64,000 nt of DNA, from positions 62,001 to 126,000 of the forward strand of contig JBAMDO010000003.1 of the NCBI GenBank assembly GCA_037074765.1. Reading direction: 5' to 3'. A program made the translations under genes and the position numbers. The stretch's first letter is position 1. Each line of letters begins with the position of its first letter. Below the pieces are notes generated by a model. It saw nothing but the letters and a program-made list of their open reading frames with translations, made no database searches and was not told where the DNA came from. The stretch comes from Mansonella perstans. Taxonomy: Eukaryota > Nematoda > Chromadorea > Rhabditida > Onchocercidae. Positions 1 through 64,000 of the stretch are shown here, in pieces.

Positions 1-460
1 GATACTATTATTTCTGGTAAAGTTATTTAAAAAATCAGCAATATTTAGTATGCAAATAGAACTGGCCTTGCATGATCTCTATGCGTCAAATAATGATAAA
101 CACGTGTGCTCAAATAATGCATGATAAACACGTTTCAACTGATAAAAGTCCTTTCATCTACCGGATTTGTTTGTTTTGCGCAACAAAAAAAACATTCTTA
201 CAGATTAAGCCGCTTACAAATGAGTTACATATTACCCGTGGACATAATATTTTAAATGATAATTTGTAATAAAACATGCGTCAGATGAACAGGTGTGCTC
301 AAATCATTTGTAAAATATACACAGTTAGTTCTTATATGTGAATAACTGCTTCAAAAGATCTATTTATTTCAACTTACATAATAAATCATATAACATCGAA
401 ATTAAAACATCATACGCAACGAAAATCAATACTGGAAATTTGTAGCCGGGACCGTATTTA
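1..460. other. No gene seen; 3' flank of RPL38
   Basis: AT-rich sequence downstream of the minus-strand RPL38 gene. Around 80-135 a short motif containing AATGATAAACACG occurs twice with GTGCTCAAAT between, and a weaker version lies near 285-305. The short open frames here resemble nothing I know. An AATAAA for RPL38 lies at 457-462 (minus strand), overlapping its stop codon. Confidence 0.5.
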
Positions 461-1093
461 TTATTTCAGCTCTTTTACTTGAAGACCTGGAGGCAATGAC
501 TGTTTCAGTTTTTCAGCCTTTTCTTTATCCTGAAAATAAGATTTTATGATTGTTCATAAAGTAAATTTTTCTTTCCAGTTGAATAATTAACTTAATGGAT
601 TAAATCACACTATTTAATCAAAAATGTTTTACATCGCTCAGATAATATCACACATTCTTTCGAACTATTTAATAAAACAAAGTGTTGTGCTAGCAATCTG
701 GCAAGGTAAGAAACATTCTGCATAGCTAGGAAAGCAATTAAACTTGCTGCACCAATCTGAATCCTTCTTTGATGTGAAAATCATTATTTCCATTATCAAA
801 TCATTCACTATGGAAATTTAAAATTATTCACTATGGAAATTTAAAACTCATCGAAAACTATAATAGTTGAATTTGAAATAAATGCATTTGTGTGAAGCAG
901 GAAAAGCAACTAAATCCAGAAAACTGGTTATAAATAAGATATTGTTTACCTGAATTACAAGAGTATAGAGGTATTTGCTGCATCGTACTTTAAATTTCAC
1001 ATTTTCGGGATTTTTCTTAATTTTCACCGATTTAGCATCCTTCCTTCGAGCAGTCATCAGGAATTCTTTAATTTCTGTTATTTGCCGCGGCAT
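461..1093 (-). CDS. rpl-38: 60S ribosomal protein L38, complete, two coding exons
   Basis: Structural protein of the large cytosolic ribosomal subunit. Coding exons read on the minus strand are 950-1093 and 461-529, joined in phase 0, giving 70 residues, the usual eukaryotic L38 length. Exon 1 starts [20 protein letters not shown] and holds the conserved [15 protein letters not shown] block. Exon 2 gives [16 protein letters not shown] and ends VKELK. The intron has GT at 948-949 and AG at 530-531. A TTTCAG lies about a dozen bases upstream of the ATG, so the message is probably trans-spliced or has a non-coding first exon. An open frame reads past exon 1 into the intron, but the L38 match fixes the splice. 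The AATAAA overlaps the stop, so the 3' UTR is very short. Confidence 0.96.
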
Positions 1094-1254
1094 TTTTGCA
1101 AAATCCTGAAAGGTGTGAAAAGACAAGTGTCAATGTCGAGTGCGATAACAAAAAGAAAAATTCCACATCCCGGATGAATTGGCACTAAATTCGCATAATT
1201 TTCAATTAACTTTAACATCATACAACTCAATTTTCTCACTCCCTCTCCTCTGAA

Positions 1255-1635
1255 AAAACACTGTTCCCTTCAACACACAAAACATTATTCCTCCATATGA
1301 TGCGGACTAAAATTCAGAGATCACAGCTACCGACCTTTTCGGGATCCGGTTAACCATATTCAGTTATCGACTTCTTCCGGATCCGGTCAGCTTCATTACT
1401 TAAACTTCAAGTCACCAAACTAGCTCACCCTACACAGCTCTTCCCTTCAACACACAGTACATTATTCCCCCTATGATGTGGAGTAAAACCCCCATTCCAA
1501 GACTACATTCAGTTATCAACCTTTTCGGGATCCGGCTAGCCATATTCAGTTATCGACTTCTTCCGGATCCGGTCAGCTCCATTACTTAAATCTTCAAGCA
1601 CCAAACTAGCTCACCACTCTACACGGCTCTTACCT
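1255..1635. repeat. Two-copy tandem repeat, unit about 185 bp
   Basis: Two diverged head-to-tail copies, about 1,258-1,438 and 1,439-1,630. Each contains CCCTTCAACACACA, ATATTCAGTTATCGACTTCT, TCCGGATCCGGTCAGC and CCAAACTAGCTCACC. Within each unit CGGGATCCGG and CCGGATCCGG are about 40 bp apart, so a sub-repeat exists. The block is GC-richer than its surroundings and lies between the divergent RPL38 and Borealin genes, so it could include promoter sequence. No coding potential seen. Confidence 0.7.
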
Positions 1636-1639
1636 ATTC

Positions 1640-2555
1640 TAAGCCCAAAATCGAAATTACCACCATCGTCACGATGGGTGTCGTATGTTCGAAGTTTAGG
1701 TATAGATCGAAATGAGGCCAACTATTCGGGCGTATGTTATGATTTTGAAATTGGTTTCATTAATTTTGGAAGTTATTACTCTGCCGGAAATATTTGAGTG
1801 ATTTGATATGATAGTGTTATCAATTTTAATTATATCAAATAGATTAGTGCAATATTATCAAAAGTTAGAAATTATATGTGAAATTTTATTAATTTCAAGT
1901 GAAAATTAGAAATGTGAAATTTTATAAAAATCTTTGCAAAAAAAAATTCAAAATGAATTTTTTCAATTGCATGTTCTATTTTGATTTCAATATCTTCAAT
2001 TTGGAAAGTATTCCAATTATTCCATTGATAATTCTTATCACTTTTAATTACTAGCATATCTTTCTATATGTTTTATTACAATGCATTATATTTTGGGATA
2101 TTAGGGAAGTTAGAGTAAATGTGATATGAAATGGAATTGCAAAAATGAAATAGGAATTGAATTCATATCAATTTTGCTGGGAATTTTTTCTCATATATTA
2201 TAGTAGTAAAATGATCCATGATCTTTTACTCAATGTATACATTACCCTCAATCAGATTGATATGCATAAATTTACATATATTTGTGCTATCCTATTAGCA
2301 TTACGACAAGTTAGATTTGTATTAGTATATTATATTGCCTGAATGTTAATATTGTATGATCTCATATATTTTATGCAAAAAAATTTGCAAAAATATCGAC
2401 GTATTGCACACTCTTTCAGGAAGTTTGCATTTTCATAAATATAAATTCTATGGTTAATATTTAAAAATTTATTAATTCAATTTTAGCTTGCGGTATTCTC
2501 GTTGATAGGATCTGATCTTTGTCTCACTTGTAGATAGAAATTAAAGTTTATCTGA
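1640..2555. other. Intergenic, very AT-rich, no gene seen
   Basis: Upstream of the Borealin gene. A probable splice acceptor (CTTGTAG at 2,526-2,532) about 25 bases before the Borealin ATG is the only recognisable site. The short open frames are low-complexity and match no family I know. Confidence 0.5.
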
Positions 2556-4357
2556 ATGGCGCAATCTGACCATGTATCCAAGCGACTTGAGGAATGGAAG
2601 ACGCAATTCGAGAAGCAAGGTTTGTTGATTACAAATAGTAAATAAGATTAATGGAAGATTGTTCAGTGCCTCTTTGATAGTTCGATAAGAAATTAGACTA
2701 GATAGATTTGTCTACTTTTGTAAATGTGTCTATATATTCAGTCGTTTGCTGATAGTGATTAATAAGTAGCTCGAGTGAAATTCATTAACTTTATAAGATT
2801 GCTAGCCCACATTTGTCGATTGAAAATGAACTTTATGGCTCAACCATGTAAGCACATAAAAATTAGTCATATAAATTGTGCTTCGATTGATTAGTTTCAT
2901 AAATATCGAAAGTATTTTTTTTAGGTGAAGTAAAATTAGCGGAAATTCAACAGCTAGTTGATGTAAACAATATTCTTGAGGCGTATTTCCACGAGATCGA
3001 TCAACTGCCAGAAGTGAGTTTTTGGCATCAGTCCTCTAAATCATGTTAATATGTCAATTTTTCAAAAAAAGTGAGGATGAGTACATTTTACAATTCTATA
3101 ATGATGTCCAGCATTTATTATTAGTAAGCTAATGTAGAGCTTTTGAGAAAAATGATCCATTTTCTTTCGGTAATATACAGTCATCATAACGTGACAATAT
3201 TTTTGAATTGTCATAGTGGTTTTTGAACAGTGAAAAGAAAGAATGAAACTGTTGGTATGAATTTCTAACTGTTATTAGCTTTCAGAAATTCCGCAAAAGC
3301 AATTTATATGAATTCATTTCATCATGTGAGGCTGATGGTAGTTTTTTTCACATCTTTTTTTTTACACGAATTTTTTTTTTCCATTTTTATGAACAATTTA
3401 CTTTTTCCAAAATGATTGCAGATTCCAGTTCTTCATTAGTTTAATAAAATTTAATTTTTGTTGGAATTCTACCTCAAATAATATTTTAGATACTGATGTT
3501 AACGAGCTCACTGGTGAGCCTGGTGTTAGTGAGGAAAGTGAAAACAGATCCAAAATAGAGCAAAAATCAAATGCTTGGGCAAATCGGCTTCGAGGGTTAA
3601 GAAAACCAGTTCGCGAACCATCTTACACATTGTCAAACATGAGGACTCCGGCGTGGGTTTAATTTCTGGGAAATCTTTTTCTGTAGACGAAAAACTATGC
3701 TTATATATTGCTTAAGTGTTGTGTGAAATAGGGGATAATACTTTTTTTATGAAAAATGTTATCTTTTTTTTCATCATTTAATTGCTGTTATTTAGGCATA
3801 AAAATCCTAAACCTGTTGTATTGAGAACTCCTGCTGGAAATGTTCGCGTGCCGCGGGCTATCACGCCAAAAGTCCAAAATGGGTAAGTAGAGTATCAGAA
3901 TGATATATCATGACGCATGCAAGTACTCGTGAAGCCGATTTTTTTGCTGTTAGAAAAACAAAGAATTTGGATTCAAAATAGAGATCTCAAATTTCAGTAA
4001 TGATATTAAGTATCGGGCTCTGCGTCGGGAGGAAGTGGCATTCTCAGTTGCTGGCACACCCGTAGTTGCAGGAAACGAAACAGCGGATGATGAAAATGTC
4101 TTCCTTGTTAATGAGGTTTTTATCATAATTTCAAATTTGCACTTTTCAATATTCTTTGAGAATAAGTTTTCCAAGAATTGTGGAGATTTATTGTTTTGCT
4201 AAGCATTCAGTAATGTTTTTTCGGTTTCCATTATGTAGTTTTCCAGCTGCTGCATGCAAGGGATGAAGAATTAACTCCAGAGACGCGGAACGTTGTGAAG
4301 GGAATGAAACAGCTGATAGGCCGAATTCGTACAAGCGAGATTCCCGAGCATTTCTAG
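2556..4357 (+). CDS. Borealin homologue, chromosomal passenger complex subunit
   Basis: Non-enzymatic subunit that with Survivin and INCENP places Aurora B on centromeres and the spindle midzone. Seven exons: 2556-2619, 2925-3013, 3286-3337, 3490-3652, 3796-3882, 3998-4115 and 4247-4357, with all phases agreeing, giving 227 residues. The N-terminal segment (about residues 9-65, RLEEWKTQFEKQGEVKLAEI onward) matches the helical Borealin/Nbl1 N-terminal domain. The basic middle holds LRTPAGNVRVPRAITPKV, like the RTPAG/TPK motifs of vertebrate Borealin. The C-terminus (FSVAGTPVV, ENVFLVNE, ending MKQLIGRIRT) matches the Borealin C-terminal dimerisation domain. Human Borealin is 280 residues. AATAAA lies at 4,406-4,411. 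The C. elegans counterpart is CSC-1. The call rests on motif order and is fairly secure. Confidence 0.82.
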
Positions 4358-5352
4358 ATCTTTAATTTTCTTTATTACTAGTTTGGATGCTCTGTAAAAT
4401 TTCATAATAAAAGAATATATTTTACTGGTTAGGCATTTGTATTGTTTCACATTTGTCGTGATTTTGTACTGCTTATAAGCTACAAATGTAAATGTAATAT
4501 ATTTGCATTTATGCTAGCATTTAGCTTGTCTTTAAATAGTTTTCTATTAGCAAAATGGCACAAATTTGTTTGCCAAACTTCTCTCTCCCTAACTGTAGTT
4601 GATCTTCAAATAATTTACTGCTGCTATTATTCACTTATCGTTCTATATTTATTGGCCTTAAATTTCCACCTAAAGTCTGGTTTCCTTTTAGTAGCTGAAT
4701 TTGTATTGTGAAAGGAACAAAGATTCTATGATCTTTGAAACTGGTATTTGCTGTTTCAATACAGGTCTTTCCGTCATCTAAAAGGATTCGTTGATTGATT
4801 AATTTGCTTTGTTCCCATTGCTCCGAATAAAATAACATGAATAAGTAACATATGTACATATTTGTTTATGTAATAGTTATCTGCATGTGCACATTGTAGC
4901 AATTTATTTCTTCTCTTTTTTGAAAGTTTATTTCATCGTTTGGAAAGAACGATGAAAGAATGTTAAATAAACTTTTTTGAGATAGTAATCATGTGATTGT
5001 TTTTAGTATTATCATAGCTTGACATCAGAAATCTTTTATTCCACTGATGTTACTGATTTGTTTCTCTCATCTTTTAAAATTTTACTGCATTTGTATAATC
5101 TCATCAACGATCTCATCACTTTTATGTATGGCATCGTTGTTTTTCATATATAGCAAACACGTATAAAATATTTTTTCAATTTGAAAAGTTAAGCTTATGG
5201 TAAACGTATAGCGACTTACATATTTAATTTGGTGTTTTCATCAATTATGCTAAATGCTACTGTTAAAGTTACATCGATGATAATATTTTTTTCATCGTTA
5301 ATCTCGTTGAGTTTATACTACTATGTTTTTCAGTTTATCTGATAAGTTTGCA
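4358..5352. other. Intergenic between Borealin and SmD3; one hairpin
   Basis: After the Borealin poly(A) signal no gene is apparent. An imperfect inverted repeat at 4,924-4,974 pairs AAGTTTATTT with AAATAAACTT, and an inner TCATCGTT with AACGATGA around a 7-base loop. A TTTTCAG just upstream of the SmD3 ATG is a likely trans-splice acceptor. Confidence 0.45.
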
Positions 5353-6077
5353 ATGACTGCGATTGGCGTCCCAATTAAAATTTTGCATGAAGCTGAAGGC
5401 CATATCATTACACTTGAAACGACAATTGGTGAAGTGTACCGCGGTAAATTGAATGAGGTAAATTTCATTATTTGTTAAAGGCGAGATTAATTGGTGGGAT
5501 TTCAACGACCATCGAAAATTTTACATGAAATGACTAACCGAAATGAATCATTCTTTTTCTTCACTCTGAACAAAAATATATGAATGATTCAGTCGGAAAA
5601 AAGCTGCTTGTAGGATGTTTTATTGTTTCATTATTTCAGGCAGAAGATAACATGAACTGTCAAATGAGCGATGTCACAGTAACTTATCGAGATGGAAGGA
5701 CTCATCATTTGGACAACGTTTTTATTCGTGGATCAAAAATTCGCTTTATGATTTTGCCGGATATGTTGAAAAATGCACCAATGTTCAAGAATATTGGACG
5801 AGCCCAGAAAGGAGCTGTTGGCATGGGAATGGGAGATAACCGTGATGGACGTGGTCTTCGAGGTAAACAATTTTATGATAGCGAAAACTTTACGGAGCGG
5901 TTCATTTCTAACCAAGAAATGAAACTAAAATGCGATTTGTATCCTTTGTTTTTTATTTAAACCATTACACTGCTTTATTCATTTTCAGGGCGTGGCACTG
6001 CATTCCGGGGACGTGGTGGTCCACGTGGTAATCAACGTGGTCCAGGTGGGATGCCGCGGCCTCAATTCCGAGGGTGA
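5353..6077 (+). CDS. snr-1: Small nuclear ribonucleoprotein SmD3
   Basis: Core Sm-ring protein of spliceosomal snRNPs. Exons 5353-5457, 5640-5862 and 5989-6077 give 138 residues, close to other SmD3 proteins. The N-terminus, [20 protein letters not shown], carries the Sm1 motif. Sm2 follows with [20 protein letters not shown]. The C-terminal tail is rich in RG/GRG repeats, the usual targets of symmetric arginine dimethylation in SmD3. A second in-frame ATG within intron 1 (5,581) opens a longer frame that is not needed, because the splice at 5,639/5,640 restores the family alignment. The TTTTCAG about 20 bases before the ATG suggests spliced-leader addition. Confidence 0.95.
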
Positions 6078-7129
6078 TCCATTGTTTTTTTCTTTTATGC
6101 ATTTTATGGTTTCTTTTTGTGTTGATTCGTTTTTTCTTTTATTCATTCATTTTTCCCAAAGCTGATTGTATCGGATTAGGGAAGCTTAGTGAGAGATAGC
6201 TTAAGTTCTCTTATGTTTATTTGGATGTAATCGATTTCTTCAAAGTTTCATATAATGAAATAAGAAATGTGAGGGTTTTTTATATGAACTAGTGGTAAAT
6301 TAATTAACTTGTTAGTCATATCTTTTAAGATTACACCTACGCATTTGTATCCGAAGAATTGGCAAAATGTTCTACTTCAATTAATATGTTTTACTTATTT
6401 GCATAAATCTTTCTTGGAAAAATCGTATTTTTCTTTTAAAAGTATCCAACTTATTTAAAGTTTATACATTTTTCTTGGACAGCATCAGGTTACTGTTATA
6501 GAATTTATTATCGTTGTCCAATTATAAACAGTGTAACTGGTAAGTATTGCATTTTAAATTAATTTTCGATAGATTGTGTTCATAACAATCTACTATCGTT
6601 TGCTGCCAAGTAGGTATGGGTAGGATAAGTTTTGTTTAGCATGAAATGCGAAACTTCCTTGTGGACCTTCTGGAAATGCTACTGCATCATGGCTTACAAA
6701 GATTTGAATTTGAAGTTATCGGACAGTGAAGCTGAGTGGTAATGGTTTGAGATAAATGGATAGATTTGCTGCTATTTTGCAACCACTTGAGATAAATGGA
6801 AATGGAATACAGAAGCATCAAAAAAGCAATTCTAGTAACGAATAATCGATGTTGTTTTCCTTCAAATATCATCGAACATTCGACATCCTACTCGATATAG
6901 TAGTGGTCACTTGCTGAATAGTCTAAAAGCATGAGACCAAAAAATCTTACAAAACGTGCTTTTTAAACCCAGCATTCCTTTTACATATATCTCAATAATT
7001 TAAGCCGTCACTAAGGAAATTTTAGATTTCCGACATTGCTGTATAACAAATTTTCTTTTGTTTTCGATTTGTTATTGAATACGCTATCCAAATATATCAT
7101 GATATCCAGGTGTTGAATGAGAAATTAGA
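6078..7129. other. Intergenic between SmD3 and NDC1, no gene seen
   Basis: AT-rich sequence. A duplicated GAGATAAATGGA phrase occurs near 6,749 and 6,790. Short open frames on both strands have no recognisable similarity. Confidence 0.5.
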
Positions 7130-10100
7130 ATGATATCAATGGCTGGACGATTTGATGATGTTGATCCATTATCACCATCTTTGCAATCGCCCAAAATTGA
7201 TAATCAAAAGCAACAACAGTTAAGCTCGTCCTATTTGGAACAATCAGAGCAGCAACACTCGAAACTTGAGATTTCATCTGAATCCATTTCACAATGGTTC
7301 CAACATATCGTAAGGATATTATCGTTATTTTGTTTTGCATCCCCGTTTCATATGTCAATTTTTCTATTTGTTAATTGAAAATTGGAGCTAGATTTTTCAG
7401 AAATTTTCTGGATGAATAATTTTGACGCCAGAAATTAGCGAAATTTCTAGCAAATAGATAGATACTATTATAATTATATTAATATCACAAATTTATAATA
7501 TATAACAGTTGTATGATTGAATCGAAATATTCCATTACAGCATTTAGAATGTTATTTCATGCTTCTTTGTCATTTCAAACTTTGTAATTCGAAATTTAAT
7601 TTCAGATTTTCATACGGATTTTAAAAGCTATTATTTGCCTTGGACTATATTGCATTCCAGCATATTTCATTGCTGCATGCATTTTGCAGATTTCCATTTT
7701 ACATCCTATTCAAGCAGCTTTAGGTAATGTAAAATTTTGTAACCTCAATTTTTTTATTTCGGAAGTGCTTAGGCATTTATAAATCGCTGAATAAGGTACT
7801 AAATTGTGACATTTAAAAAAATCTATTTAAAAGACTGGATTCTTGGAAAATTTTTTTTTATATTAGAGCCCTCGTAAAATCTCTTAAAACTTAAAATACA
7901 ATCCCTTAAAATTTCTGTCCAGTTTGCTTTTTATTATTATACCATTAACAAATGATAAGTTTGTCACGCAGTGCGGTTAATACCTGGAGGCATCATTTCC
8001 GCTGAACGCATCCAGATGTCTGCTTATAAATTCCACTTTTAGAATTCTCATTGGAAGAAGATTCAGCTATAATAGTTTTCATGCTTAGTGATAGATTACT
8101 TGACGTATTTGAAAAAAAAGGAATTGAAACATTTGCAGATTTTTCATCGTTGCTATTCTCGTTTCGAAGTGTCTTATATTCGTTACTATTTGCAATTTTC
8201 GGTGCAATTCATGGTGCCTTGTATGCGTTTTTTGTATTACGTTTCGATACCGAAGACAGGTTACTCAACTGTTTGAAAATTTTATAAACATCGTATGAAA
8301 GCGTTACTTTAGTGTATCCAGCTCTTTAAAGAATCCATTCTCCTGAAATTACAAGCTATTTTCATATGTCCCATTTTTTCTGTTTACCAGTGATGTGAAC
8401 TTTGAAATATTTTTATTCAAAAAAATTTGTTTCATTTAGCATCAGCTAAATGATTATGTGCAAAATAACAGTGCTTTTTTTTTTTCAGATTGTCTTGCAA
8501 ATCCCTACAATCATGGTTGATTTATTTTAGTTCGTTGAGTATTGCTCTTTCACAGGCTCTGTGCTTGTCATTAGGTTCAAATTCTCCTGAACTCACTAGG
8601 TATTTTCATATGCCCTACTTTTTTTGTTCACTGCTAACATGAATTTTGAAATTTTTTTATCTAGCTATTCAAAAAATTTTTATTTCATTTGGTGTTAGCT
8701 AAATGACTGTATGGAAAATAATATAATTTGCGATTCTATATTTCATTTTATTGGCCAGCAAGATTTAACTCCTTAGAACGCTGATGCATCGTAAACTCAA
8801 ATCAACTCAGAAATACTGCAGGTTTTCCATATATTTATTGGTTGTTGCGCAGGCTGTGCTTATCTTTCATGAACTGTTTCGTAAAAATCATCGACTGGTA
8901 TTCCCAATTACTGAAGTAAGTTTTTTAAAAATATTCTGTTTTTATTTTATTTTTAGTTTTGATGTTGTTTGTTTTTTTCTTTTTTTAAGGATACATTAAA
9001 TAAATTTTGTTTTCGACTACAGTATTTAATGATAATTTTTTTAAAAGAGTTCTGAATCCTTTGACATGGTTTTCTGACAGCAGTATGAACCTGCATATCA
9101 TACTGCTTTTTGAAAAAAAAATTCATTTAATTATGTGAACACGAATGATAAAAGAACAGGAAAAAGTTATGATGACAATGACCTGCTTGACAAAATAAGT
9201 ACATTTCATATTATTTTTTTTCCTAATAAACGCATGTCGCTTATGCGTTTAGTGTTTGCTTAGGCTTAAACTATTGAAGTCGTTTTGGAGGTTTTTGTTC
9301 AGTAGAACATTATCTAATAGATTATCAGGATTCTCAATTTAAAAGGCAGTTTGTTTCAAGGTCATTAATGTTTAGTTTTAAACATTAATGTTTAAATTAC
9401 ACATTAATGTTTAGTAGATTTCAGATGCGGCCCTACATGCAATTCAATTTCGTTTTAATACCAGCAACTAAGAGCATCCTGTGTACAAAATTTTCTCAGA
9501 TTTTAAAATGGACTGCATTGTTCGTAGTGGCTTGTGGTAATTTTATGCCTTTTTTTCCACTGTCTTATTTGTTAATTATGTCTCTCCGTTTCTGATACAT
9601 TGAAGTTTTATTTCGGTTTAATTTAAATTAGTTATCCAATTACAAATGCTTACATGAAAAAGCAATAATTAAATCCTTAACTTACACTCATCATACTTTT
9701 AGGTTTGCCGTTATTTGGTTTGTCATTGTTTCGAAATCTGTTGAGCATCTCTTTATACTTCAGTACTTTAGTGCTTTTAATGGTTCATTATTTCCTGCAT
9801 CATATTGCTGTAGGATTGATCAAAGTTTTCGTCCTTCAGGTAGTTCTTTGAAAGTTATGTCCCAGGTCCTGTGTATTGTTTAAGTCAACTTTAAGTGTTT
9901 AAGTCAAGGAAAATTGAGCTGCATTATTGTGAACAAACTTGCAGTCGAACGTTTTCGTCCATTTTTCAGAGTTATAAATTTCCCATGCCACCACCTCATG
10001 CTTTATTAAATCCAACGCCAGAGGAACAGAGGACGCTAATGGATGCCCTTGAATCTGATAGTATGATAAAGGTTTTTTTTGAACACATCAAGGCGATTTT

Positions 10101-12590
10101 TTTGTTCTAATGAGATAGTTTTTGTTTCTTTTTTTCTTGTTCTTTAGGCTTTTGCATTTTGGGATTTGCGATCATTAAGTATTGCATGTCATCGCCGTCG
10201 TCAAATTATATTCTCCTTAAGTCAGCCAGGTATTATTTATCTTGGATAACGATAAATTTAGTTTAATAAAAAAAGCTGACAATTCTCAACTGTTTAAATT
10301 TTAAGTTGCAGTTTTCGAAAAATAGAGGAAATGATTCATTTATGCGATTTTGATTTAATAAATTTGGATGAAAGTTTAAAATATTTTCTCTGCACGTTTA
10401 ATGCGAACGAAACTTTCATGAAGGTTTCAGGTGGTCATCCTCGAAACTGGAATGCTGTAAAACTTTCATGTCTGCGGCACATACAGTATTTAAATTCAAA
10501 ATTTGAAAATGAAAATGACCGCATTCGATCCGAAACATTTGCAACTGTAGTAGGCTTTCTTCGATGATTACTCTTTTATTTCTGTTTTTTATTATTATTT
10601 ATGAATAATTCAGGATAGCATTAGCGGCGGCATTAAATAAAATTAGTCTAAGGTTTTTTTGTTCATGCAATAAATAGAATGATGTTATTTGAACGTTGGT
10701 CTGTCTAGCAGTAAGATTTTGTTTGTGTTCCTTTCCACTGAAATGATGAGTTTTATATTTAGAGCGCTCCTTTACTGCCTTCATCAGACAATAATCGCCC
10801 AGTTATTTTGGGTCAGATGGCATGGCAAAAAGGTATTCCGTTCATATTTTTCGTTGTTTGAAAGATCACAACAGTTGGGATAAATTAATCCGGGATCTTG
10901 GATTAATTACTTTTTTGCCAATGTAGCAATTTTATTTAATCCAACATTTACAAAACATATTTACGAGCAGTTTAATCATTTATCTTGTTTGATGCTCTGA
11001 TTAGGCCATTGATGGAACTAAAGCATGTATTTTGTTTAAAAATTAGTGATCGTGGAAATATTTCAAGATTCCTTCTCCAACTAAAATGATTTTGCCTTTG
11101 AGAAAATATTAGTGATCTGTTACTAGAAAGAAATACTAATAACGATTACTGATTAAAAATTTTCCTGCTAGCAACTAGTTATATCGTTTTTTTTAGGTGG
11201 TCTTCGGCAACGTTTTCTGCCTATGAATTTGCAGAAAGAAAATAAGAATTTCTCGCATGCTAGTATTACGAATAATCTGCCATCCATTTTGGAAAAATTT
11301 ATGTCTCTCATTCATATCAATCATCGCATTGTTTCATTTTTCGATGTATATGTTGGTATTCTTGCGATAGAAAGTTAGTTTATTGGAAAATTTTTCATTT
11401 TTTTTCCACATTAGTTCGGTCAATTTATTTTTGGATTCGGAATTAATGATCAGTTCTATAATCCAGTCATTAATCACATTTTATCTTTTGGTGATGCGTG
11501 CAATGTGTGTGCGAAATGAAGCTAATAGTGTCGAGCTATTGTTACTATTCTTATCATCGGCTGGTGGGGTTTTCTGATAATTTTCTAACTTGCACTAATC
11601 AGTATGAACATCTGGTAGTGTCGTTTTGGGGGAAAATATGCATTCCTTTAAAGCTAATCATGCCGCTAATTTTTGAACAAAACTAATCGATTTTTGTTGT
11701 TTTTTTTGTCATAAATAAAAACTGCTTTTTGGGGCGAATGCAGTTATTTAAAAGAAATAGAAAGAATGAGTTAGTTTTTCTTTGAATTGCAATAATAATC
11801 AGAAAAAAAGAAATTTTCGTTTAATTTGCGGTTGCAATGAATAGGTAGTTACATACTACTCAGGTTTATCGGCACTTATTTGCGTATCATTAAACGAGGA
11901 TCGTTTCGGTGTGGTACAGAAAGATCTACAACAAATAGTATCGGTATTACTTCAGTTTTGCAGTCACCTTGAAAAATATATGCGTTCCGTTAAGAAGGTT
12001 AGTGTTTGGTGTGAATAGTCTTACTTTTTTTAATAATTGGAGGAACTTTATAGGAGCTTTTTTTGAATGGTTTTGTGAAGGTTGTCTACATTTTTGAGAA
12101 TTGTGGTGTCTATTTTATGGTGCTATAAGTTCAGTGCTTGTTCTTACTTCTTTCATAATCTCTACTATCATTTTTACTATTAATTCAAAAAAATAAGCAA
12201 TACGAACTTGAATTTTTTTTAAAATTTTCATTCAAATATATAATAAAGAATACATATTAAAAAAAATATCCCAGAATATGCGGCTAATTGCAATATTTGT
12301 GAAATGCTTCAATGTTTCGAGGATAGAACCATTCCTTTCAGGATAAGGAATGGCAAAACAAGACATGTGTATCTCTTGTGACTTCCATTACCATGGCATT
12401 GAGTCGTATGCGCTTCACATTTCCGGAAGGTTCAGTGTATGTGATTTTTGAACTTCGTTTGTCAACAGCAGTTTTGTTGGAACAATTCTTTGGTTCTAAA
12501 TATTTATCTTTTTTTTTTTTTTTTTTCAGATCCAAGCTATTAAATGCCCAGGAAGCAATCTATTTCGAGAAGTTGACATCATTCGAGTAG
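7130..12590 (+). CDS. ndc-1: Nucleoporin NDC1, transmembrane pore-complex protein
   Basis: Integral membrane nucleoporin that anchors nuclear pore complexes. Exons modelled: 7130-7309, 7606-7723, 8043-8259, 8489-8599, 8777-8915, 9425-9536, 9703-9839, 9970-10071, 10148-10229, 10431-10546, 10763-10832, 11197-11345, 11415-11490, 11864-11997, 12342-12475 and 12530-12590, about 645 residues. Hydrophobic segments fill exons 2-7, as in the multi-pass N-terminal half. ISILHPIQ matches the family's first-helix end. IFSLSQPGGHPRNW is a diagnostic motif, and LNEDRFGVVQ matches the conserved C-terminal block. The end, LLNAQEAIYFEKLTSFE, resembles the vertebrate C-terminus. Exon 13 is weakly supported by similarity but has correct phases. 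The donor of the penultimate exon is ambiguous. The start could also be the second ATG at 7,139. Confidence 0.88.
9362..9416. repeat. Triple AT-rich short repeat in an NDC1 intron
   Basis: The phrase CATTAATGTTTA occurs three times within 55 bases, partly palindromic. It sits just before the acceptor of NDC1 exon 6. No function inferred. Confidence 0.6.
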
Positions 12591-14906
12591 GAAGAAATTT
12601 CGTGTACTGTTTTGTATGATCTCATGGAAATACTGAGCTCGTAAAAATGCCTGAAAAATTTTCCTTTCAATTGAAGAAAGCTTTTTTGAGTGAAGAGGAA
12701 AGTCGTGTATACCAAAGTATATAAATCTTTTCGAGAAAAATACCACAATCCTGAATACAAAATGAATTTTGATCAGAAATTTCTATAAAACTGAAAGGAA
12801 AATTAGAATTATGTCATTGTTTTATTTATTTATTGTCATCGATAGTTCCAATTAAGGTCGTTTTCAGAAGATTGAATCGTTAACATTCATACGTTGTCAT
12901 AATTCCGAATTTTGTATGCTAAAGAATATGTTGCATTTAGGAAATAGACTAGGTAAAAAGTATGTTCATTTGATTGTTTGTATGGAAATTGATATTAAAT
13001 TTTTCTTTCCAAGAGAAAAATGTTGAATTAGGGCTTATGTGATTGATTTGTTTTTAAAATTTCGAAATTACACTCTCAAGAAAAATCCATCTAACATTAC
13101 TTTGCTATTTTGAACTTATCAGTTATCAGTCATCAAATATGTGAATGAGAAATGGAACAATTGCCAAGGATTTCTGTAAAACATTTCTTATGAGATATTG
13201 TACGTCAGTTAGAAATTTCGGAACTGATCTCATCATTTAGGTTAAAATCATTTGATAATCAATTTCATTGGCAAAAGTTCTATAAAATTTTGATTCATAC
13301 TGTTCTTGTTGAAAATGTTGTGAAGATTTTTTAAAAATTTTTAAAATAAATAAATTTGCAAAATGTAATTCTCCTCTAGATCATATAATTATTTTTCTCA
13401 TTTTGTGAAATGAAATGGACAAAGCATTTAATGAGGAATTGTTCGTTCTCATAGCTAACTTTAACAAAAGAAGAGCAAAAAAAAATTTCTGATCCTTAAA
13501 TTTATTTTAATATTCTTAAACTTTATATAGTTAATGTTTATTTTTGAATTAAATTTTAATTCTTTTTTATCTTTATTATTAAATTACAACTGGCAATCGC
13601 TGTTGCATAAATTGTAAGGAATTTTTCTGTTAATTTTTAATTTTTGATATAGTTTTTTAATTTTTAAATTTCACAATTTAATCATTCTAGAATCAAAAAA
13701 AAATTCTTTCCAAAATAATTTAATTCGCGCAGAACTGATAATGCAAGATGTGCACACGCGTATCAGAATAGGTTATCCTTAAGAATTTCATCATCTTTTT
13801 ATCTCATTCATATTCGAGCATTATTTCGTCTTACGTGCTTCCGTAATGTTTAGTTATTTAATCAGGTGGTGTACAACTTATTGCAATAGGTCACAATCAG
13901 GATTATCGTAAGCCTTTTCCAATCTTTCTATTCTTGTTTTCTTTTCAGTTTTTTTATCTGAAATTTATGAATAAATTGTCTTAAAATTACACTTTCTAAT
14001 TTATCTTTGATTTGTCTTCTTGTTCCATCTTTCTTTCCAGTATTCACGTAGTATGATACAGTTTTAGAACACTACTATCCTTATGATTTTGAATTCAAAT
14101 GATGAGAATTCAATGAATGTTTGATGCTATAGATGCATTGACTTGAATTTTAACCTTAATGAAAAAACTAAATAAATTAGCATATAGATGTTAATAATTA
14201 AGGTTTCATGATAGATTAAAAAAGTTGAACAGATTATTTTATTCAATAAAATTTTCAAAAATTACATTCTATTATTGTTTAAAATTATTTCAAAGTCTTA
14301 TCAATTTTATTACTTATTGCTTATTGTTTGTCATTTTTTGTAATCGTATCTTCTATTTACTATTATCATTTTTGATATAGCTGAATTTTGCAGAGTTCGC
14401 TTCATTGGATTGCAGAATTTTCGACAAATTTTTCGTCCTTTTTTTTCATTTTCATTAATCAAACAGGTAGCATTACCAATTTTTTAAATGTTCAATGAAT
14501 AACTTTTTTTCACATATATGTCATACGTTTCTTGAAATGTTGAAAATTTGACATGATTTAGATAAAGTAATGCTACTGAAAAAAATTTAGATGTATTATG
14601 AGAAGTTACCAAATGTGTTGAAGAAAGTTTTTGACATTAGTATAAGAAATGTTCTGAGTGAAAAAAAAAAAAAAAAAGAATTTTTGTATTTTTCTTACAT
14701 AGTATTAGTATGTTAAATACTATTCTGATAATGGTTACGAAGACTTTCCAATCATTCTGGAGAGTGATAAAAATTTTTTTTCTTCTTTGACTGTTTTAAT
14801 TTACTTCAAGAATTTTGAAGCCATAATTGAACGCGAATAAAATTTCATGGAATAGATAAGCGAATATAAATGTACTGCTTAAGTTGGATTACTTTTTTAG
14901 AACAGT
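12591..14906. other. 2.3 kb intergenic stretch, no gene seen
   Basis: Very AT-rich spacer between NDC1 and the sirtuin gene. I saw no conserved coding block, RNA gene or repeat structure on either strand. Only short A/T homopolymers stand out (for example near 14,660). Confidence 0.5.
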
Positions 14907-17900
14907 ATGGCAGATGACAACATGTCGGAAAAGCAAGCAACCGGCGATCCAGCAAAAAAGGAGAAGCGTGAAGGCTCACCTTTAATGAAGCCATCGGGAT
15001 CAACGGATAATAAAAATTCAATCAATCCGAGCGCTCTCGAGAAGTTGGTGACGAAATTAGGAAAATTAACGATGAAGGAAAAGGGGAAAGGTATGATTTG
15101 AAGTTGATGGCCGAGTTTGTTATGTGAACCCAAGTTACTTCACCACTTATGAAAATAATGCTAGTCTAATAAAAGAGAAATTGGAGCATTCAAGTGAAAA
15201 GGATCCTCACTGAAATTAATTTTAAGTGGAAACTAAATAAGAGTTATGATGGTCCAAAATGAAACGGATGAGATATAAAGTTATGTTTGAAGATTCATTA
15301 TTCTGATTCCAAATGGGCATAAAAATATTTCTGAAATATCTTTAAAACAAATATTTTAACATTTGCAATGCAGAAGTTTTTCATCGTAGTCTTATCAGCC
15401 TCCCTACGAATTGAATCCTGCAGCGTAGGTGAAACGAAGAATTAGCTAAAATATAGAAGTATGGAAAATAAATTTTCAGACACGAGACAAAAGTTATCAT
15501 CGTTGACAGTCGAGGGCGTCGCCGAATACATTCGCAAATCTGAAGTCAAAAATATAATTGTTCTAACGGGAGCCGGTATATCGACATCCGCTGGTGTTCC
15601 GGATTTTCGAAGTCCAGGTCGGATTTCTTCTCTGTCACTGTTTTATAGATAAGGAATGCATTGCTCTTATATTTTATTGCTGAAATATCTTTTTTTTTTC
15701 CATGAACTGCCGTATCTTTCATCATTTTTTTAGTTCTTCATCCATTTTATTTGATATACTGTTTTTTAATTTTGTGTATTATACAGTATTTTGCTCTTAT
15801 TGTTCATTTTTGTTTTTTACAGATTTAGAATTTAATGAGCAACCAAAATATTTTAATTATAATGTCATAGTGATGAATGATATTTTGATTATACTTGCCA
15901 GATTTTAATTTTTGTAAAATTTAGGTACTGGATTATATGATAATTTATCACAGTACAATTTACCAGATCCAATGGCTATTTTCGATATCGCCTATTTTAA
16001 GAAACATCCTGAACCATTCTATAAATTGGCAAAAGATTTGTTCCCATCACATCTTAAGGTGAAGCTTTTGGAAATTCGAGAAAAAGGATGAAAGAGTAGT
16101 TTTTTCAGGAATACTGAAAAATCAAAATTTCCTTTGCATAATGATCAGTTCAAAGAAATGTCATTAGTCATTGCAGTGAGAAAATGTTATTGTGTTTAAT
16201 TAATGATAGGAAAAATTTCAGGAAAGGTTACAACGTTAATTTCTGTGTTTTCAGCCTACTCCTTGCCATTATTTCATTCGTTTATTGGCAGAAAAAGGTT
16301 TGTTGTTAAGGTGGTATACACAGGTATGTTACATTGCCAGTTATCTGATATTAGTGCAATGCTTTTTTGTTTTCATACTCAGTTACATATTTATGTCTTT
16401 ATTTTCCGTCCTCAGTGAGAAGCATTAAGTAACATCATATTAGCCTGCTTTATTTACTCATTATGTTCTTGCTGTTTTCGGTTTTCATCACAAACGTATA
16501 TACGAACTCAGCGTAAATGTAAGAAAAAGCTAAATAAATTGGGAGATTGTTTATCTAGGCAAAAGTCATCTTTAGACAGAGAAATGAAGACAGTTTATCA
16601 AAAGGAAAAGAAGAATCTCTGCTATTTTTTCTTGTGTTAAATTATTTATTCAAACATTTATATATATTTTCAGAATATTGATTCCTTGGAATTTGTGACT
16701 GGTATTAGTGAAGATAAGTTAGTAACAGCTCATGGATGTCATCACACAAGCACTTGTTTATCGTGTCATGCAAAATTTGATCTGAATTGGATAATGAGTG
16801 AGTGTTTTTGCATCTTTGTAAACCATTTGATACAGAGCTATTGAGGTGAGTTAGAAATTGGAAATAGAATTTAAAATTGAAATGTGGTCATGTTCATCCG
16901 AACTGGAAGTGCAGTGTAGTCTCGGTTACCAACCCTAAATTTTAGAAAAAGTTTCGTTGATATTCCTCGAAATTTTTAGGTATTCCACAAAAAATATGGG
17001 AGAGAATCGGCAGAACTGAATGAAAAATTTGTTTCCGAAACTATTTCAGATAAAGTATTTGTGGAGAATGTTAAAATAGCATATTGCGATAATTGTGGTG
17101 GAATTGTTAAGCCAGATATCGTGTTTTTTGGCGAAAATCTTCCAGCACGATTTTTCAGTTGCTCCATCAAAGTATTTTTTAGAAAGTATAAAGTAGACGA
17201 CAAATTATATAAAATTGATGTCTATTCAATTCCAATTTGGTTTAGAATAACATTGATCATTTTCTATGCTAAATAATCGAGTCATGATAATTATCCAGAA
17301 AGTCAGTAAATGAAGCCTTTCCAGGATTTCCCCAAATGTGATCTTCTGATTATTATGGGAACATCTCTCATCGTACATCCGTTCGCAGGATTAGTTGATG
17401 AAGTTAATGATGATGTGCCACGATTATTGATTAATTTAACAGAAGCTGGATGTAGTATGAATTCACTGTACTCTTTTGGCGGAAGTTCTGGTTTATGCTT
17501 CCGCAATAAGGATAATTATAGGTTTGTTTTATTAATAATAGTAGAACAGCATGACGTCTGTAATAGCGGAATGGATACCCATTTGTTTTAAAAGATTCAA
17601 TTTTTTTTTTTAAGAAATTCATGTTGAGAAATTCAGGTCGGAATTGGGACTGCAAGCCGAAATATTTTTCATTACAGATTCTCAATTGAAGTTGTGATTT
17701 CTCTCTGTTTTGTTTAACATTTGTAATTAACATAATTCACTCGCAACCATTTTTAGAGACGTATTTTGGCAAGGCACAACAGACGATGGTGCTTGGAAAC
17801 TGGCAGAATTATTGGGGTGGACGGCAGAGCTTAAAAAGTTAGTAGAGACAGAATGGAAGAATATTGATGAGAGGGAGAAAAAGGATCAAAAAAATGTCAA

Positions 17901-17985
17901 ATCTGCTGTTGCAACAATTGATGTTACGAGTGAAAAATCAGTTGAGCGTGACAAATCAGTTGATGAAAGTCCAAAAGAATCTTAA
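14907..17985 (+). CDS. SIRT2-like: SIRT2-type NAD-dependent protein deacylase
   Basis: Class I sirtuin that removes acyl groups from lysines using NAD+. Eight exons: 14907-15090, 15480-15617, 15925-16058, 16255-16323, 16674-16797, 17050-17171, 17325-17521 and 17757-17985, with consistent phases, giving 398 residues. The NAD-binding motif is [29 protein letters not shown] and the catalytic His in TAHG follow. Zinc-binding pairs are CLSC and [21 protein letters not shown] and LLIIMGTSL match SIRT2 closely. The last exon carries [14 protein letters not shown] and a charged, disordered tail. The first 60 residues are Lys/Ser-rich and non-conserved. It lies at the left border of the duplicated region, and its last intron and exon are the part that was copied downstream (31,731-31,959 and fragments elsewhere). 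Confidence 0.95.
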
Positions 17986-19768
17986 AATGTATGTATAAAT
18001 TGATTCTGCTTTTTTGTTCTGACAATATCATTATCAGATGAATATACAGAAATTGTTTTTTTCCAACTTTGTTTTTGTTTTTTCAGTCTAATAATGTCTG
18101 ACGTGAACTTTAAGCCAATATGTGGTTGTCTTAAAAATTCTCTTATCAAGAAATCTACATCAAATAGCGTTGGAGCCTTTAATAATGACGATTCTACCAA
18201 GCTATATTTCCAACTTTTTCTTTGGAATTGTGTTAATGTAATTTGTGTGTTTTTGTAACAATTCATACATGTTAGTAAAAATGCTGTACAATAACGCCGA
18301 CAATAAAATTTGGACAAAGTCCATCAATTCTTTCATTATGGGGATAATTCCACTTAATTTACCAACTTATCATTTTTATTAAACTTTCTGAAGCAACTTT
18401 ACTTACAGATAAAAATATAGCTTTCTTAAAAGACAGAAAAGAATTTCATAGTAGGCGAATGGTTTCAGAGAAATGATAAATTTGGTTTCGGACACCGCAA
18501 AATTAATTGTTTAAAGGAACTAGTCATATTTCTTTAAATTATGAAAAAAGATTGCTGATAATTTTTTATCTCTGTAAAATAAATGGATAGCTAAAATCTA
18601 GTTTTATCATTGTCCCATACATTAAATTATTTACTACTTATCCTACCCAATCTGTTGTTTTACCACTCAACTTGGAAATGCTGAAAACGGAGCTACAAAA
18701 AAAAGTCTTAACAACACAAAACAGGCTGTATTCATTGGTTCCGCTTTTGAAGAATAAAACTGCAGTTTTGATTTCTCGAAGTCATTCATAGGTTTTATTA
18801 GTTAAGCAAATGCTCTGTGTTTTAGAAGTTTGGGAAAGGTCGTAAATACCAGTAGGAGTTGCTGTGCTAAATTTTGATTGAAGCGATCCTTAAGAATGAT
18901 ATAAATTGGTCAATTAGACGGAAATTTTCTTAACCGATTGGGCAGAAATATTTCGTTTGGCTTAAGACTTCCAAATTAACTTTATTAGCATTAGGAAAAA
19001 ATGAAGGTGAATACTTCATTAATTTGTGTTCATTTCCCTCATTAATATTCACAGTAAGGATTTGACATCTTCAGAAACTCGAAAGGTTAATTTTGATAAT
19101 GGAAGCGAATGTATTTATTGAATTTATTAAATTTCTCTGTTGGGTTTTCTCGTTATTTGCAAGATGATGTACCTATTTTATTTTCGGCTTTAATAATCAA
19201 TTGTTCCTTCATATTCATTGAGAAAATCCCAGCTCATTAACTTATAAGTTTCAACAATGATTTCAGTAGAATTTCTGACATAAAATTATTTTGAGGAAAA
19301 GCAGCTTGTGATTAGTTACAGAAATAAGTCATCAATGAATTCTCGATTGGGAAACAAGTTTAATTTCAGTTATTTCAAAATTACACATTTAGAAAATTAA
19401 TTACTTTTTATTAAAAAGTTATGTACAGAAAAGGGATTTCATTAACATAACTGCTTATCTTTCCTTGCTACGGAAAATGCTTTTAGCGACTTCACAATTC
19501 AGACTCCATTCCACCCAATACTACATAAAGAGCTTGGCAATATAAACAAATCTTTCAAGTACTGATAATCCTGTCATACAAGGAAAATCTTCAAATCATT
19601 TTTGTGTTAACTAAAATCAGAAAATGAATTCTATCTTTATCTTCTGAAGAAACCATAATATAAAAATCGTTTGGAATGAGTTGAAATCGCTGATAGTTTA
19701 CAAATTAATGAAACAGTGTGCATTTCGTAATGTTTGCATTTCCGAAAGATAGTATTTTAGATTTCAAT
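17590..19768 (+). repeat. Duplicon copy a: SIRT2 3' end and flank, small gene missing
   Basis: Starts inside SIRT2 intron 7 and runs through the last exon and 1.7 kb of flank. The first 1.3 kb recurs almost identically at 31,565-32,930 (direct), and the flank recurs inverted at about 21,270-22,600 and 30,000-31,190. Where other copies carry the first exon of the small secreted gene, this copy switches near 19,768 to the inverted 3' flank of the next unit, so exon 1 and the rest are absent. An open frame on the opposite strand (17,982-18,317) is a by-product and also present in the duplicate. Confidence 0.75.
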
Positions 19769-22700
19769 ATCAGAATGAATTTCTCCACCGTGTGGAAACA
19801 AAATGAACTATTTTGGTCGGGAATTTAATTTCTGTTCTATTTGTCGAGTAACTCGAAGAAAAGTCTTCAAATATTAATTGGTTGTATATTATTTCCAACA
19901 TCTTATACATACGATATCCATTTATTTTTCATATTGGTTATTATACACAAATTGCGCTTCAAACCCAAGCGAACTTCGACCGTTTTACAGTTATCCTAGC
20001 ATCTCTCTGCAGTGAACTGTATTTCTATTGATTATACAATGCCTCTCCTAAATTGGTAATCAAATTTTTTGCAATGCTTGTATTTTGCAATAGCCTTCCA
20101 TCGATTGTTAATCCAGCTATTTACGTATGTGGATTTTTAAAATCAAACCTTTATCAAAGGAGTTTTTTATTTAAAATCTTCCAATACTATATCTATGTTA
20201 AATTACTAACCAACAATACTCCGATACTGTAGCCTATTTTCAATCTATTAAAGGACAATACGTAAATTATGGGAATAATGTAAACAACTCCTACAATAAA
20301 AACTAGAGAATACCTAAAATAGAGAGTTTATCAACAAGATATTGGATTTACACTGTTCATTTCTGATTAGCTCTTTCAGATTATCCCAAAATTGTTTTTG
20401 CAAGGCATTCAAACCAACTCAGTGGTTGATCTTACATATTGTAATTGGCAGTGCTATCTCTGCTGACCACTAACAAAGGATGGACTTCAACGTGAAGCGC
20501 AACTCCTAAAACTTTCTCAAAAACTTGTCTTATTAGTCCCGTGATGTTCTCATTCTGTCAGAAAAGATCATCAGTCTTTATTGCTTACACATTCACATTT
20601 GTCATAATATCACTTTAAAGTTTACTTCATGAAGTCAAGAGTGTTTTTCACGAACAACACCGGATTCCTTTCCAGAACAGGCAGTCTTCCATCTTCCGTA
20701 TCACAATGTGTCAATATTGCTGCAATCACAGTTGCAATTACATGGTGTCATCAAAAAAAAATTATTATATAATCTATTTTGCATGTAATTGAAGGAAGTT
20801 GACGAATAAAATTGCAAGTTTAGATTGGAAGAAAAAATTATTAAATTAGAATTTTGAAATAACCAATTATTCAACATTAAATGGTAACAATGTTCAATTG
20901 TTAATGGTCTAGACGTACATTTTCCTACTTGCGTTATTATTTGGCCATCATCCCATAACGTGGTGACTGTATGGTTTGTGAAAGCACCTGCAATTGATAT
21001 CAGAGTTTGTGATATATTTCTTTTTTGAATTGAATCAATAGAATTAGAGAGATCTGTTTTATGACCTTTCAGAGAATAACTTCTTCAATTTATAATGATG
21101 ATGGACTATCATTGTGATTTCTAGCTTCTCCGAATGAACTTCTCTGAATTTTTAAGACTTACCGCCCATAACACTGATGATGGCTCTCTGCTCTTGTTGC
21201 CGGCTACAAAGGATGAGTAAAGCAAGATACACTATTAGCTTTGCCATATTTGAATTTGTTCGTGTTGAAATCTAAAATACTACCTTTCAGAAATGCAAAC
21301 ATTGCGAAATGCACACTGTTTCATTAATTTGTTAATTTGTAAACTTTCATCGAGTTCGACTTATTTCAAGCGATTTTTATATTACGGTTTCTTCAGAAGA
21401 TACAGATAAAATTCATTTTCTGATTTTAATTAAAACAAAATGACTTTGACGGAATCGTCAGTACTGAAAAGATTTGCTTTATGATTGTTTATTTTGCCAA
21501 GCCCTTCATGTAGAACTGCGTGGAATGAAGTCTGAATTCTGAAGTCACTAGGAGCATTTTCCGCAGCAGGGAAAGGTAAGCAGTTATACTAATGAAATCC
21601 CTTTATGGTATGCAACTTTTTAAAAATAAGTAATTAATTTTCTAAATGCGTAATTTTGAAATAACCGAAATTAAATTTGTTTCCCAATCGCAAATTCATT
21701 GATTATCAATTTCTCTACCTGATGACAAGTTGCATTTTTTCTCGCAGAAAGTCTGCTGAAATCACTGTTGAAACTTATAAGTTAATGAGCTCAATTCAAT
21801 TTCTCAATGAATGTGAAGGAATAATTCATTGTTAAAACAAAAAATAAAATAGGTACATCGTCTTGGAAAATAACTAGAAAACCCAACAGAGGAATTTAAT
21901 GAATTCAATAAATATATTCGCTTCCATTATCAAAATTAACCTTTCGTGTTACTGAGAATGTCAAATCTTTACTGTGAATATTAATGAGGGCAATGAACAC
22001 AAATTAATGAGTATTTACCTTTCTTGAAATCAAGTAATTCTCCTTATGCTAAATAAAGTTAATTTGGAAGTTTTAAGCCAAACGAAATATTTTCGCCCAA
22101 TCAACTGAGGAAAATTTCCGTCTAAATAACTAGTTGATAGGTAATCATTCTTAAGGACTGCTTCAATCAAAATTTAGCACAGCAACTCCTACTGGTATTT
22201 ACGATATTCTCCAAATCTCTGAAACACCGAGCATTTGTTTAACCAATGAAAACTATGAATCATTTTGAGAAATTGAAATTGCAGTTTTATTCTGCAAAAG
22301 CGGAACCAATTCTTTTGTGCCGTAGTACAGCACCAATGAATATAACCTGTTCTATGTTGTGAAGACGTTCAAAAGAATCCTTTTTTTCTGCAGCTTCTTT
22401 TTTCAGCATTTCCAGGTTGAGTGGTAAGACAGTGGATTACGGAAAATAAGTAGAAAAAAATTTGATATATGGGATAATTATAAAACTAGGTTTCAGCTTT
22501 CCAGTTGTTTTATTTTGTAGAGATAAAAAATTATTAGTGATCGTTTTTCATAATTTAAAAAAATATAACTAGTTCCTTTAAACAATTAATTTTGCGGTAC
22601 CGGAAGTCAAATTAGTCATTTTTCTGAAATCACTGCAATTTGAATTTAGAAATGAATCTGCTGATTTCTAATTATCCATATTCCAAGGTTACGGAAGTTG

Positions 22701-22930
22701 TTCCTGTGCTATGGCCGAATCTCTTAATATTTGTTGCAAAAAGTTTTAAACTATTGTAAAAGTCGCCTATGCACTGTGAAATTCCTTTCTTTTTTTGTAT
22801 GAAAGCTATATTTTTGTCTGCAAGTAAAGTTGTTTCAGAAAGTTAGCTAAAAATGGTAAGCTGGAAAATAAGTGAATTTATCTCTGAGATGAAAGAATTG
22901 ATGGGATTTGTTTAATATCAATTTCTATCA
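19769..22930 (-). repeat. Duplicon copy b, inverted, with intact small secreted gene
   Basis: Minus-oriented unit. 19,769-20,620 is the 3' flank (also at 34,930-35,830 direct and 27,720-28,560 inverted), 20,622-21,247 is the gene, and 21,270-22,930 is the 5' flank. The phrase ACTCCTACTGGTATTTACGA near 22,190 marks the flank in many copies. Confidence 0.75.
20622..21247 (-). CDS. Small secreted protein, MAKLIVYL family, copy 1 (intact, 83 aa)
   Basis: Unrecognised family. Minus-strand exons are 21163-21247, 20919-20987 and 20622-20719, with both introns in phase 1. Residues 1-13 (MAKLIVYLALLIL) form a signal peptide ending near CS. A short polar stretch (RQQEQR), AIISV, the core GAFTNHTVTTLWDDGQIITQ with an N-glycosylation sequon (NHT), and the tail LTHCDTEDGRLPVLERNPVL follow, ending LDFMK. 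Intron boundaries are GTAAG...GCAG and GTACG...GCAG. An AATAAA follows the stop in the related copies; here it is slightly altered. Relative to most copies exon 3 is one codon shorter. Probably exported from the cell; role unknown. An antisense open frame over exon 3 recurs in several copies and is considered a shadow. Confidence 0.72.
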
Positions 22931-23214
22931 GTTTCTATCATATTTTAACGAAAAATAAAATGAACACATTCTCTAAATGAAATATTTATAGACGAAACGA
23001 AAAGATGAAAAAATAAATTGAATTCACTGCTAGATTAGCGCATTCAGTCTTCTGATGGCTGTACAGTGGATAAATTTTCTAGTACTTGGAAATAAATGAA
23101 TTAAATAAGGCAGTTATTCATATTGATTTCATGAAATCAAATGATAATTAGAAACCTGAATGGAATTTAATCTAGAATTTAATTCAGCTGAAATTTAATT
23201 CAATGAAATTTGAA

Positions 23215-23850
23215 CTGATAATCAATTTGTTTTAAAAGATTTAATATTTTTTTTTTAAGAAATTCATTTTGAAAAATTCAGGTCAAAATTGGGACTGTAA
23301 GCCAAAATATTTTTCATTATAGCTTCTCAACCGATATCAATTTCAATTGCAGCGGATTTCACAGACCATACAGTCACCACGTTAAGGGATGATGGCCAAA
23401 TAACAACGCAAGTAGGAAAACGTATGTCTAGACCATTGAGAATTGAAAATATATACACTTAATATTGAATAACTGGTTATTTCAAAATTCTAATTTGATA
23501 ATTTTTTCTTCTAACCTAAATTTGCAAATTTATTCGTCAACTTCTTTCGGTTAAATAATAGATTATATAATTATTTCTTTTTGATGATACAAGGTAATTA
23601 CAATTATAACTATAATTGCAGCAATACTGACACATTGTGGTACGACGGAAGATGGAAGACTGCCTGTTCTGGAAAAGAATCCGATGTTGTCCTTGAAAAA
23701 CACTCTTGATTTCATGAAGTAAACTTTAAAGTGATATTATGACAGATGTGAATCTGACAGAATGAGAACATCACGGAACTAATAAGACAAGTTGTTGAGA
23801 AAGTTTTAGGAATTGGCCTTCACGTTGAAGTCGTGCTTTGTTGTTGATTC
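23215..23850 (+). repeat. Duplicon copy c, truncated chimera
   Basis: Begins like SIRT2 intron 7 (same as 31,560-31,650) but breaks near 23,330 and continues directly into exon 2 of the small secreted gene. The preceding 22,930-23,215 segment is a direct repeat of 31,220-31,560, so the junction arrangement (minus unit, spacer, plus unit) itself was duplicated. Confidence 0.7.
23353..23722 (+). pseudogene. MAKLIVYL-family copy 2, lacks exon 1
   Basis: Only exon 2 (23353-23421) and exon 3 (23622-23722) are present. Exon 2 reads ADFTDHTVTTLRDDGQITTQ, with the sequon changed and W to R. Exon 3 reads LTHCGTTEDGRLPVLEKNPM and remains open to LDFMK. The signal-peptide exon is replaced by SIRT2 intron sequence, so a secreted product is not expected. 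Confidence 0.75.
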
Positions 23851-24263
23851 ACTTTTCTAGATGTACAAAAACCATTATTTTTATGTTGAAATCATTAATA
23901 GCTCCGCAATTCTTTCTTCATCGTTGAAGAACTTGCAATACGATCAATCAATGATACTGAATCATCAATGATACACAATCAGTGATACTGAATCATCAGT
24001 GATACACAATCAGTGATATTGAATCCATTTGAGCACAACAATTCAACGGAAAAATAAAACTTCATTGATAGTTCAGTATGCAATTACCGTAGTGTCTCAG
24101 ATTTCTATTTGTCTGCTGTATCATATGATTACCATCAAAGGAATAGTGAAGGAAAATGCATCTAAGCATCATATAAAACTTTTTTCTGATTAACCACAAA
24201 CAGATTGGTAGAGATTGAATAGTTTCATTGCATATTCTCAGTTGTTATCATATTCTGCATAAA

Positions 24264-24342
24264 ACTTACCTTTCCGTCATCTTTTCCCATCATTTCATGA
24301 ACGCAATAGTTGCGATTTCATGGGCTGCTAATTGATATGTCA
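24264..24342 (-). pseudogene. Fragment of CHK1 exon 13
   Basis: Read on the minus strand, the GAAATGATGGGAAAAGATG core and flanking positions match the exon of CHK1 at 45,590-45,685 (EMMGKDG in the KA1 region), including a GTAAG after it. The copy is diverged and isolated. The surrounding 23,850-24,340 is an inverted relative of 43,690-44,000. Confidence 0.6.
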
Positions 24343-25170
24343 AAAAAAGGAAATTTTGTCTCGCATATTCAGATACTTAGCACGACTGTTAGTTAAACCT
24401 CTCCTCAATGTGCTACAATGCATAATCTTAATTGAAAAAAAACAGTTGTTGACTTCATTTCGCATTAAAAGAAAAATCTAATAAGAAACCGAGTGGTAAT
24501 GCAAGGCTAATGACTAATCAAACCGAGTATAATATGTTCAATAAATTATGTGAAAAAATAAACGATCAATATGTCGAATCAAAGCTAATTTAATTTTTTT
24601 TCACGTCAAATAAATCATTTCGTTTAGTGATAGTGAAAGCAAATTTGATTTGTGTGCTTCAATTTTAATTAGTTTTAATAATTACTCCAAACGACACATA
24701 TTGTTTTCTTTTGTTACAGCAAATCTAATTCGAAATATAAATAAAATGACCGAATGCATCAATATTTTTGCTTTTTAACTAAGCTTGATATGATGGGAAA
24801 AGAAAAAAAAAATGGAATTAAATAAATGGGTACATTCTGGCTGGAGAACAGCAAGGAGAATTTGTGTCAAAAATTGAAATGACTTTGAAAATAAATTACC
24901 TAAAAACAAATGTCGCTGCATCACCAACTTTTATGAAGATTCCTTTTCACTTTCCGCAATAATGTTTTTTTTTTTTTTTACAACAAAGTATCAACAATTG
25001 TCAGTAACATTCAAACAACTTTCATAACATCGAAATCTAATTTGAAAGGAAGTCAGCACATTTTTTTAAAATTCATTTCAAGTATCGCAAAACTACACAT
25101 TTAGAGAAATCAATTATTTTCTCTAAACTAGTTATTTTTCTCTAATTTTTGGAAAAAGATTACTGATGGA
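24343..25170. other. No gene seen
   Basis: AT-rich sequence that I could not match to another part of the window. It holds only short homopolymer runs (poly-T at 24,966-24,979). Confidence 0.4.
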
Positions 25171-25392
25171 CGATGGGCTGATCCCGGAGGCAAGTGCAAT
25201 GCCGGGTCGACCCGTGATGGGTGAAGAGCAAGCCCCTAAAAATCCATTATGATGTCAAAAATAGAATAATCTCGAAGTGGTCGATAGATTACATATCAGA
25301 GATTAAGCTGATAAAAACCGATACTATACTTTGAATAACTTGTTGTTACTGGACTAAGAAATGCGGAAATTAAGATGCCGAAGAAAAAATGC
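25171..25392 (-). pseudogene. U2 snRNA-like sequence, probable pseudogene
   Basis: Read on the minus strand, order and sequence follow U2 snRNA: a 5' TTCTTCGGC, then AGTATAGTATC and TTTTTATCAG (branch-site recognition region and beyond), TCTGATA, an Sm-site-like GGATTTTTAGG, GGGGCTTGCTC (stem III) and GACCCGGCATTGCACTTGCC with CCGGGATC (stem-loop IV). It is a GC-rich island in AT-rich DNA. Against the U2 I remember, the branch-recognition GTAGTA is changed to ATAGTA. About 30 unrelated bases interrupt the 5' domain, and the Sm site is imperfect. These points favour a pseudogene over a working U2 gene. Confidence 0.72.
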
Positions 25393-25799
25393 AGCCTATA
25401 GTAATGGTTCCGATTGCGCTGTTTCATTGTTTCCGCTTTCGTTGTTTAGTTCTGCTTATTGATTGGTTCCGTTATCGAAGTTTAAAACCACATTTTTTAT
25501 GTCTCAAACCAGTCGCTCTGTCAATCCTTGCCAATGAAAATGCTTAGAGTTTGAGCGTTTTAAGGAATCCAACAATATTAACATATCATAGGAGTTACAT
25601 GTGCTCAATTTCGATTGCAACAGTATTTGAGAATGATTGTTCCTTGATCATCAATTAATGATTATCTCTTAATCACGTAATTAGAGCGCCATTTCTGGCT
25701 ATCATTGATCCCAGTTTTGTCCTAAATAATGCTAGAACAACTTCGTAACCTTGGATTCTGAATAAATTGGAATTAACACATTCGCTTTTAAATTTGAAT

Positions 25800-28560
25800 T
25801 TCAGTGATTTCGAAGAAATGACTAATTTGACTTCGAGCACCGCAAAATTAATTCTTTAAAGGAACTAATTATATTTCTTTAAATTATGAAAAAGGATTAC
25901 TGACAATTTTTAATCTCTGCAAAATAAAATAACTTGATAGCTAAAATCTAATTTTATAATTGTCCCATACAACAGATTTTTTCTACTTATCTTCCTAATC
26001 CATTTTTTACCACTCATCGTGGAAATGCTGAATAAAGAAACTGCAGAAAAAAATATGTTCATTGGTTCCGCACGTCGGCACAAGAAAATTGCTTCCGCTT
26101 TTTAAGAAAAAAACTGCAATTTTAATTTCTCGAAATCATTCATAGTTTTCATTAGTTATGCAAATTCTCGGTGTTTCAGAGGTTTGGAGAATGTTGTAAA
26201 TACCAGTAGGAGTTGTATGACTGAAGCGATTTTAAGAGTGATAGTCCATTAAATGAAAATTTTTCTTGATCGATCAAGTGAAAATATTTTGTTGATTTAA
26301 CGTACCTGAATTAAATTTCATTTAGCATAAAAAAATCTCTTTATTAGTCCTTTATTAAAATCTATTTTATTTAAATCCTTTATTAAAATATTAATCCTTT
26401 ATTAAAATCCTTTGTGCTCATTTCCTTCACAAATATTCACGGTAAGGATTTGACATCCTTAGAAACACAAAATGTTAGTTTTGACAATGGAAGTGAAAAA
26501 TGTTTATTGAATTCATTTTAAAAAATTGCATTTTTCCTTCATATTCATTAAGAAATTGATTCCACCTCATTAACTTATAAGTTTGAACAATAATTTCAGT
26601 AGAATTTCAGGACATAAAATTATTTTGAGAAAAAGCAGATTGTGATTAGTTACAGAAATAATTCATCAATGAATTCTCGATTAGGAAACAAATTTAATTT
26701 CAGTTATTTTTATTAAAAAGTTGTATTGAAAACAGTGATTTCATTCACATAATTGCTTATCTTTCTCTGCTGCGGAAAATGCTCTTAGCAAATTCACAAT
26801 TCAGACTTCATTCCACGCAGTTCTACACGAAGGGCTTGGCAAAATAAACAATCATAAAGCAAATCTTTCCAGTATTGACAATTCCGTCAAAATCATTTTG
26901 TTTTGATTAAAATCAGAAAATGAATTTTATCTGTATCTTCTGAAGAAACCGTAATATAAAAATCGTTTGAAATAAGTCGAACTCGATGAAAGTTTACAAA
27001 TTAACAAATTAATGAAACAGTGTGCATTTCGCAATGTTTGCATTATTTTAGATTTCAACACGAACAAATTCAAATATGGCAAAGCTAATAGTGTATCTTG
27101 CTTTACTCATCCTTTGTAGCCGGCAACAAGATCAGAGAGCCATCATCAGTGTCATGCCCGGTAAGCTTTAAAAATTCAGAGAAGTTCATTCAGAAAAGCT
27201 AGAAATCAAAATCTTGAATTATGCGAGTGATAATTTATTATCACAGGTGAATTGAAAAAGTATTTTCTGAAAAGTCATAAAGCAAATCTCTCTAATTCTA
27301 TCGATTCAATTCAAAAAAGAAATATATCACAAACTCTGATATCAATTGCAGGTGCTTTCACAAACCATACAGTCACCACGTTATGGGATGATGGCCAAAT
27401 AATAACGCAAGTAGGAAAACGTATGTCTAGACCATTGAGGATAGAACACATTTACCACTTAATGTTGAATAATTGGTTATTTAAAATTTTAATTTAATAA
27501 TTTTTTCTTCCAACCTACTTGCAAATTTATTCGCCAACTCCTTTCAATTACGTACAAAATAGATTATATAATTATATCTTTTTGATAATTCAATGTAATT
27601 ACAATTGTGATTGCAGCAATACTGACACACTGTGATACGGCGGAAGATGGAAGATTGTCTGTTCTGGAAAAGAATCCGATGTTGTTCGTGAAAAACACTC
27701 TTGACTTCATGAAATAAACTTTAAAGTGATTTTATGATAAATGTGAATGTGTAAGCAATAAAGACTGATGATCTTTTCTGACAGAATGAAAACATCACGG
27801 GACTAATAAGACAAGTTGTTGAGAAAGTTTTAAGAATTGCTCTTCACGTTGAAGTCCATGCTTTATTGTTGGTCAGCAGAGATAGCACTGCCAATTACAA
27901 CACGTAAGCTCTACCATTGGATTGGTTTGCATGTCCTGCAAAAATAATTTTGGTAAAATCCGAAAGAACTAATCGCAAATGAACAGTGGAAATCCAATAT
28001 CTCGCTGATCAACTCTCCATTTTAGGTATTCTCTAGTTTTTATTGTAGTTTACATTATTCCCATAATTTACGTATTGTCCTTTAATAGATTGAAAATAGG
28101 CTACAGCTCGGAGCATTATTGGTTACAGTAATTTAACATAGTTATAGTATTGGAAGATTTTAAGTAAAAATCTTCGTTGATAAAGGTTTGATTTTAAAAA
28201 TCCACATACTGTAAATAGCTGGATTAACAATCGATGGAAGGCTATTGCAAAATACAAGCATTGCAAAAAATTTGATTACCAATTTAGGAGAGGCATTGTA
28301 TAATCAATAGAAATACAGTTCACTGCAGAGAGATGCTAGGATAACTATAAAAGGGTCGAAGTTCGCCTGGGTTTGAAGCGCAATTTGTGTATAATAACGA
28401 ATATCAAAAATAAATGGATATCATATGTATAAGATGTTGGAAATAATATACAACCAATTACATTATTTGAAGACTTTTCTTCGAGTTACTCGACAAATTG
28501 AACAGAAATTAAATTCCCGACCAAAATAGTCCATTTGTTACCACACCGTGGAGAAATTCA
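25800..28560 (+). repeat. Duplicon copy d: left arm of palindrome 1
   Basis: Plus-oriented unit: 5' flank 25,800-27,050, small gene 27,076-27,717, 3' flank to about 28,560. It is the inverted counterpart of 28,680-31,060, with about 120 bp of unrelated sequence between the arms. Confidence 0.8.
27076..27717 (+). CDS. Small secreted protein, MAKLIVYL family, copy 3 (intact, 84 aa)
   Basis: Exons 27076-27160, 27352-27420 and 27617-27717, phase-1 introns. Signal peptide MAKLIVYLALLIL, then CSRQQDQRAIISVMP, the core GAFTNHTVTTLWDDGQIITQ, and LTHCDTAEDGRLSVLEKNPM, ending LDFMK. TTTTAG about 25 bases before the ATG is a likely trans-splice acceptor. AATAAA lies about 40 bases after the stop. An in-frame alternative exon 2 could begin at 27,247 (after TATCACAG) and run straight into the normal exon 2, adding 35 residues starting ELKKYFLKSHKANL. 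That extension is open here and in copy 8 but broken in several other copies, so the short form is preferred. Confidence 0.75.
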
Positions 28561-28679
28561 TTCTGACTCATGTACCTCAGTAAAAGGGTGGAAACTATTA
28601 GGAAAACATATCCCTAATCCCTTATCTCTTGATCCATATTAATTAATAATAATCAATATTTCAGACGAACTCCGCCCGT

Positions 28680-31190
28680 TTTATAGTTATCCTAGCATCT
28701 CTCTGCAGTGAACTGAATTTCTATTGATTATACAATGCCTCTCCTAAATTGATAATCAAATTTTTTGCAATGCTTGTATTTTGCAATAGTCTTCCATCGA
28801 TTGTTAATCCAGCTATTTATAGTATGTGGATTTTTAAAATCAAACTTTTATCAACGAAGTTTTTTACTTAAAATCTTCCAATACTATAACTATCTATGTT
28901 AAATTACAGTAACCAACAATACTCCGATACTGTAGCCTATTTTCAATCTACTAAAAGACAATACGTAAATTATGGGAATAATGTAAATAACTCCTGCAAT
29001 AAAAACTAGAGAATACCTAAAATAGAGAGTTCGTCAACAAGATATTGGATTTTCACTGTTCATTTCTGATTAGCTCTTTCAGATTATCCCAAAATTGTTT
29101 TTGCAAGGCATTCAAACCAACTCAATGGTTGATCTTACATATTGTAATTGGCAGTGCTATCTCTGCTGACCACTAACAAAGCATAGATTTCAGCGTGAAG
29201 CGCAATTCCTAAAACTTTCCCAACAACTTGTCTTATTAGCCCCATGATGTTCTCATTTTGTCAGAAAAGATCGTTAGTGTTTATTGCTTACACACTCACA
29301 TTTATCATAAAATCACTTTAAAGTTTATTTCATAAAGTCAAGAGCGTTTTTCACGAACAACATCGGATTCTTTTCCAGAATAGACAGCCTTCCATCTTCC
29401 GCCATACCACAGTGTGTCAGTGTTACTGCAATTATAGTTGCAATTACATTGTGTCATCAAAAAAAATTGTATATTTTGTATGTAATTGGAAAAAGTTGAC
29501 GAATAAATTTGCAAGTAGGTTGGAAGAAAAAATTATAAAATTAAAATTTTAAATAACCAATTATTCAACATTAAATGGTAGATGTGTTCTATCCTCAATG
29601 GTCTAGACATACATTTTCCTACTTGCGTTATTATTTGGCCATCATCCCATAACGTGGTGACTGTATGGTTTGTGAATGCACCTGCAATTGATATCAGAGT
29701 TTATGATATACTTCTTTTTTGGAACGAATCGATAGAATTAGAGAGATCTGTTTTATGATCTTTCAGAGAATAACTTCTTCAATTTATAATGATGATAGAC
29801 TATCATTGTGATTTCTAGCTTCTCCGAATGAACTTTTCTGAATTTTTAAGACTTACCGCCCGCAACACTGATGATGGCTTGCTGATATTGTCCTCCGTCC
29901 TCCTCTCCATTATGGTGGCGAGAACAACAAATGAGTAAAGCAAGATACACTATCAACTTTGGCATATTTGAATTTGTTTGTATTGTAATCTAAAATGATG
30001 CCTTTCAGAAATGCACACTGTTTCATCAATTTGTTAATTTGTAAGCTATCAGCGATTTCGACTTATTCCAAACGATTTTGAGTGAAATGAAGTCTGAATT
30101 GTTTTGTATAAAACTTTTTGATAAAAATTAATTCATTTTCTAAATGCATAGTTTTGAAATAGCTGAAATCAAATTTTTTTCCCAATCGAGAATTCATTGA
30201 TGACTTATTTTTGTAACTAAGCTGCTTTTTCTCAAAATAATTTTATGTCCAGAAATTCTACTGAAATCATTGTTGAAACTTATAAGTTAATGAGCTGGGA
30301 TTTTCTCAATGAATATGAAGGAACAATGGATTATTAAAGCCAAAAATAAAATAGGTACATCATCTTGCAAATAACGAGAAAACCCAACAGAGAAATTTAA
30401 TAAATTCAATAAATACATTCGCTTCCATTATCAAAATTAACCTTTCGAGTTTTTGAAGATGTCAAATCCTTACTGTGAATATTAATGAGGGAAATGAACA
30501 CAAATTAATGAAGTATTCACCTTCATTTTTTCCTAATGCTAATAAAGTTAATTTGGAAGTCTTAAGCCAAACGAAATATTTCTGCCCAATCGGTTAAGGA
30601 AATTTCCGTCTAATTACCAATTAATATCATTCTTAAGAATCGCTTCAGTCGAAATTTAGCACAGCAACTCCTACTGGTATTTACGACCTTTCCCAAACTT
30701 CTAAAACACCGAGCATTTGCCTAACTAATGAAACCTATGAATGACTTCGAGAAACTAAAACTGCAGTTTTATTCTTCAAAAGCAGAACCAATGAATACAG
30801 CCTGTTTTGTGTTGCTAAGACTTTTTTTTTAGCTTCTTTGTTAGCATTTCCAAGTTGAGTGGTAAAACACAGATTGGGTAGGATAAGTAGTAAATAATTT
30901 AATGTATGGGACAATGATAAAACTAGATTTTAGCTATCCATTTATTTTATTTTACAGAGATAAAAAATTATCAGCAATCTTTTTTCATAATTTAAAAAAA
31001 TATGACTAGTTCCTTTAAACAATTAATTTTGCAGTGTCCGAAACCAAATTTATCATTTCTCTGAAACCATTCGCCTACTATGAAATTCTTTTCTGTCTTT
31101 TAAGAAAGCTATATTTTTATCTGTAAGTAAAGTTGCTTCAGAAAGTTTAATAAAAATGATAAGTTGGTAAATTAAGTGGAATCATTCCCA
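28680..31190 (-). repeat. Duplicon copy e: right arm of palindrome 1
   Basis: Minus-oriented unit: 3' flank 28,680-29,320, gene 29,325-29,965, 5' flank to about 31,190. It then leads through a 31,200-31,560 spacer (also at 22,930-23,215) into the plus-oriented copy f. Confidence 0.8.
29325..29965 (-). CDS. Small secreted protein, MAKLIVYL family, copy 4 (intact, 92 aa)
   Basis: Minus-strand exons 29857-29965, 29613-29681 and 29325-29425, phases 1 and 1. The start is MPKLIVYLALLICC (A to P at residue 2). The variable stretch is the longest in the window, SRHHNGEEDGGQYQQ, before AIISVAG. The core GAFTNHTVTTLWDDGQIITQ is unchanged. The tail is LTHCGMAEDGRLSILEKNPM, ending ALDFMK. The exon 1 insertion is a whole number of codons. 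AATAAA is altered in this copy (AATAAACAC context). Confidence 0.74.
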
Positions 31191-31730
31191 AGATGAAAGA
31201 ATTGATGGACTTTGTTTAATATCAGTTTCTATAAGTTTCTCTTATTTTGCAACAAAAAATAAAATGAACATATTCTCTAAATAAAACATTTATGGACGAG
31301 AAATCAACAACGAAAAGCATGAAAAAAAATAAATTGAATAGATTGAAATTGAATTCACTGCTAGAATAGCGCGTTCAGTCTTCTGATGGCTGTACAGTGG
31401 ATAAATTTTCTAGTACTTGGAAATAAATGAATTAAATAAGGCAATTATTCATATTGATTTCATGAAATCAAATGATAATTAGAAATTTCAATGGAATTTA
31501 ATCTAGAATTTAATTCAGCTGAAATTTAATTCAATGAAATTTGAACTGATAATCAATTTGTTTTAAAAGATTTAATATTTTTTTTTTAAGAAATTCATTT
31601 TGAAAAATTCAGGTCAAAATTGGGATTGTAAGCCAAAATATTTTTCATTGCAGATTCTCAATTGAAGTTGTGATTTCTCTGTTTTGTTTAACATTTGTAA
31701 TTAACATAATTCACTCGCAACCATTTTTAG

Positions 31731-31959
31731 AGACGTATTTTGGCAAGGCACAACAAACGATGGTGCTTGGAAACTGGCAGAATTATTGGGGTGGACGGCA
31801 GAGCTTAAAAAGTTAGTAGAGACGGAATGGAAGAATATTGATGAGAGGGAGAAAAAGGATCAAAAAAATGTCAAATCTGCTGTTGCAACAATTGATGTTA
31901 CGAGTGAAAAATCAGTTGAGCGTGACAAATCAGTTGATGAGAGTCCAAAAGAATCTTAA
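31731..31959 (+). pseudogene. Duplicated terminal exon of SIRT2, open frame
   Basis: Same 229 bp length and splice acceptor as SIRT2 exon 8 (17757-17985), with three base differences seen, one changing Asp to Asn (QGTTDD to QGTTND). The reading frame to the stop is intact. No other sirtuin exon precedes it locally, so alone it is a fragment. Since it lies downstream on the same strand with an acceptor, splicing from SIRT2 exon 7 to it is possible in principle. The high identity marks a recent duplication or gene conversion. Confidence 0.85.
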
Positions 31960-33279
31960 AATGTATGTATAAATTGATTCTGCTTTTTTGTTCTGACAAT
32001 ATCATTATCAGATGAATATACAGAAATTGTTTTTTTCCAACTTTGTTTTTGTTTTTTCAGTCTAATAATGTCTGACGTGAACTTTAAGCCAATATGTGGT
32101 TGTCTTAAAAATTCTCTTATCAAGAAATCTACATCAAATAGCGTTGGAGCCTTTAATAATGACGATTCTACCAAGCTATATTTCCAACTTTTTCTTTGGA
32201 ATTGTGTTAATGTAATTTGTGTGTTTTTGTAACAATTCATACATGTTAGTAAAAATGCTGTACAATAACGCCGACAATAAAATTTGGACAAAGTCCATCA
32301 ATTCTTTCATTATGGGGATAATTCCACTTAATTTACCAACTTATCATTTTTATTAAACTTTCTGAAGCAACTTTACTTACAGATAAAAATATAGCTTTCT
32401 TAAAAGACAGAAAAGAATTTCATAGTAGGCGAATGGTTTCAGAGAAATGATAAATTTGGTTTCGGACACCGCAAAATTAATTGTTTAAAGGAACTAGTCA
32501 TATTTCTTTAAATTATGAAAAAAGATTGCTGATAATTTTTTATCTCTGTAAAATAAAATAAATGGATAGCTAAAATCTAATTTTATCATTGTCTCATACA
32601 TTAAATTCTTTTCTGCTTATCCTACCTAATCTGTTGTTTTACCACTCAACTTGGAAATGCTGAAAACGAAGCTACAAAAAAAAGTCTTAACAACACAAAA
32701 CAGGCTGTATTCATTGGTTCCGCTTTTGAAGAATAAAACTGCAGTTTTGATTTCTCGAAATCATTCTTAGTTTTTATTAGTTAAGCAAATGCTCTGTGTT
32801 TTAGAAGTTTGGGAAAAGTCGTAAATATCAGTAGGAGTTGCTGTGCTAAATTTTGATATCCTTAAGAATGATATAAATTGATCAATTAGACGGAAATTTC
32901 CTTAACCGATTAGACAGAAATATTTACCGTTTTCCTGCTGTGGAAAATGCTTTTGGCGACTTCACCATTCAGATTTCATTCCAGCAGTTCTACATGAAGT
33001 GCTTGGCAATATAAACAATCATAAAGGAAATTCTTTCAGTACCGAAAATTCCGTCATTCAAGAAAAAATCTTCAAGTCATTTTTGCGTTAATCAAAACCA
33101 GGAAGTGAATTCTATCTTTATCTTCTGAAGAAATCATAATATAAAAATCGTTTGGAATAAGTCGAAATCGCTGACAGTTTACAAATTAATGAAGCAGTGT
33201 GCATTTCGTAATGTTTGCATTTCTAAAAGGTAGCATTTTATATTTCAACACGAACAAATTCAAATAAACAAATTCAAAT

Positions 33280-33822
33280 ATGGCAAAGTTGATAGTGTAT
33301 CTTGCTTTACTCATCTTTTGTACCTGGCAACAAAATAAGAGAGCTTTCATCAGTGTTATGGGCGGAAGGTAGAAATCACAATGATAATCCATCATAATTG
33401 ATAAATTGACGATGTTATTCTCTGAAAGGTTATAAAGCAAATCTCTCTAATTCTATCGATTCGATCCAAAAAAGAAGTATATCATAAACTCTGATATCAA
33501 TTGCAGGTGCTTTCACAAATCATACAGTCACCACGTTATGGGATGATGGACAAATAATAACGCAAGTAGGAAAACGTATGTCTAGATCATTAATGCTGAA
33601 TAATTGGTTATTTCAAAATACTAATTTGTCAATTTTTTCTTCCAATCTGAACTTGCAAATTTATTCGTCAACTTTTTCCAATTACATACGAATAAGATTA
33701 TATAATTATTTCTTTTTGGTAATATAATTACAATTATGATTGCAGCAATACTGACAGATTATGGTACAGAGAAGGATGAAAGACTGCCTTTTCTAGAGAA
33801 GAATCCAATGCTTTTCCTATGA
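33280..33822 (+). pseudogene. MAKLIVYL-family copy 5, degraded
   Basis: Exon 1 (from 33,280) gives MAKLIVYLALLIFCTWQQNK, but the donor is lost: GGCGGTAAG has become GGCGGAAGG and the following intron is shortened. Exon 2 (33507-33575) is intact. Exon 3 (33746-33822) reads LTDYGTEKDERLPFLEKNPM, losing the conserved Cys, and ends early at LF-L-stop, without the FVKNTLDFMK tail. Confidence 0.75.
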
Positions 33823-33930
33823 AACACCCTTGTTTTGATAAAGTAAATTTCGAAGGGAAATTAAGCAGTAAAAATTGGTGGTTTTATCTCGACGAGAGCA
33901 CTAAAACACTAATAAGATAATGCTTATTAA

Positions 33931-34929
33931 ATTAACATTAGACTTATAAATTTGATTCGATTCCATTATCAGGGGAACGCTATCAGTTCACTATTATCTG
34001 CAACACAATTTACAAAATGCTTAGAGTTTGAGCGTTTAAGCGTTGAATCAAAGGAATACGCAAATATTAATATCTACTAGGAGTTACATGTCCTCAATTT
34101 TGATTGAAATTGTATTTGATATTTGATTCAAGTCCTAAAATTTGTAATGAATATTTGTAAAATTCCTTAAAATGCTCAAACTCCAAGCGCTTTCATTAAC
34201 AAAGATTAATGGAACGTTTGAGGCATAGAAACTGATGTTTTGCACTTCGATAACGGACACAATCAATCAAAGAACCAAACCAAATAACGGAACATGAACC
34301 AGTACTAGATGCTGCCCCATTTCTCCGGCTTCTCAATTTCAGCATTTTTTAGTCTAATGGTTACAAGTTATCAGCAATCTTTTTTTTTTACTAAATTAGA
34401 GAAAAATAGCTAGTCCTTTTAACGGGTAATTTAGCGATGTTTGAAAGGAATTTTTAAAAAGATGTGCTAATTTTATTTTATATTAGTTATGCGTTCAGAT
34501 TTTTCTGACAAATCGTTGATATTTTATCATAAAAAAAAAAAAAAATTATTTCGAAAAGTAAGTAGGAATCATGATAAGATCTAGTGATAAAGCGACATTA
34601 TGATTTTTGTAATTCATTTTCGAAACACTCTCGAATTTTCAACAGGAATTATCCTTCTAATTCGCCATTCAATACCTATTCTTTTATTTAATTTCGTATT
34701 TTTTCTTTTTACATTATGTTAAGTTTAGTAAAGAAGCATTCGATCCTTTCGTTTATTTTTTGTATTGCGATTTGCTGCAACAAAAGGAAAAAAAAATGCG
34801 CCTTATTAGAGTAACTGTTAAAACTAATCAAATTGAAAAATTTAAATCAAAATTACTTTCAGTATCAAAATTCGATAGTCAAACGTTAATGAGAATATTA
34901 ATATGAATCAGGAGATAAGAGATTAGAGA
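33931..34929. other. No gene seen
   Basis: Short stretches near 34,020-34,330 resemble 25,400-25,620 (phrases around GGAACC and TTAGAGTTTGAGCG). The rest, with poly-A at 34,530-34,545, has no recognisable content. Confidence 0.4.
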
Positions 34930-37900
34930 TACGTTTTCCTAATAGTGTCAACCCTTTTGCTAAGATAGATGAATCAGAATGAATTTCTCCACCGTGTGGA
35001 AACAAAATGGACTATTTTGGTCGGGAATTTAATTTCTGTTCTATTTGTCGAGTAACTCGAAGAAAAGTCTTCAAATATTAATTGGTTATATATTATTTCC
35101 AACATCTTATAAACATGATATCTATTCACTTTTGATATTGATTATTATACATAAATTGTTATATATAAATTATTATATATAAATTGCACTTCAAATCCAG
35201 ACGAACTCCGCCCGTTTTATAGTTAAACTAGCATCTTTCTCCAGTGAACTGTATTTCGATTGATTATACAATGCCTCTCCTAAATTGGTAATCAAATTTT
35301 TTGCAATGCTTGTATTTTGCAATAGCCTTCCATCGATTGTTAATCCAGCTATTTACCGTATGTGGATTTTTAAAATCAAACCTTTATCAAAGGAGTTTTT
35401 TATTTAAAATCTTCCAATACTATAACTATGTTAAATTACTGTAACCAATAATGCTCCGAGCTGTAGCCTATTTTCAATCTATTAAAGGACAATACGTAAA
35501 TTATGGGAATAATGTAAACTACAATAAAAACTAGAGAATACCTAAAATGGAGAGTTGATCAGCGAGATATTGGATTTCCACTGTTCATTTGCGATTAGTT
35601 CTTTCGGATTTTACCAAAATTATTTTTGCAGGACATGCAAACCAATCCAATGGTAGAGCTTACGTGTTGTAATTGGCAGTGCTATCTCTGCTGACCAACA
35701 ATAAAGCATGGACTTCAACGTGAAGCTCAATGACTAAAACTTTCTCAACAACTTGTCTTATTAGTCCCGTGATGTTCTCATTTTGTCAGAAAAGATCATC
35801 AGTCTTTATTGTTTACACATTCACATTTGTCATAATATCACTTTAAAGTTTATTTCATGAAGTCAAGAATGTTTTTCACGAACAACATCGGATTCTTTTC
35901 CAGAACAGGCAGTCTTCCATCTTCCGTATTACAATGTATCAGTATTGCTACAATCACAGTTGTAATTACATTGAATCACCAAAAAAAAAAAAAAAAAAAA
36001 ATCAAATAATCTATTTCGTATGTAATTGAAGGAAGTTGATGAATAAAACTGCAAATTTAGGTTGAAGAAGAAGTCAACAAATCAGAATTTTGAAATAACC
36101 AATTTTTCAAGATTAAATGGTGACAGTGTTCAATCTCAATAGTCTAGACATACATTTTCCTACTTGCGTTATTATTTGGTCATTATCCAATAATCTGGTG
36201 ATTGCGTAGTTTGTTATAGTATCGCCACCTGAAATAGATATCAGAGTTTGTGACAAATTTTACTTGGATGTAATTAACAGAGAGATTTTGAGAGATTTGC
36301 TTTATGAACTTTTAGAGGATAATTTCTTCAATTCATAAATGATGATAGATTATCATTTTGCATAATTCAAGATTGCGATTTTTAGTTTCTCTGAATGAAC
36401 TCTGAATTTTTAAAGCTCACCGACAATGACATGGCTGATTGTCTGATTTTGTTCGGGAGAACAAAAAATGAGTAAAGCAAGATGCAATATCAACTTTGCC
36501 ATATTTGAATTTTCTAATATTTGAATTTGCTTGTATTGAAATCTAAAATGCTATTTTTCAGAAATGCAAGCACTGCGAAATGCACACTGTTTCATTAATT
36601 TTTAATCATTAATTTGTAAACTGTCAGCGATTTCAACTTATTCAAATGATTTTTATATTATGGTTTCTTCAGAAGATAAAGATAGAATTCACTTCCTGGT
36701 TTTAATTAACGCAAAAATGACTTGAAGATTTTTTCTTGAGTGGCGGAATTTTCGGTGCTGAAAGAATTTGCTTTATGATTGTTTATATTGCCGAACCCTT
36801 CATATAAAATTGATTGAAATGAAGTCTGAATTATGAAGTCTCTAAGAGCACTTTCTTTTCAATGATCTAAATGAAACCCTGTTTTTTGTACACAGCTTTT
36901 TAATAAAAAGTAATTATTTCGAAACGCATAGTTTTGAAATTAAATTTGCTTCCCAATCGATAATTCATTGATGATTTTCTGTAACTAATGACAAACTGCT
37001 TTTTCTTAAAATAATTTTAGTCTAGAGAGTCTGCTGAAATCATTGTTGAAACTTTATAACTTAATGAGCCGGAATCAGTTTCTTAATGAATATGAAGGAA
37101 CAATGGATTGTTAAAATAAAAAACAAAATATACACATCATGTTCATAAATAAAAAGAAAGCCCAAACAGAAAAATTCAGTGAATTCGAATATATTCGTTT
37201 CAATTTCTAAAACCAATCTTTGGTGTTTCTCAGGAAACCAAATGCTTACCATGAATGTTAATAAGGGAAATGAAAATAAATTAATGAAATATTTGCTTTT
37301 CACTTTTCCTTAAAATCAAATGATTCTTTTTATACTAAATGAAATTTAATTCAAAAGCCTTAGGTCAAACAAAATAACCACCTATTAATTGATATGTAAC
37401 TCTTACTGGTGTCTCAAATTCCATATTGATACGCTCCAATCAATCAACAAAAATGATTGGAGCATCACGTATCCACAGGAAAAGACGGAAGAAAAAGATA
37501 AGTATGAAGAGATTGTCGATGATTATAGAGGCCTTTTAAAGGTGAAAAAAAAAAAAAAATTTGTTTACTAGGAGAAAGTCGCTGTACCATGAGAGTTATA
37601 CTCATCAATGACATGTCGAGAGTGCAAAACATTAAAAAAAATAACGTTTTATTTTTTTCGAGTTACTGCCTAAATCGCGGAAATTCCCAGCATTTGTATC
37701 ATTGATGAAGAAATCTGGTGAAACTATAAGTGACTTCAAAAAATTAAATTTGTAGTTTTAATTCTTCAATAACGGAACCGGAACCAAAATTCAAGTTGAT
37801 TTTTTATTCTCTAGTAACGGAGCCTCATTATCGGAACCAATAAATATAGACATCTTATGTTGTAAAGCGATTCCGTTTTTTTGTTCTCTGACCTCTTTTT

Positions 37901-38040
37901 TCCGCATTTCTTAGTTGAGTGGTAAAACAAAATAGGAGGATACGTAAAAAAAAAATTTGATGTATAGGATAATGATGAAACTAGATTTTAGCTATGGAGT
38001 TATTTATTTTGCAGAAATGAAAAATTATAAGCAATCTTTT
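34930..38040 (-). repeat. Duplicon copy g, inverted, more diverged
   Basis: 3' flank 34,930-35,830 (close to 19,770-20,620), gene 35,850-36,502, then a diverged 5' flank to about 38,040 that carries several insertions and deletions compared with other copies. Confidence 0.7.
35850..36502 (-). CDS. Small secreted protein, MAKLIVYL family, copy 6 (divergent, 84 aa)
   Basis: Minus-strand exons 36421-36502, 36154-36228 and 35850-35947, phases 1 and 1. The signal peptide MAKLILHLALLIF is followed by CSPEQNQTISHVIV. Exon 2 is the most divergent in the set: it starts GGDTITNYAITRLLDNDQII, loses the NHT sequon and the WDDG motif, and is two codons longer than the usual exon 2, yet stays open. Exon 3 is conserved: LIHCNTEDGRLPVLEKNPML, ending ILDFMK. 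Its acceptor is TAG rather than CAG. Divergence in one exon with conservation of the others suggests either altered selection or conversion of exon 3. Confidence 0.66.
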
Positions 38041-40172
38041 TCATAATTTACTTTATTTGTAGTGGTTGAAAGGTTAGAGAAAATGTTTCCTTCGTTGCCT
38101 ATGAAAGGAAGAAAATGTTTCTCTCGAAGTTTCCTTCGATTGTTGGTGCCAGAATTAATTAATGCTTTTATGATCGAAACATATTTTCTTTGTTTATATT
38201 GTCTATTTTAATCGGTCATCATTATTATCTCGTGATAATGGTTTGGGAATCGTACTCCACAAATTGGAATTCTATTGCCCATTTTAATGGACTTCTTTCA
38301 CAGTCTACTTGATGAGTTTAATCGTTGTTACTTTGTTGACAAAATAGATGAAGAAAGTATGAATAATATTAAGTCGCCCGTATTTGAAAATTTATTGAAA
38401 TCTAAAAAGCTGTCTTCCAGTTTTTGAAATGAGGTCTTTACAAAATACATACTATTTCATTAATTTATCAACTAGCAGTGATTTCGATATGTTCTAAAAT
38501 GAATTTATTTTATGTTCTGATTTCTATGGAGGATACATTTTTGGATTTAGATTCGTATTATAGCATTTATGGATTCATTTCTTAACCTGAAGAATTCTTC
38601 TGGATATTGAATCATCAGAACTTAAATAGTTTTCTTTTCGATCATTTAACCAGCAAACTCTTCACGCAGAATATAATGAAATAAAGACTGAGCTGTAAAT
38701 TCTAAAAGCATTTTCTCTAATAATGAAAGCGATGATGTAAATGATAATTTGAGAAACGAAATGTTGATTACATAATTATTTGTTTTGCAATACTATCTTG
38801 CCAAAAAGTTATTGTTTTTCCAGAAGCATAATTTCGAGACAACGAAATTAAACTTTTTCTCAATAGGAAAATCTTTTAGTTTTTTTGAAACAAAAAAACG
38901 GCAAAAAAAATATTTGTAAGGACAAATTATTTATTGTATCTATTTTAAAGTCAAACATAAAAATCAAATTTATTTTTATTATCACAATCAAATGGCTACA
39001 TCAGGTCACTGATTTGGTGTAAAATAAGATGAATCAGCTATTGTCCAACATATAATTTATTCGGTTGTCTGCCCACATAATTAATTTATAGTCCATACTG
39101 CATTTGATTTGATTAGTATTACCGCTAAAATTTCTCAAAACCTTTCATTCATATCGTTTTTCCTATTCTCGCAATAATATTCAATAACTCTTCGACTGTT
39201 TCTCACTAATTAAGAAATTGAATAATGACGCCATTTAGTTACCGCATTTTCCACTGTACCATCTCTTCTCTTGTTACAGATCCTATTTGTAGGTCAAATT
39301 GTTGCACCATTTATCTTTTGATTTTCTTGCTCGTTGTATGGCGTTGTATACAAGTTAACAAAATCAGCTTAGTCTATAAGTAAGAATGGCTCAAGACCGA
39401 TTCCCTGTTATTTGTGGAAGGCTTTTTTCGCAAAAATTGATGAAATTTTTTTCTGATTAGCGAATATCAAACATTCTGTTGTTGCTCAATTGTTTTCTAC
39501 CGATTTCATCAGCAAATCACTGATACAATGGACATTAAATTTTTGGCGGCATTCTTACAGCAATTTTGTTTATTTTCAGATCTAAAAAATTTTTCGAGGA
39601 TTTTATGCTAAGTACTATTCGACATTATGATTACATCATATTTAATAAAATTAATTTCGTAAATTTTGTTGCAGGTAATGTCGTGAAAACTGTCAGCTTT
39701 GTAAAAGCCTTATATGCAGTTATTGTCAAAATTTAATCCATACCTACTTTTTAAATTAACAGGGATTTGAGGTGAAGGATCACCGTTAACACAACTGTCA
39801 CTGCTAATTCAGCTGGCACTATTAAATAAATGCTAACTAATGGGTACATTCGCAAATCAACTCCTTCAAAGAAATTTTTATTATAGAAAATATTTTATTT
39901 AAAAGTAATTGATACGTTCAACTTTGAAATTACTGAGATTAATTTCTTATTGCTGACATCCTTACAATCTAATTGCTGACGAAATTTTAATTCAGAAACC
40001 TGGAACAGCAAAAAAGGTTCGCTTGATTAATTTAAAAACAGATAATTTAAAAAGTATCTATTTAATTGGGTGATTAAGAGATATCAAGAAGTCTCAGGAA
40101 GCGTTTCAGTCAAAACTGAGCACATGTAACTCCTTGGATACATTAATATTTATTATATTCTCTAAAGTTTTT
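38041..40172. other. Gene-poor stretch containing a 0.7 kb direct repeat
   Basis: 38,930-39,650 matches 55,310-56,010 in the same orientation. Both contain an ATG followed by KFLAAFLQQF (39,529 and 55,933). The rest (38,041-38,930 and 39,650-40,172) shows no recognisable gene; 39,880-40,140 is similar to 50,960-51,240. Confidence 0.5.
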
Positions 40173-40395
40173 TTAGATTTTTCCGACAAATCGTTGATAT
40201 TTCTGATCTTCCAACACCATCTCCTCAAATAAGCCTGGTAGTCCTGCAGCGTTGTTATCTTTCTTAAAATTCATGGGATTTTCACCAGTTGAAGCAACAT
40301 TCATGCCCCCGGCAAAAATGTGACAATATCTGTACATTTCACGTATTGTGCCGTAGTTCTCCTCATCCCTTTGGCGCTCGGAATTATGAAAATAA
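40173..40395 (-). pseudogene. Fragment of CHK1 exon 9
   Basis: The minus-strand translation contains STGENPMNFKKDNNAAGLPG, matching [19 protein letters not shown] of CHK1 (exon at 47,178-47,373). It also shares the GTIREMYRYCHIFAGG stretch with the pseudogene at 60.4 kb (GTNSKKYGYCHTLPGV), which the intact CHK1 gene lacks. No kinase exon surrounds it. Confidence 0.7.
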
Positions 40396-40738
40396 CGCAA
40401 AAGAATCCCGCAATACAAACTAGAGGATACATAAAATGGAGAGTTGATCAACGAGATATTGGATTTTCATTGCTGTTATGCGATTAAGCTCTTTCGGATT
40501 TTTTTAGAATTGTTTCCGCAAGACATGCAAACCAACCCCCAATGGGTGATCTTACGTGTAGGAATTGGCAATGCGATCTCTGCTGACCAACAAAGCATGG
40601 ACTTCAACGTGAAGCTCAATTCCTAAAACTTTCGCAACAATTTGTCTTATTAGTCCCATGATGTTCTCATTCTGTCAGAAAAGATCATCAGTCTTTATTG
40701 CTAACACATTCACATTTATCATAATAACACTTTAAAGT

Positions 40739-41384
40739 TTATTTCATGAAGTCAAGAGTGTTTTTTACGAACAATATCGGATTCTTTTCCAGAACAGACA
40801 GCCTTCCATCTTTCCCCATACCACAGTGTGTCAGTGTTACTGCAATTATAGTTGCAATTACATTGTGTCATCAAAAAAAATTATATATTTTGTATATAAT
40901 TGGAAAAAGTTGACGAATAAATTTGCAAGTTCAGATTGGAAGAAAAAATTGGCAAATTAGAATTTTGAAATAACCAATTATTCAACATTAAGTGGTAAAT
41001 GTATTCAATCCTCAATGGTCTAGACATACATTTTCCTACTTGCGTTATTATTTGGCCATCATCCCTTAATGTGGTGACTGTATGGTTTGTGAAAGCACCA
41101 CCTGCAATTGATATCAGAGTTTGTGATATATTTCTTTTTTGAATTGAATCGATAGAATTAGAGAGATTTGCTTTATGACTTTTCAGACAATAACTTTTTC
41201 AATTCAATTGTGGTAATAAATTATCACTTGCATAATTCAAGATTCTGATTTCTAGCTTCTCTGAATGAACTTCTCTGAATTTTTAAAGCTTACCGGTCAC
41301 ACCGATGATGGCTCTCTGCTCTTGTGGGTCCCGTTGCCCCGAACAACAAATGAGTATAGCAAGATACACTATCAACTTTGCCAT
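40739..41384 (-). CDS. Small secreted protein, MAKLIVYL family, copy 7 (intact, 87 aa)
   Basis: Minus-strand exons 41294-41384, 41030-41101 and 40739-40839, phases 1 and 1. MAKLIVYLAILICCSGQRDP, then QEQRAIIGVT. Exon 2 has one extra Gly codon: GGAFTNHTVTTLRDDGQIIT (W to R). The tail is LTHCGMGKDGRLSVLEKNPI, ending TLDFMK. The extra codon arises from GTG duplication at the acceptor. The upstream intron lacks the AG that would allow the extended exon 2. Confidence 0.74.
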
Positions 41385-42877
41385 ATTTGAATCTGTTTAT
41401 ATTTTAATCTAAAATGCTACCTTTCAGAAATGCAGACATTACGAAATGCACACCGTTTCATCAATTTGTTAATTTGTAAACTGTCAGCGATTTTGACTTA
41501 TTCCAAACGATTTTGAGTAAAATGAAGTCTGAATTGCAAAGTTGCTAAGAGCATTTTTCGCGGCAGGGAAAGTAAAAATTATGTAAATGAAACCGCTGTT
41601 TTGTGTAAAATTTTTGATAAAAATTCATTTTCTAAACGCATAGTTTTGAAATAACTGAAATTAAATTTGTTTCCCAATCGAGAATTCATTAATGACTTAT
41701 TTCTGCAACTAATTCACAAGCTGCTTTTTCTCAAAATAATTTTAGTCCAGAAATTCTACTGAAATCATTGTTGAAACTTATAAATTAATGAGCTGGAATC
41801 AACTTCTCAATGAATATGAAGGAACAATTGATTATTAAAGCAGAAAAAAAACAGGTACATCGTCTTGGAAAATAACGAGAAAACCCAGCAGAGAAATTCA
41901 GTGAATTCAATAAGCATATTCGCTTCCGTTATCAAAATTAACCTTTCGTGTCACTGAGAATGTCAAATCTTTACTGTAAATGTTAATGAGGGAAATGAAC
42001 ACAAATTAATGAGTATTTACCTTTCTTGAAATCAAGTAATTCTCCTTATGCTAAATAAAGTCAGTCTGGAAGTTTTAAGCCAAACGAAATATTTCCGCCC
42101 AATCGATTACGGAAAATTTTGTCTAAATAAGTTGATAGGCAATTATCCTTAAGGATTGCTTTAATCAAAATTTAGCGTAGCAACTCCTACTGGTATTTAC
42201 GATATTCCCAAACCTCTGAAACACAGAGCATTTGCTTAAATAATGAAAGCATATGAATGACTTCGAGAAATTAAAATTGCAGTTTTATTCTTCAAAAGCG
42301 GAACCAATTTTTTTCTGCCGCAGCACCGAACCAATGAATATAACTTGTTCTATGTCGTGAAGACCTTCAAAAGAATCCTTTTTTTCTGCAGCTTCTTTTT
42401 TCAGCATTTCCAAGTTGAGTGGTAAGACAGTGGATTACGGAAAATAAGTAGAAAAGAATTTGATATATGGGATAATTATAAAATTAGATTTCAGCTATCC
42501 AGTTGTTTTATTTTGTAGAGATAAAAAATTATCAGTAATCGTTTTTCATATTTTAAAAAAATATAACTAGTTCCTTTAAACAATTAATTTTGCAGTACCC
42601 GAAGTCAAATTAATCATTTCTCTAAAATCAATGCAACCTGAATTTAGAAATTAATGTGCTCATTTCGAGTTCTCCAGATTCCGAGGTTACGGAAGCTGTT
42701 TCAGTACTATAGACGAATCTCTTAAATAACTTGCTGTAAAAAGTTTGAAAAAAGTGTTGTAAAAAATCGCTTACGCCCTTCGATCTTCTACTTTATCTTT
42801 TATGAAAGCTATATTTTTGTAACTTCAGGAAGTTTGCTAGAAATACAAGTCGGTGAAATAAGTGAATTAATCTCCGT

Positions 42878-43108
42878 ACATTAACACAATTCCAAAGGAA
42901 AACTTGGAAACAAAGCTTGGAATCGTCATTATTAAAGGCTTCAATGGCTATTTGAAAAGAAAATTTTTAAGGCAACCATATACTGCCTTAAGGTTTAAGT
43001 CAGACATTATCAGATGAATCACCGATGGAACAAAAATACAGTTGAAGAAAAAATCGGAACATCAATTGTTGCAACAGCAGATCTGACATTTTTTTGATCC
43101 TTTTTGTG
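42878..43108 (-). pseudogene. Degraded SIRT2 exon 8 and 3' flank fragment
   Basis: 43,061-43,108 read on the minus strand matches the SIRT2 last-exon stretch encoding [16 protein letters not shown]. 42,878-43,020 matches the sequence after the SIRT2 stop (18,090-18,240). Part of the exon, including the stop region, is missing. Confidence 0.75.
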
Positions 43109-43460
43109 GAAAATAGGATTGGTTTTATTGTGGAGAATAGGAATGAGTCTTTGTAGAATCTTTGTGAAAAGAAATCTTTGTAGGACGTGGCGATTAAGTA
43201 ATTTGTAAAATTTATTTTCAAAGTAATTTGAGAATTGTTTTTCAAGATCGCCTTCTGATTCTCAACCAGTATCTACTCGTTTTATTTATTTTTTGCACGC
43301 TGTAAAAAAAAAATCTCCTGCAATAGTAATTAAAATTGAAAGTATAAATCAATTTATTTTTATCATCGAAATTCGGTAATCAAATGAAGTGATTCATTTG
43401 TATAAAAAATAATGAATTAGCTTCGACCGACATACATTATATCAGATTTTCTATTTTCTG

Positions 43461-45143
43461 TCACAGAATCAATTAAATGAACATATAATCGATTATTTTA
43501 GTCTGGTATCATTACTCAGTTTTTTTTTAAAGTTTTCTTTGAATGCAAAATGAATTAAGTAACTTTTTTTTTCGTCGAAAAGATTTGAATTATGCGTTGC
43601 AACAAATTGAGAAGATTTGACTAATGGTTGTGTCAAAGTATGCGGAAATGTGAGATGAAATTCCTTTTTTTAAAATATCAATTAGTATCCCATGAAATTG
43701 CATCTATGACGTGGAAATAATTCATGAAATGATGGGAAAAGATAAACTTAACGCAGAATATGATAACGACTGAGAATTTGCGATGGAACTATTCAGCCTC
43801 TACCAATCTGTTTGTGGTTAATCAGAACAAAGTTTCATAGGATGCCTTAGATGCATTTTACTTTACTGTTCCTTTGATGGTAATCTGATGATATAGCAGA
43901 CGAATAGAAATCTGAGACACTACAATAATTGCATATGAACTATCAATGAAGCTTTACTTCTCCGGCTGAATTATTGTGTTCAAGTGAATTCAGTATCGCT
44001 GATTAATCGTAATGCAAGTATTAGTAGACTGATAGCACTAGCATGGAATTGAATTCACATGTTTTCGGATTTCAACCATAAATTGCGTGTTATAATAAAC
44101 TGTAATTTTGGTTTTTAGTTTGACAGCAGAACTAGTTCTGTTATACTTCAACAGCGAAACATTGAATATAGTCTATCATGCGTTGTAAAGGCGTTCAAGC
44201 GATTTCGTTTTTTTTGTTCTGATGCTTATTTCTTTTCCATATTGCTTAGTTGAATGGTAAAATAATGCGATGAGCAAGATAAGCAGAAAAATCATGAAGA
44301 ATAAGTATTGATGTATATGATAAAACTGAATTTCAGCTATCCAATTATTCAATTTTCCAGCGATAGCAAATTATCAGCAATCGTCTTTGTAAATTAAGGA
44401 AAAATTTAATATTTAATTTTATAGTATTCGAAAATAAATTTATGACTTCTCTGAAATCAATGTAATTCAAATTAAAAATAAAAGCGCTAAATTCTGTTTA
44501 AATTAAGCTAGGCAAATTTAATAAACTACTGAAATGGATATTGCCGAGACATGGGAAAGATTAAGTGATAATTTCCATTTGTGGTAAAGTTTGTAGCAAA
44601 CCATAAATTGCTGTATTCGAATAAAAGAAATGCACAACGACAGCTACCTTTGTAAAAGTAAAGGTCAAACGAGCATTGTATGAAATATAGAAGAGATATG
44701 TTGATCTATATCCATTAATAAATCAACAATTGCACAGCAACATACATGAGCAATTTCCAGTTTTCAAAAAAAAAAACGTTAAAAAAATGTGGCAATTTAT
44801 ATTACAGTAATGAAAAAGATGAAAAACACGGATTTCAGTTGATATATGTAGAAAATACCAATTGATATACGTTTTTCAAAAATTTATTTTAGTAATTTGC
44901 TATATTCGTTATTCTACGTTACTTTTTTTAAAGTGTTAGATTAGCTAAGAATTACTTTATGTTTGCTAACAGTTAAAAGATTACGGAACAAGATATTTCA
45001 CATTTTTCTTTTATACATATTTAAATGTGAATTTAAAACATATATCAATTTTTAATATGATTTCACAATATGAAATCACTATTCACCAAGCTTCAAGAAT
45101 ATTTTGTGCAGTGAAAAACGCAACAGGAGGCAGAGATCCGCAT
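43461..45143. other. Intergenic mosaic with a CHK1 exon 13 fragment
   Basis: 43,691-43,745 (plus) repeats the core of CHK1 exon 13 (GAAATGATGGGAAAAGAT). 43,690-44,000 is an inverted relative of 23,850-24,340, and 44,540-44,740 is an inverted relative of 54,880-55,070. No intact gene is seen. Confidence 0.55.
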
Positions 45144-48100
45144 TCAAGATATTACTACTAAACCTTTCCTTTTTAGCCATGTATTACCTGACTCACATAT
45201 TACATCATGCAATCTATGTTTCAAATCCAAAAATGCTCGTTTAAATTCAATTCCATCACCATGCGAACGCCGGCAATCTACCATCACCTGCAATACAATT
45301 TACAAAATCACTTTTTTTAATGTGGCATAGTCCGTGACCATACTGAATAACAGTAACTCAATTACTTCAAACAGAAATTCATTTGATATTTCAGTGTGCC
45401 ATAGTTCGTGGTACAGAGATTAGGAAGCTATTACTCATTACATCATAAGATTACCATACAAGAAAAACAACAAGGGATGAAACATATTAATCAACAAATG
45501 AAATACAATACACCCCGTCAACATTTTAGTAGAGACTGGATTTTTTTGTAAACTCTTCAACATATCACTATCACGTTTTGAACTTTAACCTTAAAAGTAA
45601 ATCTTACTTTTCTGCCATCTTTTCCCATCATTTCATAAACTGTTATCACATAACACATGAGATTCCGAGGACCACTAACTGACATCTAAAGTTAAACATT
45701 TTTTACCAAAAACAGTTACGCCTCTTCATCAACTCTAAATAACTGATAATTAGCTATGATCAGGAATTTTTGCCACTTCTGCAACAGACTTCGAATCAAG
45801 TTCTATATTACTGATAGCAGATCTCTGTCATGAATGATTAAAAACAAATAACTTTGACTCAGAGAGAAATCAAGAATTATTTTTTTCATTTTACTCAAAC
45901 AAAACTAATTTTTCGCTCTATATATGTATAAAAAAATTTTGAAATTACCATATTGGGTGCACGTTGCACACACGTAAATTTGAGATCCATTCTGTTTTTG
46001 ATGATTGACATCAGTTCGCCAGTCCGTTTCGTTACACAGAAACGTGTCATACGACGAGCTAGGAGTGCCAGCGGATGCTGTAATAAAATATAAGGTTCTG
46101 TATAAAAATAAATCAGGCTTAATTTCGGCAGACGCGCATGTCAAGGTTGCTAAGATCTTGGATTACAGATAAGGCCGATAGAAGCTTACCATGTAAACGT
46201 AACCATTTGCTAGTAGAAAATGCATAAAGTTTCAAATCTTTCCAAAGCATATTTTTCCAAAATTATATCAACTATAAGTCACACCCAGCATTCGGTGAAG
46301 CTTTTCATGTAAACTTAACCATTCGGTGAATTTCTTTCTACCTGCCTTATTACATATGTAAACCAAATGTAAGTACAAACTGACCAAACTGACCTTTTGA
46401 GATGCATGAAAGCTAGCTTTCAAAATGAAAACATCGATTTTGATTCTAATTTTCAAAGCTTTTAAATTTTGACAATTGGAAAAGCTGCTGTAATGATATT
46501 ATAGCTTGCCTGATTGACACCATATTCGATCTGTGTCAGCAGTTCTACACCAATGGGCTGCGAAAAGAAATTACCAGTCAGTGTGTCCAATCGTAATTCC
46601 CTACAATATTTTTCTTTTTCAAAACATTTTTTCCAGAATTTTTGAAAATTTTGGATGAAGTATTCACAAAACCGATTAAAAATGCTTCTGAAAATTTAGT
46701 GTCGCAAGTGCATTGAGGATTTAGTGATATAATCGGTAAATTATGATGGGAATTAAGATTTATCAATTGAAGAAACACTCTCAATTTTTCTGAAAAAATT
46801 TCTCATTCAAAAGCAGAAACACTTCGACATCAAGCATTTACAGTTATAAAGACTTACTTCATTGTCTGCGAGATGCCGCAAGATGGAATTGGCTGAGAAA
46901 TTGCACCTATTGACAATTCAACTCTGAAAATCGTAATTGAAGTTTAGTCTGAACGACTGCATATAAATATCATATAAGTGGAAAATTATAGAGTTAATCA
47001 AAAATTAAAAAACTGATTAAAAGATAAAAGACCATCCAATAAATTTCAACATTCCAATTTCTTTGAAAACATTTGATTTTAAAGGATCTACAAAACTATT
47101 CTTACAAAAAATCGAAGCTTATTGGCATAATCAGATTACAAAAATAAAATCAGAAAACTGAAACTGAAAAACGTCACCTCTTTTCAAAATTAGTGGAAGG
47201 TGAAAGTCTGGCCTTCTTTGGATCAGGTTCTTTCTGATCATCCACTATTATCGCTCCAAATAAGTTTGGTGGTCGTGCAGCGTTGTTATCTTTCTTCAAA
47301 TTCGTTGGGTTTTCACCAGTTGGAGCAACAATCGCGGTTTTCCTCATCATTTTGGCACTCGGTATTTTATATTCTTAAAATCATACAATTTGAAAAATGA
47401 AATATTATCACTATCAATATTAATTCTCGATTATGAAAATTTATAGTAAAATCAGACGTACCTATCTTCTGGAGGAAAAATTCATGCTCTTCAATTTCTG
47501 GAATTTTGATTCGTTTCTGTTCGCAAACATCCAACATTTTTCGTAATAAATCTGAAACTTATTTTACATGTTAATAAAAAGAATTAGTTGAGAAAATTAA
47601 AAATAACAATTAAATGACGGAAGTAAAAGGATGTAGAAAGATCACGTGAAGTAGAAAGAGTAATTAGACAACGGCTAATTTGTACTCTGTTAATTAAGAT
47701 AACTGATTTTGAGCATCAGATAAATAATATCCAGCAGCAAAAGTGATAGAAGCATACAGATGATCAATTATGTCAAGAAAGCTTATTCTGCACACATTAA
47801 AAAGAATAAAAAGGTTATTGGCACTTTACGAAAGAAGAGTTAACTGCAGCAGTCATTGTATTAGATATTATGGTAAAATACACTTGTTATACATCCAAAA
47901 AGTCTGTCCCAGGGTGGATAACGTCTCCAATCGTATTGCGTAAGCCACAGTTTGAAAGGCTTTGATGTCCTAAAAAAAATTGTGGCGGTAAAGAACTGTC
48001 AAAGAATGCATATGATAATTGCACTCAAAAACATACTTAGCGGCTTCTTCCCAGGGTAATTCACCAGTAAGCATTGCAATGAGCACAATTCCACACGACC

Positions 48101-49836
48101 ATATATCAGATGGTTCACCTCTGAACATAAAAAATTTGGCATAACACACTTCAATATCCTGTATTTTTTAATGTTCATCAGCTACTGATATAGAAGCATA
48201 CTGAAGAACTTTTTTTTTCAGAAATATAAAATCAGTGCTTCTGGAAAATTTTCTGCCTAATAAAATAATCAACAGTATTTCTTAAGTACTAAATTAAGTG
48301 TCGTTACGTCAAAGGTTAATAAGAAATTAAAACCTATAGTCTGATCTTAACACTTGCGGTGAAAGATATTGCACCGTGCCGCATCTCGACTTCAACTTTC
48401 TTTCCACTCCTTTATGGCGAAATATTGTTGCCAGACCAAAATCGCAAATTCTCAGCCGATCTGTAATAAATATAACAATATTAAGTCCAAAGAAATTAAA
48501 ACACCAAAATCAAATTAATTGCAATTTAATCAAAAATGCCATTTTATAAATTTAAATAATGAAATCTTTAATAAAATAAAATCCTAATTAATAGTCAATA
48601 CGATTTAATTCTATCAGCCATTAAAAAGGAAGACTTAGTAGTTAATGTTAGTTACCATTTTTCATAAGTAACAGATTTTCCGGCTTGATATCACGATGAA
48701 CAATACCCATTGAGTGAATATGCTTCAAACCAGCAATAATCTGCCGGAAAAAATTCTGCGCTTTATCAGCTGGCATGCCGCTGTCCGGTTCTCCAAATAC
48801 AAAGAAAGATGAAAATCGCAAACTTCTTATCATATTGATTATAATTAAGAAGTGTACAGTTGTAATGAATTATCGTAATACTCATCAATAATTAAAGCAT
48901 AACTCATATTTTAGATGAATCTTAGGCATTTGAAAAAAGAAAAGGAACCAAGTGATGTCTGATAAGAATTAATTAAGAACTGCAAAACATTTCATTAAGC
49001 ATAAAGTATCAATTACCAATATGATCGAACAGTTCACCTCCATCAGCATATTCGAGAAACATTTCAATACGTCCCTCATCATAACGCATTCCAATATAGC
49101 GAATGACATGCTCAGAATTGTGGAATATACGCATAATAAATGCCTGCAAACATTCTTCAGCATACTCGAAGTCTTTTTATAAACAATGATTCGATCAAAC
49201 TGAATGAAAAATAACAAAATAAGAAAAGGTAATTTTACTTTACTTTTGAATTTCTAGAATTTACATATTTATGAATTGATTTCTCAATAAAAAGCATCAA
49301 GTTAACGAAATTGAACAAAAGTATTTTTCAAAGTTATACTCTTGTATTTCTAGATAAAAAGCAATATGACAACTTCTCGACGTAGTTTTTTGAAAAATTC
49401 TTCCTCCTTTCCTGATACATTCGCATTCATACATTTCGCAGCTACAACTGTTTTTGGATTCTCTGAATCTACCAATAAACGAACTTCACCAAATGCACCT
49501 TTAAAATAGCTTAACAATTTGAAGTATTTCAAAATATTTAAAATTTAAAAATTTTTTGCAAAAAAAAAGTAAAAAATCAAAATTGCCCAATAAAAATATG
49601 TATTCAATTATCATTAAAATTAAAAAAATTTGACAAAAATTTTAGTAAAATGAAAAGTAAATTGAAAGTAATAACTAACCATCACCTAATGTTCGCACAG
49701 CATTCCAACGATGATGTCGATATTTTCGTGGCAATCGTATCACAGCGCTAAATTTATCCTTTTTAAATAATTTATCCCACATTTTTTGCTGCTGCTGCTG
49801 CTGCTGCTTAAGCTGTTCATCATCGTTTGTTACCAT
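45144..49836 (-). CDS. chk-1: Checkpoint kinase CHK1, 14 exons
   Basis: Ser/Thr kinase of the DNA-damage/replication checkpoint. Minus-strand exons: 49680-49836, 49374-49498, 49017-49143, 48656-48790, 48334-48460, 48037-48120, 47893-47969, 47462-47551, 47178-47373, 46858-46923, 46510-46687, 45949-46077, 45590-45685 and 45144-45287. All phases agree, giving 576 residues (human 476). The glycine loop is [14 protein letters not shown], the Lys is in VVAAK, the catalytic loop is [11 protein letters not shown], and DFGLAT follows. [17 protein letters not shown] fixes the CHK1 subfamily. The C-terminal KA1-like domain includes [14 protein letters not shown] and [14 protein letters not shown]. Oddities are a 45-residue N-terminal extension with seven Gln, SPQ in place of APE, and a GC donor after exon 11. 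Exon 12 has a longer wrong-frame open reading; the RRMTRF match decides the frame. Confidence 0.93.
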
Positions 49837-50629
49837 TGATTAAATCTAATAGTAAAAATTTTCAAATTGCTAAAATTTGTCGAAATTGGAACGAAGTAAC
49901 ATTTAAGCTATTTATCAGTCTTCCCAATCCTTTATCAATTATCAATTGCTTATCAATTCCCATCTCTTCCATCCATTTTCTAATCCATTCTACAATTCTT
50001 TCATAAATCCTCACCGTTCAAAATTTTCATAACCGCCAAATTATGCTCTAAACAAATTATTTGCCTGTAACAGCATAAAATGCCGAAAAGTATCTCCGAG
50101 CCTAAAAAGAAAGGTTACGGTATGTAAAACGTGGTTATGGTATGTAAAACTTTTTAGAAAGTTACGGTATGAAGCAACGAGCCTGACATAGATGACATTG
50201 AAATAAATTTGTATGAAATGTTGATATATGTTACATGACGTGACATGTGTGACATAATAATATCACTGTTGAGTGAGAAATTTGAAATAGAATTGAATCG
50301 CATACAGTAATTTCTAATAATTTCTAGCAACTTTTTTAATAAATAAATTATTGTAAACAATTTTTATGTCTTTCATTCAATGATTGATATCATTCGCAGA
50401 GTTATTTTGCTTGTTGTTTTTTTTTTTTGGAACACTGTAGGAGATATCTTCAAGAACTAATATACATATATTTCAAATTACTGTACTTGTCGCAAAAATC
50501 CATTACATGGAAAATAGTCAAGATAACTAGTAGTTTTGCATTATAAAAAGATTCATTTGGCGCAAAATTATAAAAATATGAAAATTACTTTTATTTGAAT
50601 GATTGTTAATGCATAGAGAAGTTAAATAC
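49837..50629. other. Upstream of CHK1, no gene seen
   Basis: AT-rich sequence with phrases such as GGTTATGGTATGTAAAAC repeated near 50,120-50,145. It presumably includes the CHK1 promoter. It has no counterpart in the right arm of palindrome 2. Confidence 0.4.
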
Positions 50630-52188
50630 AATTGCATTAGTTAACCCTAGTGAACTGTAAATGACATGGCATACTGTAAATTTAAAAATACAGAAATAGT
50701 CGTCAAATCGGAAAAAATGTCAAATATCACCATGTGAGATTATCAGCAAATTGTTAAGGACCACCAAAGAATGTAACATGCAGTAAACCATTTATAATTA
50801 GCTTAATTGTATGAAATCATTAGACTCATGCAGAATTGCGTGAAACGAAATCTGAAATCAACTCTAAAAGCTTTTCGCGTGACAGGTAAAGATAGGCAAT
50901 TATATAAAAGGCAATTAAAAAATGAAACTCCAATCATTAAATCATCTCGTTTTGCAGAAAATATCTTTATTTAAAAGTAATTGATATATCCAACTTTGAA
51001 ATTGCTCAGATTATTTCCTTATCGCTGATATCCTTGCAATTTAATTGCTGACGAAATTTTAATTCAGAACTTAAAACAGCAAAAAAGCTTCACTTGATTG
51101 ATTTAAAAAGTATTTGTCTGATTGGATGATTAAAAGACAATTACACTCATGAACCGCTTCAGTCAAAATTGAGCACATATACCTTCTAGGATGTATTAAT
51201 TTTTGTGATATTCTCAAAAACGTTCACATTCCAAGCATTTTTATTAACTATGAAAAAAAATTAACGAAGCAATTGGTCTGAGGCATAGAAACTATGCTTT
51301 TATACTTCGGAACTAGTGGAAGCTATTCTTAGCCTGTCTAATTTCCGCGTTTTTTAGTCCAACGGCAACAAGTTTTTTCGAAAATTAGAGAAAAATAACT
51401 AACTCTGTCAATGAATAATTTTGCGATGCTTGAAACGAATTTTTAATAAACATACTGATTTCCTTTTAAATTATTTGTGCGATTACAATGTGATGAAAGT
51501 TGCTCACATTATTCTGGCAAATCGTTGAAATTTTGTCACCGTTGATATTTTATCCTAGCATCTCTCTGCAGTGATCTGTATTTCGATTGCTTATGCAATG
51601 CCTCTGCTAAATTGATAATCAAATTTTTTGCAATGCTTGTATTTTGTAATAGTGCTCCATCGACTGTTAATCCAACTTAACTACAGTATGTGGATTTTTA
51701 AAATCAAAGACCATATCAACGGAGTTTTTTATTCAAAATCTTCCAATATTATAACTGCCTATGTTAAATTACTGTAACTAATAATGCTCCGAGCTGTAGC
51801 CTATTTTCAATCTATTAAAGGACAATACGTAAATTATGGGAATAATGTAAACAACTTCTGCAATACAAACTAGAGAATACCTAAAATGGAGAGTTGTTCA
51901 GATATTGGAACAAATGAATGTGTTCATTTGCGACTAGTTCTTTCGGATTTTTCCAAAATTATTTTTGCAAGACATGCAAACCAATCCAATGGTTGATCTT
52001 ACGTGTAGTAATTGGCAGTGCTATCTCTGCTGACCAGCAATAAAGCATGGACTTCAACGTGAAGCGCAATTCCTAAAACTTTCTCAACAATTTGTCTTAT
52101 TAGTCCCGTGATGTTCTCATTCTGTCAGAAAAGATCATCAGTCTTTATTGCTTACACATTCACATTTGTCATAATATCACTTTAAAGT

Positions 52189-52829
52189 TTACTTCATGAA
52201 GTCAAGAGTGTTTTTCACGAACAATATCGGATTCTTTTCCAGAACAGACAGTCTTCCATCTTCCGCCGTATCACAGTGTGTTAGTGTTACTGCAATCATA
52301 GTTGTAATTACATCGTACCATCAAAAAAAAAATTATTATATAATCTATTTTGTATGTAATTGGAAAAAGTTGACGAATAAATTTGCAAGTTCAGATTGAG
52401 AAATTAGAATTTTGAAATAACCAATTATTCAACATTAAGTGTAAATGTGTTCAATCCTCAATGGTCTAGACATACGTTTTCCTACTTGCGTTATTATTTG
52501 GCCATCATCCCATAACGTGTTGACTGTATGGTTTGTGAAAGCACCTGCAATTGATATCAGAGTTTGTGATATACTTCCTTTTGGGATCAAATCGATATAA
52601 TTAGAGAGATTTGCTTTATGACTTTTCAGAAAATACTTTTTCAATTCACCTGTGATAATAAATTATCACTTGCATAATTCAAGATTTTGATTTCTAGCTT
52701 TTCTGAATGAACTTCTCTGAATTTTTAAAGCTTACCGGGCATGACACTGATGATGGCTTGCTGCATTTGTGGGCCCCGTCGCCCCGAACAACAGATGAGT
52801 ATAGCAAGATACACTATCAACTTTGCCAT
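52189..52829 (-). CDS. Small secreted protein, MAKLIVYL family, copy 8 (intact, 87 aa)
   Basis: Minus-strand exons 52736-52829, 52476-52544 and 52189-52289, phases 1 and 1. MAKLIVYLAILICCSGRRGP, then QMQQAIISVMP, core GAFTNHTVNTLWDDGQIITQ, tail LTHCDTAEDGRLSVLEKNPI, ending TLDFMK. As in copy 3, an extended exon 2 starting after TTATCACAG (about 52,649) would be open and in frame (ELKKYFLKSHKANLSNYIDL). AATAAA follows the stop by about 40 bases. Confidence 0.75.
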
Positions 52830-54312
52830 ATTTGAATCTGTTTATATTTTAATCTAAAATGCTACCTTTCAGAAATACAGACATTACGAAATGCACACCG
52901 TTTCATCAATTTGTTAATTTGTAAACTGTCAGCGATTTCGACTTATTCCAAATAATTTTGAGTAAAATGAAGTCTGAATGTGAAGTTGCTCAGAGCAGCC
53001 TCCGTGGCAGGAAAAGTTAAACAATTATGTAAATGAAACCGCTGTTTTGTATAAAACTTCCTGAGTAATTAATAATTAATTCATTTCCTAGGCTTGAAAA
53101 TAACTGAAATAGTTTTCAAACAACTAAAATTAAGTCTGTTTCCGATCGAGAATTCATTGATGACTTATTTCTGTAACTAATCACAAGCTGCTTTTTCTCA
53201 AAATAATTTTAGTCCAGAAATTCTGCTGAAATCATTGTTGAAACTTATAAATTAATGAGCTGGAATCAACTTCTCAATGCATATGAAGGAACAATGGATT
53301 ATTAAAGCAGAAAATAAAGTAGGCACATCATCTTGGAAAATAACGAGAAAACACAACAGAGAAATTTAATGAATTCAATAAATATATGCGTTTCCATTTT
53401 CAAAATTAACCTTTCGGTTACTGAGAATGTCAAATCTTTACTGTGAATACTAATGAGGTAAATGAACACAAAAATTGATGAAGTATTCACCTCCGCTTTT
53501 TTCTTGGATTCAAGTAATTATCCGCATGCTAATTAAAATTAATTCAGAAGTCTTAACCAAACCGAACGAAATATTTCTGCCCAATCGATTAAGGAAAATT
53601 TTCTTCTAATTAACCACTGATAGGTAATCATTCATAAGGACTGCTTCAGTCATAATTTAGCACAGCAATTATTGTTGGTATTTACAACGTTTCCCAACAC
53701 AGAGCATTTGCTTAACTAATGAAAACTATGAATGACTTCGAGAAATTAAAAAGCAGTTTTATTCTTCAAAAGCGGAACCAATGAATACAGCCTGTTTTAT
53801 GCCTGTTGTTAAGACTTTTTTTCTATAGCTTCTGTTTTCAGCATTTCTAAGGTGAGTTGTAAAACAATGGATTGGGTAGGATAAGTAGAAAGGAATTTGA
53901 TGAATAGACAATCATTAAATTAAACTTGAGCTGTCCAGTTATTTTATTTTTGAGAGATAAATTATCAGCAATCCTTTTTCATAATTTAAAGAAATATAAC
54001 CAGTTCCTTTAAACGATTTTACGGTGCCCGAAGCCAAATTAGTCATTACTTCGAAATCACTACAATTCGAATTTAAAATTGAATGTGCTGATTTCGAGTT
54101 ATCCAGATGCATGGTTATGAAGTTGTTCCACTGTTGTAGACAAATCTGTCAAATACCTGCTGTAAAAAGTTTGAAAAAATTGTTGTAAAAAGCTCTTACG
54201 CACTCTGATCTTCTTTCGGTCCTTTACGAAAGCTGCATTTGCATCTGTAAGTAAAGTTACTTCAGAAAGTTAACTAGAAATGGTAAGTTATTTAAAAAAG
54301 TGAATTTATCGC

Positions 54313-54702
54313 CGTATATTAATACAATTCCAAAGAGAAAGTTGGAAACAGAGCTTGGCAGCATCATAATCATTAAAGGCTCCAACGGTTATTTGATGCA
54401 TATTTCTTGCAAAGAGAATTTTTAAGACAACTACATATTGCCTTAAAGTTCACGGCAGACATTATCAGATGAATCACCGATGGAACAAAAATATAGTTGA
54501 AAAAAAAAACGATCCCTGTATATTCATCTAAAAATGACATTGTCAGAACAACAGAACAGGATCAAATCATACATACGTTTTATGATTCCTTTAATCTCTC
54601 ACCAACTAATTTGTGTCGCCAAACTGATTTGTCACTCGCAACATCAATTTTGTAACAGCAAATCTGACATTTTTTTGATCCTTTTTCTCCCTCTCATCAA
54701 TT
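54313..54702 (-). pseudogene. Degraded SIRT2 exon 8 and 3' flank fragment
   Basis: 54,657-54,695 read on the minus strand matches the SIRT2 exon stretch from DERE to NVKSA. The lower part matches the region after the SIRT2 stop (about 17,985-18,240). An open frame on the plus strand across 54,534-54,851 is a by-product with no family resemblance. Confidence 0.72.
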
Positions 54703-56009
54703 CAGCATGGAAAATGCTCAGTATTGTTCTAAACCAAATTGAAATTAAGTGGACATCAATTTTACATAATTCGTCGTTTACTTCATACTTCCTAAACGAT
54801 ACTGTGATGGATGAAATGAGATGTTCTTATCCAAGCGGCTGTAAATTTTAAGGCATCCGAAATTTTGGTGAATGTTGATCTCAAATTATGGTCATTGACA
54901 TTTTAATGTATTGGTTGAAAACTTTCTTTATTAATGAATTATAGATCAACATGTCCCTTCTACATTTCATATAATATTCGCTTGACCAATACTTTTACAA
55001 GGACAGCTATCGTTAGGCACTTCATCGTTCGAAGGCAATAGTTTATGGTTTACTACAAACAGAAAGTTATCACTGGTTTACTAAAATAGGAAATTATTTC
55101 TTGGTCTCTCCCAGGAAAATCTCGTGGTAATATTGTCAAGACTCAAATTTTTATCATTTTTCGCTATGAAATCGACTCTGTAAGAAAAGCAATTTCCAAT
55201 TTATGAATTTTTGGTTATTACATTATTGAGAATTTTATTCTTCAGTAGCGCAGCCTTTTTATGTTGTAAAAACGCTCTTGCAGATTTTTTCTTGGATGAT
55301 GGTACAACATGCCGGGACAAATTATTTATTGAATCCATTTAAATTGAAAAATATAAACCAAAATTTTTCATTGTCATAATCTAATGGCTACAACATTTGA
55401 TGTAAAAAAGATGAATAATCTATTGACCAATACATAATTTGTTCGATTGTCTGCCCATATAATTAATTTATTGTCAATTTTCGATTTGATTAGTTTCACC
55501 GTTAAAATTTCTCAAAACCTTTCATTCATATAGTTTTTCTTATTCTCGCAATAGTATTCAATAACCTTTCGACTGTAAAGTAAACGATCTCACATGCTGT
55601 CTAGAACTTCTCACTAATCAAGAAATTCAATAATGACGTCATTTAATTACCGCATCTTCTATTGTACCATCTCTTCTCTTATTACAGTTCCTACTTGTAG
55701 GCCAAGTTGTTGCACCATTTCTCTCTTGATTCTCTTGCCCGTTGTATGGCGTATATAAGTGAACAAATCAGCTTGGTCTAGAAGCAAGAATGGTTCAAGA
55801 CCGATTCTCTGTTACTTGTGGAAAGTTTTTCTCGCAAAAATTGATGAAATTTTTTTCAGATTGACGAATATCAAATATTCCGTTGTTGCTCAATTGTTTT
55901 TCTACCGATTTTATCAGCAAGTCTCTAAAACAATGAACACTAAATTTTTGGCGGCATTTTTACAGCAATTTCGTTTATTTTCAATTCTTAAAAAAAAAAT
56001 AGAAAATCT
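54703..56009. other. Spacer at the centre of palindrome 2
   Basis: 54,880-55,070 is the inverse of 44,540-44,740, and 55,310-56,009 repeats 38,930-39,650 directly. The frame from 55,759 to 56,016 (85 codons) ends in MNTKFLAAFLQQF and could hold a short signal-peptide-like exon, but its 39.5 kb twin is interrupted upstream. No firm gene. Confidence 0.45.
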
Positions 56010-56300
56010 GATGTAATGTGTGTCGGTCGAAGCTAATTCATTATTTTTTTAAACAAATGAATCACTTCATTTGATTATCGGATTTTGATGACAAAAAATA
56101 TATTGATTTATACTTTCAATAAATAAAACGAATAGAAACTGGTCGAAAATCTGAAGATGATCTTGAAAAATAATTCTCGAGTTACTTTGAAAATAAATTT
56201 TACAAATTACTTAATCGCCACGCCCTACAAAGATTCCTTTTCACAAAGATTCTACAAAGACTCATTCCTATTCTCCACAATAAAACCAATCCTATTTTCC

Positions 56301-56580
56301 ACAAAAAGGATCAAAAAAATGTCAGATCTGCTGTTGCAACAATTGATGTTCCGATTTTTTCTTCAACTGTATTTTTGTTCCATCGGTGATTCATCTGATT
56401 CATCTGATAATGTCTGACGTGAACCTTAAGGCAGTATATGGTTGCCTTAAAAATTTTCTTTTCAAGAAACATGCATCAAATAGCCATTGGAGCCTTTAAT
56501 AATGACGATTCCAAGCTTTGTTTTCAACTTTCTCTTTGGAATTGTGTTAATGTACGGAGATTAATTCACTTATTTCACCG
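56301..56580 (+). pseudogene. Degraded SIRT2 exon 8 and 3' flank fragment
   Basis: AAAAAGGATCAAAAAAATGT and the following bases match SIRT2 exon 8 ([16 protein letters not shown]). From 56,405 the sequence matches the SIRT2 downstream region starting TAATGTCTGACGTGAAC. The exon remainder, including the stop, is lost. The open frame at 56,157-56,417 reads another frame and is spurious. Confidence 0.75.
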
Positions 56581-58055
56581 ACTTGTATTTCTAGCAAACT
56601 TCCTGAAGTTACAAAAATATAGCTTTCATAAAAGATAAAGTAGAAGATCGAAGGGCGTAAGCGATTTTTTACAACACTTTTTTCAAACTTTTTACAGCAC
56701 CTTATTTAAGAGATTCGTCTATAGTACTGGAACAGCTTCCGTAACCTCGGAATCTGGAGAACTCGAAATGAGCACATTCATTTCTAAATTCAGGTTGCAT
56801 TGATTTCAGAGAAATGATTAATTTGACTTGGGGTACCACAAAATTAACTGTTTGAAGGAACTAGTTATATTTCTTTAAATTATGAAAAAGGATTGCTCAT
56901 AATTTATCTCTGCAAAATAAAATAACTGGATAGCTAAAATCTAATTTTATAATTGCCCCATACACCAAATTTTTTTCTACTTATCCTCCCTAATCCATTT
57001 TTTGTACCACTCACCTTTTAAATGCTGAAAAAAAAGCTGCAAAAAAAAAGGATTCTTTCGAATCTTCACAACACAAAACAGGTTATATTCATTGGTTCGG
57101 TGCTGTGGCAGAAAGAAATTGGTCCCGCCTTTGAAGAATAAAACTGCAATTTTAATTTCTCGAAGTCATTCATATGTTTTCATTAGTTAAGCAAATGCTC
57201 GGTGTTTCAGAGGTTTGGGAATATCATAAATACCAACAATAGTTGCTGCGCTAAATTTTGATTGAAGCAATCCATAAGAATGATTGCCTATCAACTTATT
57301 TAGACAAAATTTTCCGTAATCGATTGGGCGGAAATATTTCGTTTGGCTTAAAACTTCCAGACTGACTTTATTTAGCATAAGGAGAATTACTTGATTTCAA
57401 GAAAGGTAAATACTCATTAATTTGTGTTCATTTCCCTCATTAATATCCACAGTAAAGATTTGACATTCTCAGTGACACGAAAGGTTAATTTTGATAATGG
57501 AAGCGAATATATTTATTGAATTCACTGAATTTCTCTGCTGGGTTATCTCGTTAATTTCCAAGATGATGTACCTATTTTTTTTCTGCTTTAATAATCAATT
57601 TCTCCTTCATATTCATTGAGAAGTTGATTCCAGCTCATTAACTTATAAGTTTTAACGATGATTTCAGCAGAATTTCTGGACTAAAATTATTTTGAGAAAA
57701 AGCAATGTGAATTAGTTGCAGAAATAAGTCATTAATGAATTCTCGATTGGGAAACAAATTTAATTTCAGTTATTTCAAAACTATGCGTTTAGAAAATGAA
57801 TTTTTATCAAAAATTTTACACAAAACAGCGGTTTCATTTACATAATTTTTTAACTTCCCCTGCCGCGGAAAATGCTCTTAGCAACTTCATAATTCACTCT
57901 TTATTTTACTCAAAATCATTTAGAATAAGTCGAAAACACTGAAAGTTTATAAACTAACAAATTGATGAAACGGTGTGCATTTTGTAATATCTGCATTTCT
58001 AAAAGGTAGCATTTTAGATTACAATACAAACAAATTCAATTGAAAAAATTCAAAT

Positions 58056-58700
58056 ATGGCAAAGTTGATAGTGTATCTTGCTTTACTCATCTTTTGTTCT
58101 GGGCATCAGGGCCAACAGAGGGAGCCAGGCCTCATCAATATCATGGCTCGTAAGCTTTAAAGATTCAGAGAAGTTCATTCAGAGAACCTAGAAATCAGAA
58201 TCTTGAATTATGCAAGTGATAATTTATTATCACAGGGAATTGAAAAAGTTATTTTCTGAAAAGTCATAAAGCAAATCTCTCTAATTCTATCGATTCAATT
58301 CAAAAAAGAAATATATCACAAACTCCGATATCAATTGCAGGTGGTGCTTTCACAAACCATACAGTTACCACGTTATGGGATGATGACCAAATAATAACGC
58401 AAGTAGGAAAACGTATGTCTAGACCATTGAGGATAGAACACATTTATCACTTAATGTTGAATAATTGGTTATTTCAAAATTCTAATTTGTCAATCTGAAC
58501 TTGCAAATTTATTCGTCAACTTTTCCCAATTACATACAAAATAGATTATATAATAATTTTTTTTTTGATGGTACGATGTAATTACAACTATGATTGCAGT
58601 AACACTGACACATTGTGGTATGGGGAAAGATGGAAGACTGTCTGTTCTGGAAAAGAATCCGATGTTGTTCGTGAAAAACATGCTTGACTTCATGAAGTAA
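58056..58700 (+). CDS. Small secreted protein, MAKLIVYL family, copy 9 (intact, 88 aa)
   Basis: Exons 58056-58149, 58341-58412 and 58600-58700, phases 1 and 1. MAKLIVYLALLIFCSGHQGQ, QREPGLINIMA, then RGAFTNHTVTTLWDDDQIIT (one extra codon; G to D in WDDG), tail LTLTHCGMGKDGRLSVLEKN, ending MLDFMK. The possible extended exon 2 is frameshifted here (GGTGAATTG reduced to GGGAATTG), which argues that segment is normally intron. AATAAA is present after the stop (58,740). Confidence 0.74.
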
Positions 58701-59706
58701 ACTTTAAAGTGATATTATGACAAATGTGAATGTGTAAGCAATAAAGACTGATGATCTTTTCTGACAGAATGAAAACATCACAGGGCTAATAAGACAAGTT
58801 GTTGAGAAAGTTTTAGGAATTATGCTTTACGTTGAAGTCCATGCTTTATTGCTGGTCAGCAGAGATAGTATTGCCAATTACCACACATAAGATCAACCAT
58901 TGGATTGGTTTGCATGTCTTGCAAAAATAATTTTGGAAAAATCCGAAAGAACTAGTCGCAAATGAACACATTCATTTGTTCCAATATCTGAACAACTCTC
59001 CATTTTAGGTATTCTCTAGTTTGTATTGCAGAAGTTGTTTACATTATTCCCATAATTTACGTATTGTCCTTTAGCAGTATCGGAGTATTGTTAGTTACAG
59101 TAATTTAACACCGTTGATATGGTCTTTGATTTTAAAAATCCAGATGCTGTAATTAAGTTGGATTAACAGTCGATGGAAGACTATTGCAAAATACAAGCAT
59201 TGCAAAAAATTTGATTATCAATCTAGCAGAGGCATTGCATAACCATCGAAATACAGATCACTGCAGAGAGATGCTAGGATAAAATATCAACGGTGACAAA
59301 ATTTCGACGGTTTGCCAGAATAATCTGAGCAATTTCAAAATTGGATATATCAATTACTTTTAAATAAAGATATTTTCTGCAAAACGAGATGATTTAATGA
59401 TTGGAGTTTCACTTTTTAATTGCCATTTATATAATTGCCTATCTTTACCTGTCACACGAAAAGCTTTTAGAGTTGATTTCAGATTTCGTTTCACGCAATT
59501 CTGCATGAGTCTAATGATTTCATACAATTAAGCTAATTATAAATGCTTTACTGCATGTTACATTCTTTGGTGGTCCTTAACAATTTGCTGATAATCTCAC
59601 ATGGTGATATTTGACATTTTTTCCGATTTGACGACTATTTCTGTATTTTTAAATTTACAGTATGCCATGTCATTTACAGTTCACTAGGGTTAACTAATGC
59701 AATTGC

Positions 59707-60235
59707 ATAACATTAAACTACTAAGTCTTCCTTTTTTAATGAATAATAAAATTAAATCGAATTCATCATTAACTATCATTTTATTTCATTAATATTTTTA
59801 TTTACAAAATGGGATCTTTGAATAAATTAAATGATAATTGTAATTTGATTTTGGGTTTTCATATCTTCTGAACTTAATATCGTTATATTTACTGCAAGTC
59901 AGCAGTAAATATAACGATATATATTGTGACCATTGCAGTTAACCCTTCATTCTGTTAAAGTGTCAATAACCTTTTCATTCTTTTTAATGTATGCAGAATA
60001 AGCTTTCTTGACATAATTGATCATCTGTATGCTTCCATCACTTTTGCTGCTGGATATTATTTATCTGATGCTCAAAATCAGTTATCTTAATTGACAGAGT
60101 ACAAATTAACCGTTGTCTAATTACTCTTTCTACTTCACGTGATCTTTCCACATCCTTCTACTTCCGTCATTTAATTGTTATTTTTAATTTTCTCAATTAC
60201 TCATTCTTTTTACTAACATGTAAAATAAGTTTCAG
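59707..60235. other. Junction and CHK1 intron 7 copy
   Basis: About 59,985-60,235 is the inverse of CHK1 intron sequence at 47,552-47,800. 59,707-59,985 has no match that I can see. The expected CHK1 exons 1-7 are absent at this junction. Confidence 0.65.
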
Positions 60236-61685
60236 ATTTATTACGAAAAATGTTGAATGTTTGCGAACAGAAACGAATCAAAATTCCAGAAATTGAAGAG
60301 CATGAATTTTTCCTTGAGAAGATAAGTACGTCTGATTTTACTATAAATTTCGTAATCGAGAATTAATATTAATTGTGATAGTATTTTATTTATCAAATTG
60401 CTTGTATTTTAAAATTATGAAATACCGAGTGCCAAAATGATGAGGAAAACCCTGGCACAAATAGTAAAAAGTACGGATATTGCCACACTCTGCCAGGAGT
60501 TATCAATGTTGTTCCAACTGGTGAAAATCCAACGAATTTGAAGAAAGATAATAACGCTGCAGAACCAACAAACTTATTTGGAGCGATAATAGTGGATGAT
60601 CAGAAAGAACCTGATCCAAAGAAGGCCAGACTTTCACCTTCTACTAATTTTGAAAAGAGGTAACATTTTTCGGTTTCAGTTTTCTGCTTTTATTTTTGTT
60701 ATCTAACTATGCGAATAAGCGATTTTTTGTTTGTTAAGAATTGTTTCGTAGATCCTTTTTAAAATGCTTTCAAAAAAATTGAAATCTTGAAATTTATATG
60801 ATGGTCTTTTATCTTTTAATCGGTTTTTTAATTTTTGATTAACTCTTCCTCTATATATGATATTTATCGTTATCGAGTGTAAAGAAGTGATTTTCTTGTG
60901 GTTTTTTGTTTTAGTTAATTTTTGCATAAAAACATGAAACATAACAGATCTCTCCAGCAAAAAAAATTCCAATTTTTTATCAAAATAGATTTCTAAATTT
61001 AAACCATAAAACAAAATTTCGGATTAAACTTCAATTACGGCTTTTAGAATTGAATTATCAGTGGGTGCGATTTCTCAGCCAATCCTATCTCTTGATATCT
61101 CGCAGGCAATAGAGACTTGGCAAGTTGCTAAGAAAAATGTACAAAATCAACTGAGCGTACAACTGTAATTGTTTACTGGAGTGTTCCTGCTTTTGATGAT
61201 GAAAAGTTTTTTTGAAAAATTGCGAATATATTTTTCATGAATTAATGAATCTACTTTTCATAATTTTATCACCAATTCTGCCAATTTCTGGAAAAAGTTT
61301 TTTGAAAAAAATTTCTTTATACTTTGTACTTTGTACACTGGCACTAAGTTTTAGGGAATTGAGATTGATAGAACTACTGATGCAGATCTGCTACGGTATC
61401 AATCAGGCAAGCTATAATATCATAACGGCAGCTTTCCCAAGCATCAAAATTTGAAAACTTGGAAATTAAAATAAAAATCAATGTCTTTATTTTAAAAATT
61501 AGCTTTCATGCAAGTCTGATCTATTTTTATTCTCTATTTTATTTATTACAGCATCCGTTGGCACTTCTAGCGTCGTTTGACACGTACATATGTGACGAAA
61601 CGGACTGGCGAACTGATGTCAATCATCAAAAACAGAATGGATCTCAAATTCACGTGTGTGCAACGTGCACCCAATATGGTAATTT
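60236..61685 (+). pseudogene. Inverted partial copy of CHK1 (exons 8-12)
   Basis: Exon 8 copy at 60236-60325 ([20 protein letters not shown]) and exon 9 copy near 60,420-60,661, which has 50 extra bases and a frameshift relative to the gene. Exon 10 copy near 61,047-61,114 (SVGAISQPILS). Exon 11 copy near 61,210-61,409, where RELRLIELLMQICYGINQ lacks the FFSQP segment. Exon 12 copy from 61,553, with a net 2-base loss that breaks the RRMTRF frame. No kinase N-lobe exons precede it. It cannot encode a working kinase. Confidence 0.85.
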
Positions 61686-62039
61686 CAAAATTTAATTTTA
61701 AAATTAATTGAAAGAAGTCAATATAGTTGAAAAGTAAAAGAAGTCAACGAATCAATTTAAAAAGTTAACTTGAAAGAAAGAACCATCAAATCGGATTAAT
61801 TTCGCGGCGTGGATGGGCTACTTTTTATTAAGGATAAAAAATTAAAATGCGGTTTTTCTACTTTTCGGAAATAATTCCGAATTTTGCATTATGATCACTA
61901 ATTCTCATCAGTTTTTAACAGAATTAAGCGTTAAATTCTTATAAAAAAAATTAATTTTTTCTAGAACTGCTTAATTAATATGCAAAATGTAAATTCTTTA
62001 GATTGTGTAGAAATCGAGTTTTTTACGGTTTCTACTGAT

Positions 62040-62330
62040 TTTTACTGATTTCACGAACAGCATTGGATTCTTTTCCAGAACAGGCAGTCTTCCACCTTCC
62101 GCCATACCGCAATGTGTCAGTGTTACGGCAATCATAGTCGTAATTGCATTGTATCACCAAAAAAAAAATTATTATATAATCTATTTCGTATGTACTTGAA
62201 AGAAGTTGACGAATAAATTTGCCAATTTAGTTAGAAAAAAAAATTATTAAATTAGAATTTTGAAATAACCAGTAATTCAACACTAAATGGTAACAGTTTC
62301 AATCTCCATGGTCGATTTAAGACCAACTTA
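62040..62330 (-). pseudogene. Remnant of the MAKLIVYL-family gene, copy 10
   Basis: 62,040-62,150 matches exon 3 in reverse (antisense of DGRLPVLEKNPM), but the acceptor AG is changed to CG and the end of the exon is truncated. 62,150-62,300 matches intron 2, and exon 2 is replaced by other sequence near 62,310. Confidence 0.7.
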
Positions 62331-62639
62331 GGCATACTTTTAATTTGCAATATTGGGATCTGAAATTTGCTTTTCTTCTCCTGAAATGTACGTTTTACAA
62401 AACAAATACTATATCATTAATTTTTAATTTTTGTGCCATTCTAGCAAAACCCTCCTTGGATGACCTGATCACCAAAATTGGAAGGACTCTATTTATGACC
62501 TCCTGCACTACCATACCTTCTTTGAAGATTTGGTTGAAATGAATTATATTCGCGCAGAATTGGGTGAAATGAAATTTAAAATGTGAACTCAAAAAGCTTT
62601 TCTTTTCATAGGTAAAGATAACCAATTATAACTACCTGT
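62331..62639. other. No gene seen
   Basis: Short open frames on both strands, none recognisable. The end resembles the CTTTTCGCGTGACAGGTAAA region of 50,870, so this is probably more decayed duplicon sequence. Confidence 0.35.
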
Positions 62640-64000
62640 ATTCTCATATCAGATTACTGTAACCAACAATGCTGCGATATTTTAGCCTACTTTCAAACTA
62701 TTAAAAGCCAGTACGTAAATTACAGGAATAATGCAAACCAATCCCGCAATACAAACTAGAGGATACATAAAAAGGAAATTTGATCAACGAGATTTGGATT
62801 TTCACCGTTCATTTGTGATTAGCTCTTTCAGATTTTCCTGAAATTGTTTTTTCAAGACATGCGAACCAATCCAATGGTTGATTTTACGTGTGGTAATTGG
62901 CAATGCTATCTCTGCTGACCAACAATAAAGCATGGACTTCAACGTAAAGCGTAATTCCTAAAACTTTCTCAACAACTTGTCTTATTAGCCCTGTGATGTT
63001 TTCATTCTGTCAGAAAAGATCATCAGTCTTTATTGCTAACACATTCACATCGGTCATAATATCACTTTAAAGTTTATTTCATGAAGTCAAGAATGTTTTT
63101 CACGAACAACATCGGATTCTTTTCCAGAACAGACAGTCTTCCATCTTTCCCCATACCACAATGTGTCAGTGTTACTGCAATCATAGTTGTAATTACATTT
63201 TACCATCAAAAAAAAATTATTGTATAATCTATTTTGTATGCAATTGGAAAAAGTTGACGAATAAATTTGCAAGTAGGTTGGAAGAAAAAATTGACAAATT
63301 AGTATTTTGAAATAACCAATTATTCAGCATTAATGATCTAGACATACGTTTTCCTACTTGCGTTATTATTTGGCCATCATCCCACAACGTGGTAACTGTA
63401 TGGTTTGTGAAAGCAGCTGCAATTGATATCAGAGTTTGTGATATATTTCTTTTTTGAATTGAATCGATAGAATTAGAGAGATTTGCTTTGTAACTTTTCA
63501 GAAAATAACTTTTTCAAGTCACCTGTGATAATAAATTATCACTTGCATAATTCAAGATTCTGATTTCTAGTTTTTCTGAATGAACTTCTCTGAATTTTTA
63601 AAGCTTACCGGTCATGACACTGATGATGGCTCTCTGATCTTGTCCGCCTCCATCTCCATTTTGCCTGTGAGAACAACAAATGAGTACAGCAAGATACACT
63701 ATCAACTTTGCCATATTTCAATCTGTTTATATTTTAATCTAAAATGCTATCTTTCAGAAATGCAGACATTACGAAATGCACACCGTTTCATCAATTTGTT
63801 AATTTGTAAACTGTCAGCGATTTCGACTTATTCCAAGTAATTTTGAGTGAAACGAAACCTTAATTGTGAAGTTGCTAAAAGCATTTTTCGCGGCAGGGAA
63901 AGTTAAACAATTATGTAAATGAAACCACTGTTTTGTATAAAACTTCTTGAATAATTAATAATTAATTCATTTCCTAGACTTGAAAATAACTGAAATAGTT
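62640..64000 (-). repeat. Duplicon copy l, inverted, runs off the window
   Basis: 3' flank from 62,640 (like 40,440 onward), gene 63,074-63,714, then 5' flank to the window end, closest to 52,830-53,120. Confidence 0.75.
63074..63714 (-). CDS. Small secreted protein, MAKLIVYL family, copy 11 (intact, 91 aa)
   Basis: Minus-strand exons 63609-63714, 63348-63416 and 63074-63174, phases 1 and 1. MAKLIVYLAVLICCSHRQNG, a Gly-rich variable stretch (DGGGQDQR), AIISVMT, core AAFTNHTVTTLWDDGQIITQ, tail LTHCGMGKDGRLSVLEKNPM, ending ILDFMK. The extra residues relative to copy 3 are all in the variable stretch. The cluster probably continues beyond the window edge. Confidence 0.74.

What the first reader, a model, noticed from the sequence alone, without database searches (positions are those of the whole stretch)
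20622..63714. Undescribed cluster of tiny secreted proteins (MAKLIVYL family), at least eight intact genes
Seen: eight three-exon genes (20.6, 27.1, 29.3, 35.9, 40.7, 52.2, 58.1, 63.1 kb) on both strands, each encoding 83-92 residues with a signal peptide, a conserved core (usually AFTNHTVTTLWDDGQIITQ) and a conserved tail (DGRLxVLEKNP ... LDFMK). Three further copies are broken. I recognise no known family. Inference: a lineage-specific, expanding secreted family, possibly acting at a host or mating interface.
Basis: partly seen in the sequence, partly recalled or inferred. Interest (0 to 1): 0.88.

Follow-up and report, generated by a model that had tools for sequence, protein, structure and literature searches.

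The report
Filarial worm small secreted protein family
This stretch of a filarial worm's genome carries a crowd of small genes, apparently for secreted proteins, whose unnamed relatives are found in the worms of elephantiasis and eye-worm disease, and each copy has its own variable front segment between two well-kept parts.

Summary
In detail: eight open three-exon genes (83-92 aa, both strands), ends as given, and three broken copies. The family continues beyond the window: 25 open models were found in this genome.

"No known family" needs amending. A profile of the spliced proteins finds 88 confident homologues, all in Brugia, Wuchereria and Loa, called uncharacterized or given discordant automatic names. 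No Pfam, PDB-sequence or fold match suggests a function. Eight literature searches aimed at the family found no description.

New here: in five groups of copies the same layout recurs: a signal-like start (78-91% mean pairwise identity), a variable linker of 10-26 residues (41-49%), a conserved body (72-92%). In the window's clade copies are mosaics, and the linker differs more than the introns on average, though not in every pair; upstream DNA is nearly as variable. Selection is purifying on the window's clade as a whole, but not distinguishable from neutral in the linker. Secretion and a host-facing role are inference.

The parts
20622..21247 (-). open gene c20, 83 aa; exons 21247-21163, 20987-20919, 20719-20622
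   Evidence: spliced model, GT/AG, phase 1/1
23357..23722 (+). broken copy: exons 2 and 3 only, no exon 1 found
   Evidence: exon-by-exon blastn, alignment
27076..27717 (+). open gene c27, 84 aa; exons 27076-27160, 27352-27420, 27617-27717
29325..29965 (-). open gene c29, 92 aa (starts MPKL); exons 29965-29857, 29681-29613, 29425-29325
33280..33846 (+). broken copy: first splice donor lost, last exon decayed; the TTTTAG before the ATG and the AATAAA at the usual place are also changed
35850..36502 (-). open gene c35, 84 aa, of the other (C37/C143) subfamily; exons 36502-36421, 36228-36154, 35947-35850
   Evidence: tree support 99/81
40739..41384 (-). open gene c40, 87 aa; exons 41384-41294, 41101-41030, 40839-40739
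52189..52829 (-). open gene c52, 87 aa; exons 52829-52736, 52544-52476, 52289-52189
58056..58700 (+). open gene c58, 88 aa; exons 58056-58149, 58341-58412, 58600-58700
62049..62124 (-). broken copy: part of exon 3; similarity to intron 2 runs on to 62313
63074..63714 (-). open gene c63, 91 aa; exons 63714-63609, 63416-63348, 63174-63074
26411..26709 (+). two blocks about 370-670 bases before the ATG of c27; the 180-base one recurs at six places in the window at 76-92%, five of them upstream of open copies (possible promoter, or just part of the duplicated unit)
   Evidence: self-blastn

Best explanation
Shown: a multi-copy gene family, found so far only in filarial worms, encoding proteins of about 80-95 residues in three parts: a hydrophobic start ending in a conserved cysteine (C14), a short linker that differs in nearly every copy, and a conserved body of about 56 residues with two Asp-Gly motifs (LWDDG, EDGR) and usually one cysteine. 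Copies multiply by local, often inverted, duplication and are mosaics of one another. Inferred: the protein is secreted; most copies of the expanded clade carry an N-glycan at an NxT site; the body binds a conserved partner, while the exposed linker is kept diverse because it meets host molecules or antibodies. So it most likely works as a set of secreted, host-facing variants on one scaffold, diversified by exchange between neighbouring copies.
For: Open three-exon models and coding indel pattern; same exons and phases in four diverged paralogues; homologues in Brugia, Wuchereria and Loa, E down to 2e-50. In 5 of 5 groups (64 rows; c35 and the four diverged paralogues left out) the linker is the least conserved part: mean pairwise identity 0.41-0.49, signal 0.78-0.91, body 0.72-0.92; distinct linkers 21 of 21, 16 of 16, 6 of 7, 9 of 10, 10 of 10. 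Mosaic copies: c52 and the 129-kb copy have identical linkers (0 of 49) with introns 5.4% apart; c58 and the 148-kb copy differ at 19 of 49 linker bases with introns 2.0% apart. Linker distances do not follow the flanking introns (Mantel r 0.18, p 0.22; r -0.15, p 0.71). Purifying selection on the window's clade (0.49; likelihood-ratio 13.5, or 7.9 without the linker). An N-x-T/S site in 20 of 21 proteins of the expanded clade, 2 of 48 others.
Against: No expression or proteomic datum was available. The linker's dN/dS is about 1 (0.76; 1.13) and omega 1 fits as well (likelihood-ratio 0.0, 1.0 and 0.1 in three sets), so selection for diversity is not shown; its synonymous sites are raised too, and part may be alignment error. 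The linker is not alone: mean difference is 0.28 in the linker but also 0.21 in the 250 bases upstream and 0.11 in the signal part; in 3 of 8 equal-length pairs the linker is less different than the introns. Exon 2 and the downstream flank are also poorly correlated with other segments, so the mosaic is not special to the linker. Core and tail taken alone do not differ significantly from omega 1 (3.0 each), nor does the second cluster (0.6; 1.8 without linker). Two AlphaFold models are poor and disagree (pLDDT 57, strands; 49, helices). TTTTAG is kept in 3 of 4 other broken copies listed, so such signals do not mark working copies.
Confidence: 0.42

Rival explanations
1. The body alone is functional; the linker is a disordered, low-complexity spacer free to drift, made fast by slippage and exchange, with no selection for diversity.
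For: omega about 1 in the linker; Ala, Gly, Gln and Asn make up most of it in Brugia and Wuchereria, and Ala, Gly and Gln in Loa; silent sites and the upstream DNA are also fast.
Against: Nearly every copy differs, in all five groups, and the average change is about four times that of the introns (0.208 against 0.054, 8 pairs).
Confidence: 0.32
2. A reproductive family (seminal fluid, spermatheca or uterine secretion) diversified by sexual conflict.
For: Fast turnover of small secreted tandem genes is common in such families (general knowledge, no call).
Against: No datum for or against; no sex or stage data were available.
Confidence: 0.17
3. Antimicrobial or symbiont-controlling peptides, for example against Wolbachia.
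For: Small, multi-copy, apparently secreted.
Against: Loa loa is Wolbachia-free (PMC12693587, passages read) yet keeps many copies; net charge of the approximate mature part is -5 to +2 in the six proteins computed, not cationic.
Confidence: 0.05
4. Not genes: a duplicated DNA repeat whose open frames are accidental.
For: Introns are about as similar between copies as exons; 10 of 16 open copies could arise by drift with p up to 0.05 under the laxest null.
Against: Indel pattern, same phases in diverged paralogues, proteins of the same length in other species.
Confidence: 0.02

Closest known systems
Uncharacterized filarial proteins such as Bm16, Bm459, Bm460, Bm9842, Bm9893, Bm10170 (Brugia malayi), QQG55_26980 to QQG55_27580 (B. 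pahangi), LOAG_19039 (Loa loa)
   Same: Length, start, variable linker, body motifs; 88 rows at E 1.4e-9 to 2e-50. The 15 B. pahangi QQG55 rows share one contig length and have partly consecutive tags, which implies tandem clusters.
   Different: 27-53% identical to c27 over the aligned part; linkers rich in Ala and Gly; N-x-T/S site in only 2 of 48 others; separate clades.
Diverged paralogues in the same genome (contigs C75, C158, C169, C529)
   Same: Three exons, phase-1 introns, similar start, and similar body motifs, not all kept in each
   Different: 35-47% identical to c27 in the two protein alignments and in tail matches, tail ends KLY, one or two per contig.
Automatic names on single members (lipocalin, transthyretin-like, DUF4440, serine hydrolase, MliC and others)
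   Same: Nothing that could be confirmed
   Different: No Pfam family over its cut-off in the 10 such proteins scanned; the one called guanine deaminase was not scanned

Membership tests
Unnamed filarial family (Bm459/LOAG_19039 type) | Full-length profile similarity | tested here: met
   88 of 91 rows at E 1.4e-9 or better (some of them partial models); the other 3 (E 0.09-0.8) are doubtful
Unnamed filarial family (Bm459/LOAG_19039 type) | Conserved start, variable linker, conserved body | tested here: met
   five groups, 64 rows
Unnamed filarial family (Bm459/LOAG_19039 type) | Same exon structure in Brugia and Loa | not testable with these tools
   no DNA of those species was fetched; a few read-through protein models only hint at introns at like places
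Lipocalin, transthyretin-like, DUF4440 and others by automatic name | Pfam domain | tested here: not met
   best E 0.066 among 22 own proteins; none over cut-off in 10 foreign ones
Known filarial secreted families (VAL/CAP, SXP-RAL-2, cystatin; recalled) | Their Pfam domains | tested here: not met
   not among the six families matched at E up to 10 by any of 22 proteins; HMMER filters drop most matches above 0.1
A fold with known function | Confident structural match | tested here: inconclusive
   0 matches at E 0.001 or better; the model itself is weak

The most novel reading that the evidence does not exclude
The cluster is a diversity store: tandem and inverted copies exchange segments by ectopic gene conversion, so that a filarial worm (and in parallel Brugia, Wuchereria and Loa) keeps renewing a hypervariable secreted surface, a form of antigenic variation that I do not know to be described in these worms.
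Probability: 0.15. Interest if true: 0.88.

Novelty: new variant of a known kind. Interest (0 to 1): 0.6.

Why it matters
It is a multi-copy, apparently secreted family, found so far only in this genome and in Brugia, Wuchereria and Loa, which cause human disease, and no description of it turned up. If host-facing, it would offer species or stage markers and a source of antigenic variety; if reproductive, a point of attack on worm fertility. Either way it makes the question of how these worms diversify their secretions testable.

Tried and rejected
A search with the single protein c27 found nothing; only profiles reached the homologues. Rfam at its gathering scores gave one U2 RNA in the window; no tRNAs by ARAGORN. 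Structure: two predictions, too weak to use; best Foldseek hit actin-capping protein, E 0.036, not believed.

Species: 266 exact copies of the SL1 leader (sequence recalled) show a nematode. The homologues' range and the size of 75.7 Mb beside 76.05 Mb for Mansonella ozzardi suggest Mansonella or kin; Cruorifilaria tuberocauda, of another group, is as close in size (75.5 Mb) (Table 1 of PMC12693587, section 8 read). Not proven.

Literature: ten searches. Two were for the species, eight for the family: gene names (33, 42) and themes (37, 60-63, 75). Hits of the eight were unrelated by title; in one, PMC5039438, passages read show a plant-nematode family. In PMC10145164 only passages were read. 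Supplements could not be searched.

Selection: the codon-model script timed out; finished runs were read; 2 of 15 comparisons are missing; omega itself was not printed; that the bracketed value fixes omega is my reading of the parameter counts.
Full report
The observation. A six-frame motif scan found the starts, cores and tails at the places given. Aligning the copies and joining exons gives eight open models of 83, 84, 92, 84, 87, 87, 88 and 91 residues on both strands; the outer ends equal the finding's coordinates. Both introns are phase 1. The second donor is GTAYGT after ...QVGK; the nearer GTAGGA runs into stops in 8 of 8. Three further copies are broken.

Genes rather than a repeat. 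Among ten open copies of one clade (seven in the window, three beyond, c35 left out), distinct gaps are multiples of three in 6 of 6 in exons and 1 of 11 in introns. A neutral decay simulation on a star tree leaves 19-30% of copies open (39% without indels), while 10 of 16 places of this clade on the contig are open; the chance is 0.0008 at 23% and 0.05 at 39% (one search had used 15, missing one fragment). A TTTTAG lies 19-40 bases before the ATG in 21 of 21 open copies, and AATAAA (19) or ATTAAA (1) within 110 bases after the stop in 20 of 21; the 33-kb broken copy has lost both at the usual places, but TTTTAG is kept in 3 of 4 other broken copies listed. That this acceptor takes the SL1 leader is inference.

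Extent. The window is C3:62001-126000 of a 75.7-Mb, 539-contig assembly with 266 exact SL1 copies. The cluster runs on to about 148.8 kb with three more open copies and two for which no ATG was found near the expected place. Contigs C37 (left 39 kb) and C143 (right end) carry a second cluster: ten open models among 19 loci examined of 23 places; segments there are up to 98% alike between the two contigs, so it may be one broken locus or partly two haplotypes. Five diverged places on C75, C158, C169 (two) and C529 share start and tail; four gave three-exon models with the same phases, the fifth gave none. That makes 25 open models (8 + 3 + 10 + 4).

Relatives. One protein found nothing. A 22-row profile found 48 proteins and a broader 29-row one 91, 88 of them at E 1.4e-9 or better. 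All 91 rows are from Brugia malayi, B. pahangi, B. timori, Wuchereria bancrofti or Loa loa. The 10 B. malayi rows that carry contig data all show one contig length, as do the 15 B. pahangi rows tagged QQG55 (tags 26980 to 27580, partly consecutive), which implies clusters there too. Automatic names disagree; Pfam gives nothing better than E 0.066 in 22 own proteins and nothing over cut-off in 10 oddly named ones; PDB sequences give nothing better than E 0.095.

Tree (69 rows: 44 of the 91 database rows, 25 own; 88 columns). The window's clade and the C37/C143 clade join at 100/100, Loa at 100/99, Brugia with Wuchereria in two sets (99/94 and 98/92), the four diverged paralogues at 98/99. Gene c35 goes with C37/C143 (99/81). 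Expansions are thus largely lineage-specific. A single origin of the 25 own rows is not rejected (p 0.55), nor shown.

Layout. In 5 of 5 groups (64 rows) start and body are conserved and the linker is not; distinct linkers number 21 of 21, 16 of 16, 6 of 7, 9 of 10 and 10 of 10. C14 is in all rows of three alignments (22, 29 and 45 rows) and at least 90% of a fourth that holds fragments; C57 is missing in some Loa rows. An N-x-T/S site lies in or near exon 2 in 20 of 21 proteins of the expanded clade and 2 of 48 others.

How copies change. Among the eight equal-length pairs of the window's clade the linker differs by 20.8% of bases on average, introns by 5.4%. The spread is wide: one pair has identical linkers, one differs by 39%, and in 3 of 8 the linker is less different than the introns. 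Over all ten copies the mean difference is 0.28 in the linker, 0.21 in the 250 bases upstream, 0.11 in the signal part, 0.05-0.09 in introns, exons 2 and 3 and the near downstream: the linker is the most variable, but not the only variable part. Nearest neighbours change from segment to segment. Linker distances are unrelated to those of the introns (p 0.22, 0.71); exon 2 and the downstream flank are likewise poorly related to other segments, whereas intron 2 and exon 3 go together (p 0.003). Ectopic exchange between copies would leave this pattern. Recent duplications are visible: 17581-18953 and 31556-32925 are 96.9% alike, and an inverted pair joins 18314-19431 with 30102-31215 at 95.1%.

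Selection. Nei-Gojobori ratios in the window's clade: signal 0.35, linker 0.76, exon-2 core 0.20, tail 0.39, all 0.49; in the second clade with c35: 0.27, 1.13, 0.47, 0.82, all 0.65. Likelihood-ratio against omega 1: window's clade 13.5 for all codons, 7.9 without linker, 3.0 core, 3.0 tail, 0.0 linker; second clade without c35 0.6, 1.8, 1.3, 0.2, 1.0; both with c35 6.8 without linker, 2.9 core, 0.1 linker, the other two not finished. So constraint is supported in the window's clade and in both together, not in the second alone, and the linker is not distinguishable from neutral. Its silent sites are also raised, which points to exchange, hypermutation or alignment error rather than selection alone.

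Function. No fold could be had. I commit, at 0.42, to secreted host-facing variants on one scaffold; the spacer and reproductive rivals remain real. The family is real, conserved across filarial genera and, by the searches named, undescribed; what it does is not shown by anything here.

Noticed in passing
25168-25362 (-): U2 spliceosomal RNA gene, 89.6 bits, inside the cluster between two copies.
   Followed up: no
16980-17982 and 31556-32925: A SIR2 (sirtuin) exon at 16980-17273; the stretch downstream, with what looks by recall like its last exon, is duplicated at 96.9% inside the cluster, with weaker matches near 23, 43, 54 and 56 kb.
   Followed up: partly
851-1129 (-) and 5547-5957 (+): Ribosomal protein L38e exon and an LSM-domain exon (Sm-D3-like by recall) left of the cluster.
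   Followed up: no
47336-47848 and 59934-60451: Inverted repeat pair of about 515 bases, 93% alike, away from the family exons.
   Followed up: no
G000:C3:15946-16197, C25, C85, C98 and other contigs: Twenty COX1-like matches, most with stops, on several contigs: perhaps inserted organelle or symbiont fragments (stops were read in the standard code).
   Followed up: no
G000:C37 left end and C143 right end: Both ends hold family copies and share segments up to 98% alike: one locus split by the assembly, or two haplotypes.
   Followed up: partly
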